A stretch of DNA of 64,000 nt from Nereocystis luetkeana (lineage: Eukaryota > Sar > Phaeophyceae > Laminariales > Laminariaceae): positions 8,896,698 through 8,960,697 of the forward strand of contig JARUPZ010000019.1 of assembly GCA_031213475.1 (NCBI GenBank), in the 5' to 3' direction. Every line of letters begins with the position of its first letter. Positions within the stretch are counted from its first letter, which is position 1. Both the position numbers and the translations under genes were made by a program. The notes below the pieces were generated by a model. It made no database searches and had not been told where the DNA came from. It was given only the letters and a program-made list of their open reading frames with translations. Shown piece after piece: positions 1 to 64,000 of the stretch.

Positions 1-3000
1 CTTCGTGACGACAAAGACGGGATTCTTTGGCATAAACACGCTCAAGGTGGGGTTCGAAGCGCCGGGTCTGATCTACTACAAGTGGGACTACTCGGGGGTA
101 AGGGCCCTGACTACGCTTTGTGTTAAGTCGTAACTGTGCTCAGTCATATTTTGACGTATTGTATTGGTATATTTTGTGTCATGTCGAGAGCCGGCTATAC
201 GGTACCAGGCACACTATGGAGCGGCTGAAGATTGTTTATGTAGTGTGATCTTGAGCGTGTCTACTCCCGTGTATTTGGGTATGCTTACGAGGGGATTCGT
301 CACGTGGTCTGCGCCTTGGACTCGGATGCCTTCAGCGTTTGGTGTTTCTTTTATCGGAATCGCGCAATGAAACTGATCCCTGTGCCCGAATCATGTAATC
401 CAATTGAGTTTTCTTTCACGGTCGACAAGACTACGGTTCAGCCTCCAAGTAGTGGCGTTATTCAATCGCGAGTCACTCCCAACGGCATAATCCCGCAAAG
501 TCGATTTTCCCGTTCCAACCTCCAGATGCTGCCGACAATGATCAAAAGAATGCGCAAGCCGGTGCGGGTGATGGCGTGGGGGGTGAAGAAATTAAACATC
601 GATCGTCGTTTCAGCATGAAGGTGAGCGTGATCGTTTTTGGTCGTGGAACTGTTCCTACGAGGCGAACGAAAACGGGGTTTTGCCGTAACTATCCGCAAA
701 ACATGGGTCGTGCGTGTGCTTCGACTTGTTTATCGCTGACGATTCGTGTGTGGCTCGTATGTGAGGAGCACATGCATTATTTCGTTCCGTATGTTGCGAT
801 AGGCAATGTTTTCGCGGCGGCAGAACTGGGAGGAAACTACACAACGCGAAACAATCTACCATCCTTCCTGGTCGGAAGTCTATCGCTTGTTTGTCAGCGT
901 TCATATTTTGTCACGGTGGATACCTAATGGCAACCGTCTAATAGAGACATCGGAAACGTTGACCGTGATACAGTATGCGTGGGGCGCAGACGAGTGGTTC
1001 TCCCCTCTTTGTTTGGCCTCAGCTCGACTCGGTCAATGGGGACCTTATCACTCCAGCAGGCATGAAAGACGAGATAGTTTTTCGGCATCCAGCTTCAATT
1101 CGCCATGTGTTCCGTGCCCCACACCACCCCTGGCGTGCTTCATCAGGAGGAGGACAGGAAGGAGTATTCCGATAAACCGCTAAATTACTTCATCGGGTAC
1201 GCGGTACCCACCTCCCCCGGGCGATCGAGAATTTTTACCAGGCGAGTATCGCGTTGCAAATTGTGCATGGCGATGCCAGCGCCAAATACCCCCAACGGTG
1301 TTTTTTTTTTTTCGACCCGAGTGGCTTATCCGCTCGCAGGCGTAAGAAGACCGATCTTGTGTCATGTCGTTGTTAGGCCAAAGTTTAAAAACGGGCTCTG
1401 TCGAATCCGCATTCCTGGTTATCGATCGTCCACGGTGACTGAGCGGTCCGTGCGCTTGAGTAACGGCACCGTTTATCCCACCCGCCTCTGCCGAATGCAG
1501 GCATCCTGTTCGTGTACCCGAGTGTCCTAGTACAGCAATATAAACCCGTAATAAGTCTCCGGCGTTAAAAATTACTCTCCATGCTTCATCATCCCCTGAG
1601 ATTGCCACCCGGCTTGTAATCGCGAGCAGGACGGCTCGGAATTTCTTCCTCCAGCACCCGGTGATCCCACGGCGCTGGCGCAACAGCCTCGCGAAAGAAC
1701 ACCTCGCTCAACATCTTGTGCTTGATGGTGACAGCCCGGCGCTCCACGCGCAGGTGAGAAGATGAACTGCTCTTATCAATCGACTACGAGCACTAGTGAA
1801 AGCAATTCAGCAATACTATTGCAGGCATAGCACCGCTCAGGTCCACGTTCGTGGCTCCAACACAGGCGAGTTGTATGTGCTGATGGATGGGTGGATGAAA
1901 GCTTTCCTTCGGCGCGGAACCGCCAGAGAACAGCACTGACATCGTTACCTCACCACCTAATCGTGGAAACAGCTGCCGTACATCTATGCCGTGCTTTGGT
2001 CGCGCTGCGCCGAATTGACCTTCTAGCTCATCTTCTGAATGCTCTATAGACCACTACCCTCTCGATCCCATCCCATGTTCCATGAAGAACCCCACCTCTC
2101 GCCTCCCCCACCCCCCACACCTGTATCATTTATGCCCTTGCCGTTCTCAACCTTTCGGTGGCGTGCTCATCCGTGGAACGGTAATCCGTACGGATCCGTG
2201 AAATGGCAACCTGATTGTCAACAGGAACGATTCCTTGCTGGCGCCGAAGAACAAGGCGTAAAGCGCCCCGAGAGCACCTATTTTATGCCTACCGCCGCCG
2301 ACACCCCCATCAGGGCCTTCCGAAGTTGGTATAACTCCCGGGGAGGTAGTGGTCCTCAGTGGGCGAAGGTGAGTGAAGCGGGGGCTAACCTCGCCCTTTG
2401 GCCCTATGGTATGTGACCCGATCGTTTAACTGGATCTCACGGTCTGCCAAGGTGTACATTGGGCACCGTTGCTGCCAAACCATGACAGACCATACTGTAC
2501 GAAAGGAAGAGCCCTGGGCTAGGGTGTTTTGTGTGCGTGTCGAGCGTGCGTCACGGTTACAAGGTCTGTGGCCTCAAGGGGACACCCTCGGTTTTCATAA
2601 GTGATTTTGGATTATGTACCCGGGGAAGCGCTCGGGATGATTTCCGCGATGACTGCAGGTCTCAAAACAGACGACCTGGTCGGATGTTATTTCTGCATGA
2701 CCTAGGTGTCCAGCCGTCCAACCCCACAGCGAAACGAGTACCATAAGAGAGTCAAGACATAAACGAGTGAAACCGTCCTCCTTATGCTGCAGGGAATCGA
2801 CCCGTCCGACCTTGGTGCAATGCTTCCTCGGGAGGAGGCCTTAGATCGACTTCACTCTCACACAAAGGACTGCTCTGCCTGCAACAAGGCCTACCAAGGT
2901 ATGTCCTGTGCATGAACTTCAGGCTGCTTTTGTCGTTGTCTTTCGTACACGGTCGTCAATGCAATGAATGTTATATGGATATCGGTAGAAACGTGGATAG

Positions 3001-3845
3001 ACCGCATCGCTGTTACCTCGATTAGTCCTTTGGTTCGTTCCGTGATACTGACGCATTGATGGCCTCGTTCGTTTCCATACCAGTGTCGGGTAAGGTGAAA
3101 AAACTGGCTGCTGGTGGCTCCGTTTTGCTACTGGCAGCGGCAGCCGTGGCTCCGCGAGGAAGGCTTGCTCTTGGGCTTGCTGGTGGAGCTCTAGCAAACG
3201 CGGGTGAGAAGAAAGGACGACATCAGAGCCCTGTAGTAGTTCTACGGTAGCGCGGCAGATGCCTTGACATTGTGAGCCATGACAGGCATTGAGATAGTGT
3301 GGTAGGCTGGCAACCTCGAAACAGATACCACGATACCGTGAAACGTATGAGACCGCATGACTATGAGGACCGATTATTGTCACGTTCGTTGTTTCTGGTA
3401 ACGATTGGATCATATACCTGTTGTTTGGTGTTAGTTGCGTATCTCGCTCGATGTCTTGTAGAACATGCGGGGCGAGAAAACTCTCGTTCATAAGAGATAG
3501 TAACTCCTCGATGACGCGGCACCACAAGAGGGACAAAAACGCCTCGGTGAGGAGAACCCCAAGAGCATTGAGTGTGGTGTCGGTGACGGGTCTTTTGCTC
3601 CATATCCATGGTTTTCTCGTCCTTCTCTGGTAGGCCCCCCTTGCGATTGGGAACACCAAAGTGACGCGCACTACTAGCTTGTTTGACATGCCAAGATGTT
3701 TTGTATCGCGCACATCTGAACCTCCCTTTTCGACCCGTCTCTCTGCGAAATGTGTGCTTTATGTCGTCAAGGTCTCGCCGTAAAGATGGCGAAACGGGAG
3801 CAGAAGTTTGTCTTCCTGGACTACGTCCACTATCATCGCGACTAG
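1..3845 (+). CDS. Pheophorbide a oxygenase-like Rieske oxygenase, C-terminal part (5' end outside window)
   Basis: Seven exons join in phase: 1-97, 1147-1241, 1630-1753, 2225-2368, 2793-2898, 3084-3203, 3772-3845 (stop TAG). Seen: a PTSPGRSR segment (exon 2), LVLDGDSPALHAQER (exons 3-4), YFMPTAADTPIRAFRSWY (exon 4), HTKDCSACNKAYQ with a CxxC pair (exon 5), a hydrophobic Leu/Ala-rich stretch of about 25 residues (exon 6) and FVFLDYVHYHRD at the end. Known: this order of motifs, including the C-terminal CxxC and membrane segment, marks the PAO/TIC55/PTC52 group of plastid-envelope or thylakoid Rieske monooxygenases, some of which open the chlorophyll macrocycle. The Rieske [2Fe-2S] and mononuclear iron ligands would lie upstream and are not visible, so substrate cannot be assigned. 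The intron after 1241 must start with GC (GCGAGT) to keep the frame. It is transcribed toward the next gene (convergent). Confidence 0.85.
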
Positions 3846-4399
3846 CCTTCAACACCAAACAGCAAAAGGTTGATTATAGAGACGAACGCAGGATAAAACG
3901 TGGCTGAATGCCCCGCGGACAAGCGGTTGTCCCGACACCACATGGAGGCAGCAGCCTAGTACGTTTTATGCTCGGCGTGGCTATATGAACTTCTATATCA
4001 CATGGCAAGGTCGAAGCGACGTTGATGCCAGTCCGACGCAACAATGGCAGAGTACTTGGATTATTCAATAATCTCTTGGATCGTTCGTAGTACCAGGTAT
4101 ACTTTACTGCAGACACAGATGTTATGGATGCATTTGTAAATTAGCAAGCACGAGGGGCAGCTTTATAGTATGGGCTGAACTGTGATGGGTCTGGCGCGCA
4201 GACTGCTCCAATGTGATATCAAAGTAATACCAGTGGGGTTTTGCATGTCTGATGCAGCTTTTGCAATATTCGGTGCAGTGATCTCCCCGCGCAAGCCAAG
4301 ACGGATTGCGACGACAGCGTCTGACCTGCACTCTTCATAGGTATAAAGCATTCACGCCTCGGATGACGTAGCACTGAACGTTTTATGTTAATGCTATGC

Positions 4400-5200
4400 G
4401 TCAGCGAAAACATCTCGTGACATCACGTCAGGACGTTAACTGATTTCTGGATTGTGTGATAATATAGTGTTAACGTGTTATGTTACTAGCGGGCGATCGC
4501 GTAGCGTTATATTATAGTTTTTCTTGATCCCGTATCGACCTCAGTTTATGTGTCACGGTGTTGAGAGTAGGCAGCCCATAGCGAATAACAGTATGTTGGC
4601 GTTTTAGCGGAATTCCCAGTGGCTATCGTAACACATGCTGGAGGGATAGCGTACATGGTCAATCAAACGTTAACACTATGTTAGCGTGTTCGCGACATCA
4701 GCCCGTAGCGAGCAACGCCATGTTAGTGTATCAGCGGAATGTGCACGTGCTACCGTAAGATACTCTAGACGGATGGCATACACGGCCAATTAAACGCTTA
4801 CATAACAACTATGTTAGTGTGTCAACGGAATCCTTAGAACTATCGAAACACACGTTAGAGGGATAAAGTATATGGCCAATATAAAACTAGCATATTGGTC
4901 CCGTATCAGCGGCAGCAGCAGTCCGTATCGAACGACGTTATATGAGGGTGTTAACGAAAGTCTTGCTACCATAACATACCTCAAACGGATAACGTACATG
5001 ATCGATAAAACACTAGCATTATGATGAGGTGTTCGCTCGTGTGCAATTTATGAAGTAACACAACTTAGCAGATAGCGTACATCCCCAATCTAACTTCAAG
5101 AAAACTTTACTGCAGTGCTAGCTCGTACGTGCGAGTATGCAGAACACGTTATAGATGGAGAACGTAATGGTGTTATAAATTAATATCGTACTGGCGGGGT
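4400..5200. repeat. Degenerate tandem array, spacing about 85-126 bp
   Basis: A block of the type GGATAGCGTACATGGTCAAT followed by CTATGTTAGTGTGT recurs near 4646, 4770, 4860, 4986 and 5070. Copies are diverged and unevenly spaced. No coding potential was seen. Confidence 0.6.
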
Positions 5201-5969
5201 TTCCTTTTTTGCGTTTTTGGCGGGGATCCCCCGTCAATGTCCCTTGTTTTGGGGTCTCAAAATTGTGGAGGCGTTTTTTACCGGGGATGCCATGTTACCC
5301 TCTCCTCCCGGGGATATTTTTGTACGTGTCCCCTACGAGGATCTCGGCGAAATTGGATATCAAGGCTAGAATAGGTTACTCCGCGACGTCGCTTTACCAC
5401 TAACACAGTCAACACATGTTAGATCTAGGGAAGACCCGAAGGGTAACATCGTAATATTACGTTGGAACGACTTCGGCCCCAACGGTAAATCAGTAATACA
5501 ATGTTAGGCCCGGATTGAATGTTTTGGCAACACAGCAACGTAATGTTAAAATCAGATATTTACTGACAGTAACACCGTAACATATTGTCAGACAGACCTC
5601 CACATTTCGGCTAACATCCGAACATTATGTTACGTATCAGCCGGCTAAGACTAACCGTTACTAACGGAAGTTAAAATGTTACGTTATCCGACCCTACGGC
5701 AATCAGACGGGGAGTGCGAATAACGTCGTGTTAGTAATGCTGGCCACTATGTTAAGATAATTTAGTGTGTTATTTGAAACGTAGTGTTGGGTGTTACTAA
5801 TAGTGCTGGTCAACATGGTTACACTATGTTAGGATGTTATGTGTGTCACTCCCACCACGTTGGTGTGTTATGTCTGACGCTGTTTAGACAGTTACATTGT
5901 GTTATCATGTTAGTGAATGCAGATATCGATCTGGGCATGTTAGAGTGATAACCTACGTATATTGTCGAA

Positions 5970-6273
5970 TTGTTGTGATACTGCTTTGTATGAGGTTGAA
6001 AGCCCGGTAATTACCTGGGTTCAGGCACTGGGTTCGTATTTGTAGTACTTGGAAGGCGTATCTTAGGTGGAAAGCCAGGGGTTTCCCAGAGAGGCACGAG
6101 TCTGATCTCAGTCTCCGTCGTGCACGAAAAGAGTAAAGCTGCTCTTCTTTTCTATATCTAAGCAAACAACACACGGGAGTACCAACGAGTACCGACTTCA
6201 TAGGCAGACCTGTCCAGGGATACAACGTGTCCCGCTTGCTTGATATTAACAAGTGGCGTCGTCGGTAGGACCG
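5970..6273 (+). repeat. Dispersed repeat, copy 1 (inverted copy at 27,199-27,503)
   Basis: About 300 bp match the reverse complement of 27,199-27,503 from end to end, including the segment GGTTGAAAGCCCGGTAATTA and a terminal GTGGCGTCGTCGGYAGGAC. The terminal 19 bp also occurs alone at 26,546-26,564, which suggests a third, truncated copy. It is probably a non-autonomous mobile element; no coding frame was seen. Confidence 0.75.
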
Positions 6274-7808
6274 ACCGATACTGCAACACCGTGCCTCCCA
6301 ACGGGACCCTTTTTTGGTTCAAGGACGACGACGATCTTCGGTGGCTCGGGAAAATTTACAGTAGTGCAGACAGGAAACCTAAGAGTAAATTATTAGAAAC
6401 ATCCGCAAGTACCCTGCATCCCGCATATAGATGAACGATGAGTGATATCAGCCTACTGTTTGCAAGGTGCCGCCCGAGTTATTTCGGGTGCACGCTGTAG
6501 TAGGATCGCCAGTACAGAGCAGCACGTGCTGACACAATGCATTCTTCCCCTGGCTTCCTACCCACGCCTGACGCTCTAGGCAACAAGACATCTCGGATAT
6601 ATTCCATTTCCATCCGAATGATTGCACAGGCCAAAACAGTATGCGGGGGGGGGCGCTGATGACCTGGGAAAGTTCGTTTTTTTCAGTCGCAGACACTGTT
6701 CTGAGTGTCTTCGTCCCTCGCACTCCGTGTCACCCCCCCCCCTTTTGAATGAGCTTCTTTTTCTCATGCCAAACGGGAGGGAAACATGTCACGGGAGGAG
6801 GCTTCGATCACACCCAGTCCCATTCGTCGACGATCCATCTCCTATCCACCCTCTTTGTCGAACCCAGTGTATTCTTATTGACTGGTTCAGGAACGGCACC
6901 TACCGGCTTTCCGCGGCAGTGTCAATGTGACCGTGCACACACTAAAAAAAGCGAAAACAACGTGATATATAGAGCTCCAGGCTCGACATATCTCCCTACA
7001 TTACTGGTACAAACAGTACGGACTCAACGACGTTGGGTTACGACGGAAAAACATACATGCAAGTTAATCGCTCCAGAAGAAGTCGTTATTGTTTCTAAGT
7101 ATACTGTACTGCACCTTCTCGGTGTATGTCGGTGGGTATGCATGCCATTCCCGAAGGTTTCTGTCGGCCTCAGTGAACACAAATCAACACCATCTGGCAT
7201 CAGACAGGATGGCAGCAGCAGCTGAAGGACCTCTGGGGGGGTAACGTCTAACTTATGTGACAAACAATACATCTGGCAGACCTGGTGACAAGAACTATCC
7301 TTTACCAGGAATTACAGACAAACGTGACCGATGTCCACACCACAACGGTTTGTGAAGCGGGTTTCGGACTTTTTTCTACTATTCACATACACGACAATAC
7401 AGGTACTCGTATGATTTTTTTTGGACGTTTATCGAAAAAACTCAAATAGATTACTGCGCAACGTCTTGTAACAGGTAAAAAATGGCGACTGACGTCATGG
7501 CCCACGGCCAAGTTTCTATGCTTTGATTTTTTTGAAAGTGACGTCACGATTCTGGATGACGACACATGTCGACCAAAGATTTCCCACCAATCCAATTGTA
7601 GCTCTCATAGCTGAGGTTGAGGTCAAAAACAACAATAAATGTCTCACGCCCCACCAAAAGACGTTCATACGCGGTATACCACCCTAGCTGACCACAACAA
7701 AGTACTGGTACCACTATTCCACCGGAACCACCCAGAAAGATAGTACCAAATAAAACGCGCTAGGTTTACTTGGACAACCACTATTTCTCGAAGGTGTTGA
7801 GAGATCTA

Positions 7809-10800
7809 CTAGCTGCCTTCGACGCCATCTGCCTCTCGAGCACGATTGGGGTGGGAGTAAATCGGCGAGGAAGGCGCAGTACCGCTTGCATCAACCAGAG
7901 CTTCGGCTCCCTCAAAAGACAACGAGGGGTCCACCGCCACGAGCGCCTCTGCCTGGTTGGTGACACGGGGTCGAACCTTGTCCAGGAACTCATGAGCATC
8001 AGCTACCGACTCGTAATTGTGGGCATAGCCCTGGCGCCCAGCCACCTCTGCTCGGTACCGGACCTGTTTAAAGCCGGTATGATTTGACCCATGGGAAGAA
8101 TCAAACGCCGACGATGGCGACTACACATGAGCAAAATTAAATGTGCTGGTAGCATTCATGGTATATCATTGCAGAAGTTCCAGGCTAGTCATTTGTACCC
8201 GATATTCACTCGGACATTGCAATGTTGTATCTGCTCCGCCCCATCCCTTTTTCAGCGGGGCCTGGATTTTAGATTGGAGAGCTCTGAGGTACAAAATATA
8301 ATAGAGCGTTCGTCATACTGCCGTGACCGTGATCGGTCGCATGCCATCAAGTCGTCTGCGAATCCAACATTTCATTGTTCTTTAAAAAATCGAAGCACAA
8401 AATAAATGAAGGCACCTACATGCAATTGCAGTACATTGCACTACAAACGTCCTTCGATGCAGCGCCTAAGCCGGCTGTGTACACATATCGTATATTGTCA
8501 ACATGATGAATGCGCGCGCGCCTTGTCACCCAACGATTATGCAACCTATCACAAGTGATGCTCACCTTGTTAAGGTTATCTCTCATGTCCGCCAATTGCC
8601 TTCGGAAGGAATCCTGGGTGGCCATCATGAGGCCGCAGATGTCTTCATCGAACTCTCCCGGTCCTGCACGCCGTTCCTGTGTAGTGCCTCCTGCGTCAAA
8701 CGAAAGAGGCTCTGTTCTCTCAGCGCCGTGCGTTGTGGGCATTTTCTCCGTGCAGCCCGAATCCTCATCTGCCGCGGATCACCCATCGCAACCCAAGTAA
8801 GGTTTTACCTCGCCGTACAACAAATAACACGGCGAGAGTATGAGTACGGCTGGTATGGAGACATCAAGACACGATACTTCGACAAGTACCGCTTTCCACA
8901 GTGCGTAGATGTTGTCCCAGCAAGTTCCATGCACGCACGTGGCACAGTCTAGAGATGGCGACGGAGTGTCGGTGGAGTCGGTAGTGCTCACATCGTACCT
9001 CGAAATATTACCAGGTACCAGGCATATAATATGTCGTGTTGAACAAGACCGTCAATTTCACGTTGTGGTCTACTCGCGACGGAGTCCGTTGTCAAACTTC
9101 CGGAGCCTTGTTTTGTGAGCGGCAAGGCACTTACCGCGTCTTTCGAAAGTTTTCGGGTTGGGAATCGCCGAAACAAATGCTAACAGACGGGTCAAAATAG
9201 GGCAGCCTTGTTCACTCACCTGGGGATAGAAACCGCTGCTGCACGGGTGCTGTTGCCTCAAGTGCCCGCCGCCAGGCCGAGCAATTATCTGACTGGGACT
9301 TCGCCATTGCAGCGAAGAACGTCTGTTGGGCATCCCGGAGACCAACATATGAGACGCAGGAGTCGAGAGGAAGTATTGGCAGGGATTTCGAACGAAACAA
9401 AGAGCATTTTGACTGCTTTGGTAACATGAACTCCGCAGCAACGAGGTAAAAGGTCTTTAACTACTGCTGCTTCTAACGAGTGTTGTCACCTGAAGGTAAG
9501 CAGGTGCACCGCGTGGCCCCAATCCCTGCATTCCCTCGTGATCATTCGGTTGGGCCACCTCGCCTCTCTTGTTTTCAAGGCTTCCGCTGACGTCATCTCT
9601 ACGTCCGACGCCAACGCCGTCGGCTTCAAGCCCCGTCGTGCCGGTGGAGACAAAACCATCGGTAGATCGAGCGCGGCGTCGGGACGGGGTGGTACCGGAC
9701 GACGATCGCTCCGCCGATGCTCCAGAATCTGCCGCAGGGCCTCGGTCAGTGTTGCGGTAGTTGGCTGGCATGTCGCATGCAAATCGCCCCCACTTCGCGT
9801 AAGGCTCCCCCTGTCTGTACCCCACACCATCTATTTGTGTTCCACTTGTCCTGTGGCCAGCGCTTACTGCCGACTCCGTGCCCACCATTCCTGGGACTGC
9901 GATATCGACTTGTACCGCTGCAGAGCTTCCCACCGCCTGTTGGCGTTAAAACAGACACCCAAGCAGCGTCGGCAAGAGGTGGACTCTCAGTGTTTCAATT
10001 CGATCGGTGAGCGCTGCTATTTCATTATGAGTCGGGATATCTGAGTAGACCCAACAATTGATCATATATCGGGCATTGCGGAGCGAGTAGACAACGCATT
10101 AAGATGGGCATCCAATGCCGCACAAGCACCAGGGCTAACGAATGTGCGAATTTCCTCCGAGGAAGCGATTCAGAAGGATGACAGAAGCTAACCCACCAGT
10201 GTAATGACAACTCATCTTGCAGCGTCAGCGGCATGTTCGACTATTAATGGTACGTACATCTCAGCCGGACGCCCTACACGGATATGCCCTCCTCTCACAC
10301 ATTGGGTCTTGTGACGGCCACACGTCGTAGTCGTGGCATAGTCACAGCAAGATACTTTGAATGGTTGCGTATATGCCTCAGTAAGAAAGACGAGATGAAA
10401 ATGTTCGCATCGTCGACATACAACACACACTAGAAGCCCTCCCATCATGTGACGCACTACTTCCAGCGTTTGATACTACCCCCCATCTTGCCTGTGTGCC
10501 GCAGCTGCGAAGATCAACGCCCCTCTCCGTGTCGTGCGCGTACTCCACAGATGCCACGCCACTAGTCCGCGAAATGGTATTTACTTTCATATCAGGGGGC
10601 CGTCCCGGGTCGTGCACTTCAGTAGAGCGATCGATTAGCACGCCCCGCTTGGATATGCCGTCAATGTCCGTAGCTCCCATCTTCCTATTTTCAGCACTGG
10701 CACCCTGGGTTTCGTCCCGTGTAACGTTTCGGTGAAGAAACGGTGCGACACCGGTGTCCGTTCGTTTTGTAGGCTCTGAGTCGTGGGGACCGCTGACAGC

Positions 10801-12435
10801 ATCCATCCAGCATCCACCCAACGACCTCCGAGTCTGTTTTTCCTCGATGCCCAGTCGGCGTCCACGGATGTTGGCGTTATTGCCCGGGGCAATCTCGGTA
10901 ATATCTTCAGTATTATCGTCCGCATGAGACTCGGGGCTGGTGCCAAAGTCTGTGGTGGCTGGCAAGCCTCGTTTCAACTCGGCGCTCAGGTCGTCCCAGG
11001 CCTGGCGGGCTTCCTGAATAGTCTCGTGCTGTGGACTGCGAGCCACCTCTTCCTCCAGAGGAGAAGCTCTCACAGAAGAAACGGCCGTAACAGGCTCCGA
11101 CATTTGATTCTCCATATTATTGTCGGGCAAGATATTCTTCATTCCCCGTATCTGTGGTGTCTGGAGCGCACGGCTGTTCGCCTGAGGCAGCACAGCTTCT
11201 TCCAAGTCTCCTGATCGGTCACGCCCTCTGGGCGCGACAAAGTGCAAGGGCTGGCGTACGGCATCCTCGCCGCCACCTTCTAGTAAGGTATCCAGCTCTT
11301 CGAAGTCGTCGTCTCCATAGTCGTCGTCTTCCCCGTCTCCTTCTGCTTCATCTTGTTCTTCAGCGTAACTCACGGAAATGCCCCCTCTAGTTAGTTCTCG
11401 GCTCCGAGTACCTCCAAGATCTGGTCCGTCCGCTTCTTGTCTTGAAATCGGGGGAGATTTGTGGTCTGACACCGAAGCAAACTCATCTAGCGGCATGGAA
11501 CTCCGCGGGGTGCTTTCTGCCCTACTGTACCCGGACGCCACGTCGCTCGCTTCCTCGACTGGACTGCTGCGCAGCCCATCCTTGTGTTGACTTGGAAGCG
11601 ACGTGGATTCCTGCTCGATACTTTGGCGAAGGAAACCTGAGCTTCGTTGAGCCTTGGTTCCATAACCGCCCCGTATCTCCGAAAACGAGTCTCTCGGTCT
11701 CTGTTCTCTTTCCGTTGCCCGAGCTTCAACGCGCAAATCCCCTACCGCTGCAGGCACCATCATTTTTACTGACTCGATACTGCTGGCTACCTCTCCTTCG
11801 CTATCATACTCGGAGCTCTGCCTCGCCGCACCAGCGTTTGGAGACGCCGAAATCCCAGCGGTTCCGCGAATGCCCGCCGATCGACCGTCGGGTGGCGGAT
11901 AGCCACCTGACTGGTATAGCGTATTTAATTTACTCCCCGATGAAGGCTTAGACTTCTCTAAACCTGCGGGAGAAACGGCAGCCTTCGGCCCTCCAAGCGG
12001 ACCCGAGTCAAGCAGACCCAGTTCCTTGGCTGTGGCGAAATGGGCCGAAGAGCGTGCTTCCGTGAGCAAACGGCTGACCCCACCTCCCTCGTGCGCGACC
12101 GCCACGCCCTCGCGACTGGGCTTCAGCCTGGACGGGGATTTCCGCGTATTTTTTAGGTACTTGTCAGAGTCGCTACTCAGCGACATGTCCATTTCATCTT
12201 TGTCCAGGATGGTGTTCGCCGCCCCCGATCTCCTGAAAACGTTCGCCCCTTCAGCTGTGTTTGATCGGGGAGTGCTGGAGCCTCCCTCCTTGTACTTGTT
12301 GAGGAAGCTCATAGCCTTGTCCAGCGCAGAGGCCGGGGCAGCAGGAGCTGATGCTCGAAGAGGGGCTTTTGAGTCCATATCGACGACAGGAAGAAGGCTG
12401 GCCGAAGGCGCTTCCTGCTCCCAAACCATCAACAT
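7809..12435 (-). CDS. C19orf44-like (DUF4614) protein, five exons, about 983 aa
   Basis: Exons on the minus strand: 12435-10492, 9936-9490, 9322-9220, 8768-8566, 8063-7809 (stop TAG); all codon phases agree. The first exon encodes about 648 mostly disordered residues rich in Ser, Glu and Asp, with a conserved-looking KAMSFLNKYK near residue 40 and an acidic DDDYGDDDFEEL tract. The last exons give MMATQDSFRRQLADMRDNL and YESVADAHEFLDKVRPR. Known: animal C19orf44 has FLKK-like, SDS-acidic and VQT motifs and ends with a DUF4614 region of the form YHTLEEAKEYIRxHRP; the order and spacing match, including AAVQVDIAVPG in exon 2. The function of this family is not established; a link to cilia or flagella is only a guess. 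Intron 1 begins with GC (AG|GCAAG). The start codon is uncertain: ATGs at 12435, 12429 and 12378 are in frame, and an upstream exon is possible. Confidence 0.65.
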
Positions 12436-12691
12436 GGAACATGCAAACACCAAGAGTCGTAAGGTTCATGGGCGATGGTGGGTTCTGTAGGCGCAACGAA
12501 GGCCGCAGCTCGGATAAACATATATGTTGGTGATATGGGATAACCTACACATACTGCTGTACATTACCAGAAACTTACAGCAATAAGGACGAGGAAAACT
12601 GTGTCAGGCTGGATGTCAATTTTGAGAATGGGTGCGTTCTACACTGTTAAAGTTGTTTGTTTATGAAGGGTAAATCATAAACACCCTGTCA

Positions 12692-12974
12692 TGATCGATA
12701 CCTGGTACTCTGGAGCGTGACAGGCCTTACGCATTTAGGCGAGGTAAACAGAATTCCTGATCGTCTTCGGAAGGACTCTCGTGTTGGATTATATCAGGCG
12801 AACGAGGAGAGAGAGAGGGAAGACGTGTCCACCTCTGACGTCGGTCAGTCGTCGTAGTGATGGTTTCACCCAGTACCAAGATACCCCCGGCATAAACAAG
12901 CCTTCCTACCATATACGTATTCCACCGCACAAGACTGTGCGATACGTACAGCAGTACTCAGAGCATACTCAACA
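12692..12974 (-). repeat. 3' LTR of the copia element
   Basis: It aligns with 17,559-17,831 over its whole length. It carries an extra CCTGGTA at about 12,699 that the other LTR lacks. Confidence 0.9.
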
Positions 12975-13550
12975 GCCCCCCTGCTCTGTGTACGGCATAT
13001 TGTAGCCGTCCACGTATAAAGAAGGGAAAAACCGCGTGGGGAACCTTCTGTCAACACATAAATAAAATAAACCGAAGCCAAACAAACTAGAACGACATGC
13101 ATGAACTACAACAACCCGCAGTTGGATAATCCCTTTTTAAAACGTCGGTATATCGTCACCATTGCCAGGTAAACGGCAAGTATTCAGGTACATAATCTCA
13201 GAACTAAAACCTCACTAAGCTGCCAAAGTAATACGTCAGTCTTTCAGCCAATAACAACAAAATCTTCCTCCTGTCCAAAGCCCCAAACTATACTCTTAAA
13301 GGAATACCGAAAGTCTTAAAACTGCAAAATACACAAATAAATCCACATTTACGTCAATAACGTTCAGATTATCCATCTGGCGCGCCAAATGCTCCTCACT
13401 CGGACGTGATACTAATCGTCTCCTCCAATCAGCATTTTCTCTGTCACTAAAAACAAATCCCAATCTAGTCATGATCCCTTTCAAATCACCTATATCCATC
13501 CAATCTGATTCAACGCAAAACTAATTCCTCCCTTCCAGCCCGAAATAACA

Positions 13551-15180
13551 TCAAATCCATCCCATATTCATAAAAAAATTGCAATCGAACTTGAACGTCT
13601 CCACTCTCAACGGTTTCGTCAAGAAATCAGCATGCTGCCATTTCGACCGTACGTGCCTAATATAGATCGTTCCCTTCGCAACCAGCTCCCCCAGGAAAGG
13701 ATGACGCATAACGCGGTTTTACGCGAGCTGCACTGCACCCTCGATATCCTCGAACACCGGTACACAAAGTGTCCCCGCTCCTGGCAACATAAAACACCAA
13801 ACCTGCTGCAGAAAGAGTACTTCCTTCTCAGTCTCCGCCATAGCGATGTACTCTGCTTCTGTAGTGGGCATCGTAACACACTTCTGACTTCTAGAAAACC
13901 AGCACACGCAAACACCCCCCCACATGATCAAACCCCCAGAAACCGATCTCCTATCAGTTGCCTTGCTCGCGTAGCCTGCGTCGGCAAACACCTGCATCAG
14001 CAGCCCATCCATCAAAGCTCTCTGGAAAATAATACCATGCCCACTCGTCCCCTTGATGTATGCTAAAATACCTAGTGCGGTTTTCGAGTGTATCTCTATG
14101 GGTCCAGCGCAATACCTCGCTACCGCCCGCACTTCGTTCGCAATGTCTGGCCGTGTCTGGGTAGGCAGCCACATCAGGCTACCAATCGACTCACGTAACG
14201 GCCAGGTCCCCACAGGCTCGTCCTGGTTGAATTCTTCAAGCTTTATTCCAACAGGCAACGGAATGCTCTTCGCGTCAACCACACCAGACTTTTTCACTAG
14301 CGAATCAGCGACCGTCTTCTGCGAAATCTTACGCAAGCCGTTCAGCTGGTCCCTGGAAAATTGGCAACCACCGCACCAACGCAGCACACCGAGATATTTC
14401 ACGGGTGCCATCCGGCCCAAATCTTCACAGAAATAGCCACATCTACTCTTACGCCCCACCGCGAATATATCATCCATGTGAATTACTGCGGTAATAGCGA
14501 CACGCCCCTCCTCCACCAAACGAAAAACACAGGCATCGGTATGGCACAGCTGGAAGCCCAGTTGTTTTGAGAAAGTAGTCAAGTGAGCGTGCCACGATCT
14601 CGACGCCTGCTTCAAGCCATACAGACTCTCATTCAATCTGACTACTTTACCAGACATATTCACATAGCCCTGTGGCATTCGCATAAAAACATCCTCTTTC
14701 AAGCTAGACTGAACAAACATCTGCTGTACATCGAAGAGTCACCCCACGGTAGGGGTTACATTTTTGGGGCCAAAGGTTTCTGACCGATTGAGTTCCCTAA
14801 GTGAGGACCAGCAGTTAGGATGGAAAAGTTACTCGTACATTCGTTTCAGGACTAGCGCATACAAGTGCCGGTCGGGTGGCGCGAACTGATTTCTTCGAAG
14901 TGTTGTATCGGGTGAGATATTTAGCTCTAAATGTGAGGGGCTCAGGAACTTCTGGTGCACCCCTACCGTGGGATGGCTCCAAAATGGCATAAATCCTAAT
15001 CCAAAATACACGCAATCGCAGCCAGCAAACGCACACAAGAACCAGAGACCGTTGGGGCAAAAGTCTCGCTGAAGTCAATCCCCTCGCGCTGTTTAAATCC
15101 CCGCGCTACCAGCCTCGCCTTGAACTTAAAAATATGTCATAGTTCGTCCTTCTTCAAGTCGAACACCCACTTGGAGTCGA
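13551..15180 (-). pseudogene. copia reverse transcriptase-RNase H, interrupted
   Basis: Minus-strand reading gives [30 protein letters not shown], then a MITE at 14,735-14,980, then the main open stretch 14,720-13,719 with SLYGLKQASRSWH, a HMDDIF catalytic motif, RPDIANEVRAVARY and RNase H motifs ADAGYASKATDRRS and TTEAEYIAMAE. These are standard RVT_2/RNase H signatures. In-frame stops occur before the MITE (TAG and TGA) and after GAVQLA (TAA). The frame resumes to a TGA at 13,551 with HADFLTKPL, the usual end of copia RNase H. Confidence 0.9.
14735..14980. mobile_element. 246-bp MITE inserted in the reverse transcriptase
   Basis: Both ends carry an inverted repeat of about 21 bp, RGAGYCAYCCCACGGTAGGG, with two mismatches between arms. 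Removing the element restores the reading frame as CHFDVQQMFVQ, the normal copia sequence before the active site. The interior is non-coding. The exact target duplication (TT or TTT) is ambiguous. Confidence 0.75.
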
Positions 15181-15830
15181 TGACGTTGTCGGCTGATTGC
15201 TATTCCTTCACCGCCGCAAAGGTATCCGCATCCAGGAGACCAAGGATCTCACGCGGCATCGAATCGCACCAGATCGGGGCTTGCCCCGAGGCCATCGCCC
15301 CCGCATAGCTCGTGGGCGTCTGCATATCACTCGCCTGGTAGCCCGATAAATTCGGGGGGTCGCGGAGAGGCCGATCGTCGCGTAGCGCCGCTTCGATGTC
15401 CTCATGTTCCGCCATCATTGACACGAATGCAGGGCGGCCCATCATCGATAAACTCCCTAGGTAGTGACTGAGAGCCTGCTCCGACTCACCCGGCTGCAGG
15501 CCCTTTTCCCGGCGGATAGCCCTGTTCTGGCCTCTCGTACGCCCCGGCATCCGCACCTCCTCGAAATGCCGAAGCTCCCAGACAACATGCTGTGGTAACG
15601 GCGGCATTCCCGGCGACGACGCAGCAGGCGAAGACTCGGCAGGCGGCGGCAGTGGCGGCGGAGACCCAACAGGCGGTTGAGGCGGCGGCGGCGACGGAGG
15701 TCCCACACGCGGTGAAGGCGGCGGCGGTGATGCGGTAAGGGGGGATGCAACACACGGTGGCGCGGCAACATACCACACACCCGGTTGTTCCGGTGGCGTC
15801 GGCGCAGCAGCGGACGAAGTGGACTCCCCC

Positions 15831-16418
15831 GCTGGCTGCGGCGGCGCCACCAACGGGGTGCGACAGGTGTGCCCACGTCACGCCACGCGTGTAACAGATC
15901 GCACCGGTGGACGCCTTCAAGACCTTAAAACAATCGGAGGGGAGATTGTAACCGCCGTCCAGAAACTAGCACGCCACAGCCTGCGGGTAAGATTTCTGGT
16001 CCCGCATCATCCGCATGTACCCGGGCTGAAGGAAAGCAAGAAGCTTCAACTCCGGTCGGGACCCGTAGTAGGCCTCATGCGGCGATTTCATTCCGGCGTT
16101 TGCCGTGGTCGCAGATCGGAATGCATGAACCGCTCTGCGACCACGGCGAACGTCAGAAGGAAATCGCCGCATGAGGCCTACTACGGGTCCCGACCGGAGT
16201 TGAAGCTGCTTGCTTTCTTTCAGCCAGAGTACATGCGGGTGACGCGGGATCAGAAATCCCAGCCGCAGGCCGTGGCGTGCTATTTCCTCAACGGCGGTTA
16301 CAATCACCCCTCCGATTGTTTTAAGGTCTTAAAGGCGTCCACCGGTGCGATCTGTTACACGCGTGACATGACGCGGGCACACCCTCGCACCCCCTTCGTG
16401 GCGCCGCCGCAGCCAGCG
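15831..16418. repeat. Large inverted duplication inside the copia element (arms about 288 bp)
   Basis: Arms 15,831-16,119 and 16,131-16,418 are reverse complements with scattered mismatches around a spacer of about 11 bp that itself contains ATGCAT. Both arms encode the same end of integrase plus linker (KSPHEAYYGSRPELKLLAF, ASTGAICYTR), once on each strand. The left arm is in the orientation of the element; the right arm is inverted and sits where upstream integrase should be. Confidence 0.9.
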
Positions 16419-16628
16419 GGGGGGGGGAGTCCACTTCGTCCGCTGCTGCTGTTGCTGCTGCGGCGGCTGCTGTTGCTGCTGCTGCCCAGATCCTCCGTTA
16501 CCCCTTCCTTTCCTTCGGTTCCGTCCCCCGTCCTTGCCCCCATCGTCGCTGCCCGACACCCCGCGACCAGCGTCGGTGGCGATCAGGGCGTGAGCACTAG
16601 CCCCTTGCTCCTCCTTTCCCCCCTTCTT

Positions 16629-17092
16629 CCGCTACATCTCATGATAGGACTCCAGCGCCATTCGCTCAAGGTCCACTCTGGTCAAAGAATCACGCATGAT
16701 AAGTACGAGCTTGACAACCTCGTTCATAGACGAAATGCAACGAAGAATGTGACGGTTGTTTCAAGGGCCGTCTTGTGAACCCCCACTTCCCTCATTCTCA
16801 TGACAATAACGTACGCCCTAGAAGTACTAATTGGGGGACTCTTTGTCACTCATGGCCATTCCGCTACATCTCATGATAGGACTCCAGCGCCATTCGCTCA
16901 AGGTCCACTCTGGTCAAAGAATCACGCATGATAAGTACGAGCTTGACAACCTCGTTCATAGACGAAATGCAACGAAGAATGTGACGGTTGTTTCAAGGGC
17001 CGTCTTGTGAACCCCCACTTCCCTCATTCTCATGACAATAACGTACGCCCTAGAAGTACTAATTGGGGGACTCTTTGTCACTCATGGCCATT
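16629..17092. repeat. Tandem duplication, 2 x 232 bp
   Basis: Positions 16,629-16,860 and 16,861-17,092 look identical by eye. This lies between the gag remnant and the inverted duplication of the copia element and must be far younger than the diverged LTR pair, or else an assembly artefact. Confidence 0.95.
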
Positions 17093-17452
17093 ACTTCGAA
17101 TTCCCTCATGGTACGGTACTTGGCGACCTCGTCGTTGGGAGAATACCAAGCGAGGATCACGGCCCATGCCTCGGGCGGAGAGCCGGCCGCCAAGATGGCA
17201 TCTAAAAGGCGAAGAGGTCGCTCCAACAGCTCCTCCAACGCTCTGCAGCCGCAGTTGCTCGACGAACCGGTTCAACAAAGAGTCTTGACGTCTATCGGAC
17301 GCGGCGATGGTGGGGCTCCCAGGTCCTCTCCCGGCCTCCACACTGTCGTCCCTCCGAGAGGCTCGCTCCTTCTCGAGTTCTTCAGTTGTCGCTTGCAGCA
17401 AGCGGGGGTTTTCGTCCAGCCGTGCTTCCATCCAGCGGGCTTGCTCGTCCAT
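17078..17452 (-). pseudogene. gag-like remnant of the copia element
   Basis: An open minus-strand stretch beginning MDEQARWMEARLDENPRLL is charged and likely coiled-coil, as in copia gag N-termini, and lies immediately inside the 5' LTR. No zinc knuckle (CCHC) was found. Its end overlaps the 232-bp tandem duplication. Confidence 0.5.
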
Positions 17453-17558
17453 TCTCGATTGCTTTCAGCCAATCTAGCTTGCAGGATTGCCTCCATCATT
17501 GTGAGACTGGGATCGCTCTAATCCCTAGCCCACTGAGTCTCGACGGGTCCCGCTAGCG

Positions 17559-17831
17559 TGATCGATACTCTGGGGCGTGGCAGGCCTTACGCAGTTCGGC
17601 GAGGTAAACAGAAGTCATGATCGTCTTTGAGAGGACTCTCGTGCTGGGTTATATCGAACGAACGAGGAGAGAGAGAGTGAAGGCGTGTCCACCTCTGACG
17701 TCGGCTATTCGTCGTAGTGACGGTTTCACCCAGTACCAAAATACCGGCATAAACAAGCCTTGCTATCATATACGTATTCCACCGCACAAGACTGCGCGCC
17801 ACATACAGCAGTACTCCGAGCATACTCAACA
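17559..17831 (-). repeat. 5' LTR of the copia element
   Basis: It aligns with 12,692-12,974. It ends in ATCGATCA on the minus strand, directly followed by CGCTAGCGGGACCC, where a primer-binding site would lie. I could not match that to a particular tRNA. Confidence 0.9.
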
Positions 17832-19000
17832 AGTCAGCGCCGACTGAGTGGCTAACTGGTATATCCCATACCGATATACTGCTTGATAGTCTAATAATTA
17901 GTAAGTAAACAAACAAAAGAACGAAAGAAATCTCGAAGTCGTATTTTCACTTTTTCCGGAAAAGAGAAAGCGAAATCAAGTGGCGAGAACCACGCTAAAA
18001 GAACTCTCAACCAGAGGGTCGAAAGTGGAGTGAACCACTTTGAGTAAAATAACGCACGACGGACTAGGAGGGGGGCCATATAGAGGAAAACCCAGACGCT
18101 GATTAGGGACTTGATCAACTGCAACCCCGAAGGATGTCATCGATGGGCTGACTGAGTGGCTCACTCAATGGTTTATCCTATTATACCAGGTATAAAACGA
18201 ACAAAACTCAGTACAATGACACCACAATTCCTTTTTTTTGTACCCGGTAAAAACTATTAATAAAAACGTAGCCTGTCTGTATCGTACCCTATGATTTGCC
18301 GTAACTCGTTTTCTTGATAGCCTGAGTACGAGTAGCGCACTTGTTTCTATCGCGGACTGAGGCGGCTACATCCAGCAGTCGTCCACTGGATTTTATTGTT
18401 CAAAAATGGGAGTGGAGAATGGATGTTTTCTACTGTGCTACAGTAGCTTCAGTACCAGTATACAACACTGCTGTACGAGTACGAGTAGTACAGCAGTACT
18501 AGTAGTAGCGTTCTTATTTCGTGTAAATTTCAGCCTACACGGCCTTCTTTACTCGTTTTCTTTTTCGTTTTCTTAGGTTCTCTGTACTGTATAATACCTG
18601 GTGAACTGCTTGTAGTACTACGTACTAGTAATTAATACTGTTTGTACTATTGATACTACTGCTGTTCAGTTGTACCTGGTATGTCAACAACAGTATTACA
18701 ATACGTACGTACAGTAGTAGTACCAGTACACAGCAGTAGTGCACACTTGCTTGCATCATATCATACGTACGAATATACCTTGGTACCAGGTAGTTCTTCT
18801 TTGGTCACATACATATATTTGGTTTGAACGACGACGAACTTGGACTCGACCCTGCCGTCTTGTTTGACTGAGCAGGCTGCCGTAGTTGGGCAACAGTATG
18901 AGTGTACACTTGCTTGCATCGCTTTGGTGTTACTATCTGTACACACTGCTGATGTACTATATTAATAGCCGTACTCGTACTCGTAGTTTTTCTTCGCTTA
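17832..19000. other. Non-coding sequence with TA-rich and triplet tracts
   Basis: No gene seen. The stretch around 18,145-18,200 resembles one terminal inverted repeat of the MITE at 24,445-24,614 (GCTGACTGAGTGGCTCA, then TATAAAACGAAC) but carries a TACCAGG insertion. The block 18,470-18,780 is dense in GTAC, TAGTA and TACC(A/T)GGTA motifs. Confidence 0.5.
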
Positions 19001-19001
19001 C

Positions 19002-19193
19002 ATGTGGTTTGAACGAAGACGAGCTTGGACTCGATCCTGTCGTCTTGCTCTTGCTCAACGAGGATTTTCCGAGTTTGGATTGTTTGCCCCTCTTCTTTGA
19101 AGCTCCTCTACCACTACCACCGCCGTAGGTGTTAGCGATGTCGAAGTTATAGGCGTCATCGTCACCTCCACCACCTCCGCTCCGGGCGAACAT
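19002..19193 (-). CDS. Possible first exon of an unknown Gly/Ser/Lys-rich protein
   Basis: An ATG at 19,193 opens 64 codons that end at a good donor (CAT|GTAAGC). The peptide has a Gly-Asp-rich start, the segment AYNFDIANTYGGG, then a basic Lys/Ser-rich stretch (GASKKRGKQSKLGKSSL). I recognise no family. A related stretch at about 18,820-18,860 looks like a duplicate of the end of this exon. No continuing exon was identified, so this may not be a gene. Confidence 0.3.
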
Positions 19194-19859
19194 TGCACAT
19201 ACGTGGGGAAAGGCGGCCACTCGCTCTAGAGTCTGAATGTGCTGCTGTGTGACTGAGCGGGACTGATGGACTGGCGTGCTGCTGTGAGCGCTTCGGTTAC
19301 ACCGACCATCTACTACGTAGATCTTGTGTACTAAAAAAAACGAAGATCGAGCGTACAAAAACACGTAGATCGTGGCGTACAACGATGACAGTCTACAACT
19401 GTGAACTGACAGGTGTGTGCGTGCTCTTCACATTATTAACCGTTCTTTCTACCCGTCGACATCCGGCACAACCAGTGTCCGTGCCGATTCTTCAATCCTG
19501 GAAGAGATACAAGTTATGTGGCCACAAACTACGCCACAGAGATACTACGTTGCCACGTACCACAGATATTAGGTCCGGTATACCAGGTATACTATAAGGT
19601 TCCCCTTCGGGATGTGGGTGGCTTGAAATCCGGGGGGTGTCGCAAGTTGAAAAGGGAGATGCATGTAAAACCCTCGCACCTCTTGTTTGAGTAAAAATGA
19701 TCTCGGAGTGAACTGTGAGTCATGGGCTACTAATTTATTGCTAAAAGCGAAGAGAAGTAGTCTAGTCTTCGATGCTCTCGCATATTTTGGCGTATAGGAG
19801 AGACATGGACTACTATATTGCTCAAAGGAAAGCGTAGCACTAGGAAGGAAACTGATGTG

Positions 19860-21960
19860 ATTTGTATCAAATCCGCCTGGGTGGGATCTGTATCATCGAT
19901 TTTTGTGTAATCCTTGATGATCTGAACAACTCTACCTTGTGGGGTCTGCACGATCTGCATGAACTACACATGTTAATCGAACATACATGTACCGTGATCA
20001 ACTGGTGAATAGCTTTGCGCAGGGGGGTCTGCATGATCTGAAGGGTCTGTACGATCTGCAGGATCTGTATAGTGTAGATGTATCACCTTTTTTTGGGGCG
20101 ATGATATCTACTTGGTCTTTATGATCGCACTTGCGTGCCGGGTGGGATGATCTGAATGCCATGTGTGCATGATGTGAAGGATCTGCACAATCTGAAGGAT
20201 CAATTATCTACACACTCCCAACTGGTTTGCCTGGGGAGACATGTATGTTCCGTATCATTTGCACTTGTGTGCCAGGTGAGATCTGGTTGATCTCAATAAT
20301 AAGCACATGTTAAGCCGGAATGGGATCTGTCTGGTTACTTTTTTCATAGATAGATGTGTACCTGAGTAGAATCTGTGTGATGTACAATCAGTACATTTTG
20401 ACCGGAATGGGATCCGTCCGATCTGCCTGATCTGTACATCTTTAGCGAGATAGGGTCTGTACGATCTGCATGATCTGCACATGTTTATCGGAGGTGATCT
20501 GCATGATCTGCAGTATCTGTATGATCTACCTGAGCGGAATCTGTATGATCTGGAAGATCTGTACACCGGGATGGGGTACGATCTGCATGATGCACATTTT
20601 TATCGGTGAGTCTGCATGATCTGCAGGATCTGTATGATCTTCAGTAACTGTATCTGTATGATCTGCGGAATTTTTGTATGAACGTGAGGATCTGTAAATC
20701 TGGATACTTCACACTTGTTTACATCATGTTTAACCGGTACGGGGTCTGTATATGGTAGATATTTTACAGGTAGGTGTGTACCTGATAAAGGAATCAGGTT
20801 TATGGGATCTGTATGATCTGTACATATTTACCGGAGGGGATCTGTATGATCTGCAGTACGTGCATGATCTGCAGGATCTGTATGATCCACCTGAGTGGAA
20901 TCTGTGTGATCTGTATGGTATGCACGTCTTAACCAGGATGCGGTCTGTACGATTTGCGGGATCTGGATGATCTGCAGGATTTCTGTATGATCTGGAGGAT
21001 CTGTAAAATCTGGATACTTCTCACTTGTTTTCATCATGTTTAGCCGGGATGGGGTCTGTATGGGGTACATATTTCACACGTGTGTACCTGAGTGGGAACT
21101 TGCAAGATTTCTTCAGGATCTAAAGGTTCTGTGAAATCTGGATTCTTCACACTTGTTTACATCATGTTCAGCCGAGATGGGGTCTGTATGAGGTACTGTA
21201 GATATTTCACACGTTTGTACCTGAGTGGGAACTTGGATCTGTGTGATCTGTCCCTACGTGTAATCTGCAGGATATGTATGATCAGTATACGTAATCTGCA
21301 GGATCTGTATGATCTGCATGTGTAATCTGCAGGATCTGTATGATCTACCCGAGTGGAATCGTGTGATCTGTATGATCTGTTCATCTTGACCGGGATGGGG
21401 TCTGTATGATCTGGATAATCTGCACATACATACATGTTTATCGGGGGATCTTGATGTGTGTGATCTGTACCAGGTACGTCTTTACCGGGTGGGATTTTTA
21501 TGATGAGGTAGATATTTCACACGTGTGTACCTTCGTGGGAACTTGCAGGATTTCTGTATGATCTGCAGGATTTGTAAATATGGATACATCACAATTAATT
21601 GTTTACATCATGTTTACCCGGGATGCGGTCCGTATGAGGTAGATAATATCCCACACGTGTGTACCTGAGTGGGAACTTGATCTGTGTAATCTACATATAT
21701 ATATGTGTGATCTGCAGGATCTGATATGATATGTATATGTTCATCTTGACCGGGATGGGGTCTGTATGATCTGCACAATCGGCACACACATGTTTATCGG
21801 TGGGTTTGCATGATCCGTGTTTAACGGTGGGTTTGCATGACCTGCAGGATTTATATGATCTGTATGATCTGCAGGATCTGTAATACTTGGCAGGTGTGTA
21901 CCTGAGTGGGGTCCTGGTCTGTGTGATCTGTACGTCTTCACCGGGTGGGATCTATCTGTA
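19860..21960. repeat. GATCTG satellite, about 2.1 kb, with higher-order units
   Basis: The basic unit is 9 bp, GATCTG(T/C)A(T/G), in long imperfect runs. A roughly 100-bp higher-order block beginning ATCTGGATACTTCACACTTG and ending GTGTACCTGAGTGGGAACTT recurs near 20,695, 21,003, 21,131 and 21,575. Open frames through it (Asp-His-Thr-Asp type) are by-products of the 9-bp period. Confidence 0.95.
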
Positions 21961-22149
21961 GTATTTGCATAAACTGCACATGTTTCGTCGGGAAGATCAA
22001 GTAATCAATCAAAACAAGTCAAGCTCGAAAATGAGTTGATGGGCAACCCTATCCACGCGCAACGCAATTAACACCCGGTACAAAGTACCGGTATACTGGT
22101 ACACGAAATAGCCAGGGTGTGATAAAATCATCAGTCACACGGACGCAAA

Positions 22150-22570
22150 AAAAACAAAGGGTAGCAGCAAGGAAAACAACCTGCGCCAGCAGCAACAGCA
22201 GTAGCTATTATACCGTGATAGTGTGCAGTGCAGCAGAGTCATCAGCAGGAGCATCAAGATAAGCCACCGTGTGACACGGGCTAAAAAATACTTTGGGCAG
22301 CACCAAAAAAAGGCGCCAACAGCAACAACAGCAGTAGTAGCAGCTATACCGTGATTGTGCGCAGCAGTGTGCACAGCAACAAACAGCGGCAGCAACAACA
22401 GGAGCAGCAAGATAAACAACCGCGTGGCGCGGGCAAAAATAAAATTGGTTAGCAGCAAGAAAAGCAAATTGTGCCAGCAACAACAGGAGTAGCAGCTATG
22501 TCGCGTGATTGTGCGTAGCAGTAGCGGCAGCAACAACAGGAGGAGTAGCAAAATAATACCAGGGTAAGCA
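22150..22570. repeat. Tandem array, three copies of about 140-155 bp, CAG/CAA-rich
   Basis: Copies are anchored on ACCGTGATTGTGCGCAGCAG-like segments at about 22,212, 22,347 and 22,502, each followed by an AGCAACAACAGGAG-type tract and a GCGTGGCGCGGGC-like segment. Long Leu-rich frames on the minus strand are low-complexity by-products. Confidence 0.8.
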
Positions 22571-22959
22571 AAAAATATAACACCATCACTAAGTCTTGTA
22601 AACAGAGTAAGACTAAGAAGCAAGGGAAATAATCAACCAAGGCGCATGCATCCTCCAGGTAGCCGCAGCACAGTTTGTGGTATATACGAATAGCATAGCC
22701 TGGTTTTCCCTGCTAGTCCACCTGGTACCTTGCTACCCTCCGTCCTTCGCTCGTCAACTATGCCCGGCCCCTCGGCGTCAGAAAATACGAAGCAACGCAA
22801 CGCAGGCTCGTCAGCCACCCACGGCAAACGAGACTCCTTTAATAAGGCTTATCAATTGAAGAAAGGAAGAGAAAGCAATGAAATGAAAATTGAAGATCAT
22901 CGCAAGAAAGAAAAAGCAACACAAAAAGACAAAGGAAGGCCACGTTCAAACCAGCTGCA

Positions 22960-24075
22960 CCAGTTGGTGGCGCGAGTAGTATAGGCAAGTTCTACTTCCC
23001 ATAATAGTCGGTCTGGTGCCTTGCCACCCTGTCTGCCATCTCCATCCTACTTTCGTCCACCGCAGTTTCCCTTCAGAAGTTCTACTCCTCCTGTCCCCCC
23101 CCCTCTCCGCATTCCCTTGGTCGGATTTTCTGTCACTCCTTTCCTCCCCCCATTCCCTTGGCGCCACCAACGGCGGATGCGAACCGCTGCCTACTCAGCT
23201 CTGCCTCATCCTCGTGCCACCTCACCATGAACCGTTCAGCTGCTTCAAGGATCCCACGGTACCACTTCCCCGCCTTTTTGGCTGCAACAGTGGGCCACAG
23301 CAGTGCGGTCTCAACTCCAAACACCAAGGGGGCAAGTTCCGTTGACCCTTTGGTGGCTCGGAACTCCCTAAGGTCTTCGACTATGCATCTATGTCAAGTC
23401 TTAAACTGTCCACCAGGTCTCCGGTTCTCCCCACCAGCCATCGTCCCGAACATTACCCGACTTGGTAATCGCTCCTTGCTTTGCTGTGCCACGCCCCCCG
23501 CAAAGAAGAGCCGCCGTTTACGGATGGTCATTTCTATGCTCTCGCAATGTGTTATCTCGAGGGCCTTCGCGTACGAGAGGGTGGTGGTATGGTCAGTACG
23601 AAGTCGGCGCTGGAAGCCAATGACTCGCAACAGGACTTGGTGGTGAGCCGTTCGAAGCTTGGCAAAAGTGTTCCGCTCCGAGGGTCCACATCACACACCC
23701 GTGCAGCAGGGTCTCAATCACCTCCTCGGCCTTCGGCATTCGGACTCCCAGGTTATTGGGGGCGGTCGTCCTATCATACAACTCCGGGCCAAACCGTTTG
23801 AGGCATGTTCGCATGAGACGAATCCGTCGGTCGATTTCGAGCGAGAGGTCAGCGTGTTCGTGGATAATGCTGCCTAGGTATAAGAACTGGGCCGTCTGCT
23901 TATACCTCTGGCCTACTGCTTCGATGACGAGCGGTGGTGCGAGGGTTGTTTGGTCTGGTTTCAATAATTGCATCGTCGTGGATCGAGCTGAAAAACGAAG
24001 TACAACATTGTCTACTGCGCGTACAGCATTAAAATGTAGAGTAGTATCTCTGTGGCGTAGTTTTGTGACCACAGG
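22960..24075 (-). pseudogene. LINE-type retrotransposon 3' end, fragment 1
   Basis: The minus strand encodes FLYLGSIIHEHADLSLEIDR, then RIRLMRTCLKRFG and ETLLHGCVMWTLG, the region following the reverse transcriptase in LINEs. It continues after a frameshift near 23,630 as RVIGFQRRLRTDHTTTLSY and a C-terminal FAGGVAQQSKERLPSRVMFG. The active-site region is absent. 5' truncation is typical for LINEs. Confidence 0.8.
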
Positions 24076-24106
24076 GATTGTATCTCTGTGGATGTGATGT
24101 TCACGG

Positions 24107-24880
24107 GTGGAAATAGCACAGTCTGCTCCCTGGTGTCATTGGTCTCCCTTCTTAGCAGTTTCACCTCCACATATATCACCTCCCCGCTTTACACCTTCAC
24201 CTCCCTCATCACCTCATCACCTTGCACCTTCAACGTATGTATGCTCTTCTTGTGAACTTGGTGTGTTATCAAATAAATGTAGCTACATGGTATACACGGC
24301 TTGATATACTATATGGAACCAGCACGGTATGGGATATGGGATAATATGTTGTTGGTTGTATGGTATATGAGAAAAACACCGTATGTGGTATGGTATGTGT
24401 TGACGGTATGGCACGGGAAAAACACCGTATATGGTGAGGTACGTGTTCGTTTTATAAAGGATACCTGGTAGACCACTGAGCTATACCAGGTACTCAGTCA
24501 GCCCGTATCGAGCCCAAAGGTACTTCTTTTGTTCGCTTTGTAAAGGATAGACCACTGAGCTACTGAGTCAGCGCTGACTGAGTAGCTCAGTGGTCTATCC
24601 TTTATAAACGAACTGTACGTTTGCGGTATAGTAGTAGTAGCATGGTACGGTGTCGTGGATGTATTATATGGCTAAATTTGCCTGATGGTATGGTATGTTT
24701 CAGTATATAAGGTCCGTCAGGGTCGAATTCGTCGTACGAATATCACCTGTAACGACCTTATATATCGACCATTGAAAGTGTTCGAAAATATAAGCCATGC
24801 GGACAGACAGACAGACAGACAGACAGATCTGCATTTACCGCAGCTGAGACTCAGTTGTAAACTGAGAATAGACGCAACTT
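24107..24880 (+). repeat. Dispersed repeat, copy A (copy B at 31,740-32,330)
   Basis: It starts GGAAATAGCACAGTCTGCTC and runs through GGTATGG-rich sequence to a (GACA)n tract and TTTACCGCAGCTGAGACTC. It matches copy B throughout, except for the MITE at 24,445-24,614, which copy B lacks. Confidence 0.9.
24445..24614. mobile_element. 170-bp MITE with target duplication GTACGT and a known empty site
   Basis: It begins GTTCGTTTTATAAAGG and ends CTTTATAAACGAAC, with inverted repeats of about 42 bp containing GACCACTGAGCTACTCAGTC; a third copy of this repeat lies internally (24,531-24,572). It is flanked by GTACGT on both sides. The related dispersed repeat at about 32,070 has a single TACGT with no element. 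The left arm contains two extra TACC(A/T)GGTA-type insertions that the other two arm copies lack. The arm includes TAGCTCAGTGGT, a perfect-looking tRNA A-box. Confidence 0.9.
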
Positions 24881-25772
24881 CTGTTTTTTCAGCAGTTAGT
24901 TCTGCACCGCGGTCCGGCAATATAAAATCAAACCGTGCTCCGTGCAGTAGCTACATCATATCTACCTGCCGTTCTTGAGTACGTACGTGCCAGGTATGCT
25001 TTCTACACTTAACAGTCGTAACTCTGTGCAGCCTTTCTGATCTCCTCGCGGCATTCGTATTCTATTTCATTCCAAAACGGACTTATTTTTTCTAGTATTT
25101 TTTTATTTGTTTATTTATTTCTGGTCTTCCTTGTGTTGTGTTCTCGTGCCCGGTACGCTGGCATTTCACTTGCTCTACCCATGGGATTTGCGATTATTTT
25201 CGTTTTGTTTTTTCTGTTTCACAGCAGTCTGTGACCAAAGAAGAAATAGTGTCATGGTATTCATGATTCCGTTTCCCTCTATTGTCAAGGAGGCGTGTTT
25301 CTGATGAAACGCCACGCAAATTATTTATATTGTTGTTGTTGTTCTCACATTAACTCACAATACAATGCAGTCCGTGGTCGCAGGACAGGCTCCAATAACT
25401 CTAGATAGAGTGGAAGAAATACCTCAAGTAAAACAGAGGCAAAGACAAAAAACAAGCATACGCACTCCACCACTGCGGACACCAGGGAAGCAAAAAGGAG
25501 ACTATTAATAGCAGACAAAACCTAAAAAAGAAGATGAAGCGAAGCAAAAAAACAAAACAAAACAAAAACAGAAGCAGATAGCAAAACGCAAAAAAAAAGG
25601 CAAAACGGACCATACTAACAAAGACACAAAGAGGTACAAACGGGAATGAAAGAAAAATGAAAAAAAAGAAGGGACAAAAAAGCGATAATCACGGGCGGGG
25701 GGGAAAGAAAAGACGAAAGGCAGGCACTGGAGCATACAGACACGCAAAGTTGCCCAGATGGCACCATGCTAG

Positions 25773-26417
25773 TTACTTGGGTCCCAAAGAAGGGAGTGCA
25801 TCATGACGATGATGGCCATAACCAGGCTTCAGTCTGTTGGGCAGACCGCCTCCCCCCCCTCCCCCCCCATTCCCCCTCGTCCCCCTTTCGCCCCCCTCCT
25901 CTTCCCTGCCATTCTGCGCACTCGCGTTGGCGTCAACGGCTGTGGTCGTTGTTGCAGCTATTCTATGCCGTTCTGCCGATGCCTCCTTCTCATCTGTATG
26001 CCATTTCCGCATGAAGGCCTCCGCCCGATCCTCGACCCGTCGGAACCATCTGCCGGCTTTCTGTGCTGCCTCGCGCCACCCTTCGAGCTTGATGCCGAAC
26101 TCCTTGAGGTCCTCCTCAAGGTACCTCATCCAGTCCCACTCCTGTCCTCCGGAGTAACCCTTACCCCCACCCATCTCCCCAAACATCACCCTCTTCGGCA
26201 GACGCTCCTCTCCCATGCGTGTCACAAAGCCCGCAAACAAGGGCCTACGTCTGCGTACCGTCGTCTCAACGCTTTCAGATTTTGTCCTGAGAAGCGCGCT
26301 ATCATAGGATAGAATGTGGTCTTCGCGCTTTCGTTTTCGCCAGCCGATGCATCGGAGGAGCATAAAACCCCTCTGCTCTCTGAACTCTCTGAGAGCCAGC
26401 AAATTGGGAATCATCAA
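25773..26417 (-). pseudogene. LINE-type retrotransposon 3' end, fragment 2
   Basis: The minus frame gives LLRCIGWRKRKREDHILSY, ETTVRRRRPLFAGFVTRM and EERLPKRVMFGEMGGGKG, parallel to the C-terminus of fragment 1 at 22,960-24,075, so both belong to one LINE family. Only the last roughly 200 codons remain. Confidence 0.75.
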
Positions 26418-26999
26418 GATAAGACATCAATCTCTGTGAGTGAGTACACACGTCTACGCCAACCTGCATTACAGTAGTCGGGCCTGTCCCATACTGCCCC
26501 TTTTGATATCCAGTAGGCAGCCTATATCCAGGCATACTGTCAAACGTGGCGTCGTCGGCAGGACATCTCTCTAGGACCAGGAATCAGGACGGACTTTGGG
26601 TGTACTGATGAAGCTGGGTTGAGAACGATTTAATGTGAAAACAACAAGTGTACACACTGGTACGTTTTTTCTCGTATTTTGACCGTCAGACCAATTCGCA
26701 GGAACATTCACCCCCGCGGCTTCCTGAACACGTACCCGTAGTGGTCACGAGAATCTACCCGATCCACCCGCCTTGTACTTGCCTCTACTTGAATACATCA
26801 GGTACAGTACCTGGTATAATTGATGAACGAGACGAATTCGATGTAAAAATACGCACGGAACTCTATACCAGGTACTAATAAGAGAAAAGAGAGTTTCAGG
26901 CCAAGAGCGAGCATTGGTCGGTCGTTCTATGGCTTTCGGGATAAATCAATTCGCTGTGGCATTGGATTGCACTGAGCCAAAACCGGCGCCACCGTTGAC

Positions 27000-27062
27000 A
27001 TAGTGGTTGGACCTCGTGACTACTAACCCCAAGGTCATGCCTTCGAATCCAGCCAAGGCGGA
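27000..27062 (+). other. tRNA-like sequence, probably a SINE head
   Basis: TAGTGGTTGGACCTCGTGAC and CCTTCGAATCCAGCC resemble tRNA A and B boxes at the right spacing, but arms do not pair well enough for a functional tRNA. It lies just upstream of the dispersed repeat copy 2. Confidence 0.3.
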
Positions 27063-27198
27063 GTTTTTTCTTGTGAAAAAAACGCAGAAAGCGTGAGTTT
27101 CCAAAAATCGACGCAAGAAGTCGACGAGGGAAGAACACAGGCACCTTTCGGACACGAGTGAAAACATACCTGGTATACCAGTACCAGGTAACTGAAAA

Positions 27199-27503
27199 GT
27201 CCTGCCGACGACGCCACTTGTTAAGATCAAGGTCGGGACACTTTGTATCCCCGGACAGGTGTGCCTATTAAGCTGGTACTCGTTGGTACTCACGTGTGTT
27301 GTTTGCTCACTGGTAGAGGTAGAAGAAGGGTAGCTATATTCCTTTTATCCACGGGGAGACTGAGAGCCAAGCTCGTGCCTCGCTGGGAAAACCCCTGGTT
27401 TTCCATCTAATATACGCCACCCAAGTACTACAAATACGATCCCAACACTTGAACCCAGGTAATTACCGGGCTTTCAACCTCATTCAAGGCAGTATCACAA
27501 CAT
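27199..27503 (-). repeat. Dispersed repeat, copy 2
   Basis: Reverse-complement copy of 5,970-6,273. It ends some 330 bp downstream of the SET-domain gene stop codon. Confidence 0.75.
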
Positions 27504-27836
27504 AGCAGCAACAGCGACGAAATAACTCAAACGTGGGTTACTCGTTCCGTTCGTCGCCAAAGCCACCAAGTCCGGCCCCGACAACCGGGCACCTTCATAC
27601 TTGTGCATACACCAGGTACAACGTAGCATGTCGTCTCGATCAGAAGAGCTCCGCGAGCCGCAACGCATCACACCGACGTTAAAAAATATTGGCACCTATT
27701 AATAGTGATTTCTGACACATGATATTGCAATAACTGAAAAAAGTGCTTCCTGTACGAAATGTATCGATCTCAGCGTGCATTTTGCGTTTTGCCTTTCTTC
27801 GGGCAGGTTTTATCACTGACATCGATCGATACTACT

Positions 27837-30800
27837 CTACAAAATAGCTCGATTACACGGAAGGAAACCACGGCATCGTCGTGACCCACACAAGCACAGC
27901 CTCCGCAACGCACCACCATGCGCATCACCATCGGTGCTCCCACCGCGCAAACTACCAGGCAACTCCGTCTCAGTTGAAACTTCATCGCTCAGAAGAGAAG
28001 CAGCCCCGTCGGGACAGTTTCCAATCGTGTCTGTGGGCGGAGCTCGTCGCTTCGCCTTGGGGGTCGACTCAAGCTTTTCTTCGTGGCCCCCTTCTGATAC
28101 CCCGCCCGCCGAGCCTGCAGCTCCATAGTCGTAGGTCAGCTCGCAGCCTGCTGCCAATTTTCCCAGTGTGAAGAAAGCGAGACGGGGTAGGAACGAGCCT
28201 CGCCGTATCTGCTGGTAATCAACACGGGCGCCGGGTGCGGCGGGCATGCAACAAGTAAGTGAAGATGGCATACTCATTGACTACCCAATCACGTAGTATC
28301 GACAACTCGAAAAGTAGCTTAGCGAATGGGAGGCGGAGTACGCTGGTGTCAAGGCGTAACCTGCCCTGGTTCAACTACCACCGTGCGTCGCATTTTCGTT
28401 AGAAAGTCTAGATCAGGGTTTACACAGTTAGAACCCAGGCGATATAACTGGAAAATTGTGCTCCTCTAGTTGTGTGCAAACGCGGTGTTAGGGAGACGAG
28501 CGAACCACATTCGAGGTACAATTACGCTGCTGCATATAAATACAGTACGGCGGCGGGAAGAAGGCGAGGCCAATGCAAGTATAAACAGTAAAATACAACA
28601 GGATGAGAGCGCCTTCGAAAGCGTATACCAGGGAGGGTGCAAAGGCCTGCCTTGCGAACAAGGGGATCTCACCAGGCGTAGGGTGAATTACTCGTAGTGC
28701 AGCAGTACTGGTTTATGCTACTACTGTAGGTTGCAGGGAGATAGACATATCGGTAGACATTTACCAATATTGCCCTCGAAGAAACGCATTCGAGCGCTGT
28801 TTTCAGTTCGCTTGTTTTTTTTTTGTGAAGTCGCAGTTGGAGTTGGTGAGTGTGACGAGAGAGACCAGTAGGCACCATGATCCCCACAAAACAATTGCGC
28901 ACCAACGGGATTTTTTCCGACGTATTTTGTGGACTGGCACATTCTGCCTACGAGTACTCTACTACTACTACTACTACTACTACTACGACTACGACTACTA
29001 CTAGTACTACTACGACTACTATGAATACTACCACCATTTCAGGCTCGTGGTTGAGAGTCGTGGCCCCCAATCGGTTGCACAGCAAGCAATACAGCGGGGG
29101 GTTTTTACTGCGGCTGCGACGTGTCGGTTGGGGTCGTGATCTCTAACAAGCAGTTCCGAACAACAGCATTTTCGACGTATTTTTTGTTTGTCAGCCACAT
29201 ATAAGACTCTCTCCGCTTATTATGCGTCATGTCTATCGAAAAGGAAGAATAAGGCCTTCGTATATTTGACATAATAGAGACGCACGTAGCGCAATGTCTA
29301 ACCCCAAAACCTCAGCATAGTAGATACCAGGTAGCAGTTTACTTTGGACAGAAAAATCGACAAAAATATTTTAATAACTTAGCATTAAAGTCCGTGGTTT
29401 TCTTGATAAACAGAGCTCGTACAAGAGGAGTAATTTCACACAGCGGGCAGAAAGTCATCCCAGAAACAGAGGGAGATGCGGTTTTCAAAGTGATGAAAGT
29501 ACGAGTTCCTCGCTCGCGTCTTGGGTGTGTGCCTCAGCGTTTGTTGGAGTACGTACAAAAAACTGAACATCACCAGCAGCAGCAGCACAGTAGGGCTCGC
29601 TCTCGAGCAACAGACTAATATCCAATGCTCGAATATATATATGTAGGCGTTCGTGCGGGAGGCAATATTATGAAGTTGTGCACCGCAGTAGGTAGCTCAT
29701 GAGGCCATATGCCTCGACGGAGGAAACAATAGAGTGTCTGCGCAAAAGAAAAAATATTACGAATTTTGCGTATCTATTCCCCCGTTACCGACGACTATTA
29801 ATAATCAAAAAGCGTATTCAAATTTGAATAAACATGACGAAGATACGCGTTTTTGGATAGCATATTATACTAGAGCCATATTTGTGTGATATGAGATTCG
29901 ACCGCTGCATTCTGTTCGCCGAAATCTCTCCGGACGAGTTGGATTGGCCAAGCTTGCCCCGAGAGTGGCCTGGGGCCATGTCTGCTACCGGCGGGGTTTT
30001 GCGTGAATTGCTGCCGTTGCTGCTGCATGCCTACTTTGCTGCCTGCTGCTGCACGTCACGGACTACTGCATGTAGTGTGCTGCTGGCTGTGCAGTGCTGT
30101 TGCTGTAAGCGCCGCGGCAAGCAAGCACTCCGCGGTAAGCAAGCGTTTCTGCAAACAAGCGCTGCTGCACAAGCAAGCTCTGCTGCAAGCAAGCGCTGCT
30201 TCGTGCAAGCGCTGCTGCTGCAAGCGCGCGAACCCTTGCCGCCACGCTCCTCCTGTCTTCGCCGCTACGACCCCTTTTCGGGCAGAGAGGACGACGAAGA
30301 AGAAGGAGGGCGATCTTCTCGTTGTGGCGGCGTTGCTCGCACCGTGAGTGTCGAGGAGCGCAAGTTAGATCGCACTTCTGTCTGTAGGTGCTTGCTGCCG
30401 CTTACTGCTTCTGCAGCTTGCTGCTGCTGTTGCTGTGCTGCTGTGCTGCAGGTAGGTACTTCTGCCGCTCCTGCAAGTGTTTTTTTTTCAGACATAAGAA
30501 TCCAATATTTGGCTATATTTCGTCTCCGATTATGCGCATGCTGGAAGGCTTTCGATTATGACTATCTTTCCGACGGAAATCCTTGAGAAACAAAAATATT
30601 ATGCGCACACACTATAATAACAACAAAGTCATAACGGTGAAAAAATGATACCAGGTACCTGGTATCAGGTAATCGCATTCTTCAGGCTGCAGGCTGAAAA
30701 AGAGAGCAGTCACGCGACGAGCGGAAATTGATCGATTCGAGAATCCCATTGCGCAAGTCATCAGATTTTGGCCCGACGACTTGGGTCATCAGACCAAACC

Positions 30801-33800
30801 GAAAAATGGCATGGCCTCTAAATTCAAGATGTTATCCACGACAGCAAGCAGCAGCAGCAGAACGATCGATGAGTTGGATGGTGACACAGCTGTATAGCGA
30901 CGTTGCTTCCAGCCCGACGAGCGGTCGGCGGGCGGCGCGTCTCTCCGTGGCCAGACTACAGTCGGCTGGCGCGGGCTCGGGCCTAGGTACCGAGAGAAGC
31001 GCGCTCGGCGCGCACCGTGGACACGTATTCCTAGACGACAGCAGCAGCAGTAGCAGCAGCTGCACTCAGTTGTGAAATACATTTTTGGAGCTTCAGATTT
31101 TGGCCCGATCGCATTTTCAGCTGTCAACTTCGCAAATCGAAACAGCAGTCTTCCTACTCGTATCTATGCGGAAAAATCGGATTTACTGTGGGCGCATAGA
31201 TTCGAGCAAACGCCGAGACCAGCTGTGGTTGTGGTCTGGTGCCGCGAAAAGACGCGCTGCACCGCGCGTAGGACCCAAGCGCCCGAACCAACTTTGACTG
31301 CCTTTCTTTTGGTCTGGCGGCGGAGAGACGTGCCAAGTGTGTTTTAAAAGGTCATCTTGTCTTGGTATTACGATGTGACTGACTGCCGCCGCTGCTGCTG
31401 CTGCACTTGCTGTGCCGCTGCTGTAGTCTACGAGTACGTATCCACGGAGAGGTGCGCGCCGAGTGCGCTTCTCTTGGTCTCTAGGCCCAAACCCGCGCCA
31501 GCCGACTGTAGTCTGGCCACGGAGAGATGCGCCGTCCGCTGACCGCGCGTCCGGCTGGAAGCAACGACGCTATACAGCAGTTGTGTCACCATCCAACTCA
31601 TCGATCGTTCTGCTGCTGTTTGTCGTCAGAGAACATCTTGAATTCAGAGAGCTTGCCATTTTTCGATACGAAAAACTGATCACCCAGTCGTCGGATTATA
31701 TGTCTAGGATAAGGCATCGACACCGCGGATGTCCTGGATGTTCACCGTTGGAAATAGCACAGTCTGCTCCCTGGTGCCATCGGTCTCCCTCTGCAGCTTC
31801 GCCTCCTCAAATATCACTTCATCACCTTACACCTTCACCTCACTCATTACCTCACCACCTTGCACTTTCAACGTATGCATGCTCTTCTTGTGAACTTGGT
31901 GTGATATACTATATGGTACTACACGGCTTGATATACTATATGGAACGAACACGGTATGGGATACGGGATATGTTGTTGGTGGTATGGTATATGGAAAAAA
32001 CACCCTATGTGGTATGGTATGTATTGACGGCATGGTACGGTAAAAACACAGCACTGGTATATGGTATGGTACGTCGGCGGTATGGTGGCATGGTACGGTG
32101 TCGTGAATCAATTATATTGCTAAATTTGCCTGGTGGTATGGTATGTTTCAGTATATAAAGTCCGTAAGGGTCGAATCTGTCTTACGAATATCATCTGCAA
32201 CGACCTTATATATCGACCATTGGAAAGTGTTCGAAAATATAAGCTATGCGGACAGACAGACAGACAGACAGACAGACATATATGCATTTACCGCAGCTGA
32301 GACTCAGTTGTACAAGCTGAGAATTGGCGTTAGAACAGTATCGAGATTCATATTATTTCAGGTCGTGTTTTTCCCCGACGCAATCCTAGATCTGATCGAT
32401 TTCGCCCAAATATATAACGTACACTGTATCGAGAAGGACTCCCTCTACCACCTACGTGCTTTATTCAAGACTCCAGGCATATCTATGCATCCATATCGTA
32501 GAATACGAAGCACGCTAGCGCAAGCTCGTACCACCCACTTTGATAGATCCTGGAGGAAGGATCGCTCTCCGTAGAATAATCCGAGGAGCGAGCCAGCCCT
32601 AACGGCGGCGGGAACGATCGGGTGGTTCAGCGAGATGGCTGAAACCCAGGACGCGCTGGTGCACAACGTCGAGAAGCTCACGGAGCTGGTTGCAACCCAA
32701 TCTCTTAGGATGATCGCACAGTCAAAGGCGATGGACGCCCAGTCCGTAAAGGACGGAGCAGGCCGTGAAGCTGACGGAGCTCCAAGGGGCAAGCGAAGAT
32801 GCCCCGCACCAGAAACACCGGTCGAGACCGCCAGCGCCTGATGCTCGACAAGGCGTACATACAGTCTCGGCCATCCGAAATAATGTGCCCAAATTCCATG
32901 GAGAAGCACTGCAATATCCGATATGGTAAAATAAGCTTTTGTCTCACTTCTCCATGTTTAGTTGCAGCAAAGCTGTTGTGCCGAGGCCTGTTCCTCTCCT
33001 CGTTGGTGACGAGCGAGTATGCCCAGCGAGCTGCGACGACAATACTCCGTGCGTGGTATGAGGCGGTACGCGCTTAGGCAATTGTGGTCGAAAGAGTTGT
33101 TTTCGCCCCCCTGTCAAATAAGGTCTTGAAGGGAGGGTCACCGGGTGGCTGCTGGAAGGTTGTCGAGAGGTGGTTTTAGCCTAGAGGGACTTCCCAACAA
33201 GGTATATAGCTGGAAAGTATTGAGGCCCAGCACATGTGAAAGGGGGGCAGTCCATGGGTGCGAACCGGTCGCGTAGACGATGTCGGACATGCTTGCGCGC
33301 CTTGACATCCACAAAACCGACGTCATGCTCTGTCGCCAACTCGTCCTCCATCGCCCCTCAAAGTATGACACGGGATGCCGTGTTCTGCTTAGGCGCCGCG
33401 AGGAATGCATTCCGCGTCATACTCTCGGATGAGACAGTTGGCGATTTGGTGACGGAGTAAAACCTCGGTCTTGTGAAAATCAAGGCCCGCAAGCATGTTG
33501 CCGACATCGTCTATGCGATAACGGATATTCCCCCTGGTGCATGCGGAGGGCCTCCAATGTTTCCAGCCATAGATGTTGTTGGGCAGTCGCTCTCGGCCGA
33601 AAGCACTCCTCGACAACTTTCCCGCTGCCGATCGGTGACCCTGCCTTGAAGATCTTGTTCGACAGGGGGGCGAAAACAGCTCCATCGACCAGAGTGGCCA
33701 AAGCGCATTTCGCCTCATCAATTTTACGTGCGGGGTGTCTTCGTCGCAGCTCGTTGGGCAATACTCACTCGGCACCGACGAGGACTGGAACAGCCCGCGC

Positions 33801-36800
33801 GCACGGCTACGGGGCAAGTGAACTTTTTCCGCGACATCGAACATTGCGGCGCTTCTCCGTGATACTTGGGCACGTTTCGTCGGCTGGCTGAGGCTGAATA
33901 TGCGCCTTGTCGAGCATCAGGCGTTGGCGATCTCGACCGGCGTTCCCCAGTGCGGGGTATCTTCGCCTCCCCCATGGAGCTCCGCCCACTTCACAGCATG
34001 TTCCAGTATTGGTACGGATTCGGCGGCCATCGCCTCTGACCGGGCAGACATCTTCAGAGATTGGGCTGCAACCAGCTCCGTGAACTCCTCGACCTTGCAC
34101 GTCAGCGCATCCTGGGTTTCAGACATCTCTGCTAAACTATCCGACCGTTCCCGCCACCGTCAGGGCGGGCTTGCTCCTCGGACTGCCGTCCTGAGAGCGA
34201 TCGGGGAGTTTTGTATTCAAGGGAGAACGCACCTGGTGTGTGCCATACAAAAAGGCGTGACATGCTCGGCAGCGGCAACTACACTGGAGGTTCCTACCGT
34301 TGCCCGTGGCACAAAAGGGCTTGCCGTGCCGTATCAAATGTGTTCAATATTTAGGTCTTCACAAACTAAAGCTTTCGCTGTCGGTCAGTGCATTATACCG
34401 GTACAAGGTCCCCGCTCACCACGTATACGGAAAGTGTTGGCTCGCAGGAGTGGTTGAAGAACCTCGACACATTTCCAGAGGTTGTAGCGTCTACGATCGT
34501 CTGCCAAACAATTTTCCCCTGGACAACGTTTGAACAGCAACAAGTAGGAGAGAGGAGGGGACGGATAACGCAAGAGTAAGACGCCAGATTATGTGGCTGT
34601 GTTGGGGACCCAAGTCGGCCACGTTATAGGGGGTAGACGTACGTACCACGGGGAGGGCATAAAAGTCGGCGACTTCGTGCCGTTGCGCCTTGATGGTTAC
34701 GATGCTGGAATGCGTTGCCGACCAATCGATGTATTCTGTCTTTCGCACTACTCTTTGCCGTTCGTCAAAAGACCAAACCGAGTAGTCTTCGACGGCAACA
34801 CAGTCTGGGGGTCGATACACGGAGATCGTCAAAGGCGGCAGGACCACGAACGAGCGAACACACGCGGGGAGCGCCCGAAAACAGCCTATCTCAAAAGTAG
34901 CCGCACTTTTTGTCAACAAACCGCACGGCCGTCTTAAATACTCTGGTACAAAAATAGCATCCGCAAACCGCACAGTCACGTACGTACCTGTTGGAAGAAC
35001 TCCTGCGTGGTCAAAACGTAATTTAATCCGTCTTGGTCGTAGGCGGGGACCCTCTTCCTCGCTTCCTCTACAGGTAGCGCTTCCCCGGTGTAGGTTGCTA
35101 CAAACGTTCCTCCCGCTAGAGCGTCGATAGAATACGCCCCCCACCCCTTTCGACCCATATAGCGAAGCCTCATGCGTGGGACCGCCCGCCCTCCTCCCGC
35201 TTGCGTAGTTCTAAGCCAGCATGCGGCACCGCAAGAACAACCAGCGTGGCACTCGAACAGTGGCGCAGGACCGCTGTCGTTTCAATAATCGAGCGGTGGG
35301 CGACGAGAGCGACACAGGTCAAACCCAGCTCTAATGTCGTGTTGTCTTTGTATCTGGTTTAACAAGGTCGCAGACTTTCTCTCCTATCGGTAATGAGTTG
35401 TAGAACATGACAAACGATATGGGTTGGCGTGCTGTTCCCTAGGTGTCACCTTAAAAAACGTACTTGGTGATCGGGGAATGGAAGACCGTGTGTGATAGGG
35501 TAAAGGTTATCGTTCGGTTGAGGTTTGCCAATTCGGATAGATGACCAAAATTTGGAATGGGTTTTAGAACATATAACATAGACGGCACAGCGTCCCCTCG
35601 AAGGAAGTCACGAGTTCGAAGGGCGTTGGATTACTGGGCAAAAGGAAAGGGCGCAGCAGCATGAACGACGCCGTTGAGCCTACAACAGTTGGACCTAATA
35701 GAGGACAATACGCGGCGTTCTACTGAGGGGGGCACGTCATCGGGAGTTTCAATAGTTCATCTTGTATTTTATACCAAGTTTACAGTACGACCACATTTTT
35801 TATTTGCAAAAAATGAGCTGATCAGGCTGTTTCTATGCGGTTTGATTTCGAGCTTCGGATTTGTATTTTTCGATCCCAATAATGAACGCATCTGCTTACG
35901 CAGTCCGAATATGCAAAATGTGACCGGGATTTTTTCGCTTCAAGAATCCTACGGCCCTGCGAAGTCGTCAGATTTTGACCCAAAATCCAACGCCTTGGGT
36001 CATCAGATTTTCAAATCGAAAAAGGCATGGTCTCTAAATTCAAGATGTTATCCACGACAGAAAGCAGCAGCAGAACGATCGATGAGTTGAATGGTGACAC
36101 AGCTATATACCGACGTTGCTTCGCGCCCGACGCGCGGTCGGCGCGTCTCTCCGTGGCCAGCATACAGTCGGCTGGCGCGGGCTCGGTCCTAGAGACCAAT
36201 AAAATCGCACTCGGCGCGCATCTCTCCGAAGATACAACTCGTAGGCTACAGCAGCAAGCAGTAGTCAGTCATTGTGAAATTCAAAACACCAAGGCAGGTT
36301 GACTCTAGCGCACTCGGCACGTTTCTACGCCGCCAGATCAAAGGCAGTCAACGTTGGCTCGTACGCTTGGGTCCTACGCGCAGTGCAGCGCGCCCAGCTC
36401 GTCTCTTCGCTGCGCCAGACTGCACAACAACACCAATTGATCTTGGCGTTTGCTCGAATCTCTGCACGCACAATAAATCCGATTTTTCCGCATAGGAAGA
36501 CCGTTTCGATTTGCGAACTTCACAGCCGAAAATGCGATCTGGCCAAAAACTGAAACTCGAAATCTGAACCGCATATAAAACAGCCTTACACGTAGGGGGA
36601 ACAAAACCCAGAATTGAACTCGGACCTGACAGACTTTCTCTCCTATCGATAATAAATTATACCGGGCGAAGAACCGCCGGTTCGGACCTCATTCGCCAAC
36701 GGGCACTGGGCGAGCTTCAGGCTTCAGGCGTGATCCCTAATAAATCGATTTACATGTGCAAGGCTCGGTCTGTCAATCGAACGGTAGGTGCACTTGGTGC

Positions 36801-38057
36801 GGTTCGTGTAAAAACACTGTACTCTTCAAAATCAATGGTTTCCCTCGAGGAGTGTTCACTCCCTTGGCCGCTGCCGCCATTCAAGGTTTCCATCGCACCG
36901 TAGACCACGTGCCAGGTACACCGGTACCAGGTGTCAACACCTGGTATTGCTGTATAATACCAGGTACTGTATATACGTGGTATGCACTTACCAGTAGTAT
37001 TATAGTTGTACTCGTACACTCAGGAATCAAGAAGGTAGACACCAGGTACCTGGTATTTTGTTGAGGTAACGGCCAAATAACAGAGGAAGCTGTGCATACA
37101 TACTGATGAAGTACATGGTGGGTGAGTTGGTGCGTGGGTGGGTGGGTGGGTTGGTTGGTACGTGGGCGAGTGGGTTCGTGGCTGTGGGTAGTTGCTGTGT
37201 TTTTATTGTTTGGTCTACTCCGCTTGAGCTTTCACCACTGGACCATGGTGCTGATATATACGTACGAAAATGGGCACTGCTGTACTACCCACCAGGGTAA
37301 ACTGCTGTACCTGGTATACGAAGTACGAACCTATTCTGGCTTGCAGTGAAAAGTAATTCAAGTACCAAGGCTTTTTTGCAGTCAGAAGGAATGTTTTTCG
37401 CTTCTTTATGCCTCGGCCAGGCGTCCACAGGGACATGTTACAGAGGCCTTGAGCGCCACGGAGCGTCGCGAAGTTGTGCCCCTACTTCGTCGACAGTTCT
37501 TATCCCTCCCCTACCCCTGGGTCGTTTGAACTGACGAGGGCCTTGATTGAGTGTATATATAATCTCCGAAGGTGGTTCCACCTTCGGGTACGACGCGTAC
37601 CCTATCAGATCAGATGATACTGCTCGACCTGAGTTGACGGCTTATGTGCTACTATCTGTAGGCCGAAATCGAAGCAAGTTGCTCTATCCACAGGATCCTC
37701 ACCACTAAAAAATAGAAAAGTACCACACTGCACTCAACCTGCTTCATCCCACCTCTGCACAGAAGCGTTGAGCTGCACGCAGGGACACGGGCTGCCGTCC
37801 TCGTCATCTTCCTTGCACGAGCCGATTAGGCACGAGCAACCCTGCAGGAGATCGCTGGCGCCAGTAGGCACCCCCTCTAAATGGACTGACTCGTTGAGGT
37901 ACTTGAAACTGGGTGGCAAAGGTCCACCCATGCACCACCCTCGTGATGATCCGGACAGCCCTGCTGTGAGAACTCGCCGATGGCAAGCTGATTCGCAGGG
38001 TATTGGACACGGGCTTGTGCCACAAGATACGTCGGTTGATCGCTCTTCGACCCACAC
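27837..38057 (-). CDS. SUV39/KYP-type histone H3K9 methyltransferase (pre-SET, SET, post-SET)
   Basis: Minus-strand exons: about 38057-37753 (pre-SET part 1, PPSFKYLNESV, GCSCLIGSC, CPCVQLN), 35273-34988 (FECHAGCSCGAACW, then GRKGWGAYSIDALAGG and ATYTGEALP), 34500-34420 (GNVSRFFNHSCEPTLSVYV) and 28208-27837 (PRLAFFTLGKLAAGCELTYD, YG, then post-SET LCLCGSRRCRGFL, stop). The three downstream exons join in phase. Known: the Cys-rich pre-SET binds a zinc cluster, RFxNHSC and ELTxDYG bind S-adenosylmethionine and form the active site, and the post-SET Cys complete a zinc site. This combination defines nuclear H3K9 methyltransferases. About 60 Gly/Ser/Pro-rich residues separate SET from post-SET. 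The donor of the first exon is uncertain: AG|GTGGGA at 37753 keeps the frame but skips sequence usually present, so a small exon between 35,274 and 37,752 may be missing. N-terminal exons are unidentified. Confidence 0.9.
28957..29025. repeat. (CTA)n microsatellite
   Basis: About 20 near-perfect CTA/CGA triplets. It lies inside the 6.2-kb intron of the SET gene. Confidence 0.95.
30005..30245. repeat. CTGCTG / GCAAGCGCTGCT low-complexity tract
   Basis: Irregular repeats of GCAAGCGCTGCTG and CTG triplets. A long plus-strand frame through it (29,882-30,586) is Cys/Leu/Ala-rich and has no recognisable domain. Confidence 0.8.
30745..31690. mobile_element. Foldback-type element with arms of about 250-290 bp
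   Basis: The left arm (about 30,745-31,040) and right arm (about 31,440-31,690) are reverse complements, sharing AACGATCGATGAGTTGGATG and TCTCCGTGGCCAGACTACAG. The middle has no gene. A rearranged relative lies at 35,940-36,560. The element sits in an intron of the SET gene. Confidence 0.85.
31740..32330 (+). repeat. Dispersed repeat, copy B
   Basis: Matches 24,107-24,880 in the same orientation, ending in the same (GACA)n tract. It keeps the empty site of the 170-bp MITE at about 32,070. Confidence 0.9.
32630..34135. repeat. Head-to-head pair of diverged retroelement fragments
   Basis: The left half on the plus strand begins MAETQDALVHNVEKLTELVA; the right half on the minus strand (from 34,126) begins MSETQDALTCKVEEFTELVA. 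The halves mirror each other through to a centre near 33,395, where GAGGAATGCATTCCGCG forms the axis. Frames are broken in both. The N-terminal peptide is coiled-coil-like, as in gag proteins, but no diagnostic domain is present. It lies in a SET gene intron. Confidence 0.8.
35940..36560. repeat. Rearranged copy of the foldback element
   Basis: The first half matches 30,760-31,070 directly; the second half matches the reverse complement of about 31,090-31,340. It lies in the intron between the pre-SET exon and the next exon of the SET gene. Confidence 0.8.
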
Positions 38058-40941
38058 CTTGACAGAGTTGAACGACAGAGTCGAAACTGCACCAAGGGAA
38101 AGACAGTCCTGCCACCTGAGAAAAGGGAGGAGAATGAGACTGACCCCAGGGACTTGAATTGCCTGCATCAACGGCATCAGAGGAACGGATCGCTGTGTTG
38201 GCAACACCCACGAACAAAAGCAGGCAGTGAGCAGCACCACAGCAAAGAACACAACACCAAAGCAGGTACCTGGTATGGTTTTCGGCTATGTACCCTGGCA
38301 TGTTCGGCCTCTGCATTCACAAGCAACTCCCCGTGTTCGGGCTGTCAATAGATCGTAACGTCGTAACGGCCAGGTATCCGCCCTCCGCGAATGTATCATA
38401 CCTGGTATGTATCATTGATCATTGCATGATTGATCAATTCCCATTTTACCAGTGTCCTGAGGGACCACCACGGCAGGCAATATATTATTGCAATCAATGC
38501 GTTCGAGTGGCGCATGCGAAGGAATAAATGGTACTACAGTTACTACTGATCTGTGATGATGCAAGGATGATGCGAAGATAAAAAAACAACACAACAAATG
38601 TATATCTATCTGGACGAACTGCGAAGTATTATACCAGTATCTGGTAATTGGAAATGCAGCACCTGCAGCTGTATCTACTAAACTGCTCGTAACTTCCAGG
38701 TATATACCTGGTACCTCGTAGGTAAGGCACTAGGGGTACACCCCCGGCGTACGTACCTCACAAAAGTGGACTATAAGTTAAGTATCGTATATACTGCTGT
38801 GGTGCGGCGGGTGAAGACACGTCGACGGCTCAGCTGTTGTTTTGCTCCGCTCGGTATAACCGTATTATTATTATGCTTGCCATCCGACAATGTGTAGTGT
38901 TGTTCTAATAAACGACTATTATCAATAATATTAATATTAATAGCAGAAAGTGAAGAATTATTATTGCATCTGATCTGCGGTTTCGTGCTGTTCCCTAGGT
39001 GTTCATGTTTATGGTTGGATAGAGGGTTTTTCGGGCATTTTCGGACTTCCGAAAATAGGGAAGCGGTCGGAAACGTACCAGAGGTATAATACAAACACCA
39101 CCACCTGGCCTTGGAAGCTAAAAACAACTCATAGAACTACATTATGAACACGAGAAGAGCACGAATCTTCGATAAAAACTTCCGTCCGTCGCCGCATCCA
39201 CCGATCTCGGCCGACAACCGCGCACCTTGGTATTTTAATAATACTTTTGTGTGTATGGCAATCGGGGTGGTGGTGGTGCATGTATGTTGTCACATTAAAT
39301 CGCCCATTCTACCCAGCTTTCATCAGTGCACCCAGTGTCCGTTCTGATTCCTTATCCTAGAGAGATGATATTTATATATATATGTCGTCACAGACTGAGA
39401 CAGAGGAAGATCAAAAACAAAAATAACGCAAATTCTTGGGTCAAATAAGTGAAATGCCAGAGCACTGGGTACGAGAACACAACAACACAACAAGCGAAAG
39501 ACCAGACAATAAGAACAAAAAGAAAATAAAAATAACTTCTGAAATGAAACATAATATAAATGACGCAAGGATATCAGAAAGGCTGATACAATATTAATAG
39601 GCGGAAAGCATACGCAATCAGGAAGGACAGATATAACTGCTGCACGGACGAAGCAATAGCACGAAGGAGAGGAAAATACCGGCAAAAGTTGGTAAACAGA
39701 AAAAAGTGGCGCCTTTTTTCGACCCAAACGACAGCCCTCTGCGACGTATCTTTCGCATTGTTGTTTTCTCCTCTATTCGCGTTTGCACTTCTGATGATGC
39801 TGGTGTCTCTGCATCATCTAACCAAAGTTTTCTCCTATATACGCATTCGCACTGATGATGATGCTGGTGTCTCTGCATCATCTAACCAAAGTTTTCTCCT
39901 ATATACGCATTCGCACTGATGCTGGTGTTTCTGCATCATCTAACAAAATGTTTCTCCTCTGCTTGCATTCGCGCTGCTGCTGGTGTCTTTGCATCTTCTG
40001 ACAAAAGCAGCTCGGATAAAAAAACTCAAACGCGGGGCAAAACAAAACGTAAAAACGGCTCGAAAAAATGTTGAAAGCGGGCGTTTCAAAAGTATACCGG
40101 TACCGGTATCAGGCACGTACTGCGTTAGATTATCAACACAGGATGTTATTTCAACCTTATCTTTTTTCGACGCGCGGAGAACATTTATCATAAACTCTAC
40201 GGAATTACGTATTTCGACAGAGTATTCCGGGAGCACGGGGTGTTGCGCGTGAGCTGCGTCTGTCTTCTGTCTGTGTTCGTTTCGTTCCCCAAGGAAAACA
40301 CAAATTTCGGTAGAGAGTGGTTGATCATCCGACCTGGTTTTGTTCACAAAAGCGTATCTACACCCAGCAAGCGCGGGGAGCAACGAAGGTGCCATGCTGC
40401 AAGCTGCTATTTAGTAGGTTGCCCGACAAAGTATCCCGGCAAACAGCAGCAACAATAATAGCCTGGAGCGGGGAGTGGAGAGGAAATTGAAACAAAGTCA
40501 CAGAGAACCGACAAACATAATATCATCAACGATATGCATGATTGCTGTGTATAACATATTATTCGAGACGCTTGCAAAGCGCTGAACGCCACAACTCGTA
40601 ATTTTCCTCTGGGAAGCCACCAACACCTGAGGCATGATACAAACTGAAAATAAAGCAGAGCGTCGTACTGCGTACCCGAAGAGGTAAAATACCAATTTTT
40701 TACAGCGCTAACAATACGACAAGATTCTAAGGAACAACAACGGGGCCACACGCGTTGCACTCTACGAAAAAAGTCAACCGACGGGATGCAATATCAACCC
40801 ACGCCTCACATCCAATCACATTTACGATCGAGTTATCCCATGCTATGATATGAACAGACAGGTCCGAGTCAAAACAGACTAAAATATGGGAGACATTTTC
40901 AACGCCTAAAGCCCCCACAGAAACTCTCGCCGCCGCCCCCA
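38058..40941. other. Region between the SET gene and RecN
   Basis: No convincing exon. It contains palindromic TACC(A/T)GGTA motifs, a 64-bp minisatellite at 39,785-40,012 and otherwise featureless sequence. The promoter and N-terminal exons of the SET gene may lie here. Confidence 0.5.
39785..40012. repeat. Minisatellite, about 3.7 copies of a 58-66-bp unit
   Basis: The unit contains GATGCTGGTGTCTCTGCATC and AGTTTTCTCCTATATACGCA. The first two copies are almost identical and the last two are more diverged. Confidence 0.95.
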
Positions 40942-43900
40942 TCACGGTGGTGGTGGCGCTTCGACGGCTGTCGAGCCATGCCGTCGTCCGTTATACCGTA
41001 ACATTTCTCGCGCTAGCTCGGACGCCGCCCCTCCTCCCATGTCGCCTGCCGCCATGCGCGCCACTTCTTCCTCCCTTTCGCGCCCTTGCACCTCGCGTAC
41101 TGCTATCCTTAACCCACCCTTGTCGTCCTCAAAGCTGTCGTGTCGACGGGATCGCCACGTCGATGTCACGTCATCAGAAGTCGGCGACGGGAGGGCAGCT
41201 TCAGTCGAGGCGCCGGCAGGGCGCGCATCAGTCGTTGTCTTGTCGACGACGAGGTGCTGATCGGCCAGGGCAGCGACGGAAGCAGTGTGGGTCACCACCA
41301 CCACCTGTAATGAACGAGGACGAGATTTCCAATTTTCAGCGCGTGGTGGCCGGCTACAGCAGTATCGCGAGTAATGGACGATCGGTTGACGGTGAAGGAG
41401 GAAGAAACTACCAGACGTGTCAATCGATGGAAGCGAAAGAGCGAGAGACGCGTATATAGTACGTGGTCCTCTCGGTTTCTGTGGCGACTTGTAAAGCGTA
41501 CCGCATGTATCTGATACGTACGCGGGCGGACCTCCTTTTTTCATGATTTTGTCTGAAGTGTAGACGTGCTTCAGTTATCGTGTGTATTACTTTTTGCTTG
41601 TTTTATTTTTTTACCGAGGTATTTCTTCCACTCCAGAGTTATTGGAGCCTGTCCTGCGACCACGGACTGCATTGTATTGTGGCGATGAGTCAATTTGAGA
41701 ACAACAACAACAATATACAGTGCTACAGGGGGGACGCATCGATGCAGTACGGACAGTAGGCGTCATACTCTGACAGCTGATGGCTTGAAACTTTGCTGAA
41801 AACTGACCGATGAGAAACGAAGGAGCTGGGAATAGGCAGTACTTCGCTAGGATCGCATCGACTCCGACAGGGACCCCTACCCATCTGCCTGACGAGTGCA
41901 ATGTCAGCATCGGGGAGGAAATACTCTAGTACCATATTCGTGTTGCTTACCTGCGAGTCTCTTCCCTGATTGGCGAGTAGACTACCAACCGCAACTGCCG
42001 TCCTCCCGCCGACATGTGCATCGATTTCGTCGTAAAGCACAGCGCACGGGGCCACCCTGGTTTCCCCGCTGCCGCTTGTACCAACCACCCCATCCGCTCC
42101 CAACAGTATCGCCGCGTCGTAAGTCTCCTCGTCATCGTTCCCCACATCCCCATCCGTGCTGGTTGTCCGTCCGCCAAGCTCGACGCTGGAGCACGCTTGC
42201 GGTGGCGGCAGCAGAGTTTCCAGCAAGAGCAGGAGGCGGGATTTCTCGCCGCTCGAGGCTACGACGTCAACGGTGCCTCTCGTCTGTCCCTGGTTGGCCT
42301 CCATTACGAACTGAACGCGGTCTGCTCCGGTCGGTCCAAGGGTCTTCGCCTCTTCCACCAGCACCTGCCGGAGGGAGATGGGAGATGAGTTAGTTTGAAA
42401 TATGGCTTTGGATATTTTTTAAGCCTAGAAAAAAATACCATGGCATCGTCCACAACGCACGGAAAAGAAGGGCACACAGGATGTTATATATGGGAGCGAA
42501 AAGACGCACACGACACGAAACAACAACGAAACGAGCGCTGGATCTAGACGTAACTTGCTCGATAAATAGCCTAATCGGAACTCGCAGGAAAAAAAATCGT
42601 GCAGATACGCCAATAACTGGCGACGTGCACGTGGGCCTGTGAGACAGAGCTCAATAGCTATGAACCACTACGGTACAGCAGGGGGGGAAGAGAAGTCATA
42701 TGTGGAGACCCCTTGGGACTGGCGGGTTGCCGAGGACTACACTTAACACCTATACAGACAGTCCACGCAGGGGGAATCACCAAACACTGCGCCGAAACGA
42801 TTAATCCATCGGCCGACGAGGCTTCGCTCCCAGCTTGCATCAATGAGACGCCATCCTTTTCTAGTCGAAACTTGCGAAACAAGACGTCAACGGCGCACCT
42901 TGACAGCCGTTCCTTCCAGTCCCACTTCTGGCATCATAGGGTTGATCAGACGTTCCACGCGCATGGCCTCTCTGGTACGGTACAAACAGGAGAACCACCA
43001 CGAGCGCCGGGGCCAAGGTACAGCGGTAGGAATGGTGAGATTAATGGGTGCGCCGAACCGTCCTCAAGACGACCGGTCGCCTGTCCGTGTCGACACGAAA
43101 GGTCGTGCAGTCAGACGTCGCGAATCGACCACACACGACACAAAACAGCATCAGCTCGCCAATTAGGTAAAAACACCACACCTAAAGCATCTTCGTAATT
43201 TCAGCCACATCACGTGTAAACAAGGCAACGACTCGTTTCGGGCGATGTCGAGGAACGCCAATACCCGCTGTTCGGCGCCATCCGCAATCCCCGAAGCCGA
43301 AGATTTCCGCGTGAATACGCAACACACCCCACACACCCCTGTGCGCCGTCATTTGGTCGATTCAGGTTTTTCTACCTGCCACGTACGTTCGCGTACCTTC
43401 GGCGCACGGCGGACAATTGTCCTGCCAACTGCTCCGCCAGGAGTTTCAAAGATTTCTCCTTTTCCCTCGCCAAAGGCAGAGCCTCTGCGGCGAGTACAAG
43501 CTCGTCAAGCTCCACCCTCAGCTCTTCCTGCATCGACCCCAACCTTTCCGGGGGGACTCCATGTTTCCGAGACAGGTCCTGTGACAAAAATAATTATATC
43601 GCACACGATTCAAACAGAAGGGTCGTGTTGGTAATGCGGCGGGTACAAAGCACGCCACCGCCGTTCGCGGTCACCCTCTCGATCGAAAGGGGGAGCCCGC
43701 TCGGTCGGTCATTGCGGGGATTCAAGACAAGGCGGCGTGGGGTACGGCAAAGGCAAACGCACCGGTTGCAAAGGAGGGCAACTGAAATCGATTGGATCAC
43801 ACGCTCATCGTGTTCCAGGCCGGGTGCTCACCCGTTCGTGATAGTTAGTTAGTGTTGCGGCGAAAGTCGGTACATTCGAGGGGTCACCCTTGCCATTTCT

Positions 43901-46900
43901 ATCGCCTTACCTGTAAGGAGGTACAACTTAACGACGTTGCCAGAGTCAGCCTGATACGGTGGAGACCGTAGCCAACACCAATCTACTGTAATATGGTAGC
44001 GGTCGAGCACGCGCAAATCCAATACCTGATACGTGCGATTGCTGGGTAGTTGAAAAGCGTGTAAGGCAGTTTTTCTCCTCTACTCACCTTCCACTTGGCC
44101 GTCCTTTCCTCGACCTCCTCCAGGGTGATTGGGAGCACTGGTAACGAGGCAACCGATCTCTCCAGTTTATCGCCGGCCCTGCGTGAGCGTAAGCGGGTTT
44201 GGGTCCCTTTAAATATACGCTGGTCTTGCCGAAAGAACCCTTGAGTTGAGTTAAAGGGAAGCTGGCACCCAAGCGTCCCCTAGTCCCCGGGTTTTCGGTC
44301 ACCCTATTCTCTAGATGTTTCATCGGAACAGAAAAAAGCATCGCTGTCGTAACACGCTGCGTTTAGAACTTCGGCTGGTTCGTGCTCACCGGAGAGCGAC
44401 GGTGACTTGTTAGAGGTTCATCACAGCAGCTTGTGTTTCTCCCGAGATTGATCCCCCGCAGGTTCTCAACAGAGGCCTACACCTCGACTAAGAGGTGCTC
44501 CAGTGGTCGAAATTGGTCGAAATTAGAAGTGCACAAAATGAGATAAAAAACAACGCCCAACTGAACGTTTGCACTTCACCCGCGGACAGTTACAGCTCTT
44601 CACAGGAAATTACAGCTCGCGAAATTGAGGGATGTTCATGATGGGGTCTGTGAGGGTGTCGGATGAGCCAGACGGCAGTCGTAAGCAGCGAGAAACGACT
44701 CACGAGGTGTTTTTGTGTATTCGAACTTGCGAGCGAGTAGCACAGAAAGCTCGTGAAAATGCTTAAATGTTTTATTTCACGCAAGGGAGCATAGCACAAT
44801 GGCTACATCACCGATGAAGAAATGGCCTTCACTAGAAGATTGCTGTTCTCCAGGCGAATGATATCTCTCTTAGGAAGTCGTCGAAGATGCTGCTGGGCGC
44901 GAAACTACGTTCCCATGATGGGCAGTAAGTTATTGGGCCCTAACAAGTGTAAAAATGGGCTAAAAAGCTCAGGATTCTCGTACATTTGCGTCAACTAATC
45001 CACAACCACGAAATACGGATCTTGGTTGCAAATCCCTCACTCTAATTCCGAGTCGTACGTATCTGCTGCCGAAACGCCTACGCGCGGGTACTTGACGATG
45101 CATTCTTGAGCGTGCCAGCGTCCCCTTAAGGATAGGGTTTCGCAGCTGATGTCGTCTGAGTTCCTCGTTTCTTACGCATTGCTTCGCCTTGTCGTGTCGA
45201 CCAACTCCTCCGCCCGTGTGGGCGCGGAACAAGAACCGTCGTGCGTACCCTGAAGGCTTTACATTAGGTGAATCTTGCCGCCGGTGTGCATGTCGTTATT
45301 AGGGTATAAGACAGCCGACTAACAGAGCCCCAGATCCTACCTGTCGCTCGTACCGTCACCAAACCCTATGTTGGAATTTACGAGGTGTACGATATGGTGA
45401 TATGCAACGGTCTGGGAGTACATAGAAACAGCAGGCAGGTATCTCCTGGGGGTATTGCATATGTTCCCGGGAGGTGCACTGTATTCCACTTTATGTCATT
45501 CGATATTCTGCTCCTTGACTGCATGTACCCTTCCTGTCCCGCAACCGTGAGTGCACATCCATGAACCCATCCTGGCCCTTCCCAACAAAATTTATACTTT
45601 GTGAGTTAGACTCGGTCTCGTCAATTGATCGCCACGCGCTTCTGGTATCCAGGAGCACACTACCATGACCATTAAATGACATCTTCAGCGCGCGCGCTCG
45701 AAAATAACAAATACGAAGTCTGCGATAGTGTAACTCACGACGCAACTTTGGTGGTTATATAGCATTACCCAATGGCCTACACAGAAAGCGCTAAGGTCAT
45801 TTTTTGTGCAAGATATCTAGAGGTTAAAAAATGGCCCATTTTCACAAGAGGCAACAAACAGAATTAGGCAAACAAAATCGGAGCAGATTCATCTCTATGT
45901 TTTTTCAAGTCCTGTTTGACACAGCTACCTCCAGCAATCTGAACCTCTGTTTGCTCGAGGCAAGGTGTACCATAATAGTGTGGTGTTAAAAAATGACCTT
46001 TGATAGGAGTGTTATATACAACACACAAACAACAGGAAGCAGCAGCAGGCACCGACTCGTCTGCCACAGACTGCAGCGGTCGTGCGCAAGCCCACACCCG
46101 CCCGAACCTCGGGGAGAATTCTTCGCAGCAGCGTCGTGGGGAAAAAGGCAATGAGATGGTTGAGCGATCAGGAGGTGTCGATGAGTTAATAAATGCCAGG
46201 CGTTATCTACTGCTCGTACCACTGCTGTTGCTGTAAATGCTTTACCACAATCTGACTTTAGGAGAGTGTCCCGATGACGAAAGAGTCCAGATGATACGCT
46301 CGGCTCGCCAAACACGCTCGCCATACTATCGCATTTCCTGCATTGGCGCCGTCGTCGCTCGCCAGGGGTTAGCCATGGAGCGAACAGCGTCGGCGAGCTG
46401 CACGCGTAGACGCGCGCCTCGTGGGCCAGCCCTCATTCGATTGCCCGCTTGCGAGTACCACTGTACTACTTGCTGTAAGTATACACCAGGTACCAGGTAT
46501 GAATATACAGCATACAGAAAACATGAATGTGTCCTGCCCGTATATACTTACTATATGATGAATTTCATTAAAAAAAATAGCTTAAGAAATTGCACTCGGG
46601 TACGGAAGTTAAAAAATGAGGCAACACACAGTAGAGTCAATCAGCGCCATTATTCAACCTCTAAAAATCGTCCAAAAAAAAATGGCCTGACTCACCATAG
46701 CAAACAAGGCAATCTTCCTCTCCCTCGTGCCCTCGCTTTTCACTCCCCCCTAACCACGTCCTCCCCATACCCTAATCCCCCATATAAGGGTTTCCAATGC
46801 TCTTAACACGTTCTTTATTCTGTCACTTAGCCTGTAGTATGTACCTGGTGCCTGGTACTTCGTATCGACTAGGAGGCAGCGATTACTTCTTCCACTAATG

Positions 46901-49900
46901 TCGCAAACCTGACCTGAGACAACAACTAAAGTTACCATCAAAACAAAGCAAAAAAGGTTGAATCCCTCTCTCTCTCCTCTCTCTCTCCCTCTCTCTACAT
47001 CTTGTGACCATCGCTCTTGTTAGCATACAGGACTAGCCCCGATCCAACCCTACAGGAGTTTCCACAAACCCAAACGCTCTTCTCTCCCCCGGTAATTCAT
47101 CCAATCGTCCCAGGTGTTATAGAGAGCGACCCCGACGGAGTATTTCAGCAATCCAAGCAATCATTTTTTCGGTCCATTTACACTAATTGCAATGAGTTTC
47201 AGAGATCAAAACGGATCGAATCATACCAGGGTTTTCACAAACTCATGCGCCCCATTTTCTCCCTGGTTATGTTTTCTATTGTCCCCGGTCTCGTATAAGG
47301 CGACCCCGTTGAAGATGGCCCCAACGACGTACTTGACATATCAAAATTCCCTATTGTGTGTCCATCACCACTCCGTTGTTGGGAGATCGGATATCGGAAC
47401 GAACCGAATCATACAGGGGCCTCCACACACTCAACCATCAGATGCTTTTCGCGATGTCTCCTGTTGTTTTGTAGAGAACGATCCCGACGGCATATTCAGT
47501 AAATTATGTAAATTTTCCCTCTTCTGTCCATCCTCATTTCCTTGTTGTGAGGTTGTAATTGATGAAATCATACAGGCCTTACACCCAAGCGCCCCCTTTT
47601 CGCCCCTGTCGATGCTTTTCTACTGTCCCCGCTTTCGTAAAAACGGCCCCAATTGCAAACCTGAAACTCCAAATTATCCCGTTTTTGGTCCATCTCCACT
47701 TCTTTGGTGCGAGATCGGAACGGGTCAAGTTACATATACAGGGGTTTTCACACACGCAAGCGTCAACAGGTATCCTCCGGAAATTATTGCCACTGTCCCC
47801 GGTATCATAGAGGATGGCCCCGGTGGAGCAACTCAGTATCTCCAATGCTCTCCATTTTTCGGTTTATCGCCACCAATTTACTGTGAGATTACGGATTGAT
47901 CGTTTCCACACAAACCATCAAGCACCGATTTATTCATCTACACCAGGGCTATCTGTTGCTGTCCCCGGGGTAGGAGAAGAAGGGACAGGCCCCGATGGAA
48001 GCCTGTGCCAGGGGTCGGGCACGGAGCCTACTTGGTCCTCTATGTGTCTCAGTAGTACCTTAGGCCCACCAGTACCAGGACAAGTAAACTCATCAACGAG
48101 CTGCCCAGAGGAGTAGAGAAGCACCGTGGGGACAGCGTGGATGTCCAGCATCCGGTGCACCTCTGGGTTACCGTTGAGGTCGATCTCGTAGAACATTGCT
48201 CCAGACCCAGCGAGGGCGTGGGCCTCTGCCAGCAGGCGCAGTCGATGTCGAAGATGGTGGCAAGATCGGCACCAGGGCATGTGCGTCATTACAGTCACCA
48301 GCTCTCCCGACAGAGATTGGTCCATCGCATCCAAATAGCCTTGAACTCCGTCTGTGATCGCCGCAACATATCGATAGTCATCGACACTACCGTGGGGCTC
48401 CTCACTCGCCGGCGCACTCGGGCTGCTTGGTCGCGACATCCCAGCAGACAGCGCCCCCACCACGTTCCTTCTCGATGTTCGAAGAATTCGGCTAGCGCCC
48501 CACGCACCAGAAGAGGACTTGTAGAACGATTTGGAGGAGGATCTGGAGGAGGATGTGGAGCGTTTTGAGGATTGAAGGAGGAGAAGAGAAGGAGGAGGAG
48601 GAGAAGAGGAGCAGGAGGAGGAGGAGGTGAGGGCGGGGTGTGCGTACTCATGTCATGCATGACCATAGTCGTATACCATAGACCCTCGTATACCTACCAT
48701 GCCGGGACGGAGCACATCGAGTTTTCACCGACAAGGCAGACATCGCTTGGGCAGAAAGAGAAGGAGGAGGAGGGGGCTACTCCTTGTCTACATGCACCCA
48801 TTCTATCCCGTCAGCGTGGGGGCACACCCATGAGCGCACCCCGGCCCTTCCTTTCTTTCAAAATACCTGGTATTACTTTGTGAGTTCGACTCGGCACGCC
48901 GGTAGAGTTGGGCTATGGGGACGCATGGATGATCAAGAGGAACACGAGGTGCAGGTCAGCACTACCCGGACTGACTGGCATTGCGGAGGCCGCCGCAAAC
49001 ACGCCCAGGGTTGAACCATCAGTGGCGGCCGCGGTGATAGCGGCCACCAACACCCAGGCCTTGGGAGAGGCAAACAACACAGAACCGCGAGGCGAGCCTT
49101 CGCCCAAAAGCGGAGCAAACGGACGTGAGGTAGAACAGTAGCAGCTTGTGGCAATGCGCAATAAAAAGAACATGGCTCGCAATGAATAGAAAGAAGACAG
49201 AACAAAGACAAACAAGAAAACCACTCACTGGCGAGGAAGTCGGTACCATCGATTGAACCCATGGAGGGTCGCGCAGGAAGAGAGTCCTTAGCGAGAACAT
49301 ATCGTATACGTTCGTAAAGGCATGCACGCATGTTTATGTGTGATTTTTGAATTGACTAACGAGCCTTCGCCTGACAGCGGAGCAAGCAGTTGTGATGTAG
49401 AAGAGCAGCAGCTTGTGGCAATGCGCATTGAGATGAAGGTTCGCAATGAATAGAAAGAAGATAAAACGAAAGCAAACAAGATGAACCCCCACTCGCGAGG
49501 AGATATTTACCGTCGATTGAGACCAATGGACGGGTGGCGCAGGAAGCGGGCTCTTGGGGCTCATCCAAACGGAGAAAAACAAAACCCTAAAAATAAGGAC
49601 TTTCCTCGTTTTCTCTTTTTAGGAAAAAAGACAATGGAGTACAAACGAAGGATACACAGGAAAAACAAAAGCTAAACTCCAAAACGAAAACGAATCGACT
49701 GTCGAGGTGGAGCACCAGCACTGACTTATCATCCAGCTGCGGTGGAGGTGGCGCCCAGCCCTGAAAAAAGAGGGGAGTGTGCCCACACGGCTAGTCGACC
49801 ACACTCTGCTGCTGCAAGAGCACCGGTGTTCTGGAGCGCGAGATCTGCGCTCGATAAAGTACGGGTGCTTTTCAAGCAGCAGCATCACTTGCTACAACAG

Positions 49901-51457
49901 GCTTAGTATTCAGAACAGCAGCACTTAATTCGATAGGGACGGGATCCATGGGTCACGGTCTTGGCTGCGGCTATGGATGCTGCAATGACCGGCACCAGGT
50001 GCATGTTGTTCGTGTATTGGCTGTTCTTTGTCCTCTTGGTGCAATAGTCTACGGGGCGTTTGTAGCTGGGGTGTCGTCATGGATCTCGCTTCTCGCTTGG
50101 GCTGTTCGTTTTTAGCTTTTGCTTTCTCGATTAAAACGAAACCAAAGTATATTTTTAATCGAAAAGATAAAGGAACCAGCCGGTCTACTCGACCCTAATT
50201 TTTTCATTTCGGCCATCCAGAGCGATGTATCTTCCTATCTCATCTTCGATTTTGTTTCAGGATTTCGTTTTTAGCTTCAAAACGCTTGGTTTGGATGGCC
50301 CCTTGGCAAGAACGTATTTCATACCATGGTACGCTCGTAGAGGGATGTATATTTGATAAGTCTGATTTTCTGGCTTGTGTATTGACTACGTTCAGCAGCA
50401 GCAGCCTGATCGAATCCTTGTTTGATTTGCGGCTTGGGTTTTCATTTGTGAGCGATGCTTCCTGTACTGCCGTACTTGCGGTTGGGGATTCGAGTGTCCT
50501 CTGATAGGAAATTAATATCCCAAAGCATAGCCTGCTCAAGTGCCGGCCTCCCGACAGAGCAGACGATACTGGACAACGTACGTCCCTTGCCGACATTACA
50601 CAATAAGCAGTAGAAACTGATCACCCTCTGTTGCATATAAATGTTTCAAGTTGATACGATGGTATAGCGAGGTCACCACAAGTCAAGGGCGTCATGAACC
50701 TTTGTCGTACATACACATACTACCTGGAACCACACTTTGCGGCCCTTCGCACACACTTTTTACGGGCTACATGGTATTGATGTTGAGGTATTCTTTGTTT
50801 TTAAGGCCACCAATATCCACGACTCAAAAGGAATGTACCGCGCATGTACTATACAGCAGCAGTCAGTATAATACGGTCGGGTTAAAAAAGTAATGATGAA
50901 ACACGGCAAGTGTCTTTGTGTTTTATTACGGCTGCCTTCTGTAGTTCTCTACGTAGCCACGTACGGTCTATATTTTTGTACCCTGATATTAATTTTGAGC
51001 TATTAGAGTGTTTGCGAAAAACTGTTTTTAGAAACTTACTTTCCTCCCGCCAAAAAAAGTAAATGCCCTTCCCATCATGATCTTGGTGTGTTTGCGGACG
51101 AGGTAAACCAAATCCTGCAGGCGACGCTTCCGATATCGAGGAGGGAAAAGGGGATGTGCGCCTACGCGCAAACAAAACAAAAAAACGGGAAACAAAAAAA
51201 CAGCGTGTGAGTAGCAACGGCAGCCCAGCAACGGTGCCGGCGGCAGAGTTGACCGCAGTGCCGCCACTGTCATCCCACGACCGCAAGCAGCAGCACAGCA
51301 GGCGGCAGCTAGGGGCACCATCAGCTTGAGCAACGAAAAAAAACAGCATCAGCACCAGCACCAACTTCCATTTTTGCATTTTCGATTGCTGCTGCTGCTG
51401 TTGCTACAGCTGCGCTCGGCCTACGCGCGCCACAGCGCCGACGCCGACGCCGCCACC

Positions 51458-51490
<33 letters not shown>

Positions 51491-54400
51491 ACTGCTCCTG
51501 CTGCTGCTGCTACCGCAGTATGGTGGAATTGAAATAATACACGAACTGTCATTCTGTCGCGTTCCACAAGCAAAGGTGGTACGAGCACGAGTACGAGTAC
51601 TAGTCCTTTCGGGACGACGCATCCTCCACTACACCAAGCGAGCGAAAGCGTAGCAACGCCGGCGGCCCGGTGGCACAATCGAACGCCGCTCGTCCGCGTT
51701 ATACTCCAGGTACACCTCTCGAGACTCTGTCGTGTTGTGTACAGCGAGCACCATGGTGCGTGGAGGCATGGAAGATGCTCGGTGTTTTAAACCTTGGAGA
51801 TGCGTTCTGCGTCGGGATAATGCTCGGTGCGTGTAGGCCAATGAAACAAAAGACGAAAATCACGATGGTGCGTGGAGGCATGGAAGATGCTCGGTGTTTT
51901 CCAACCCTGGAGATGCGTTCTGCGTCGAGATGATGCTCGGTGCGTGTAGGTCAATGAAACAGAGAGACGAAAATTACCGCAACTTTCGATCAAATGCTAC
52001 CTTCCCTAAAAGTACTTTTTTGCCGTTTGTTTTAAAATTTACTTCGGGTAAAAAATGAAGACGTATAAGTAAAAAAAGAAAAATTCGCAACCCCCTTACG
52101 TCTCGATATTTTTTTAGTCCCTTTGTACCCTCCCGCCCCCTGGCCTGTATACATAGAACTACTTACAGATATATCACTCTCTGAGTGTGCTCGGTTGGTA
52201 CATCCCTGGCCTCTCAGAGCTCCCACTCGCCTCCTTTTATTACTCGCCGGACCTTTTCAGCGGGTCTTTGTTTCCTCCATTTCTCTTGGCACCTTCGGTT
52301 ATTTTTTCCTTTCTTCTTATTTCGCTTCGTGTGCGTGCGTGTACTCGGAGTACGTCAACGCGGGCGAGCTCGCGGGTGTCAGCGAGTGCTGGCGGGTAGA
52401 GGGGGGGTTGAAAGGAGCGCGGTCGCCGTTTTCGTGCCTAGGCGTCGCGTGTGCCTCGAGACACGAGTGAAGCATAAATGGGCTCTATTTGGCCTCCATC
52501 AGCAGGCTTCGATTGAGGATGTACGAGTCGATAAGGGTCGTCCGGGATTGCAAGGTAAGATTCAAACAGTGCTTATTTTTGCGACCAGGCCGAAGTTCAC
52601 AGAGAGAACTACGCAGTCTGAGCGCCAACATTGTCGAGCGGGCGAACGAGGGCCACGGTGAGCACAAGGCTTCACGCGAGGCGGGCGACGGGGCTCACTG
52701 TGGCGGAGAGGGAGGAAAGCTCTACCCGGACCGAATCGTTGGCGAGGTGGTAGGGAGAGGGGCGGGCGGTGTATGAGGCTAAGAGAGAAGCTCTGCTGTT
52801 CGATCTTTTTTCTTTTTTGACTGGTGCAAGGTGTTCCAATCGGGCAGAAAATTATTACATGAGAGGGGACGGGGGTTTTATTTTCTTCAAGAAATTTTCG
52901 GTTTCATTTTCATTGTTTTTGCGGTGCTGCTGTACTGGGCTGTGCTCTCTCTTTCGAACATACCTGGTACAGCGTATCAGAAGAAGAGAATAAATACAAT
53001 ACCTGGGGTATGTACGTACGTACTGCATGCGAGCGAGCATAGCGGGAGGAATCGCCCGCGACGCGAAGCGTATGTGGCGTCCGAGCTGTTCTCCCCTGAA
53101 GCATGGCGGCGGGACTCTTGAGATTATCAAGTCGTCACTTTGCAACTACAATAATAAAAAAAGACTACATTCAATCAATCATGGACCTCTGTCCGCTGCG
53201 CATAATTTCATGGACTTTTCCATCCTGAGCGAGCGTAGCGGGCGGCGTAGGCCGCCCGCGGAGCGAAGTGCCTTGTATCATACCTGGTACGAAGTATACA
53301 TATACAAGGTCCCCCTGCGGGATGTAGGTATCGTGAAATCTCGGGGCCGTCGCAAGGCGAAAAGGGAGTCACAGGTAACACACGTATGGCTGTTCTTGGT
53401 GGAAACGCGAGCCATGGGTTAGCGTATTTCTCGAAGGAAAGAGTAATAGTAGTGAGCGGGAACTGAGTACTACTCTTTCTGTGGTACTTGCTACTTTACA
53501 TGCACGCGGTACCATGGGTTGACTACTATAGAAACTGTTATTATACACCACTGCCACTACTACGCAGATATAATACGGGTAGAAGGAGCACGCACTCTAC
53601 AAAATACTACCTGGTACACTACTACTACTACTACTGACCACTAACTATACTAAGTACCACTGCTAGAGAATGACCAATCTCTCATACAATACAGACAACC
53701 TCATGCTAAACAGAGAGGTCGAGGAACCACGTGGTACCATGGATGGATTGGGGCATGACTACTATATTTGTTACACTATACACCACTGCCAGTAATACAT
53801 ACTACACTACAGTAGTAGTACCTACTACTACGACTATACTTTTAATCTTTGTAAATGTACAGGCCACCTATTAAATACGGTTGAGGGCATCTACTGCTAT
53901 TGGCCACGTAGAAGAACAACATGCAGACGGTACAACAGCAATAGCGGACACCACAACGACTACGACTAATGCTCCTATTTCTAGCAAGGTGGTACTATAC
54001 TGCTATTGTACAGACATTAACAGAGAAGCAGCATACGCTCGGTACCATGGGCTACTATCAATATTAATACTACAACTATAACTATTATATACTCTACTAA
54101 ACACTTCAGAATTATATACCTGCGTGTCGAAAACAGCGTCAGTAACGCAGAAAGGCCAAATAACGAAAAACATAACTATTATTAATAGTAGGAAGCAGCT
54201 TATCTGTATGTATGTATTGATATGCAGGCATACGTACGGTTGGGGCACGATGGAAAAGTTATCTGCATCTATTTGTCATGAAAAAAAATAACGATTGTCA
54301 AATAAGTACTCACGGCAACAGCACAGCCGACTCGTGGCAAAAGCAGGAGAACTCTACAGCAGTGTCACAATTATTAACAACAATAGGCAGCAACAACAGG

Positions 54401-57400
54401 TCTACACATGATTGAGGGCCCCATGAAAAACATATCTGCACTTGTCCGGAATTTGTTCTCTCTACGTTTAAATTAATGGCTGCCAAAAGCAGTATAATCT
54501 ACTTATGGTTACAGCAGCAGACTCGTGGCAACGGCAGCACGGTACTACCTACTACCAATGCTACTACTACTACTACTGATACTTACTGCTACTGCTACTA
54601 CTATTAATACTACTACCAATACTACTACCACTACTACTACTGGTAGTACTGCGCTACTGTTAATATTACTGCCACTGCTACTACTACAATATTAATACTG
54701 CAACAACTATATTAATACTGCTCTCCCACTCCTCCTGCTACCTACTATTACGGGGGACCATAAATAATAGGACCTATGGCATACATAAAAACCTATACAT
54801 TTAACCATTTTTACTAACAATATTTGGTCCTATTAGCTATGGTCCCCGGTAATACTATTTCTACTACTACTATTAATACCATCTAATACTACTACTTTAC
54901 TACTACAACTACTACTACTCGTACTACTATGTCAAATGCACACCGAGACAGGGGGGGTACACGGAGACGGGCGGCAGAATGAGCCTGGCTCTGTGGCTCT
55001 TGCCCGGTTCAATTACCTGCTGCTGAGAGCGTGCGACTGGACAACTCGTCAAGTATGATACCTACATACACATACAGTAGATACTCGTACCTACTACCAA
55101 TTTCCTCCAGGTAGACGAACCGAGGGAGCGAGCTTGTCCCCACGTGGGTACTGGGTGTGAAGTGTGTGGTGTACGTCAAAGGGCTAGGTGAAACATACAT
55201 GACGCCCAACAGACGTATAGTGCTGCTGCTGTAGCTGAATGTTTTGATAAAAACCAAAACTGGACAAGCGGGCAATTTCAAGAGTGTTGATGTTTTCAAC
55301 GCGAAGAAAATTCAGCAGAGATAATTATTTTTTGCTGAAAGTGCTCGTCGTATCACACGGGCATTTTAGTACCATTACAAAATCCAGCCAGGCAGTCGGG
55401 CAGTGTGGGCCATGCCCGGTGCCAGCAGTACAGCGAGGCGGGAGGCAGCATGGACCTGGCTCTGTGGCTCTTGTGTCGATACCATGTCCCGCGTGGGCTC
55501 ACACGGCCCCCCATTGGTGGATCCAGGAAACCTTTGCGTCATTTTTTATAGTACATGCCTGGTATGGTACGTTCTTCGTGTTTGTTTCTCAAAAGCGGAC
55601 TAACTGCTACCAGTATAGGTTATCGTACTGATAAGCCGTGAAACGGAGATCTTTATAGGAATGCATCGGTTCCTCACTATGGACGTTCGGCAGCTAATCA
55701 CTGAAAAATAGATACAGCACATAATATACGTACTTTTGGTATGGATTCGTTGCTCATGTCGATGCTCGTGCCTCCGGTTTCAGGTTCTGAGATAGGCCAG
55801 CGGGCCGACGTCTTGACATACTTCTGCGCTTAGGCTGGCCGCACGAGCCCTCGAGCAGGCCACCTGGCAGGCCCCCTCCAGGTGAGGTCGAGGTAGGCGG
55901 ACACGGTAGTGTGTCGATAAAAGAGTCTCGAAGCGCGGAGCGCCCTCGGAGTTCCAGTGCTGCGTCTACACACATCTGGGTATCAAAAATATTTATATAT
56001 AGGTTGGGCTGGCGTCGGTTGGCGACGACGCTGAAAAACACGCTTCTCACTGCGTGAGCTAGACAACTAGCGCGCCGCTGTTATGTTTTTTTTGGGGCGG
56101 TCACGACGGCTGGCGGCCAAGATAGATGATTTGTGCGAGGTGGAAGAGCTTTCCTCCGCAAAAGGGAAGTTATTGAATCACTTACTGGTAGTGTGTACCT
56201 GGTATATGGTAAGGCACCCACGAGTCAGTTGCACAGTATACTCTTTGCTGTCTCTGCAAGTGACCACACCACACCAGAAAACAAACCAATTAATTCGAAG
56301 CTGTCATCAATTGCACGTGAACCTCCAAGCGGTTCTTAGTCGGATGCAGCTCACCCTTCATGCGACTCGCCCAACACCTAACGACCCTTCGCGCATGGCG
56401 CAAGATATGTCTGGCTGGTCGGTGAAAACCCGACGTGCTCCGCCCCGGCATTGTAGGGATGCGAGGGTCTATGGTCATACGACCACGGTCATGTATGACA
56501 TGAGTACCCCCACCCCGCCCCGCCCCGCCCCCCACGTAGCTTTGAGGTTGGAGAGTGTAACGTGCTATGATGGGTATGAAAGGTATAGCTATTTTAGGTA
56601 GCCCTGGTCAGCCAGTTGTCAGGAGCGATCCTATTTATTTTCTCACAGCGACAATGCATATATCCAGCATCTGGTTCTGCTACGACTACGGCGACTGTCG
56701 TTTTTTTGTTGCGAACGAAACAACTTTTTTCTGCCCTTTTTGCAACCGAACGGAGTTTCCACATATTCCAAATATTGGGTATTCACAGAATGATAGAGGA
56801 GTATACAGAACAAGTATACAACTGTTGTTCAATTCCATACGATACGACTGTTGCCTAGCCGGCAGTATAGAATGCGGGAAGAAACATGTACCTGGCATAA
56901 AGTATGAGCGAGGATACCCCCCTCGCGTGTCCCGCTGTGGATGCTCTGGCTAACATATTAATAGTGGGGAGACTTAGCTTTGGGGTTGCGAGAGCCGTCG
57001 CGTAGTGGGTGCAGTCGTCAACGATGTAGGGGGGCCCAATGGCTGAATAACTACTGCAGTCCCTTGCGTAGCCACGTGTGGTTTTGTTTTTATGATGCTG
57101 TTGTAGGGTCTTACATACTGGGGGGGCGCTGACAGCCCCCCCGAAGTAATGGGGGGCCAGGTGAGATTCGAGCTCACGTCCTCCTCTCCCCTCCCCCGCC
57201 CCTTTTTGAAAGAAGTACGCAACGAGACCTCGCGCTGAACCAAGGACCCACCCCCCCCTGTAGAGTGCATTTGCCGAGGATCGATGTGGGAGTTCAGAGT
57301 ACATTTTCACCGAGGGTCGGCGTGCATGTCTAGAGTATATACCTCCGCCGAGCTCCCCCCCCCCCCCCCCCCACTCTCCACCCCTCCCTCGATAATCGGC

Positions 57401-60400
57401 AGCGTTCATGCGTTGAGTTGTGTGGTACTCCTAGGGAGGCGTGAGTATGTACTATACTTATACTGTACTGGTATTTTGTGAGCGATTATTTGTGAGGAAC
57501 TACAGTAGCAAGGGTGGTCCCTGACGAACAAAAAAAAACACCATTCGCGAGGTTTTTGTCATGAATCGTGATTGTTCATGTCACGATTCACGACAAACAA
57601 AAATCACGAATATGACACCACCTTTCAAACTTTTTTTTTGTAAAAACACACACACAACCACGATTCGTGACACTTTGTCGTGGCTCGGAATACGCTTTGT
57701 CCAAGGCACAACAGAATCCACGCGACACCAATGGAATCTGAAGGCAGGTATCGGGGCAAGACAGACTCTGCTTCGTACGCCAATTGCGGACAGCGAGCGG
57801 CTGCCCGAAGAAACCGCTGGGCGCGGGCTAACGAGCACGTTGCAGCCTCGAAACTTCAAGGGGGGAGGAGACACAGCATAGGAATCTTACAGGCCGGATC
57901 AGCCTTCGCCCAGTGATACGAACATACCACGGGCTGGGTCGCGCGCGGTCGGCCCGGCCCGGCCCCACCCGCTAGAGTTAGCTCCGCCCGCAAAAACCCT
58001 TGGATTTGTAATAATGGATTTTTTAGAAGTGGAAGGCACCACGAAACGTGACAAAAAACGTGACATATCTGCTAGTTTCGTCAGGAATGATGTATGTCAC
58101 GAATCGTGATGTCTTGTCATATGCTCCAAAGTCAGACGACTCGGGAGTTTTTTTTTGTTGGCTAGGAACGCGACCCTCGTAATAGGACCTGAGTCATTTC
58201 AATGATTGACTGCGTTGGTGCATCAGAGATGTGGTTTTGGTACCTGTATGGAAACCAGTATATTTCGATATTTTGAATCTGATTTTGGTGTCTGGTGCAG
58301 TATTCGAGAATGTTTTGATCATAATGCTTATTTATAGATTCGGAATCTGGTTTTGTTTTTTGGTACAGTACTTGAGGTGTTATGATTACGATATTTGGAA
58401 CCTGGTTATGGTTTCTGGTACTTGGGGAATGATGAATGCTACTGTGCCGAGTACCTGCCTGCCCTATTTCAGGATGCTGATGGTGGATCGACCACCGAGC
58501 CAAAAACTCTAGTTTCGGCGGCATTGTGTTGATTCCCGAAGACTTTGGAGGGCCACGGCGGCATTGTGTTGATTCCCGAAGACTTTGGAGGGCCAGTAAA
58601 ATGATATATGATACTTGACATTGCGGTTCTCGACATGTGGGTCTTGCTTTTGGGAGTTGGATAAGTGTTTTTGGTGGTACGATAACCTGGTTTGGGGTTT
58701 TGGTGATGTGGCTTTGAATCAGCGTGAAAATATGAGCAATATTGTTTCATCTCGTTCGCCTAGTAGGGAGGTCCTTGATTGTACGAGGTGTACGATATGG
58801 TTATATGTAACGGTCTGGGGACACGTAGAGAGAACAGACATATTTCTCCCGGGGGCATATCATGTGTTCTCTGGAGATGACTCGCAATACAATTCATGGT
58901 CCTTGTATACTCTACTCCTTGTCTACATGTACCCTTCCTGACCCACCACGGTGAGTGCACATCCATGAACCCACCCCGGCCCTTCCCGGCACCCTACGAC
59001 CCTAACCCAAGTCTGACCCGAGGGAGATTCGCCGATACGGACTGGTGCGAGATGCCGCGCTTCGACCATCCTGAGGTTCCTTCTTCCTGTCGCGCCGTAC
59101 GTCTCACCTCTTGACGCAATCTTCCAAGGAGTTGAGGTCCTCGTGAGAATCCTCCAACAACTGCCGGCTGAGTCCAACATTTTCGTCCTCGGCATCGATC
59201 AGGAGACCTCGAATCTGAACCAGACGCCCGCGGGTATATACAAGCACCGCAAAAGTTGCAGAAGAACAACTCGGTAAGGGCAGAGTGACGACCATGAGCG
59301 GCACGCAACGCAACAAGGCAGGACGACATACAAAAAACACACACATCTCCCATGAAAAAAGAGCAAGCAAGCAATGCGAAAACACGGAGTTGTTACCAGT
59401 ACCTTGCCGAGGGCATGCACGATGCTCTCCGGATTTGATCCGTCCACCGCGATTTGTCTGGCCAGGTCCACTTTTGTGCGGCTAGCCTCCAAGTCCTGCA
59501 TGCCCTCGTGGATCTGGGACAGCCGAGGCCACAGCTCCGACAACTCTTCATAGCCCCCCTCGCCTGATGCTGCATCGTCATTGTCGTCGCCGCTCGCCGT
59601 GTCCGAAAGGAAGGGTTCCGCGAGGGGCCCGAGCCCCGCGTCTCCCCAATCAGCAACGAAATCATTCACGACGGCCCTGGCAGAAAGAGGGGGCGTTGCC
59701 AAGGGGGAGAGGTATCATTCAGTGCGTCGTGATAATATTGAGGCGATAGTTTTTCGTTTACGAAGAGCTCGCAGATGTCCAACGGTGTGGCAATAGCTTA
59801 TCTCAGCAGCTCGCATTTTTACTGTTCGTCGCTGGACAAGCCGAGGGTGCACAAGAATATCCCTGGAAAACACTGGGTCCTCCCTCCCATCAATGTACTC
59901 GGCGCCAATCACACGTGCTCACCTCATCTTGTCCATAAAGACAATCTCAGCTTGCCTAAACTCGTCTAGCTCCTCCACCAAGTGCTGCAGCAAAGACGCA
60001 TCCTCCTCTCCCCCGGGACCTCCCTCGAACCGACACTTTTTCTCCAGCCTCGCACGGCATGCCTCAGCCAGCTTAAGCTGCGAGACCGCCCACCTCACCT
60101 GCCCGCGGTGCGGTTAGAAACGTCAAACATGTGGTTGGAAACCATACCACCGGGAACGTTAGAGAGTTGATTGGTGCTCAGAGCGGCGTCAGACACACTC
60201 TGAATCGCGTCGTTCCTCAGGGTCACGCTCTAGATGAAGAAACAAGAGCAAATACCGCGACATTGCTGACCCGCGGAAAAAAAAAACAAGAGACAGGTCG
60301 CCCTCAACCCACGCGTTGCGTCATCTTAACCCGGCTATTCTTAACGCGCACCAAGAACATACCGTTCTGCTGTCTTGCGCGCTCAAAATGGTAACCACTC

Positions 60401-63400
60401 GAATGTGCGTACGTACCTTGTCGGCCAGAATAACCTCCGCTGGGGTCAGCATGCGGTCCAACGCGCGTAGGCGGCCGTCGGGACGTGAGAAAAGTTCAAA
60501 GGCGTTGGCGTCCACCGTGTAGATGAGAGGAGCCATGAGTTCTCGAAGGTTGCCCACCTGTCAAAAGCATGGACAGTAAGTGGGCGGTTCGAGGGCTCAA
60601 AGCACAGTTTTTGCGGCACGACCACCTACTGTACATTCGTGACGCTCAAATTCGCAGTGCCGGCGTTGGATGAGGGATCCTGTCGTCCATGACACCGATC
60701 GCAAACGCAGCACCAACATCGTCGTACCAGGGGCGGTTGTCACCCTGGTTCTCTCTCCGCTTAGACAACATCGCGGGACCTGCGCGTGCTTGGCGAACGA
60801 CCAGCCATATCAAACCGCGGCACACGGTTTCCTGAAGAAAACATCGGGATTTTCACCTCAGAGGCACTTCACTACCTTCGGTGCCTCTTCAGTGAGGGTG
60901 CCATTCAACTTCATCGGCAGCGGGGGTGCCTTCTAACGTGGGACTGGTTGCCTACAACAGTTGGCAGCAGCAATCTGCAGCATCACGGCCTGTGCCCGAC
61001 GAACAGCACCCGACCGACCGCCAAGACGCACTTCCGAAGCTCACCTTGACCGAGCAGCCGTTAACCGACGCCGAGGACCCCTTTCCGCCTACCGTGCGGG
61101 TTACTATCAGCCTCCGCCCGTCACCCTCCACTGGCACGCCGAAGTGCTCGAGCAGCTGCCACACACGTCACATCACCGCAAAACAGTTCGCGCTTTACCC
61201 AGAGAGACAAGACAAACGGGGCGGCGAAGAGCGTGGCATGCGCAGAGTTTCCGTAGGACTGCCGCACAGCCTCAATATTGTTGGTCGTCCTTAACTATAC
61301 CAGGCACAATTTACAGGAAAATACCAGGTGTATTTTTGCGGCATTGAGTTAGGTTCTAAGCTTGATGGTTCCAAGTGTGCCTGCACAACCACTTGCGATC
61401 GCTGGCGATACATGCCACAAGCAAAGCATCGCACGGAAAGAACAGAAAAATCAGCCTCAAGAGCGGCGCCATTGTTCTTCTCCTTCAACCTCGCTTAGGG
61501 GCGCCATGCAAGAGCTTGTTGCGCTCGAGAAAGACAAAATCGCAGTCGCACACGAGATGCTCGTAGGGAAGTAGGGGTTAACCTGCCTGGCTGTGATAAC
61601 TACTTCTGCTGGTGCTGTTTGCTGTTGTGCTTGTGCTCTGTAGTTTAATATGAGCTGTCCTGGAACACATGTTTGTATTTAATAGTTACCTTTGCTGTTG
61701 AAGAGCGGTGTACTTCGCCAAGCTCCAGATGCAGTTGGACCGTCGCTGTCGGCCCCTTATTTCCGACCATGTCCGCCCCCCTCACCCGAGCCCCCGCCGC
61801 TAGGCTGAAAGCGCTGGAGATGAGACTCTTGCCCGCTCCTGTTTCGCCGGTGATGGCGATCAGACCACGCCCGAGCTGAACGATGCGCAGCATCCAAGCG
61901 AGGGTACAAAGGGGCAGACGAGGTCCCAGGAAAGCTTTTAATAAAGATGTTGGTCAAGGCTGCAGCAACGCTTCCAATGGTATACCTCGTACCAGACATG
62001 CACATAAATACGTGGATTGATACCGTGCTGCCTGGACTAGAGGCCCGAAATCCTTGCGCCCACAGGTTCCACGAGGACTCAAAACATATTGCCAGATGCC
62101 CTGGTATGTACCAGGTACAGTATTATACACAGTTGCAGAGCAGAGAGCACCAGCCAAGTCGCGACTTTTCCGGAACTCCCAGAGAACGGCGGTGAGCCAC
62201 AGCAGACGCTTAAGGCGTAAGAGGGAGATATCTAAATGTAAATGCCACAACGTCAATCATTTCATTGACTTCGAGAGACACCCGTTACCTGGTACATATG
62301 TCCGAGACACGCGGCAGTAGGCCCTAGTTTTTCAGGCACGCTGCAGGCGCTTTCAGGCACGCCTCAGGCGTTTTTGTACATTCAGGCAAATTCGGGCAAA
62401 CGCCTCAATTGCTGCATGTACCTGCAACGTGCCTCATATTTTCAAAGACATTGTGCCTTAGACATTGCTCGAGACGTGCCTGAAACCTCATTCCATGCTA
62501 CCTTCAAGTTGTTTTCTTTCAAAGGGTGGAATGTCTGAAAAAGGAAAAAAATACCCTACACCTACTCAACAAGACAGGCACGGAAACAGTGGTTCAGGCA
62601 CGCCTGATCCAGAAAAGCTAGTTCAGGCCTTTTTTCAGACCCTACGCACACATATATATACATATACATATATCCCTTTTCCCTCATTTTTGGAGTTCCG
62701 GACTAACGGCGTTATTCTTTAGTGCCTGAAAGGCGGGGTGGTCACGCCTTGATAGTGAATCGTAGATATTTACGAGGGTTTTGCGCGTGGCGCCAAAAGC
62801 CCACCCTCCGACCTGGATCCTCACCCGAACCCTATGCCAGTGATCAGTGTTTGGATGCTGTGCTTGGGAAGACTGAAGGTTGGTTTGGCCGGCTCGGGAT
62901 GCTGTAGCTAGTGAAGACTTTAGGTTAATAGAGCCGATTATAATATACCACCTGGCGTAAATATGTCCGCTCAGGCGAACTTCCTCAGACGTGCCCGAAG
63001 CCCGTATAAAATGATGCTGTTCAGGGTGTTGTCACGAAACTCTGAGGGATTTCGTTCCCGCCGGTGATATTATTTTCGGCTTCGGCTAACCGCGGCCACC
63101 AACCCGACCGCCAACTCTAAACCCAACCCTAACCAGAGGCCTGCTCCATGGGTGTGCTAGCTGGACGTCGGGCTTGGAAAGGCTCTATTTGGTGTTCGGG
63201 CACATGTAAGGAAGTTCGCCTGAGCGGGCAGATCTACACGATGTCACAATATACGCCTGCCCCCTTACAGGAAGATGCACTATCAATACAAATATTCATA
63301 CCAACACGTGACAGAGTAGTTTAGGCATGCCTGTTTTATAAAAGGTACAGCAGTACCTCGTTCGCCGTCGTGGTTCCCAGGCACTTTCGCATGCATGCCG

Positions 63401-63975
63401 GCATGCCTGTAAGGTACCTGGTACCTGGTAAGGGCCTACGTAAGTGGCACTCATTGCAATTGCGTCGGAAAAAACGGGAAAACTATACCAGGTACCAGGT
63501 ACGACGTACCAGGTACGTAATCATCTCTATCATGACTGCTGTACGTCAGTGTACGTACGTACGTACGTGAAAACGTGCCCGTCGGGTTGTGCCAAGCCAC
63601 ACGCAGACTATACCCCCTTACCTCGACTTGCACGGAGTCCACCATGGCAAGGTTTTCCACCAGAACCTTCGTGACTAAACCAGCTTCACCCACACCCAGC
63701 GGTAGCATGGAGCCCCCGTTCACCTCAGCATCGTCGCTGTTGTTGCCATCCCTGGCGCTCTCTCCGATCAGAACTGAGGCTTGTTTACTTGACCAAGAGT
63801 GGAGCTCACTGCCAACGGTAACCCGATGCCCCGAGCGGCTATCAATACTTTCGCAGCGCCGTCCAGCGAGCACGTTTGCGCACCGGTGTTTGCTTCGCAG
63901 GCCCCATGGTGCCTTCGCGTCCCCTCCAATAGAGGAGGAGGGCGTGACAAAGCATACGGGTGGAAGAATGCTCGC
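40942..63975 (-). CDS. recN: RecN-type DNA repair ATPase, twelve visible exons (5' end outside window)
   Basis: Minus-strand exons: 63975-63622, 61875-61714, 61155-61045, 60557-60417, 60098-59923, 59676-59403, 59214-59108, 44178-44088, 43578-43397, 42971-42899, 42364-41951, 41304-40942 (stop TGA). Every junction keeps the codon phase, giving about 815 residues. Seen in order: VTKVLVENLAMVDSVQVE, Walker A ITGETGAGKS, a long Glu/Leu-rich coiled-coil arm, LSRKHGVPPERL, VASSGEKSR (ABC signature), a Walker B/D-loop segment LYDEIDAHVGGRTAVAVG, and VVVTHTASVAALADQHLVV (switch His). Known: RecN is an SMC-like ATPase of bacterial double-strand-break repair. In a eukaryote it probably acts in plastid or mitochondrion. 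The first visible exon is a long low-complexity lead-in, compatible with an N-terminal targeting region. The signature SSGEK differs from the usual SGGEL. Confidence 0.95.
45375..45640 (+). repeat. Dispersed repeat family, copy 1 of 3
   Basis: Contains ACGAGGTGTACGATATGGTG and GAGTGCACATCCATGAACCC, also found at 58,775-58,990. Its right end matches 48,760-48,900. All three copies lie in the long RecN intron. Confidence 0.8.
47020..48000. repeat. Degenerate tandem array, about six units of 160-180 bp
   Basis: Each unit carries a core like GTCCCCGGTNTCGTAGAG followed by CGACCCCGACGG, centred near 47,108, 47,283, 47,452, 47,632, 47,801 and 47,961. Other shared words are TTTCACAAACTC-like and CGATCAAATCATACAGG-like segments. 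The last unit overlaps the 3' end of the thioredoxin-like coding region. Confidence 0.75.
47930..48439 (-). CDS. Thioredoxin-fold protein nested in a RecN intron
   Basis: The 169-residue frame from the ATG at 48,439 contains MPWCRSCHHL (CxxC active site after Trp), an AMFYEIDLNGNPEVHRMLDI strand-helix segment and IHAVPTVLLY with the cis-proline typical of thioredoxins, then a Pro/Ser-rich tail. Expected role: thiol-disulfide exchange. The frame stays open upstream to a stop at about 48,648 and reads as Leu/Ser runs then basic Ser/Lys/Arg-rich sequence, which would suit a plastid or secretory presequence, but it has no ATG. An upstream exon, or the ATG at 48,439, are both possible. No intron was seen. 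It lies on the same strand as its host gene. Confidence 0.8.
   Translation of the reverse strand: MSRPSSPSAPASEEPHGSVDDYRYVAAITDGVQGYLDAMDQSLSGELVTVMTHMPWCRSCHHLRHRLRLLAEAHALAGSGAMFYEIDLNGNPEVHRMLDIHAVPTVLLYSSGQLVDEFTCPGTGGPKVLLRHIEDQVGSVPDPWHRLPSGPVPSSPTPGTATDSPGVDE
48760..48900 (+). repeat. Dispersed repeat family, copy 2 of 3 (partial)
   Basis: Shares CTACTCCTTGTCTACATGCA with copy 3 and CTTTGTGAGTTCGACTCGG with copy 1. At about 48,866 it carries TACCTGGTA where copy 1 has only a short A/T stretch. Confidence 0.75.
49075..49560. repeat. Tandem duplication of about 260 bp, diverged
   Basis: GCAGCTTGTGGCAATGCGCA, AATGAATAGAAAGAAGA and a GGCGCAGGAAG-like end occur in both 49,080-49,300 and 49,345-49,560. 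Some frames through them are open but resemble nothing known. Confidence 0.8.
51753..51980. repeat. Tandem duplication, 2 x 112 bp
   Basis: ATGGTGCGTGGAGGCATGGA starts both copies (51,753 and 51,865). They differ at only a few positions. Confidence 0.95.
52000..57100. other. Intronic sequence without recognised genes
   Basis: Contains several triplet-rich tracts, of which 53,600-54,930 (CTA/TAC) is the largest. No exon with a recognisable domain was found on either strand. Confidence 0.5.
53600..54930. repeat. CTA/TAC triplet-rich region
   Basis: Many short runs of CTA, TAC and ATT triplets, densest at 54,540-54,760 and 54,860-54,930, separated by unique sequence. Confidence 0.8.
57155..57250 (-). 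other. tRNA-like pseudogene or SINE head
   Basis: On the minus strand, GTGAGCTCGAATCTCAC forms a perfect 5-bp T-arm with a B-box-like loop, and TGGTTCAGCGCGAGG resembles an A box. The acceptor and anticodon arms do not pair convincingly and the spacing includes a G-rich stretch, so a functional tRNA is unlikely. Confidence 0.35.
57508..58180. mobile_element. Probable MITE of about 670 bp
   Basis: Ends resemble each other as inverted repeats: AGGGTGGTCCCTGACGAACA on the left and, reversed, AGGGTCGCGTTCCTAGCCAA on the right, both followed by a run of about nine A. Inside, CACGATTCGTGACA-type palindromes recur (57,575, 57,660, 58,090). No coding frame. Confidence 0.55.
58230..58440. repeat. Degenerate tandem repeat, about 80-bp unit
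   Basis: Successive blocks like GAATCTGATTTTGGTGTCTG, then CAGTATTCGAGAATGTT; three copies, diverged. Confidence 0.6.
58517..58598. repeat. Tandem duplication, 2 x 41 bp
   Basis: GGCATTGTGTTGATTCCCGA starts at 58,518 and again 41 bp later; copies look identical. Confidence 0.95.
58775..58990 (+). repeat. Dispersed repeat family, copy 3 of 3
   Basis: Matches 45,375-45,640 from ACGAGGTGTACGATATGG to the GGCCCTTCCC end. It lies about 100 bp inside the donor of the long RecN intron. Confidence 0.85.
62966..63229. mobile_element. 264-bp MITE or hairpin element in a RecN intron
   Basis: CCGCTCAGGCGAACTTCCT occurs at the left end and, as its exact reverse complement, at the right end, followed inward by GTGCCCGAA on both sides. 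The inside is non-coding. Confidence 0.75.
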
Positions 63976-64000
63976 CTGAAAGCTATCGAGTGTTGATGTT

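Follow-up and report, generated by a model that had tools for sequence, protein, structure and literature searches.

The short motif TACCWGGTA is found throughout the genome of this brown alga, and sequence comparisons indicate that it was most likely left by excision of a cut-and-paste DNA transposon, Tc1/mariner-like in behaviour, that targets TA and has CCAGG ends. Within the window, the whole 64,000-nt stretch of DNA analysed here, 36 exact copies stand against 0.40 expected, matching the roughly three dozen reported in an earlier note on this DNA, and 100 dinucleotide-preserving shuffles of the window yielded at most 3. The excess extends to the 465-Mb genome, which holds 182,395 sites (one per 2.6 kb) versus 1,744 for the reversed motif; pairs of copies with a common TA number 15,917 genome-wide, versus 2 for the reversed pattern. 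Compared by eye, the 19 stop-to-stop open reading frames of at least 200 aa in the window contain 0 of the 36 copies. The earlier description of a motif with A or T at its centre holds for the copies, but TACCAGGTA and TACCTGGTA, as reverse complements, are one sequence in two orientations, so equal A and T totals are forced by strand symmetry and uninformative.

Copies of the motif, given here without strand, are spread across the window. Footprint copies reading TACCAGGTA lie at 4091..4099, 18184..18192, 18784..18792, 19581..19589, 21468..21476, 26866..26874, 29325..29333, 36958..36966 and 62109..62117, and those reading TACCTGGTA at 18673..18681, 26808..26816, 37308..37316, 38267..38275, 38399..38407, 38705..38713, 48864..48872, 52961..52969, 53281..53289, 53608..53616, 56196..56204 and 62286..62294. 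Other copies are clustered. At 9009..9017, TACCAGGTA has a second, degenerate copy behind it (TACCAGGCA at 9016), and the variant TACCAGTA (CCAG; 27176..27183) is flanked by two full copies, TACCTGGTA at 27167..27175 and TACCAGGTA at 27182..27190. Overlapping runs had been claimed at three places, and those at 30,649 (30649..30664, TACCAGGTACCTGGTA) and 63,415 (63415..63430, TACCTGGTACCTGGTA) indeed comprise two copies with one TA common to both, whereas the third (37040..37055) consists of a degenerate CACCAGGTA and a full TACCTGGTA at 37,047, again with a common TA. The same arrangement recurs at 46484..46499, where degenerate CACCAGGTA adjoins full TACCAGGTA at 46,491, and two further TA-sharing copies (TACCAGGTACCAGGTA, 63486..63501) precede a TACCAGGTA copy 14 bp past them (63507..63515). 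Separately, a scan of viral contigs for the tandem motif returned 9 contigs, with one place each, which we read as chance, and a phage search with a copia fragment gave no match.

Where one of two related repeats carries the motif, it shows a clean gain of 7 bp, CCWGG plus one TA, rather than gradual substitution. The three internal comparisons on which the earlier note relied are all present in the sequence, two as 7-bp gains and one as a 9-bp difference. At the 3′ LTR edge (12699..12707), GATCGA-TACCTGGTA-CTCTGG contrasts with GATCGA-TA-CTCTGG in the 5′ LTR counterpart near 17,564, an empty site that lacks the 7 bp (GATCGATACTCTGG, forward strand, approximately 17560..17576). An outer MITE arm likewise reads GGA-TACCTGGTA-GACC at 24,462 (24462..24470) versus GGA-TA-GACC near 24,546, in the internal arm, which carries neither insertion (forward strand, approximately 24540..24570). 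The same outer arm holds TACCAGGTA at 24484..24492, where GAGCTATACCAGGTACTCAG versus GAGCTACTGAG differ by 9 bp, a difference to which TA-repeat variation could contribute. For the copy at 21468..21476, a related stretch at 21,908-21,958 (74% identity) is shorter by 7 bp at that point. Beyond these cases, 134 motif copies were compared and a homologue was found for 18; 4 of these matches were set aside as the copy's own locus or a near-identical duplicate of it. The relative was shorter by exactly 7 bp for 9 of the remaining 14 copies, versus 4 of 179 control TA-N5-TA words. The exact motif occurs in two of 40 LTR copies, the one at 12,699 and one at locus L072, at different TAs; at the L072 site, 34 of the 39 relatives that align are shorter by 7 bp. 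Judged by these occupied and empty sites, the TACCWGGTA copies are insertions at TA.

The sites that received the motif share a target preference, the sole feature common to isolated copies beyond the 9 bp. Around 80 isolated copies (160 flanks, mirror-averaged, with 13,520 control TAs as reference), the bias is TA-rich and mirror-symmetric: T directly before the TA occurs 8 times versus 31 expected, and a further TA at -7 occurs 33 times versus 9.5, an enrichment of about 3.5-fold.

An abundant MITE with a fixed TA provided a broader view of the inserted sequences, with 16,304 empty sites and 600 carrying an insert. Among the 100 inserts listed, 53 are CCTGG or CCAGG and 4 are runs of these in 7-bp steps; many of the rest are close variants (CCCTGG, CCAGGG, CCGG, CCAG and CTGG), and CC and GG also occur as imperfect forms at the same TA. 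All 57 TA-N5-TA inserts among those listed are CCWGG or one base off, and slipped and trimmed joins occur alongside them. A comparison of CCA with CCT at this MITE was dropped because the MITE sequence itself contains TACCATA. Some occupied copies may be inherited rather than independent insertions: the nearest relative was another occupied copy for 18 of 20 fetched occupied copies, and when matched by arm this kinship did not exceed that in shuffles, in comparisons that included only 3 and 4 empty copies.

Two 5-nt 3′ overhangs reading 5′-CCAGG are predicted to give CCAGG/CCTGG, CCAGGG/CCCTGG and CCAG/CTGG. Enumeration of the possible joins assigns the CCAGGG and CCAG classes to CCAGG ends and counterpart classes to CCTGG ends; the CCAGG-predicted products are enriched, and the CCTGG-predicted counterparts are not, or hardly. 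In the sample, TACCAGGGTA occurs 8 times versus 0.84 expected, in 8 contexts, and TACCTGGGTA once versus 0.84; TACCAGTA occurs 32 times versus 10.0 and TACCTGTA 17 versus 13.1, and TACCGGTA reaches 14 versus 5.0. TACCTTGGTA/TACCAAGGTA, which lie outside the predicted joins, are also in excess (4 versus 0.63). In the window, TACCAGGGTA at 22557..22566 (forward strand) fits a one-step slipped join. The data narrow the putative element ends to CCAGG rather than CCTGG, in tests of modest strength (p 0.039 and 0.002).

The motif excess, the clean 7-bp gains at TA, the target preference and the variant spectrum are direct observations, and from them we infer the following course of events. A Tc1/mariner-like transposon, long active in this brown-alga lineage, would enter a TA within a TA-rich symmetric target. 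On excision, its transposase would cut one strand at the element edge and the opposite strand 5 nt further in; a 3′ overhang, 5′-TACCAGG, would thus be left on each flank, and the footprint bases would derive from the element end. Two CCAGG overhangs, which can pair with each other everywhere but at the centre, where A meets A, would anneal and be ligated, and resolution of the mismatch either way would yield TACCAGGTA or TACCTGGTA and leave the site 7 bp longer. The rarer CCAGGG/CCCTGG and CCAG/CTGG would arise from slipped or trimmed joins, and CCGG from loss of the mismatch. Because the newly formed TAs would be good targets, runs would lengthen in 7-bp steps, and the observed runs can be explained by such re-targeting. 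Insertion at TA with TA duplication, a symmetric AT-rich target and an end-joining-type footprint spectrum with minor variants, all observed here, are features of the Tc1/mariner/IS630 group; the dominant footprint, at 5 bp, falls outside the 2-4 bp range reported for its known members.

The earlier note had also proposed an element of the form TACCWGG...CCWGGTA with its transposase, but a search of part of the genome produced nothing beyond one weak candidate. Across 24 loci plus the window, no transposon combined CCWGG ends with longer inverted repeats; no CCWGG-ended family appeared among the pairs listed of 253 TA-flanked inverted repeats in 26 loci plus the window; and 100 of the 958 TACCAGGG contexts contained no such transposon. 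The Pfam DDE_3 profile, which detected 3 of 14 controls, gave 0 matches, as did Transposase_1, which detected no control. DDE_1 gave 28 matches in genes with open frames and low copy number, none convincingly tied to CCAGG ends where wide flanks were read, at two loci. The candidate, a 6.1-kb element round a DDE_1 gene at locus L031, has ends that match at 19 of 23 positions and both read CCAGG (by eye), and is kept only as weak because its ends have no other exact copy and both resemble decayed double footprints. Several further leads were rejected. A perfect end match at L009 (7236-8535) was traced to an inverted satellite-like repeat within which a footprint had been duplicated, and a 22-bp mini-element at 36,925 of the window (TACCAGGTGTCAACACCTGGTA), considered as a possible template, was dropped since its pattern, TACCWGGTGT-N(0-30)-ACACCWGGTA, has too few sites, 11 in 465 Mb. 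CCAGGG followed by TGGCAGAG or a near-match was seen in 10 of 100 listed TACCAGGG contexts, 7 of them with a common upstream heptamer; the three fetched were pieces of a tandem repeat of ~138 bp with common upstream sequence, and therefore not an element end. This tandem repeat was absent from the other loci checked.

The earlier note had left a choice between excision footprints and a minimal self-spreading unit, and of these the former is borne out by the clean TA gains, symmetric target and CCAGG-type imperfect joins, whereas the latter found no positive support. A self-spreading unit would be a 7-bp CCWGGTA inserted at TA, by an enzyme acting in trans or by copying of the motif, with no larger element ever there; an enzyme would cut TA-rich sites and existing copies and seed new ones, with imperfect forms as errors of the process. 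The scans that found no donor accord with this idea, as do the 15,917 TA-sharing pairs among 182,395 copies, by rough arithmetic ~6-12 fold above random re-targeting, although that excess may stem from the preference for TA at -7. Such a unit predicts neither the bias to CCAGG over CCTGG nor the imperfect forms at a single TA (CCCTGG, CCAGGG, CCGG, CCAG, CTGG, CC and GG); because it leaves this variant spectrum unpredicted, we consider it less likely than a footprint, and unlikely overall. We know of nothing that could supply a free 7-bp unit.

Very many events with few or no donor copies seen, together with low-copy DDE_1 genes in open frame, would also suit a host-run or domesticated DNA-cutting system, for example programmed excision at TA, in place of a parasitic transposon. 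We saw no such programmed-excision segments and, to our knowledge, brown algae have no germline/soma split of that type, which leaves this reading quite improbable. Some motif copies do lie within repeats, as expected of a terminal-repeat part of an abundant MITE or other repeat family, yet isolated copies have no common flank beyond the target preference, no CCWGG-ended inverted-repeat family was seen in the loci and window scanned, and the mini-element pattern is confined to its 11 genome sites; we regard this origin as very unlikely. HIP1 is a highly iterated palindrome of cyanobacteria, and TACCWGGTA, itself very abundant, short and near-palindromic, could by analogy owe its abundance to selection or to biased mutation. 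Occupied and empty pairs contradict this, as the gain is a clean 7-bp insertion at TA and not substitution, and exact and one-mismatch copies resemble decay from a fixed start (~6% per site), making such an explanation extremely unlikely.

If the footprint reading is true, small excision scars are one of the commonest marks that mobile DNA has made on this genome. Each scar adds 7 bp, which would throw a reading frame out of register, and the history of a cut-and-paste element would be legible from such scars even after the element itself had become scarce or vanished. One genome would then amount to a natural end-joining experiment in which the same break is repeated very often, made by a transposase whose 5-nt stagger exceeds the 2-4 bp cited for footprints in the superfamily. 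Were the self-spreading reading true instead, CCWGGTA would be the smallest self-propagating unit of nuclear DNA.

Known systems offer close parallels to an excision footprint. The overhang left by Sleeping Beauty self-pairs round one mismatch to give TAC(A/T)GTA. Sleeping Beauty is described as leaving a CAG excision footprint at TA sites, so the earlier statement that no system of this kind had been described was too strong; the TA target, flanks that retain terminal element bases and repair mainly by end joining are likewise shared (PMC8151067). The alga differs in a footprint of 5 nt (CCWGG) versus 3, in its about 182,000 exact copies and in a donor that was not found. The mariner element Mos1 has ends that begin CCAGG or TCAGG beside TA, resembling the CCAGG-type end proposed for the algal element; its 3-nt overhang gives 3-bp footprints versus 5 bp in the alga, where Transposase_1, a profile that detected no control, had 0 matches. 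Reported footprints measure 2-4 bp for Tc1/mariner and 0-4 bp for pogo-type elements, and ZB favours palindromic AT repeats when it inserts (PMC7913693, PMC9976928). ZB and Passer share small variable footprints at TA with the alga, but theirs span 0-3 and 0-4 bp (PMC7913693, PMC9976928), whereas 5 bp dominates here. Excisions of rice DNA transposons were also examined by occupied/empty comparison; they left mostly deletions and filler DNA, with 8 of 94 putative excisions perfect (PMC4423477), unlike the one dominant clean product in the alga. Yeast mitochondrial GC clusters are likewise short palindromic insertions, rich in GC and accompanied by short direct repeats (PMC4478555), but they are organellar and each is tens of bases long. 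The kind of event is already known; what is unusual in this alga is its scale, one copy per 2.6 kb, and its 5-bp footprint.

The 9-bp palindrome TACCWGGTA, of which TACCAGGTA and TACCTGGTA are mutual reverse complements and therefore one 9-mer in two orientations, is strongly over-represented in this kelp genome. The window, at 8896698-8960697 of contig C19, holds 36 exact copies against 0.40 expected, and the whole 465-Mb assembly contains 182,395 sites, one per 2.6 kb, against 1,744 for a control pattern in which the motif is read backwards. A 282-kb sample, comprising 20 chosen 10-kb stretches, two 9-kb regions round DDE_1 genes and the window, yielded 121 exact copies against 3.0 under a second-order model, with an uneven density of 0 to 13 copies per 10-kb stretch.

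We next consider how these copies arise. The paired occupied and empty sites that the earlier note described are present in the window sequence, and BLAST of 134 motif copies, in which each flank had to reach 80% identity, gave a homologue for 18, four of them matching only their own locus fetched twice or a near-identical duplicate. Among the 14 informative copies, nine had a relative exactly 7 bp shorter, as expected for CCWGG plus one TA; the others had relatives 7 bp longer (a double copy), 5 bp shorter, 6 and 8 bp shorter, 1 bp longer and of the same length, one copy each. Of 179 control TA-N5-TA words with homologues, only four had a 7-bp-shorter relative, and 106 had same-length relatives only. 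The copia LTR carries the exact motif in 2 of 40 copies (the window 3′ LTR and locus L072), each at a different TA. These alignments indicate that motif copies arise by insertion, not substitution. In the youngest pair seen, L020:1556 against L004, flanks are 98% identical, so the motif-producing activity reaches fairly recent times.

An abundant MITE (TTACGGGGGACCATAG...) presents one fixed TA at thousands of loci. Exact matches to its 20-bp empty site number 16,304 (8,241 + 8,063), and the same site carrying a TA-N(0-30)-TA insert is found 600 times (289 + 311). Among 100 listed of these 600, inserts were CCTGG (40), CCAGG (13), multiples spaced by 7 bp (4, and in addition one CCGG-CCTGG), CCCTGG (7), CCAGGG (1), CCGG (5), CCAG and CTGG (1 each), sequences differing from CCWGG by a single base (4), further short or mixed inserts (CC, GG, ATGG, ATGCCTGG and ATACCTGG; 5), CTCCGGAG/CTCCGAG (4) and sequences resembling slippage, duplications or chance (14). 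All 57 TA-N5-TA inserts listed were CCWGG or one base off, and the 40:13 ratio of CCTGG to CCAGG marks an orientation bias (p 0.0003). Separately, CTCCGGAG (3) and CTCCGAG (1) at this TA hint at a possible second footprint type, such as 5-nt CTCCG overhangs joining through CG would leave. In the window and sample loci, TACAGTA/TACTGTA exceeds expectation about 2.4-fold (108 vs 44), perhaps as Tc1-type CAG footprints, perhaps as simple repeats; no CAG insert occurred among the 100 listed at the MITE site.

To gauge independence, 20 of the 600 occupied MITE copies were fetched. Inserts lay in both arms (4 and 16) and both orientations, and mean identity was 71.4% between occupied copies, 71.5% between occupied and empty, and 72.5% between empty copies. 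The closest relative was another occupied copy for 18 of the 20, yet arm-matched counts against shuffled labels (1 of 4, chance 2.0; 16 of 16, chance 12.7) show clustering not above chance, with only 3 and 4 empty exact-site copies in the comparison. At least several of the insertions are thus independent, and some copies may have been inherited already occupied.

A profile of 80 isolated copies (no other CCWGG near), set against 13,520 control TAs and mirror-averaged because both flanks were folded together, looks like that of a transposase target. T directly before the target TA is scarce (8 of 160 flanks vs 31 expected), a second TA lies 7 bp out in 33 flanks (9.5 expected), and bias is detectable to position -10. 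Since each copy brings in two TAs spaced 7 bp apart, this preference may underlie part of the excess of motif pairs sharing a TA (15,917 genome-wide vs 2 for the control pattern).

If excision left two identical 3′ overhangs reading 5′-CCAGG, full overlap, with four base pairs and a single A-A mismatch, would yield CCAGG or CCTGG; slipping by one step would give CCAGGG or CCCTGG, and trimming one base from each overhang would give CCAG or CTGG. We enumerated these joins against those of 5′-CCTGG overhangs, which predict CCTGGG/CCCAGG and CCTG/CAGG. In the sample, TACCAGGGTA occurred 8 times, in 8 unrelated contexts, and TACCTGGGTA once (0.84 expected for each), and TACCAGTA and TACCTGTA occurred 32 and 17 times (10.0 and 13.1 expected); the two contrasts give p 0.039 and 0.002. 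TACCGGTA (14 vs 5.0 expected) fits mismatch loss, and TACCTTGGTA/TACCAAGGTA (4 vs 0.63) is predicted by none of the enumerated joins. A 4-nt CCAG overhang would account for the main product and CCAG, not for CCAGGG. The 3′ polarity is inferred by analogy with the Tc1/mariner cut, as given in the consulted portion of PMC8151067.

The reading of TACCWGGTA as the excision scar of a TA-targeting cut-and-paste transposon, probably with CCAGG ends, is well supported. The other possibility raised in the earlier note, a minimal self-spreading unit, accounts for less of this evidence, and we regard it as very improbable. The 138 one-mismatch copies in the sample (65 expected) imply decay of about 6% per site, and total events perhaps number roughly twice the exact count; if copies are neutral, excision at a modest rate per genome would suffice, given a long enough period.

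No donor element was found in the parts of the genome searched. Profiles for DDE_3 (3 of 14 control genomes positive) and Transposase_1 (no control genome positive) gave 0 matches, and DDE_1 gave 28. A DDE_1 gene in L031 is bracketed by a pair of ends next to TA that agree at 19 of 23 bases and both begin CCAGG; the ends have no other exact copy in the genome and both look like decayed double footprints, making this region a weak candidate donor. Two parts of a DDE_1 gene lying 1.3 kb apart in L030 (2666-2953 and 4288-4682) match L029:1221-1897 at 99.7-100% and are contiguous there, as in an intron-less retrocopy. Contexts of TACCAGGG with the target signature (100 listed of 958) revealed no donor family, in a search blind to donors with a sixth base other than G. 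Several pairs or small groups among them were also alike upstream; the sole sizeable group was rejected as an element end, being the interior of a tandem repeat. A ~138-bp repeat containing TACCAGGGTGGCAGAGCTCTGCC occurs at L105 (contig C1, 13012880-13013280; two adjoining units), L106 and L107, with relatives elsewhere at 83-92% identity. The footprint source may be rare or divergent, or else extinct or missing from the assembly.

Other structures were recorded alongside. On contig C29 (785088-1507595), one 25-mer recurs 23 times on one strand at ~31-34 kb spacing, resembling a large tandem array of ~33-kb units. Contig C4 (445205-1062712; L009, L025, L026) carries several occurrences of a region that is duplicated and in part inverted; one matching footprint site there reads TACCTGG in some copies and TACCAGG in others, within an otherwise identical 25-mer. 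In or near the window's copia element lie long self-complementary stretches (15804-16449, 88.7%; 32580-34182, 74%), together with a tandem duplication of 234 bp whose units are exact copies (16627-17092); positions 20400-21800, with TCTGTATGATC words and local self-matches, resemble a diverged minisatellite array. Protein comparisons mark the host as a brown alga: copia-fragment relatives with a source name, among 120 listed of 510, came from Ectocarpus and Ascophyllum, and a thioredoxin-domain gene of this genome is 76% and 70% identical to these, respectively, over the aligned part.

In the literature searched, which lies mostly outside subscription journals, TACCAGGTA, TACCTGGTA, TACCWGGTA and CCWGGTA as whole words retrieved no paper, and titles and abstract openings there revealed no comparable case. 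The main text of an Ectocarpus transposon paper (PMC12477816), in the portion consulted, lacks 'footprint', 'excision' and 'palindrom'. According to the sections consulted of each source, Sleeping Beauty excision leaves CAG (PMC8151067), ZB footprints are 0-3 bp with a superfamily figure of 2-4 bp (PMC7913693), and Passer footprints are 0-4 bp (PMC9976928); by comparison, the main footprint here is 5 bp and its count very high. The kind of event, a Tc1/mariner excision footprint, is already known; what seems new here is its scale and its 5-nt signature.
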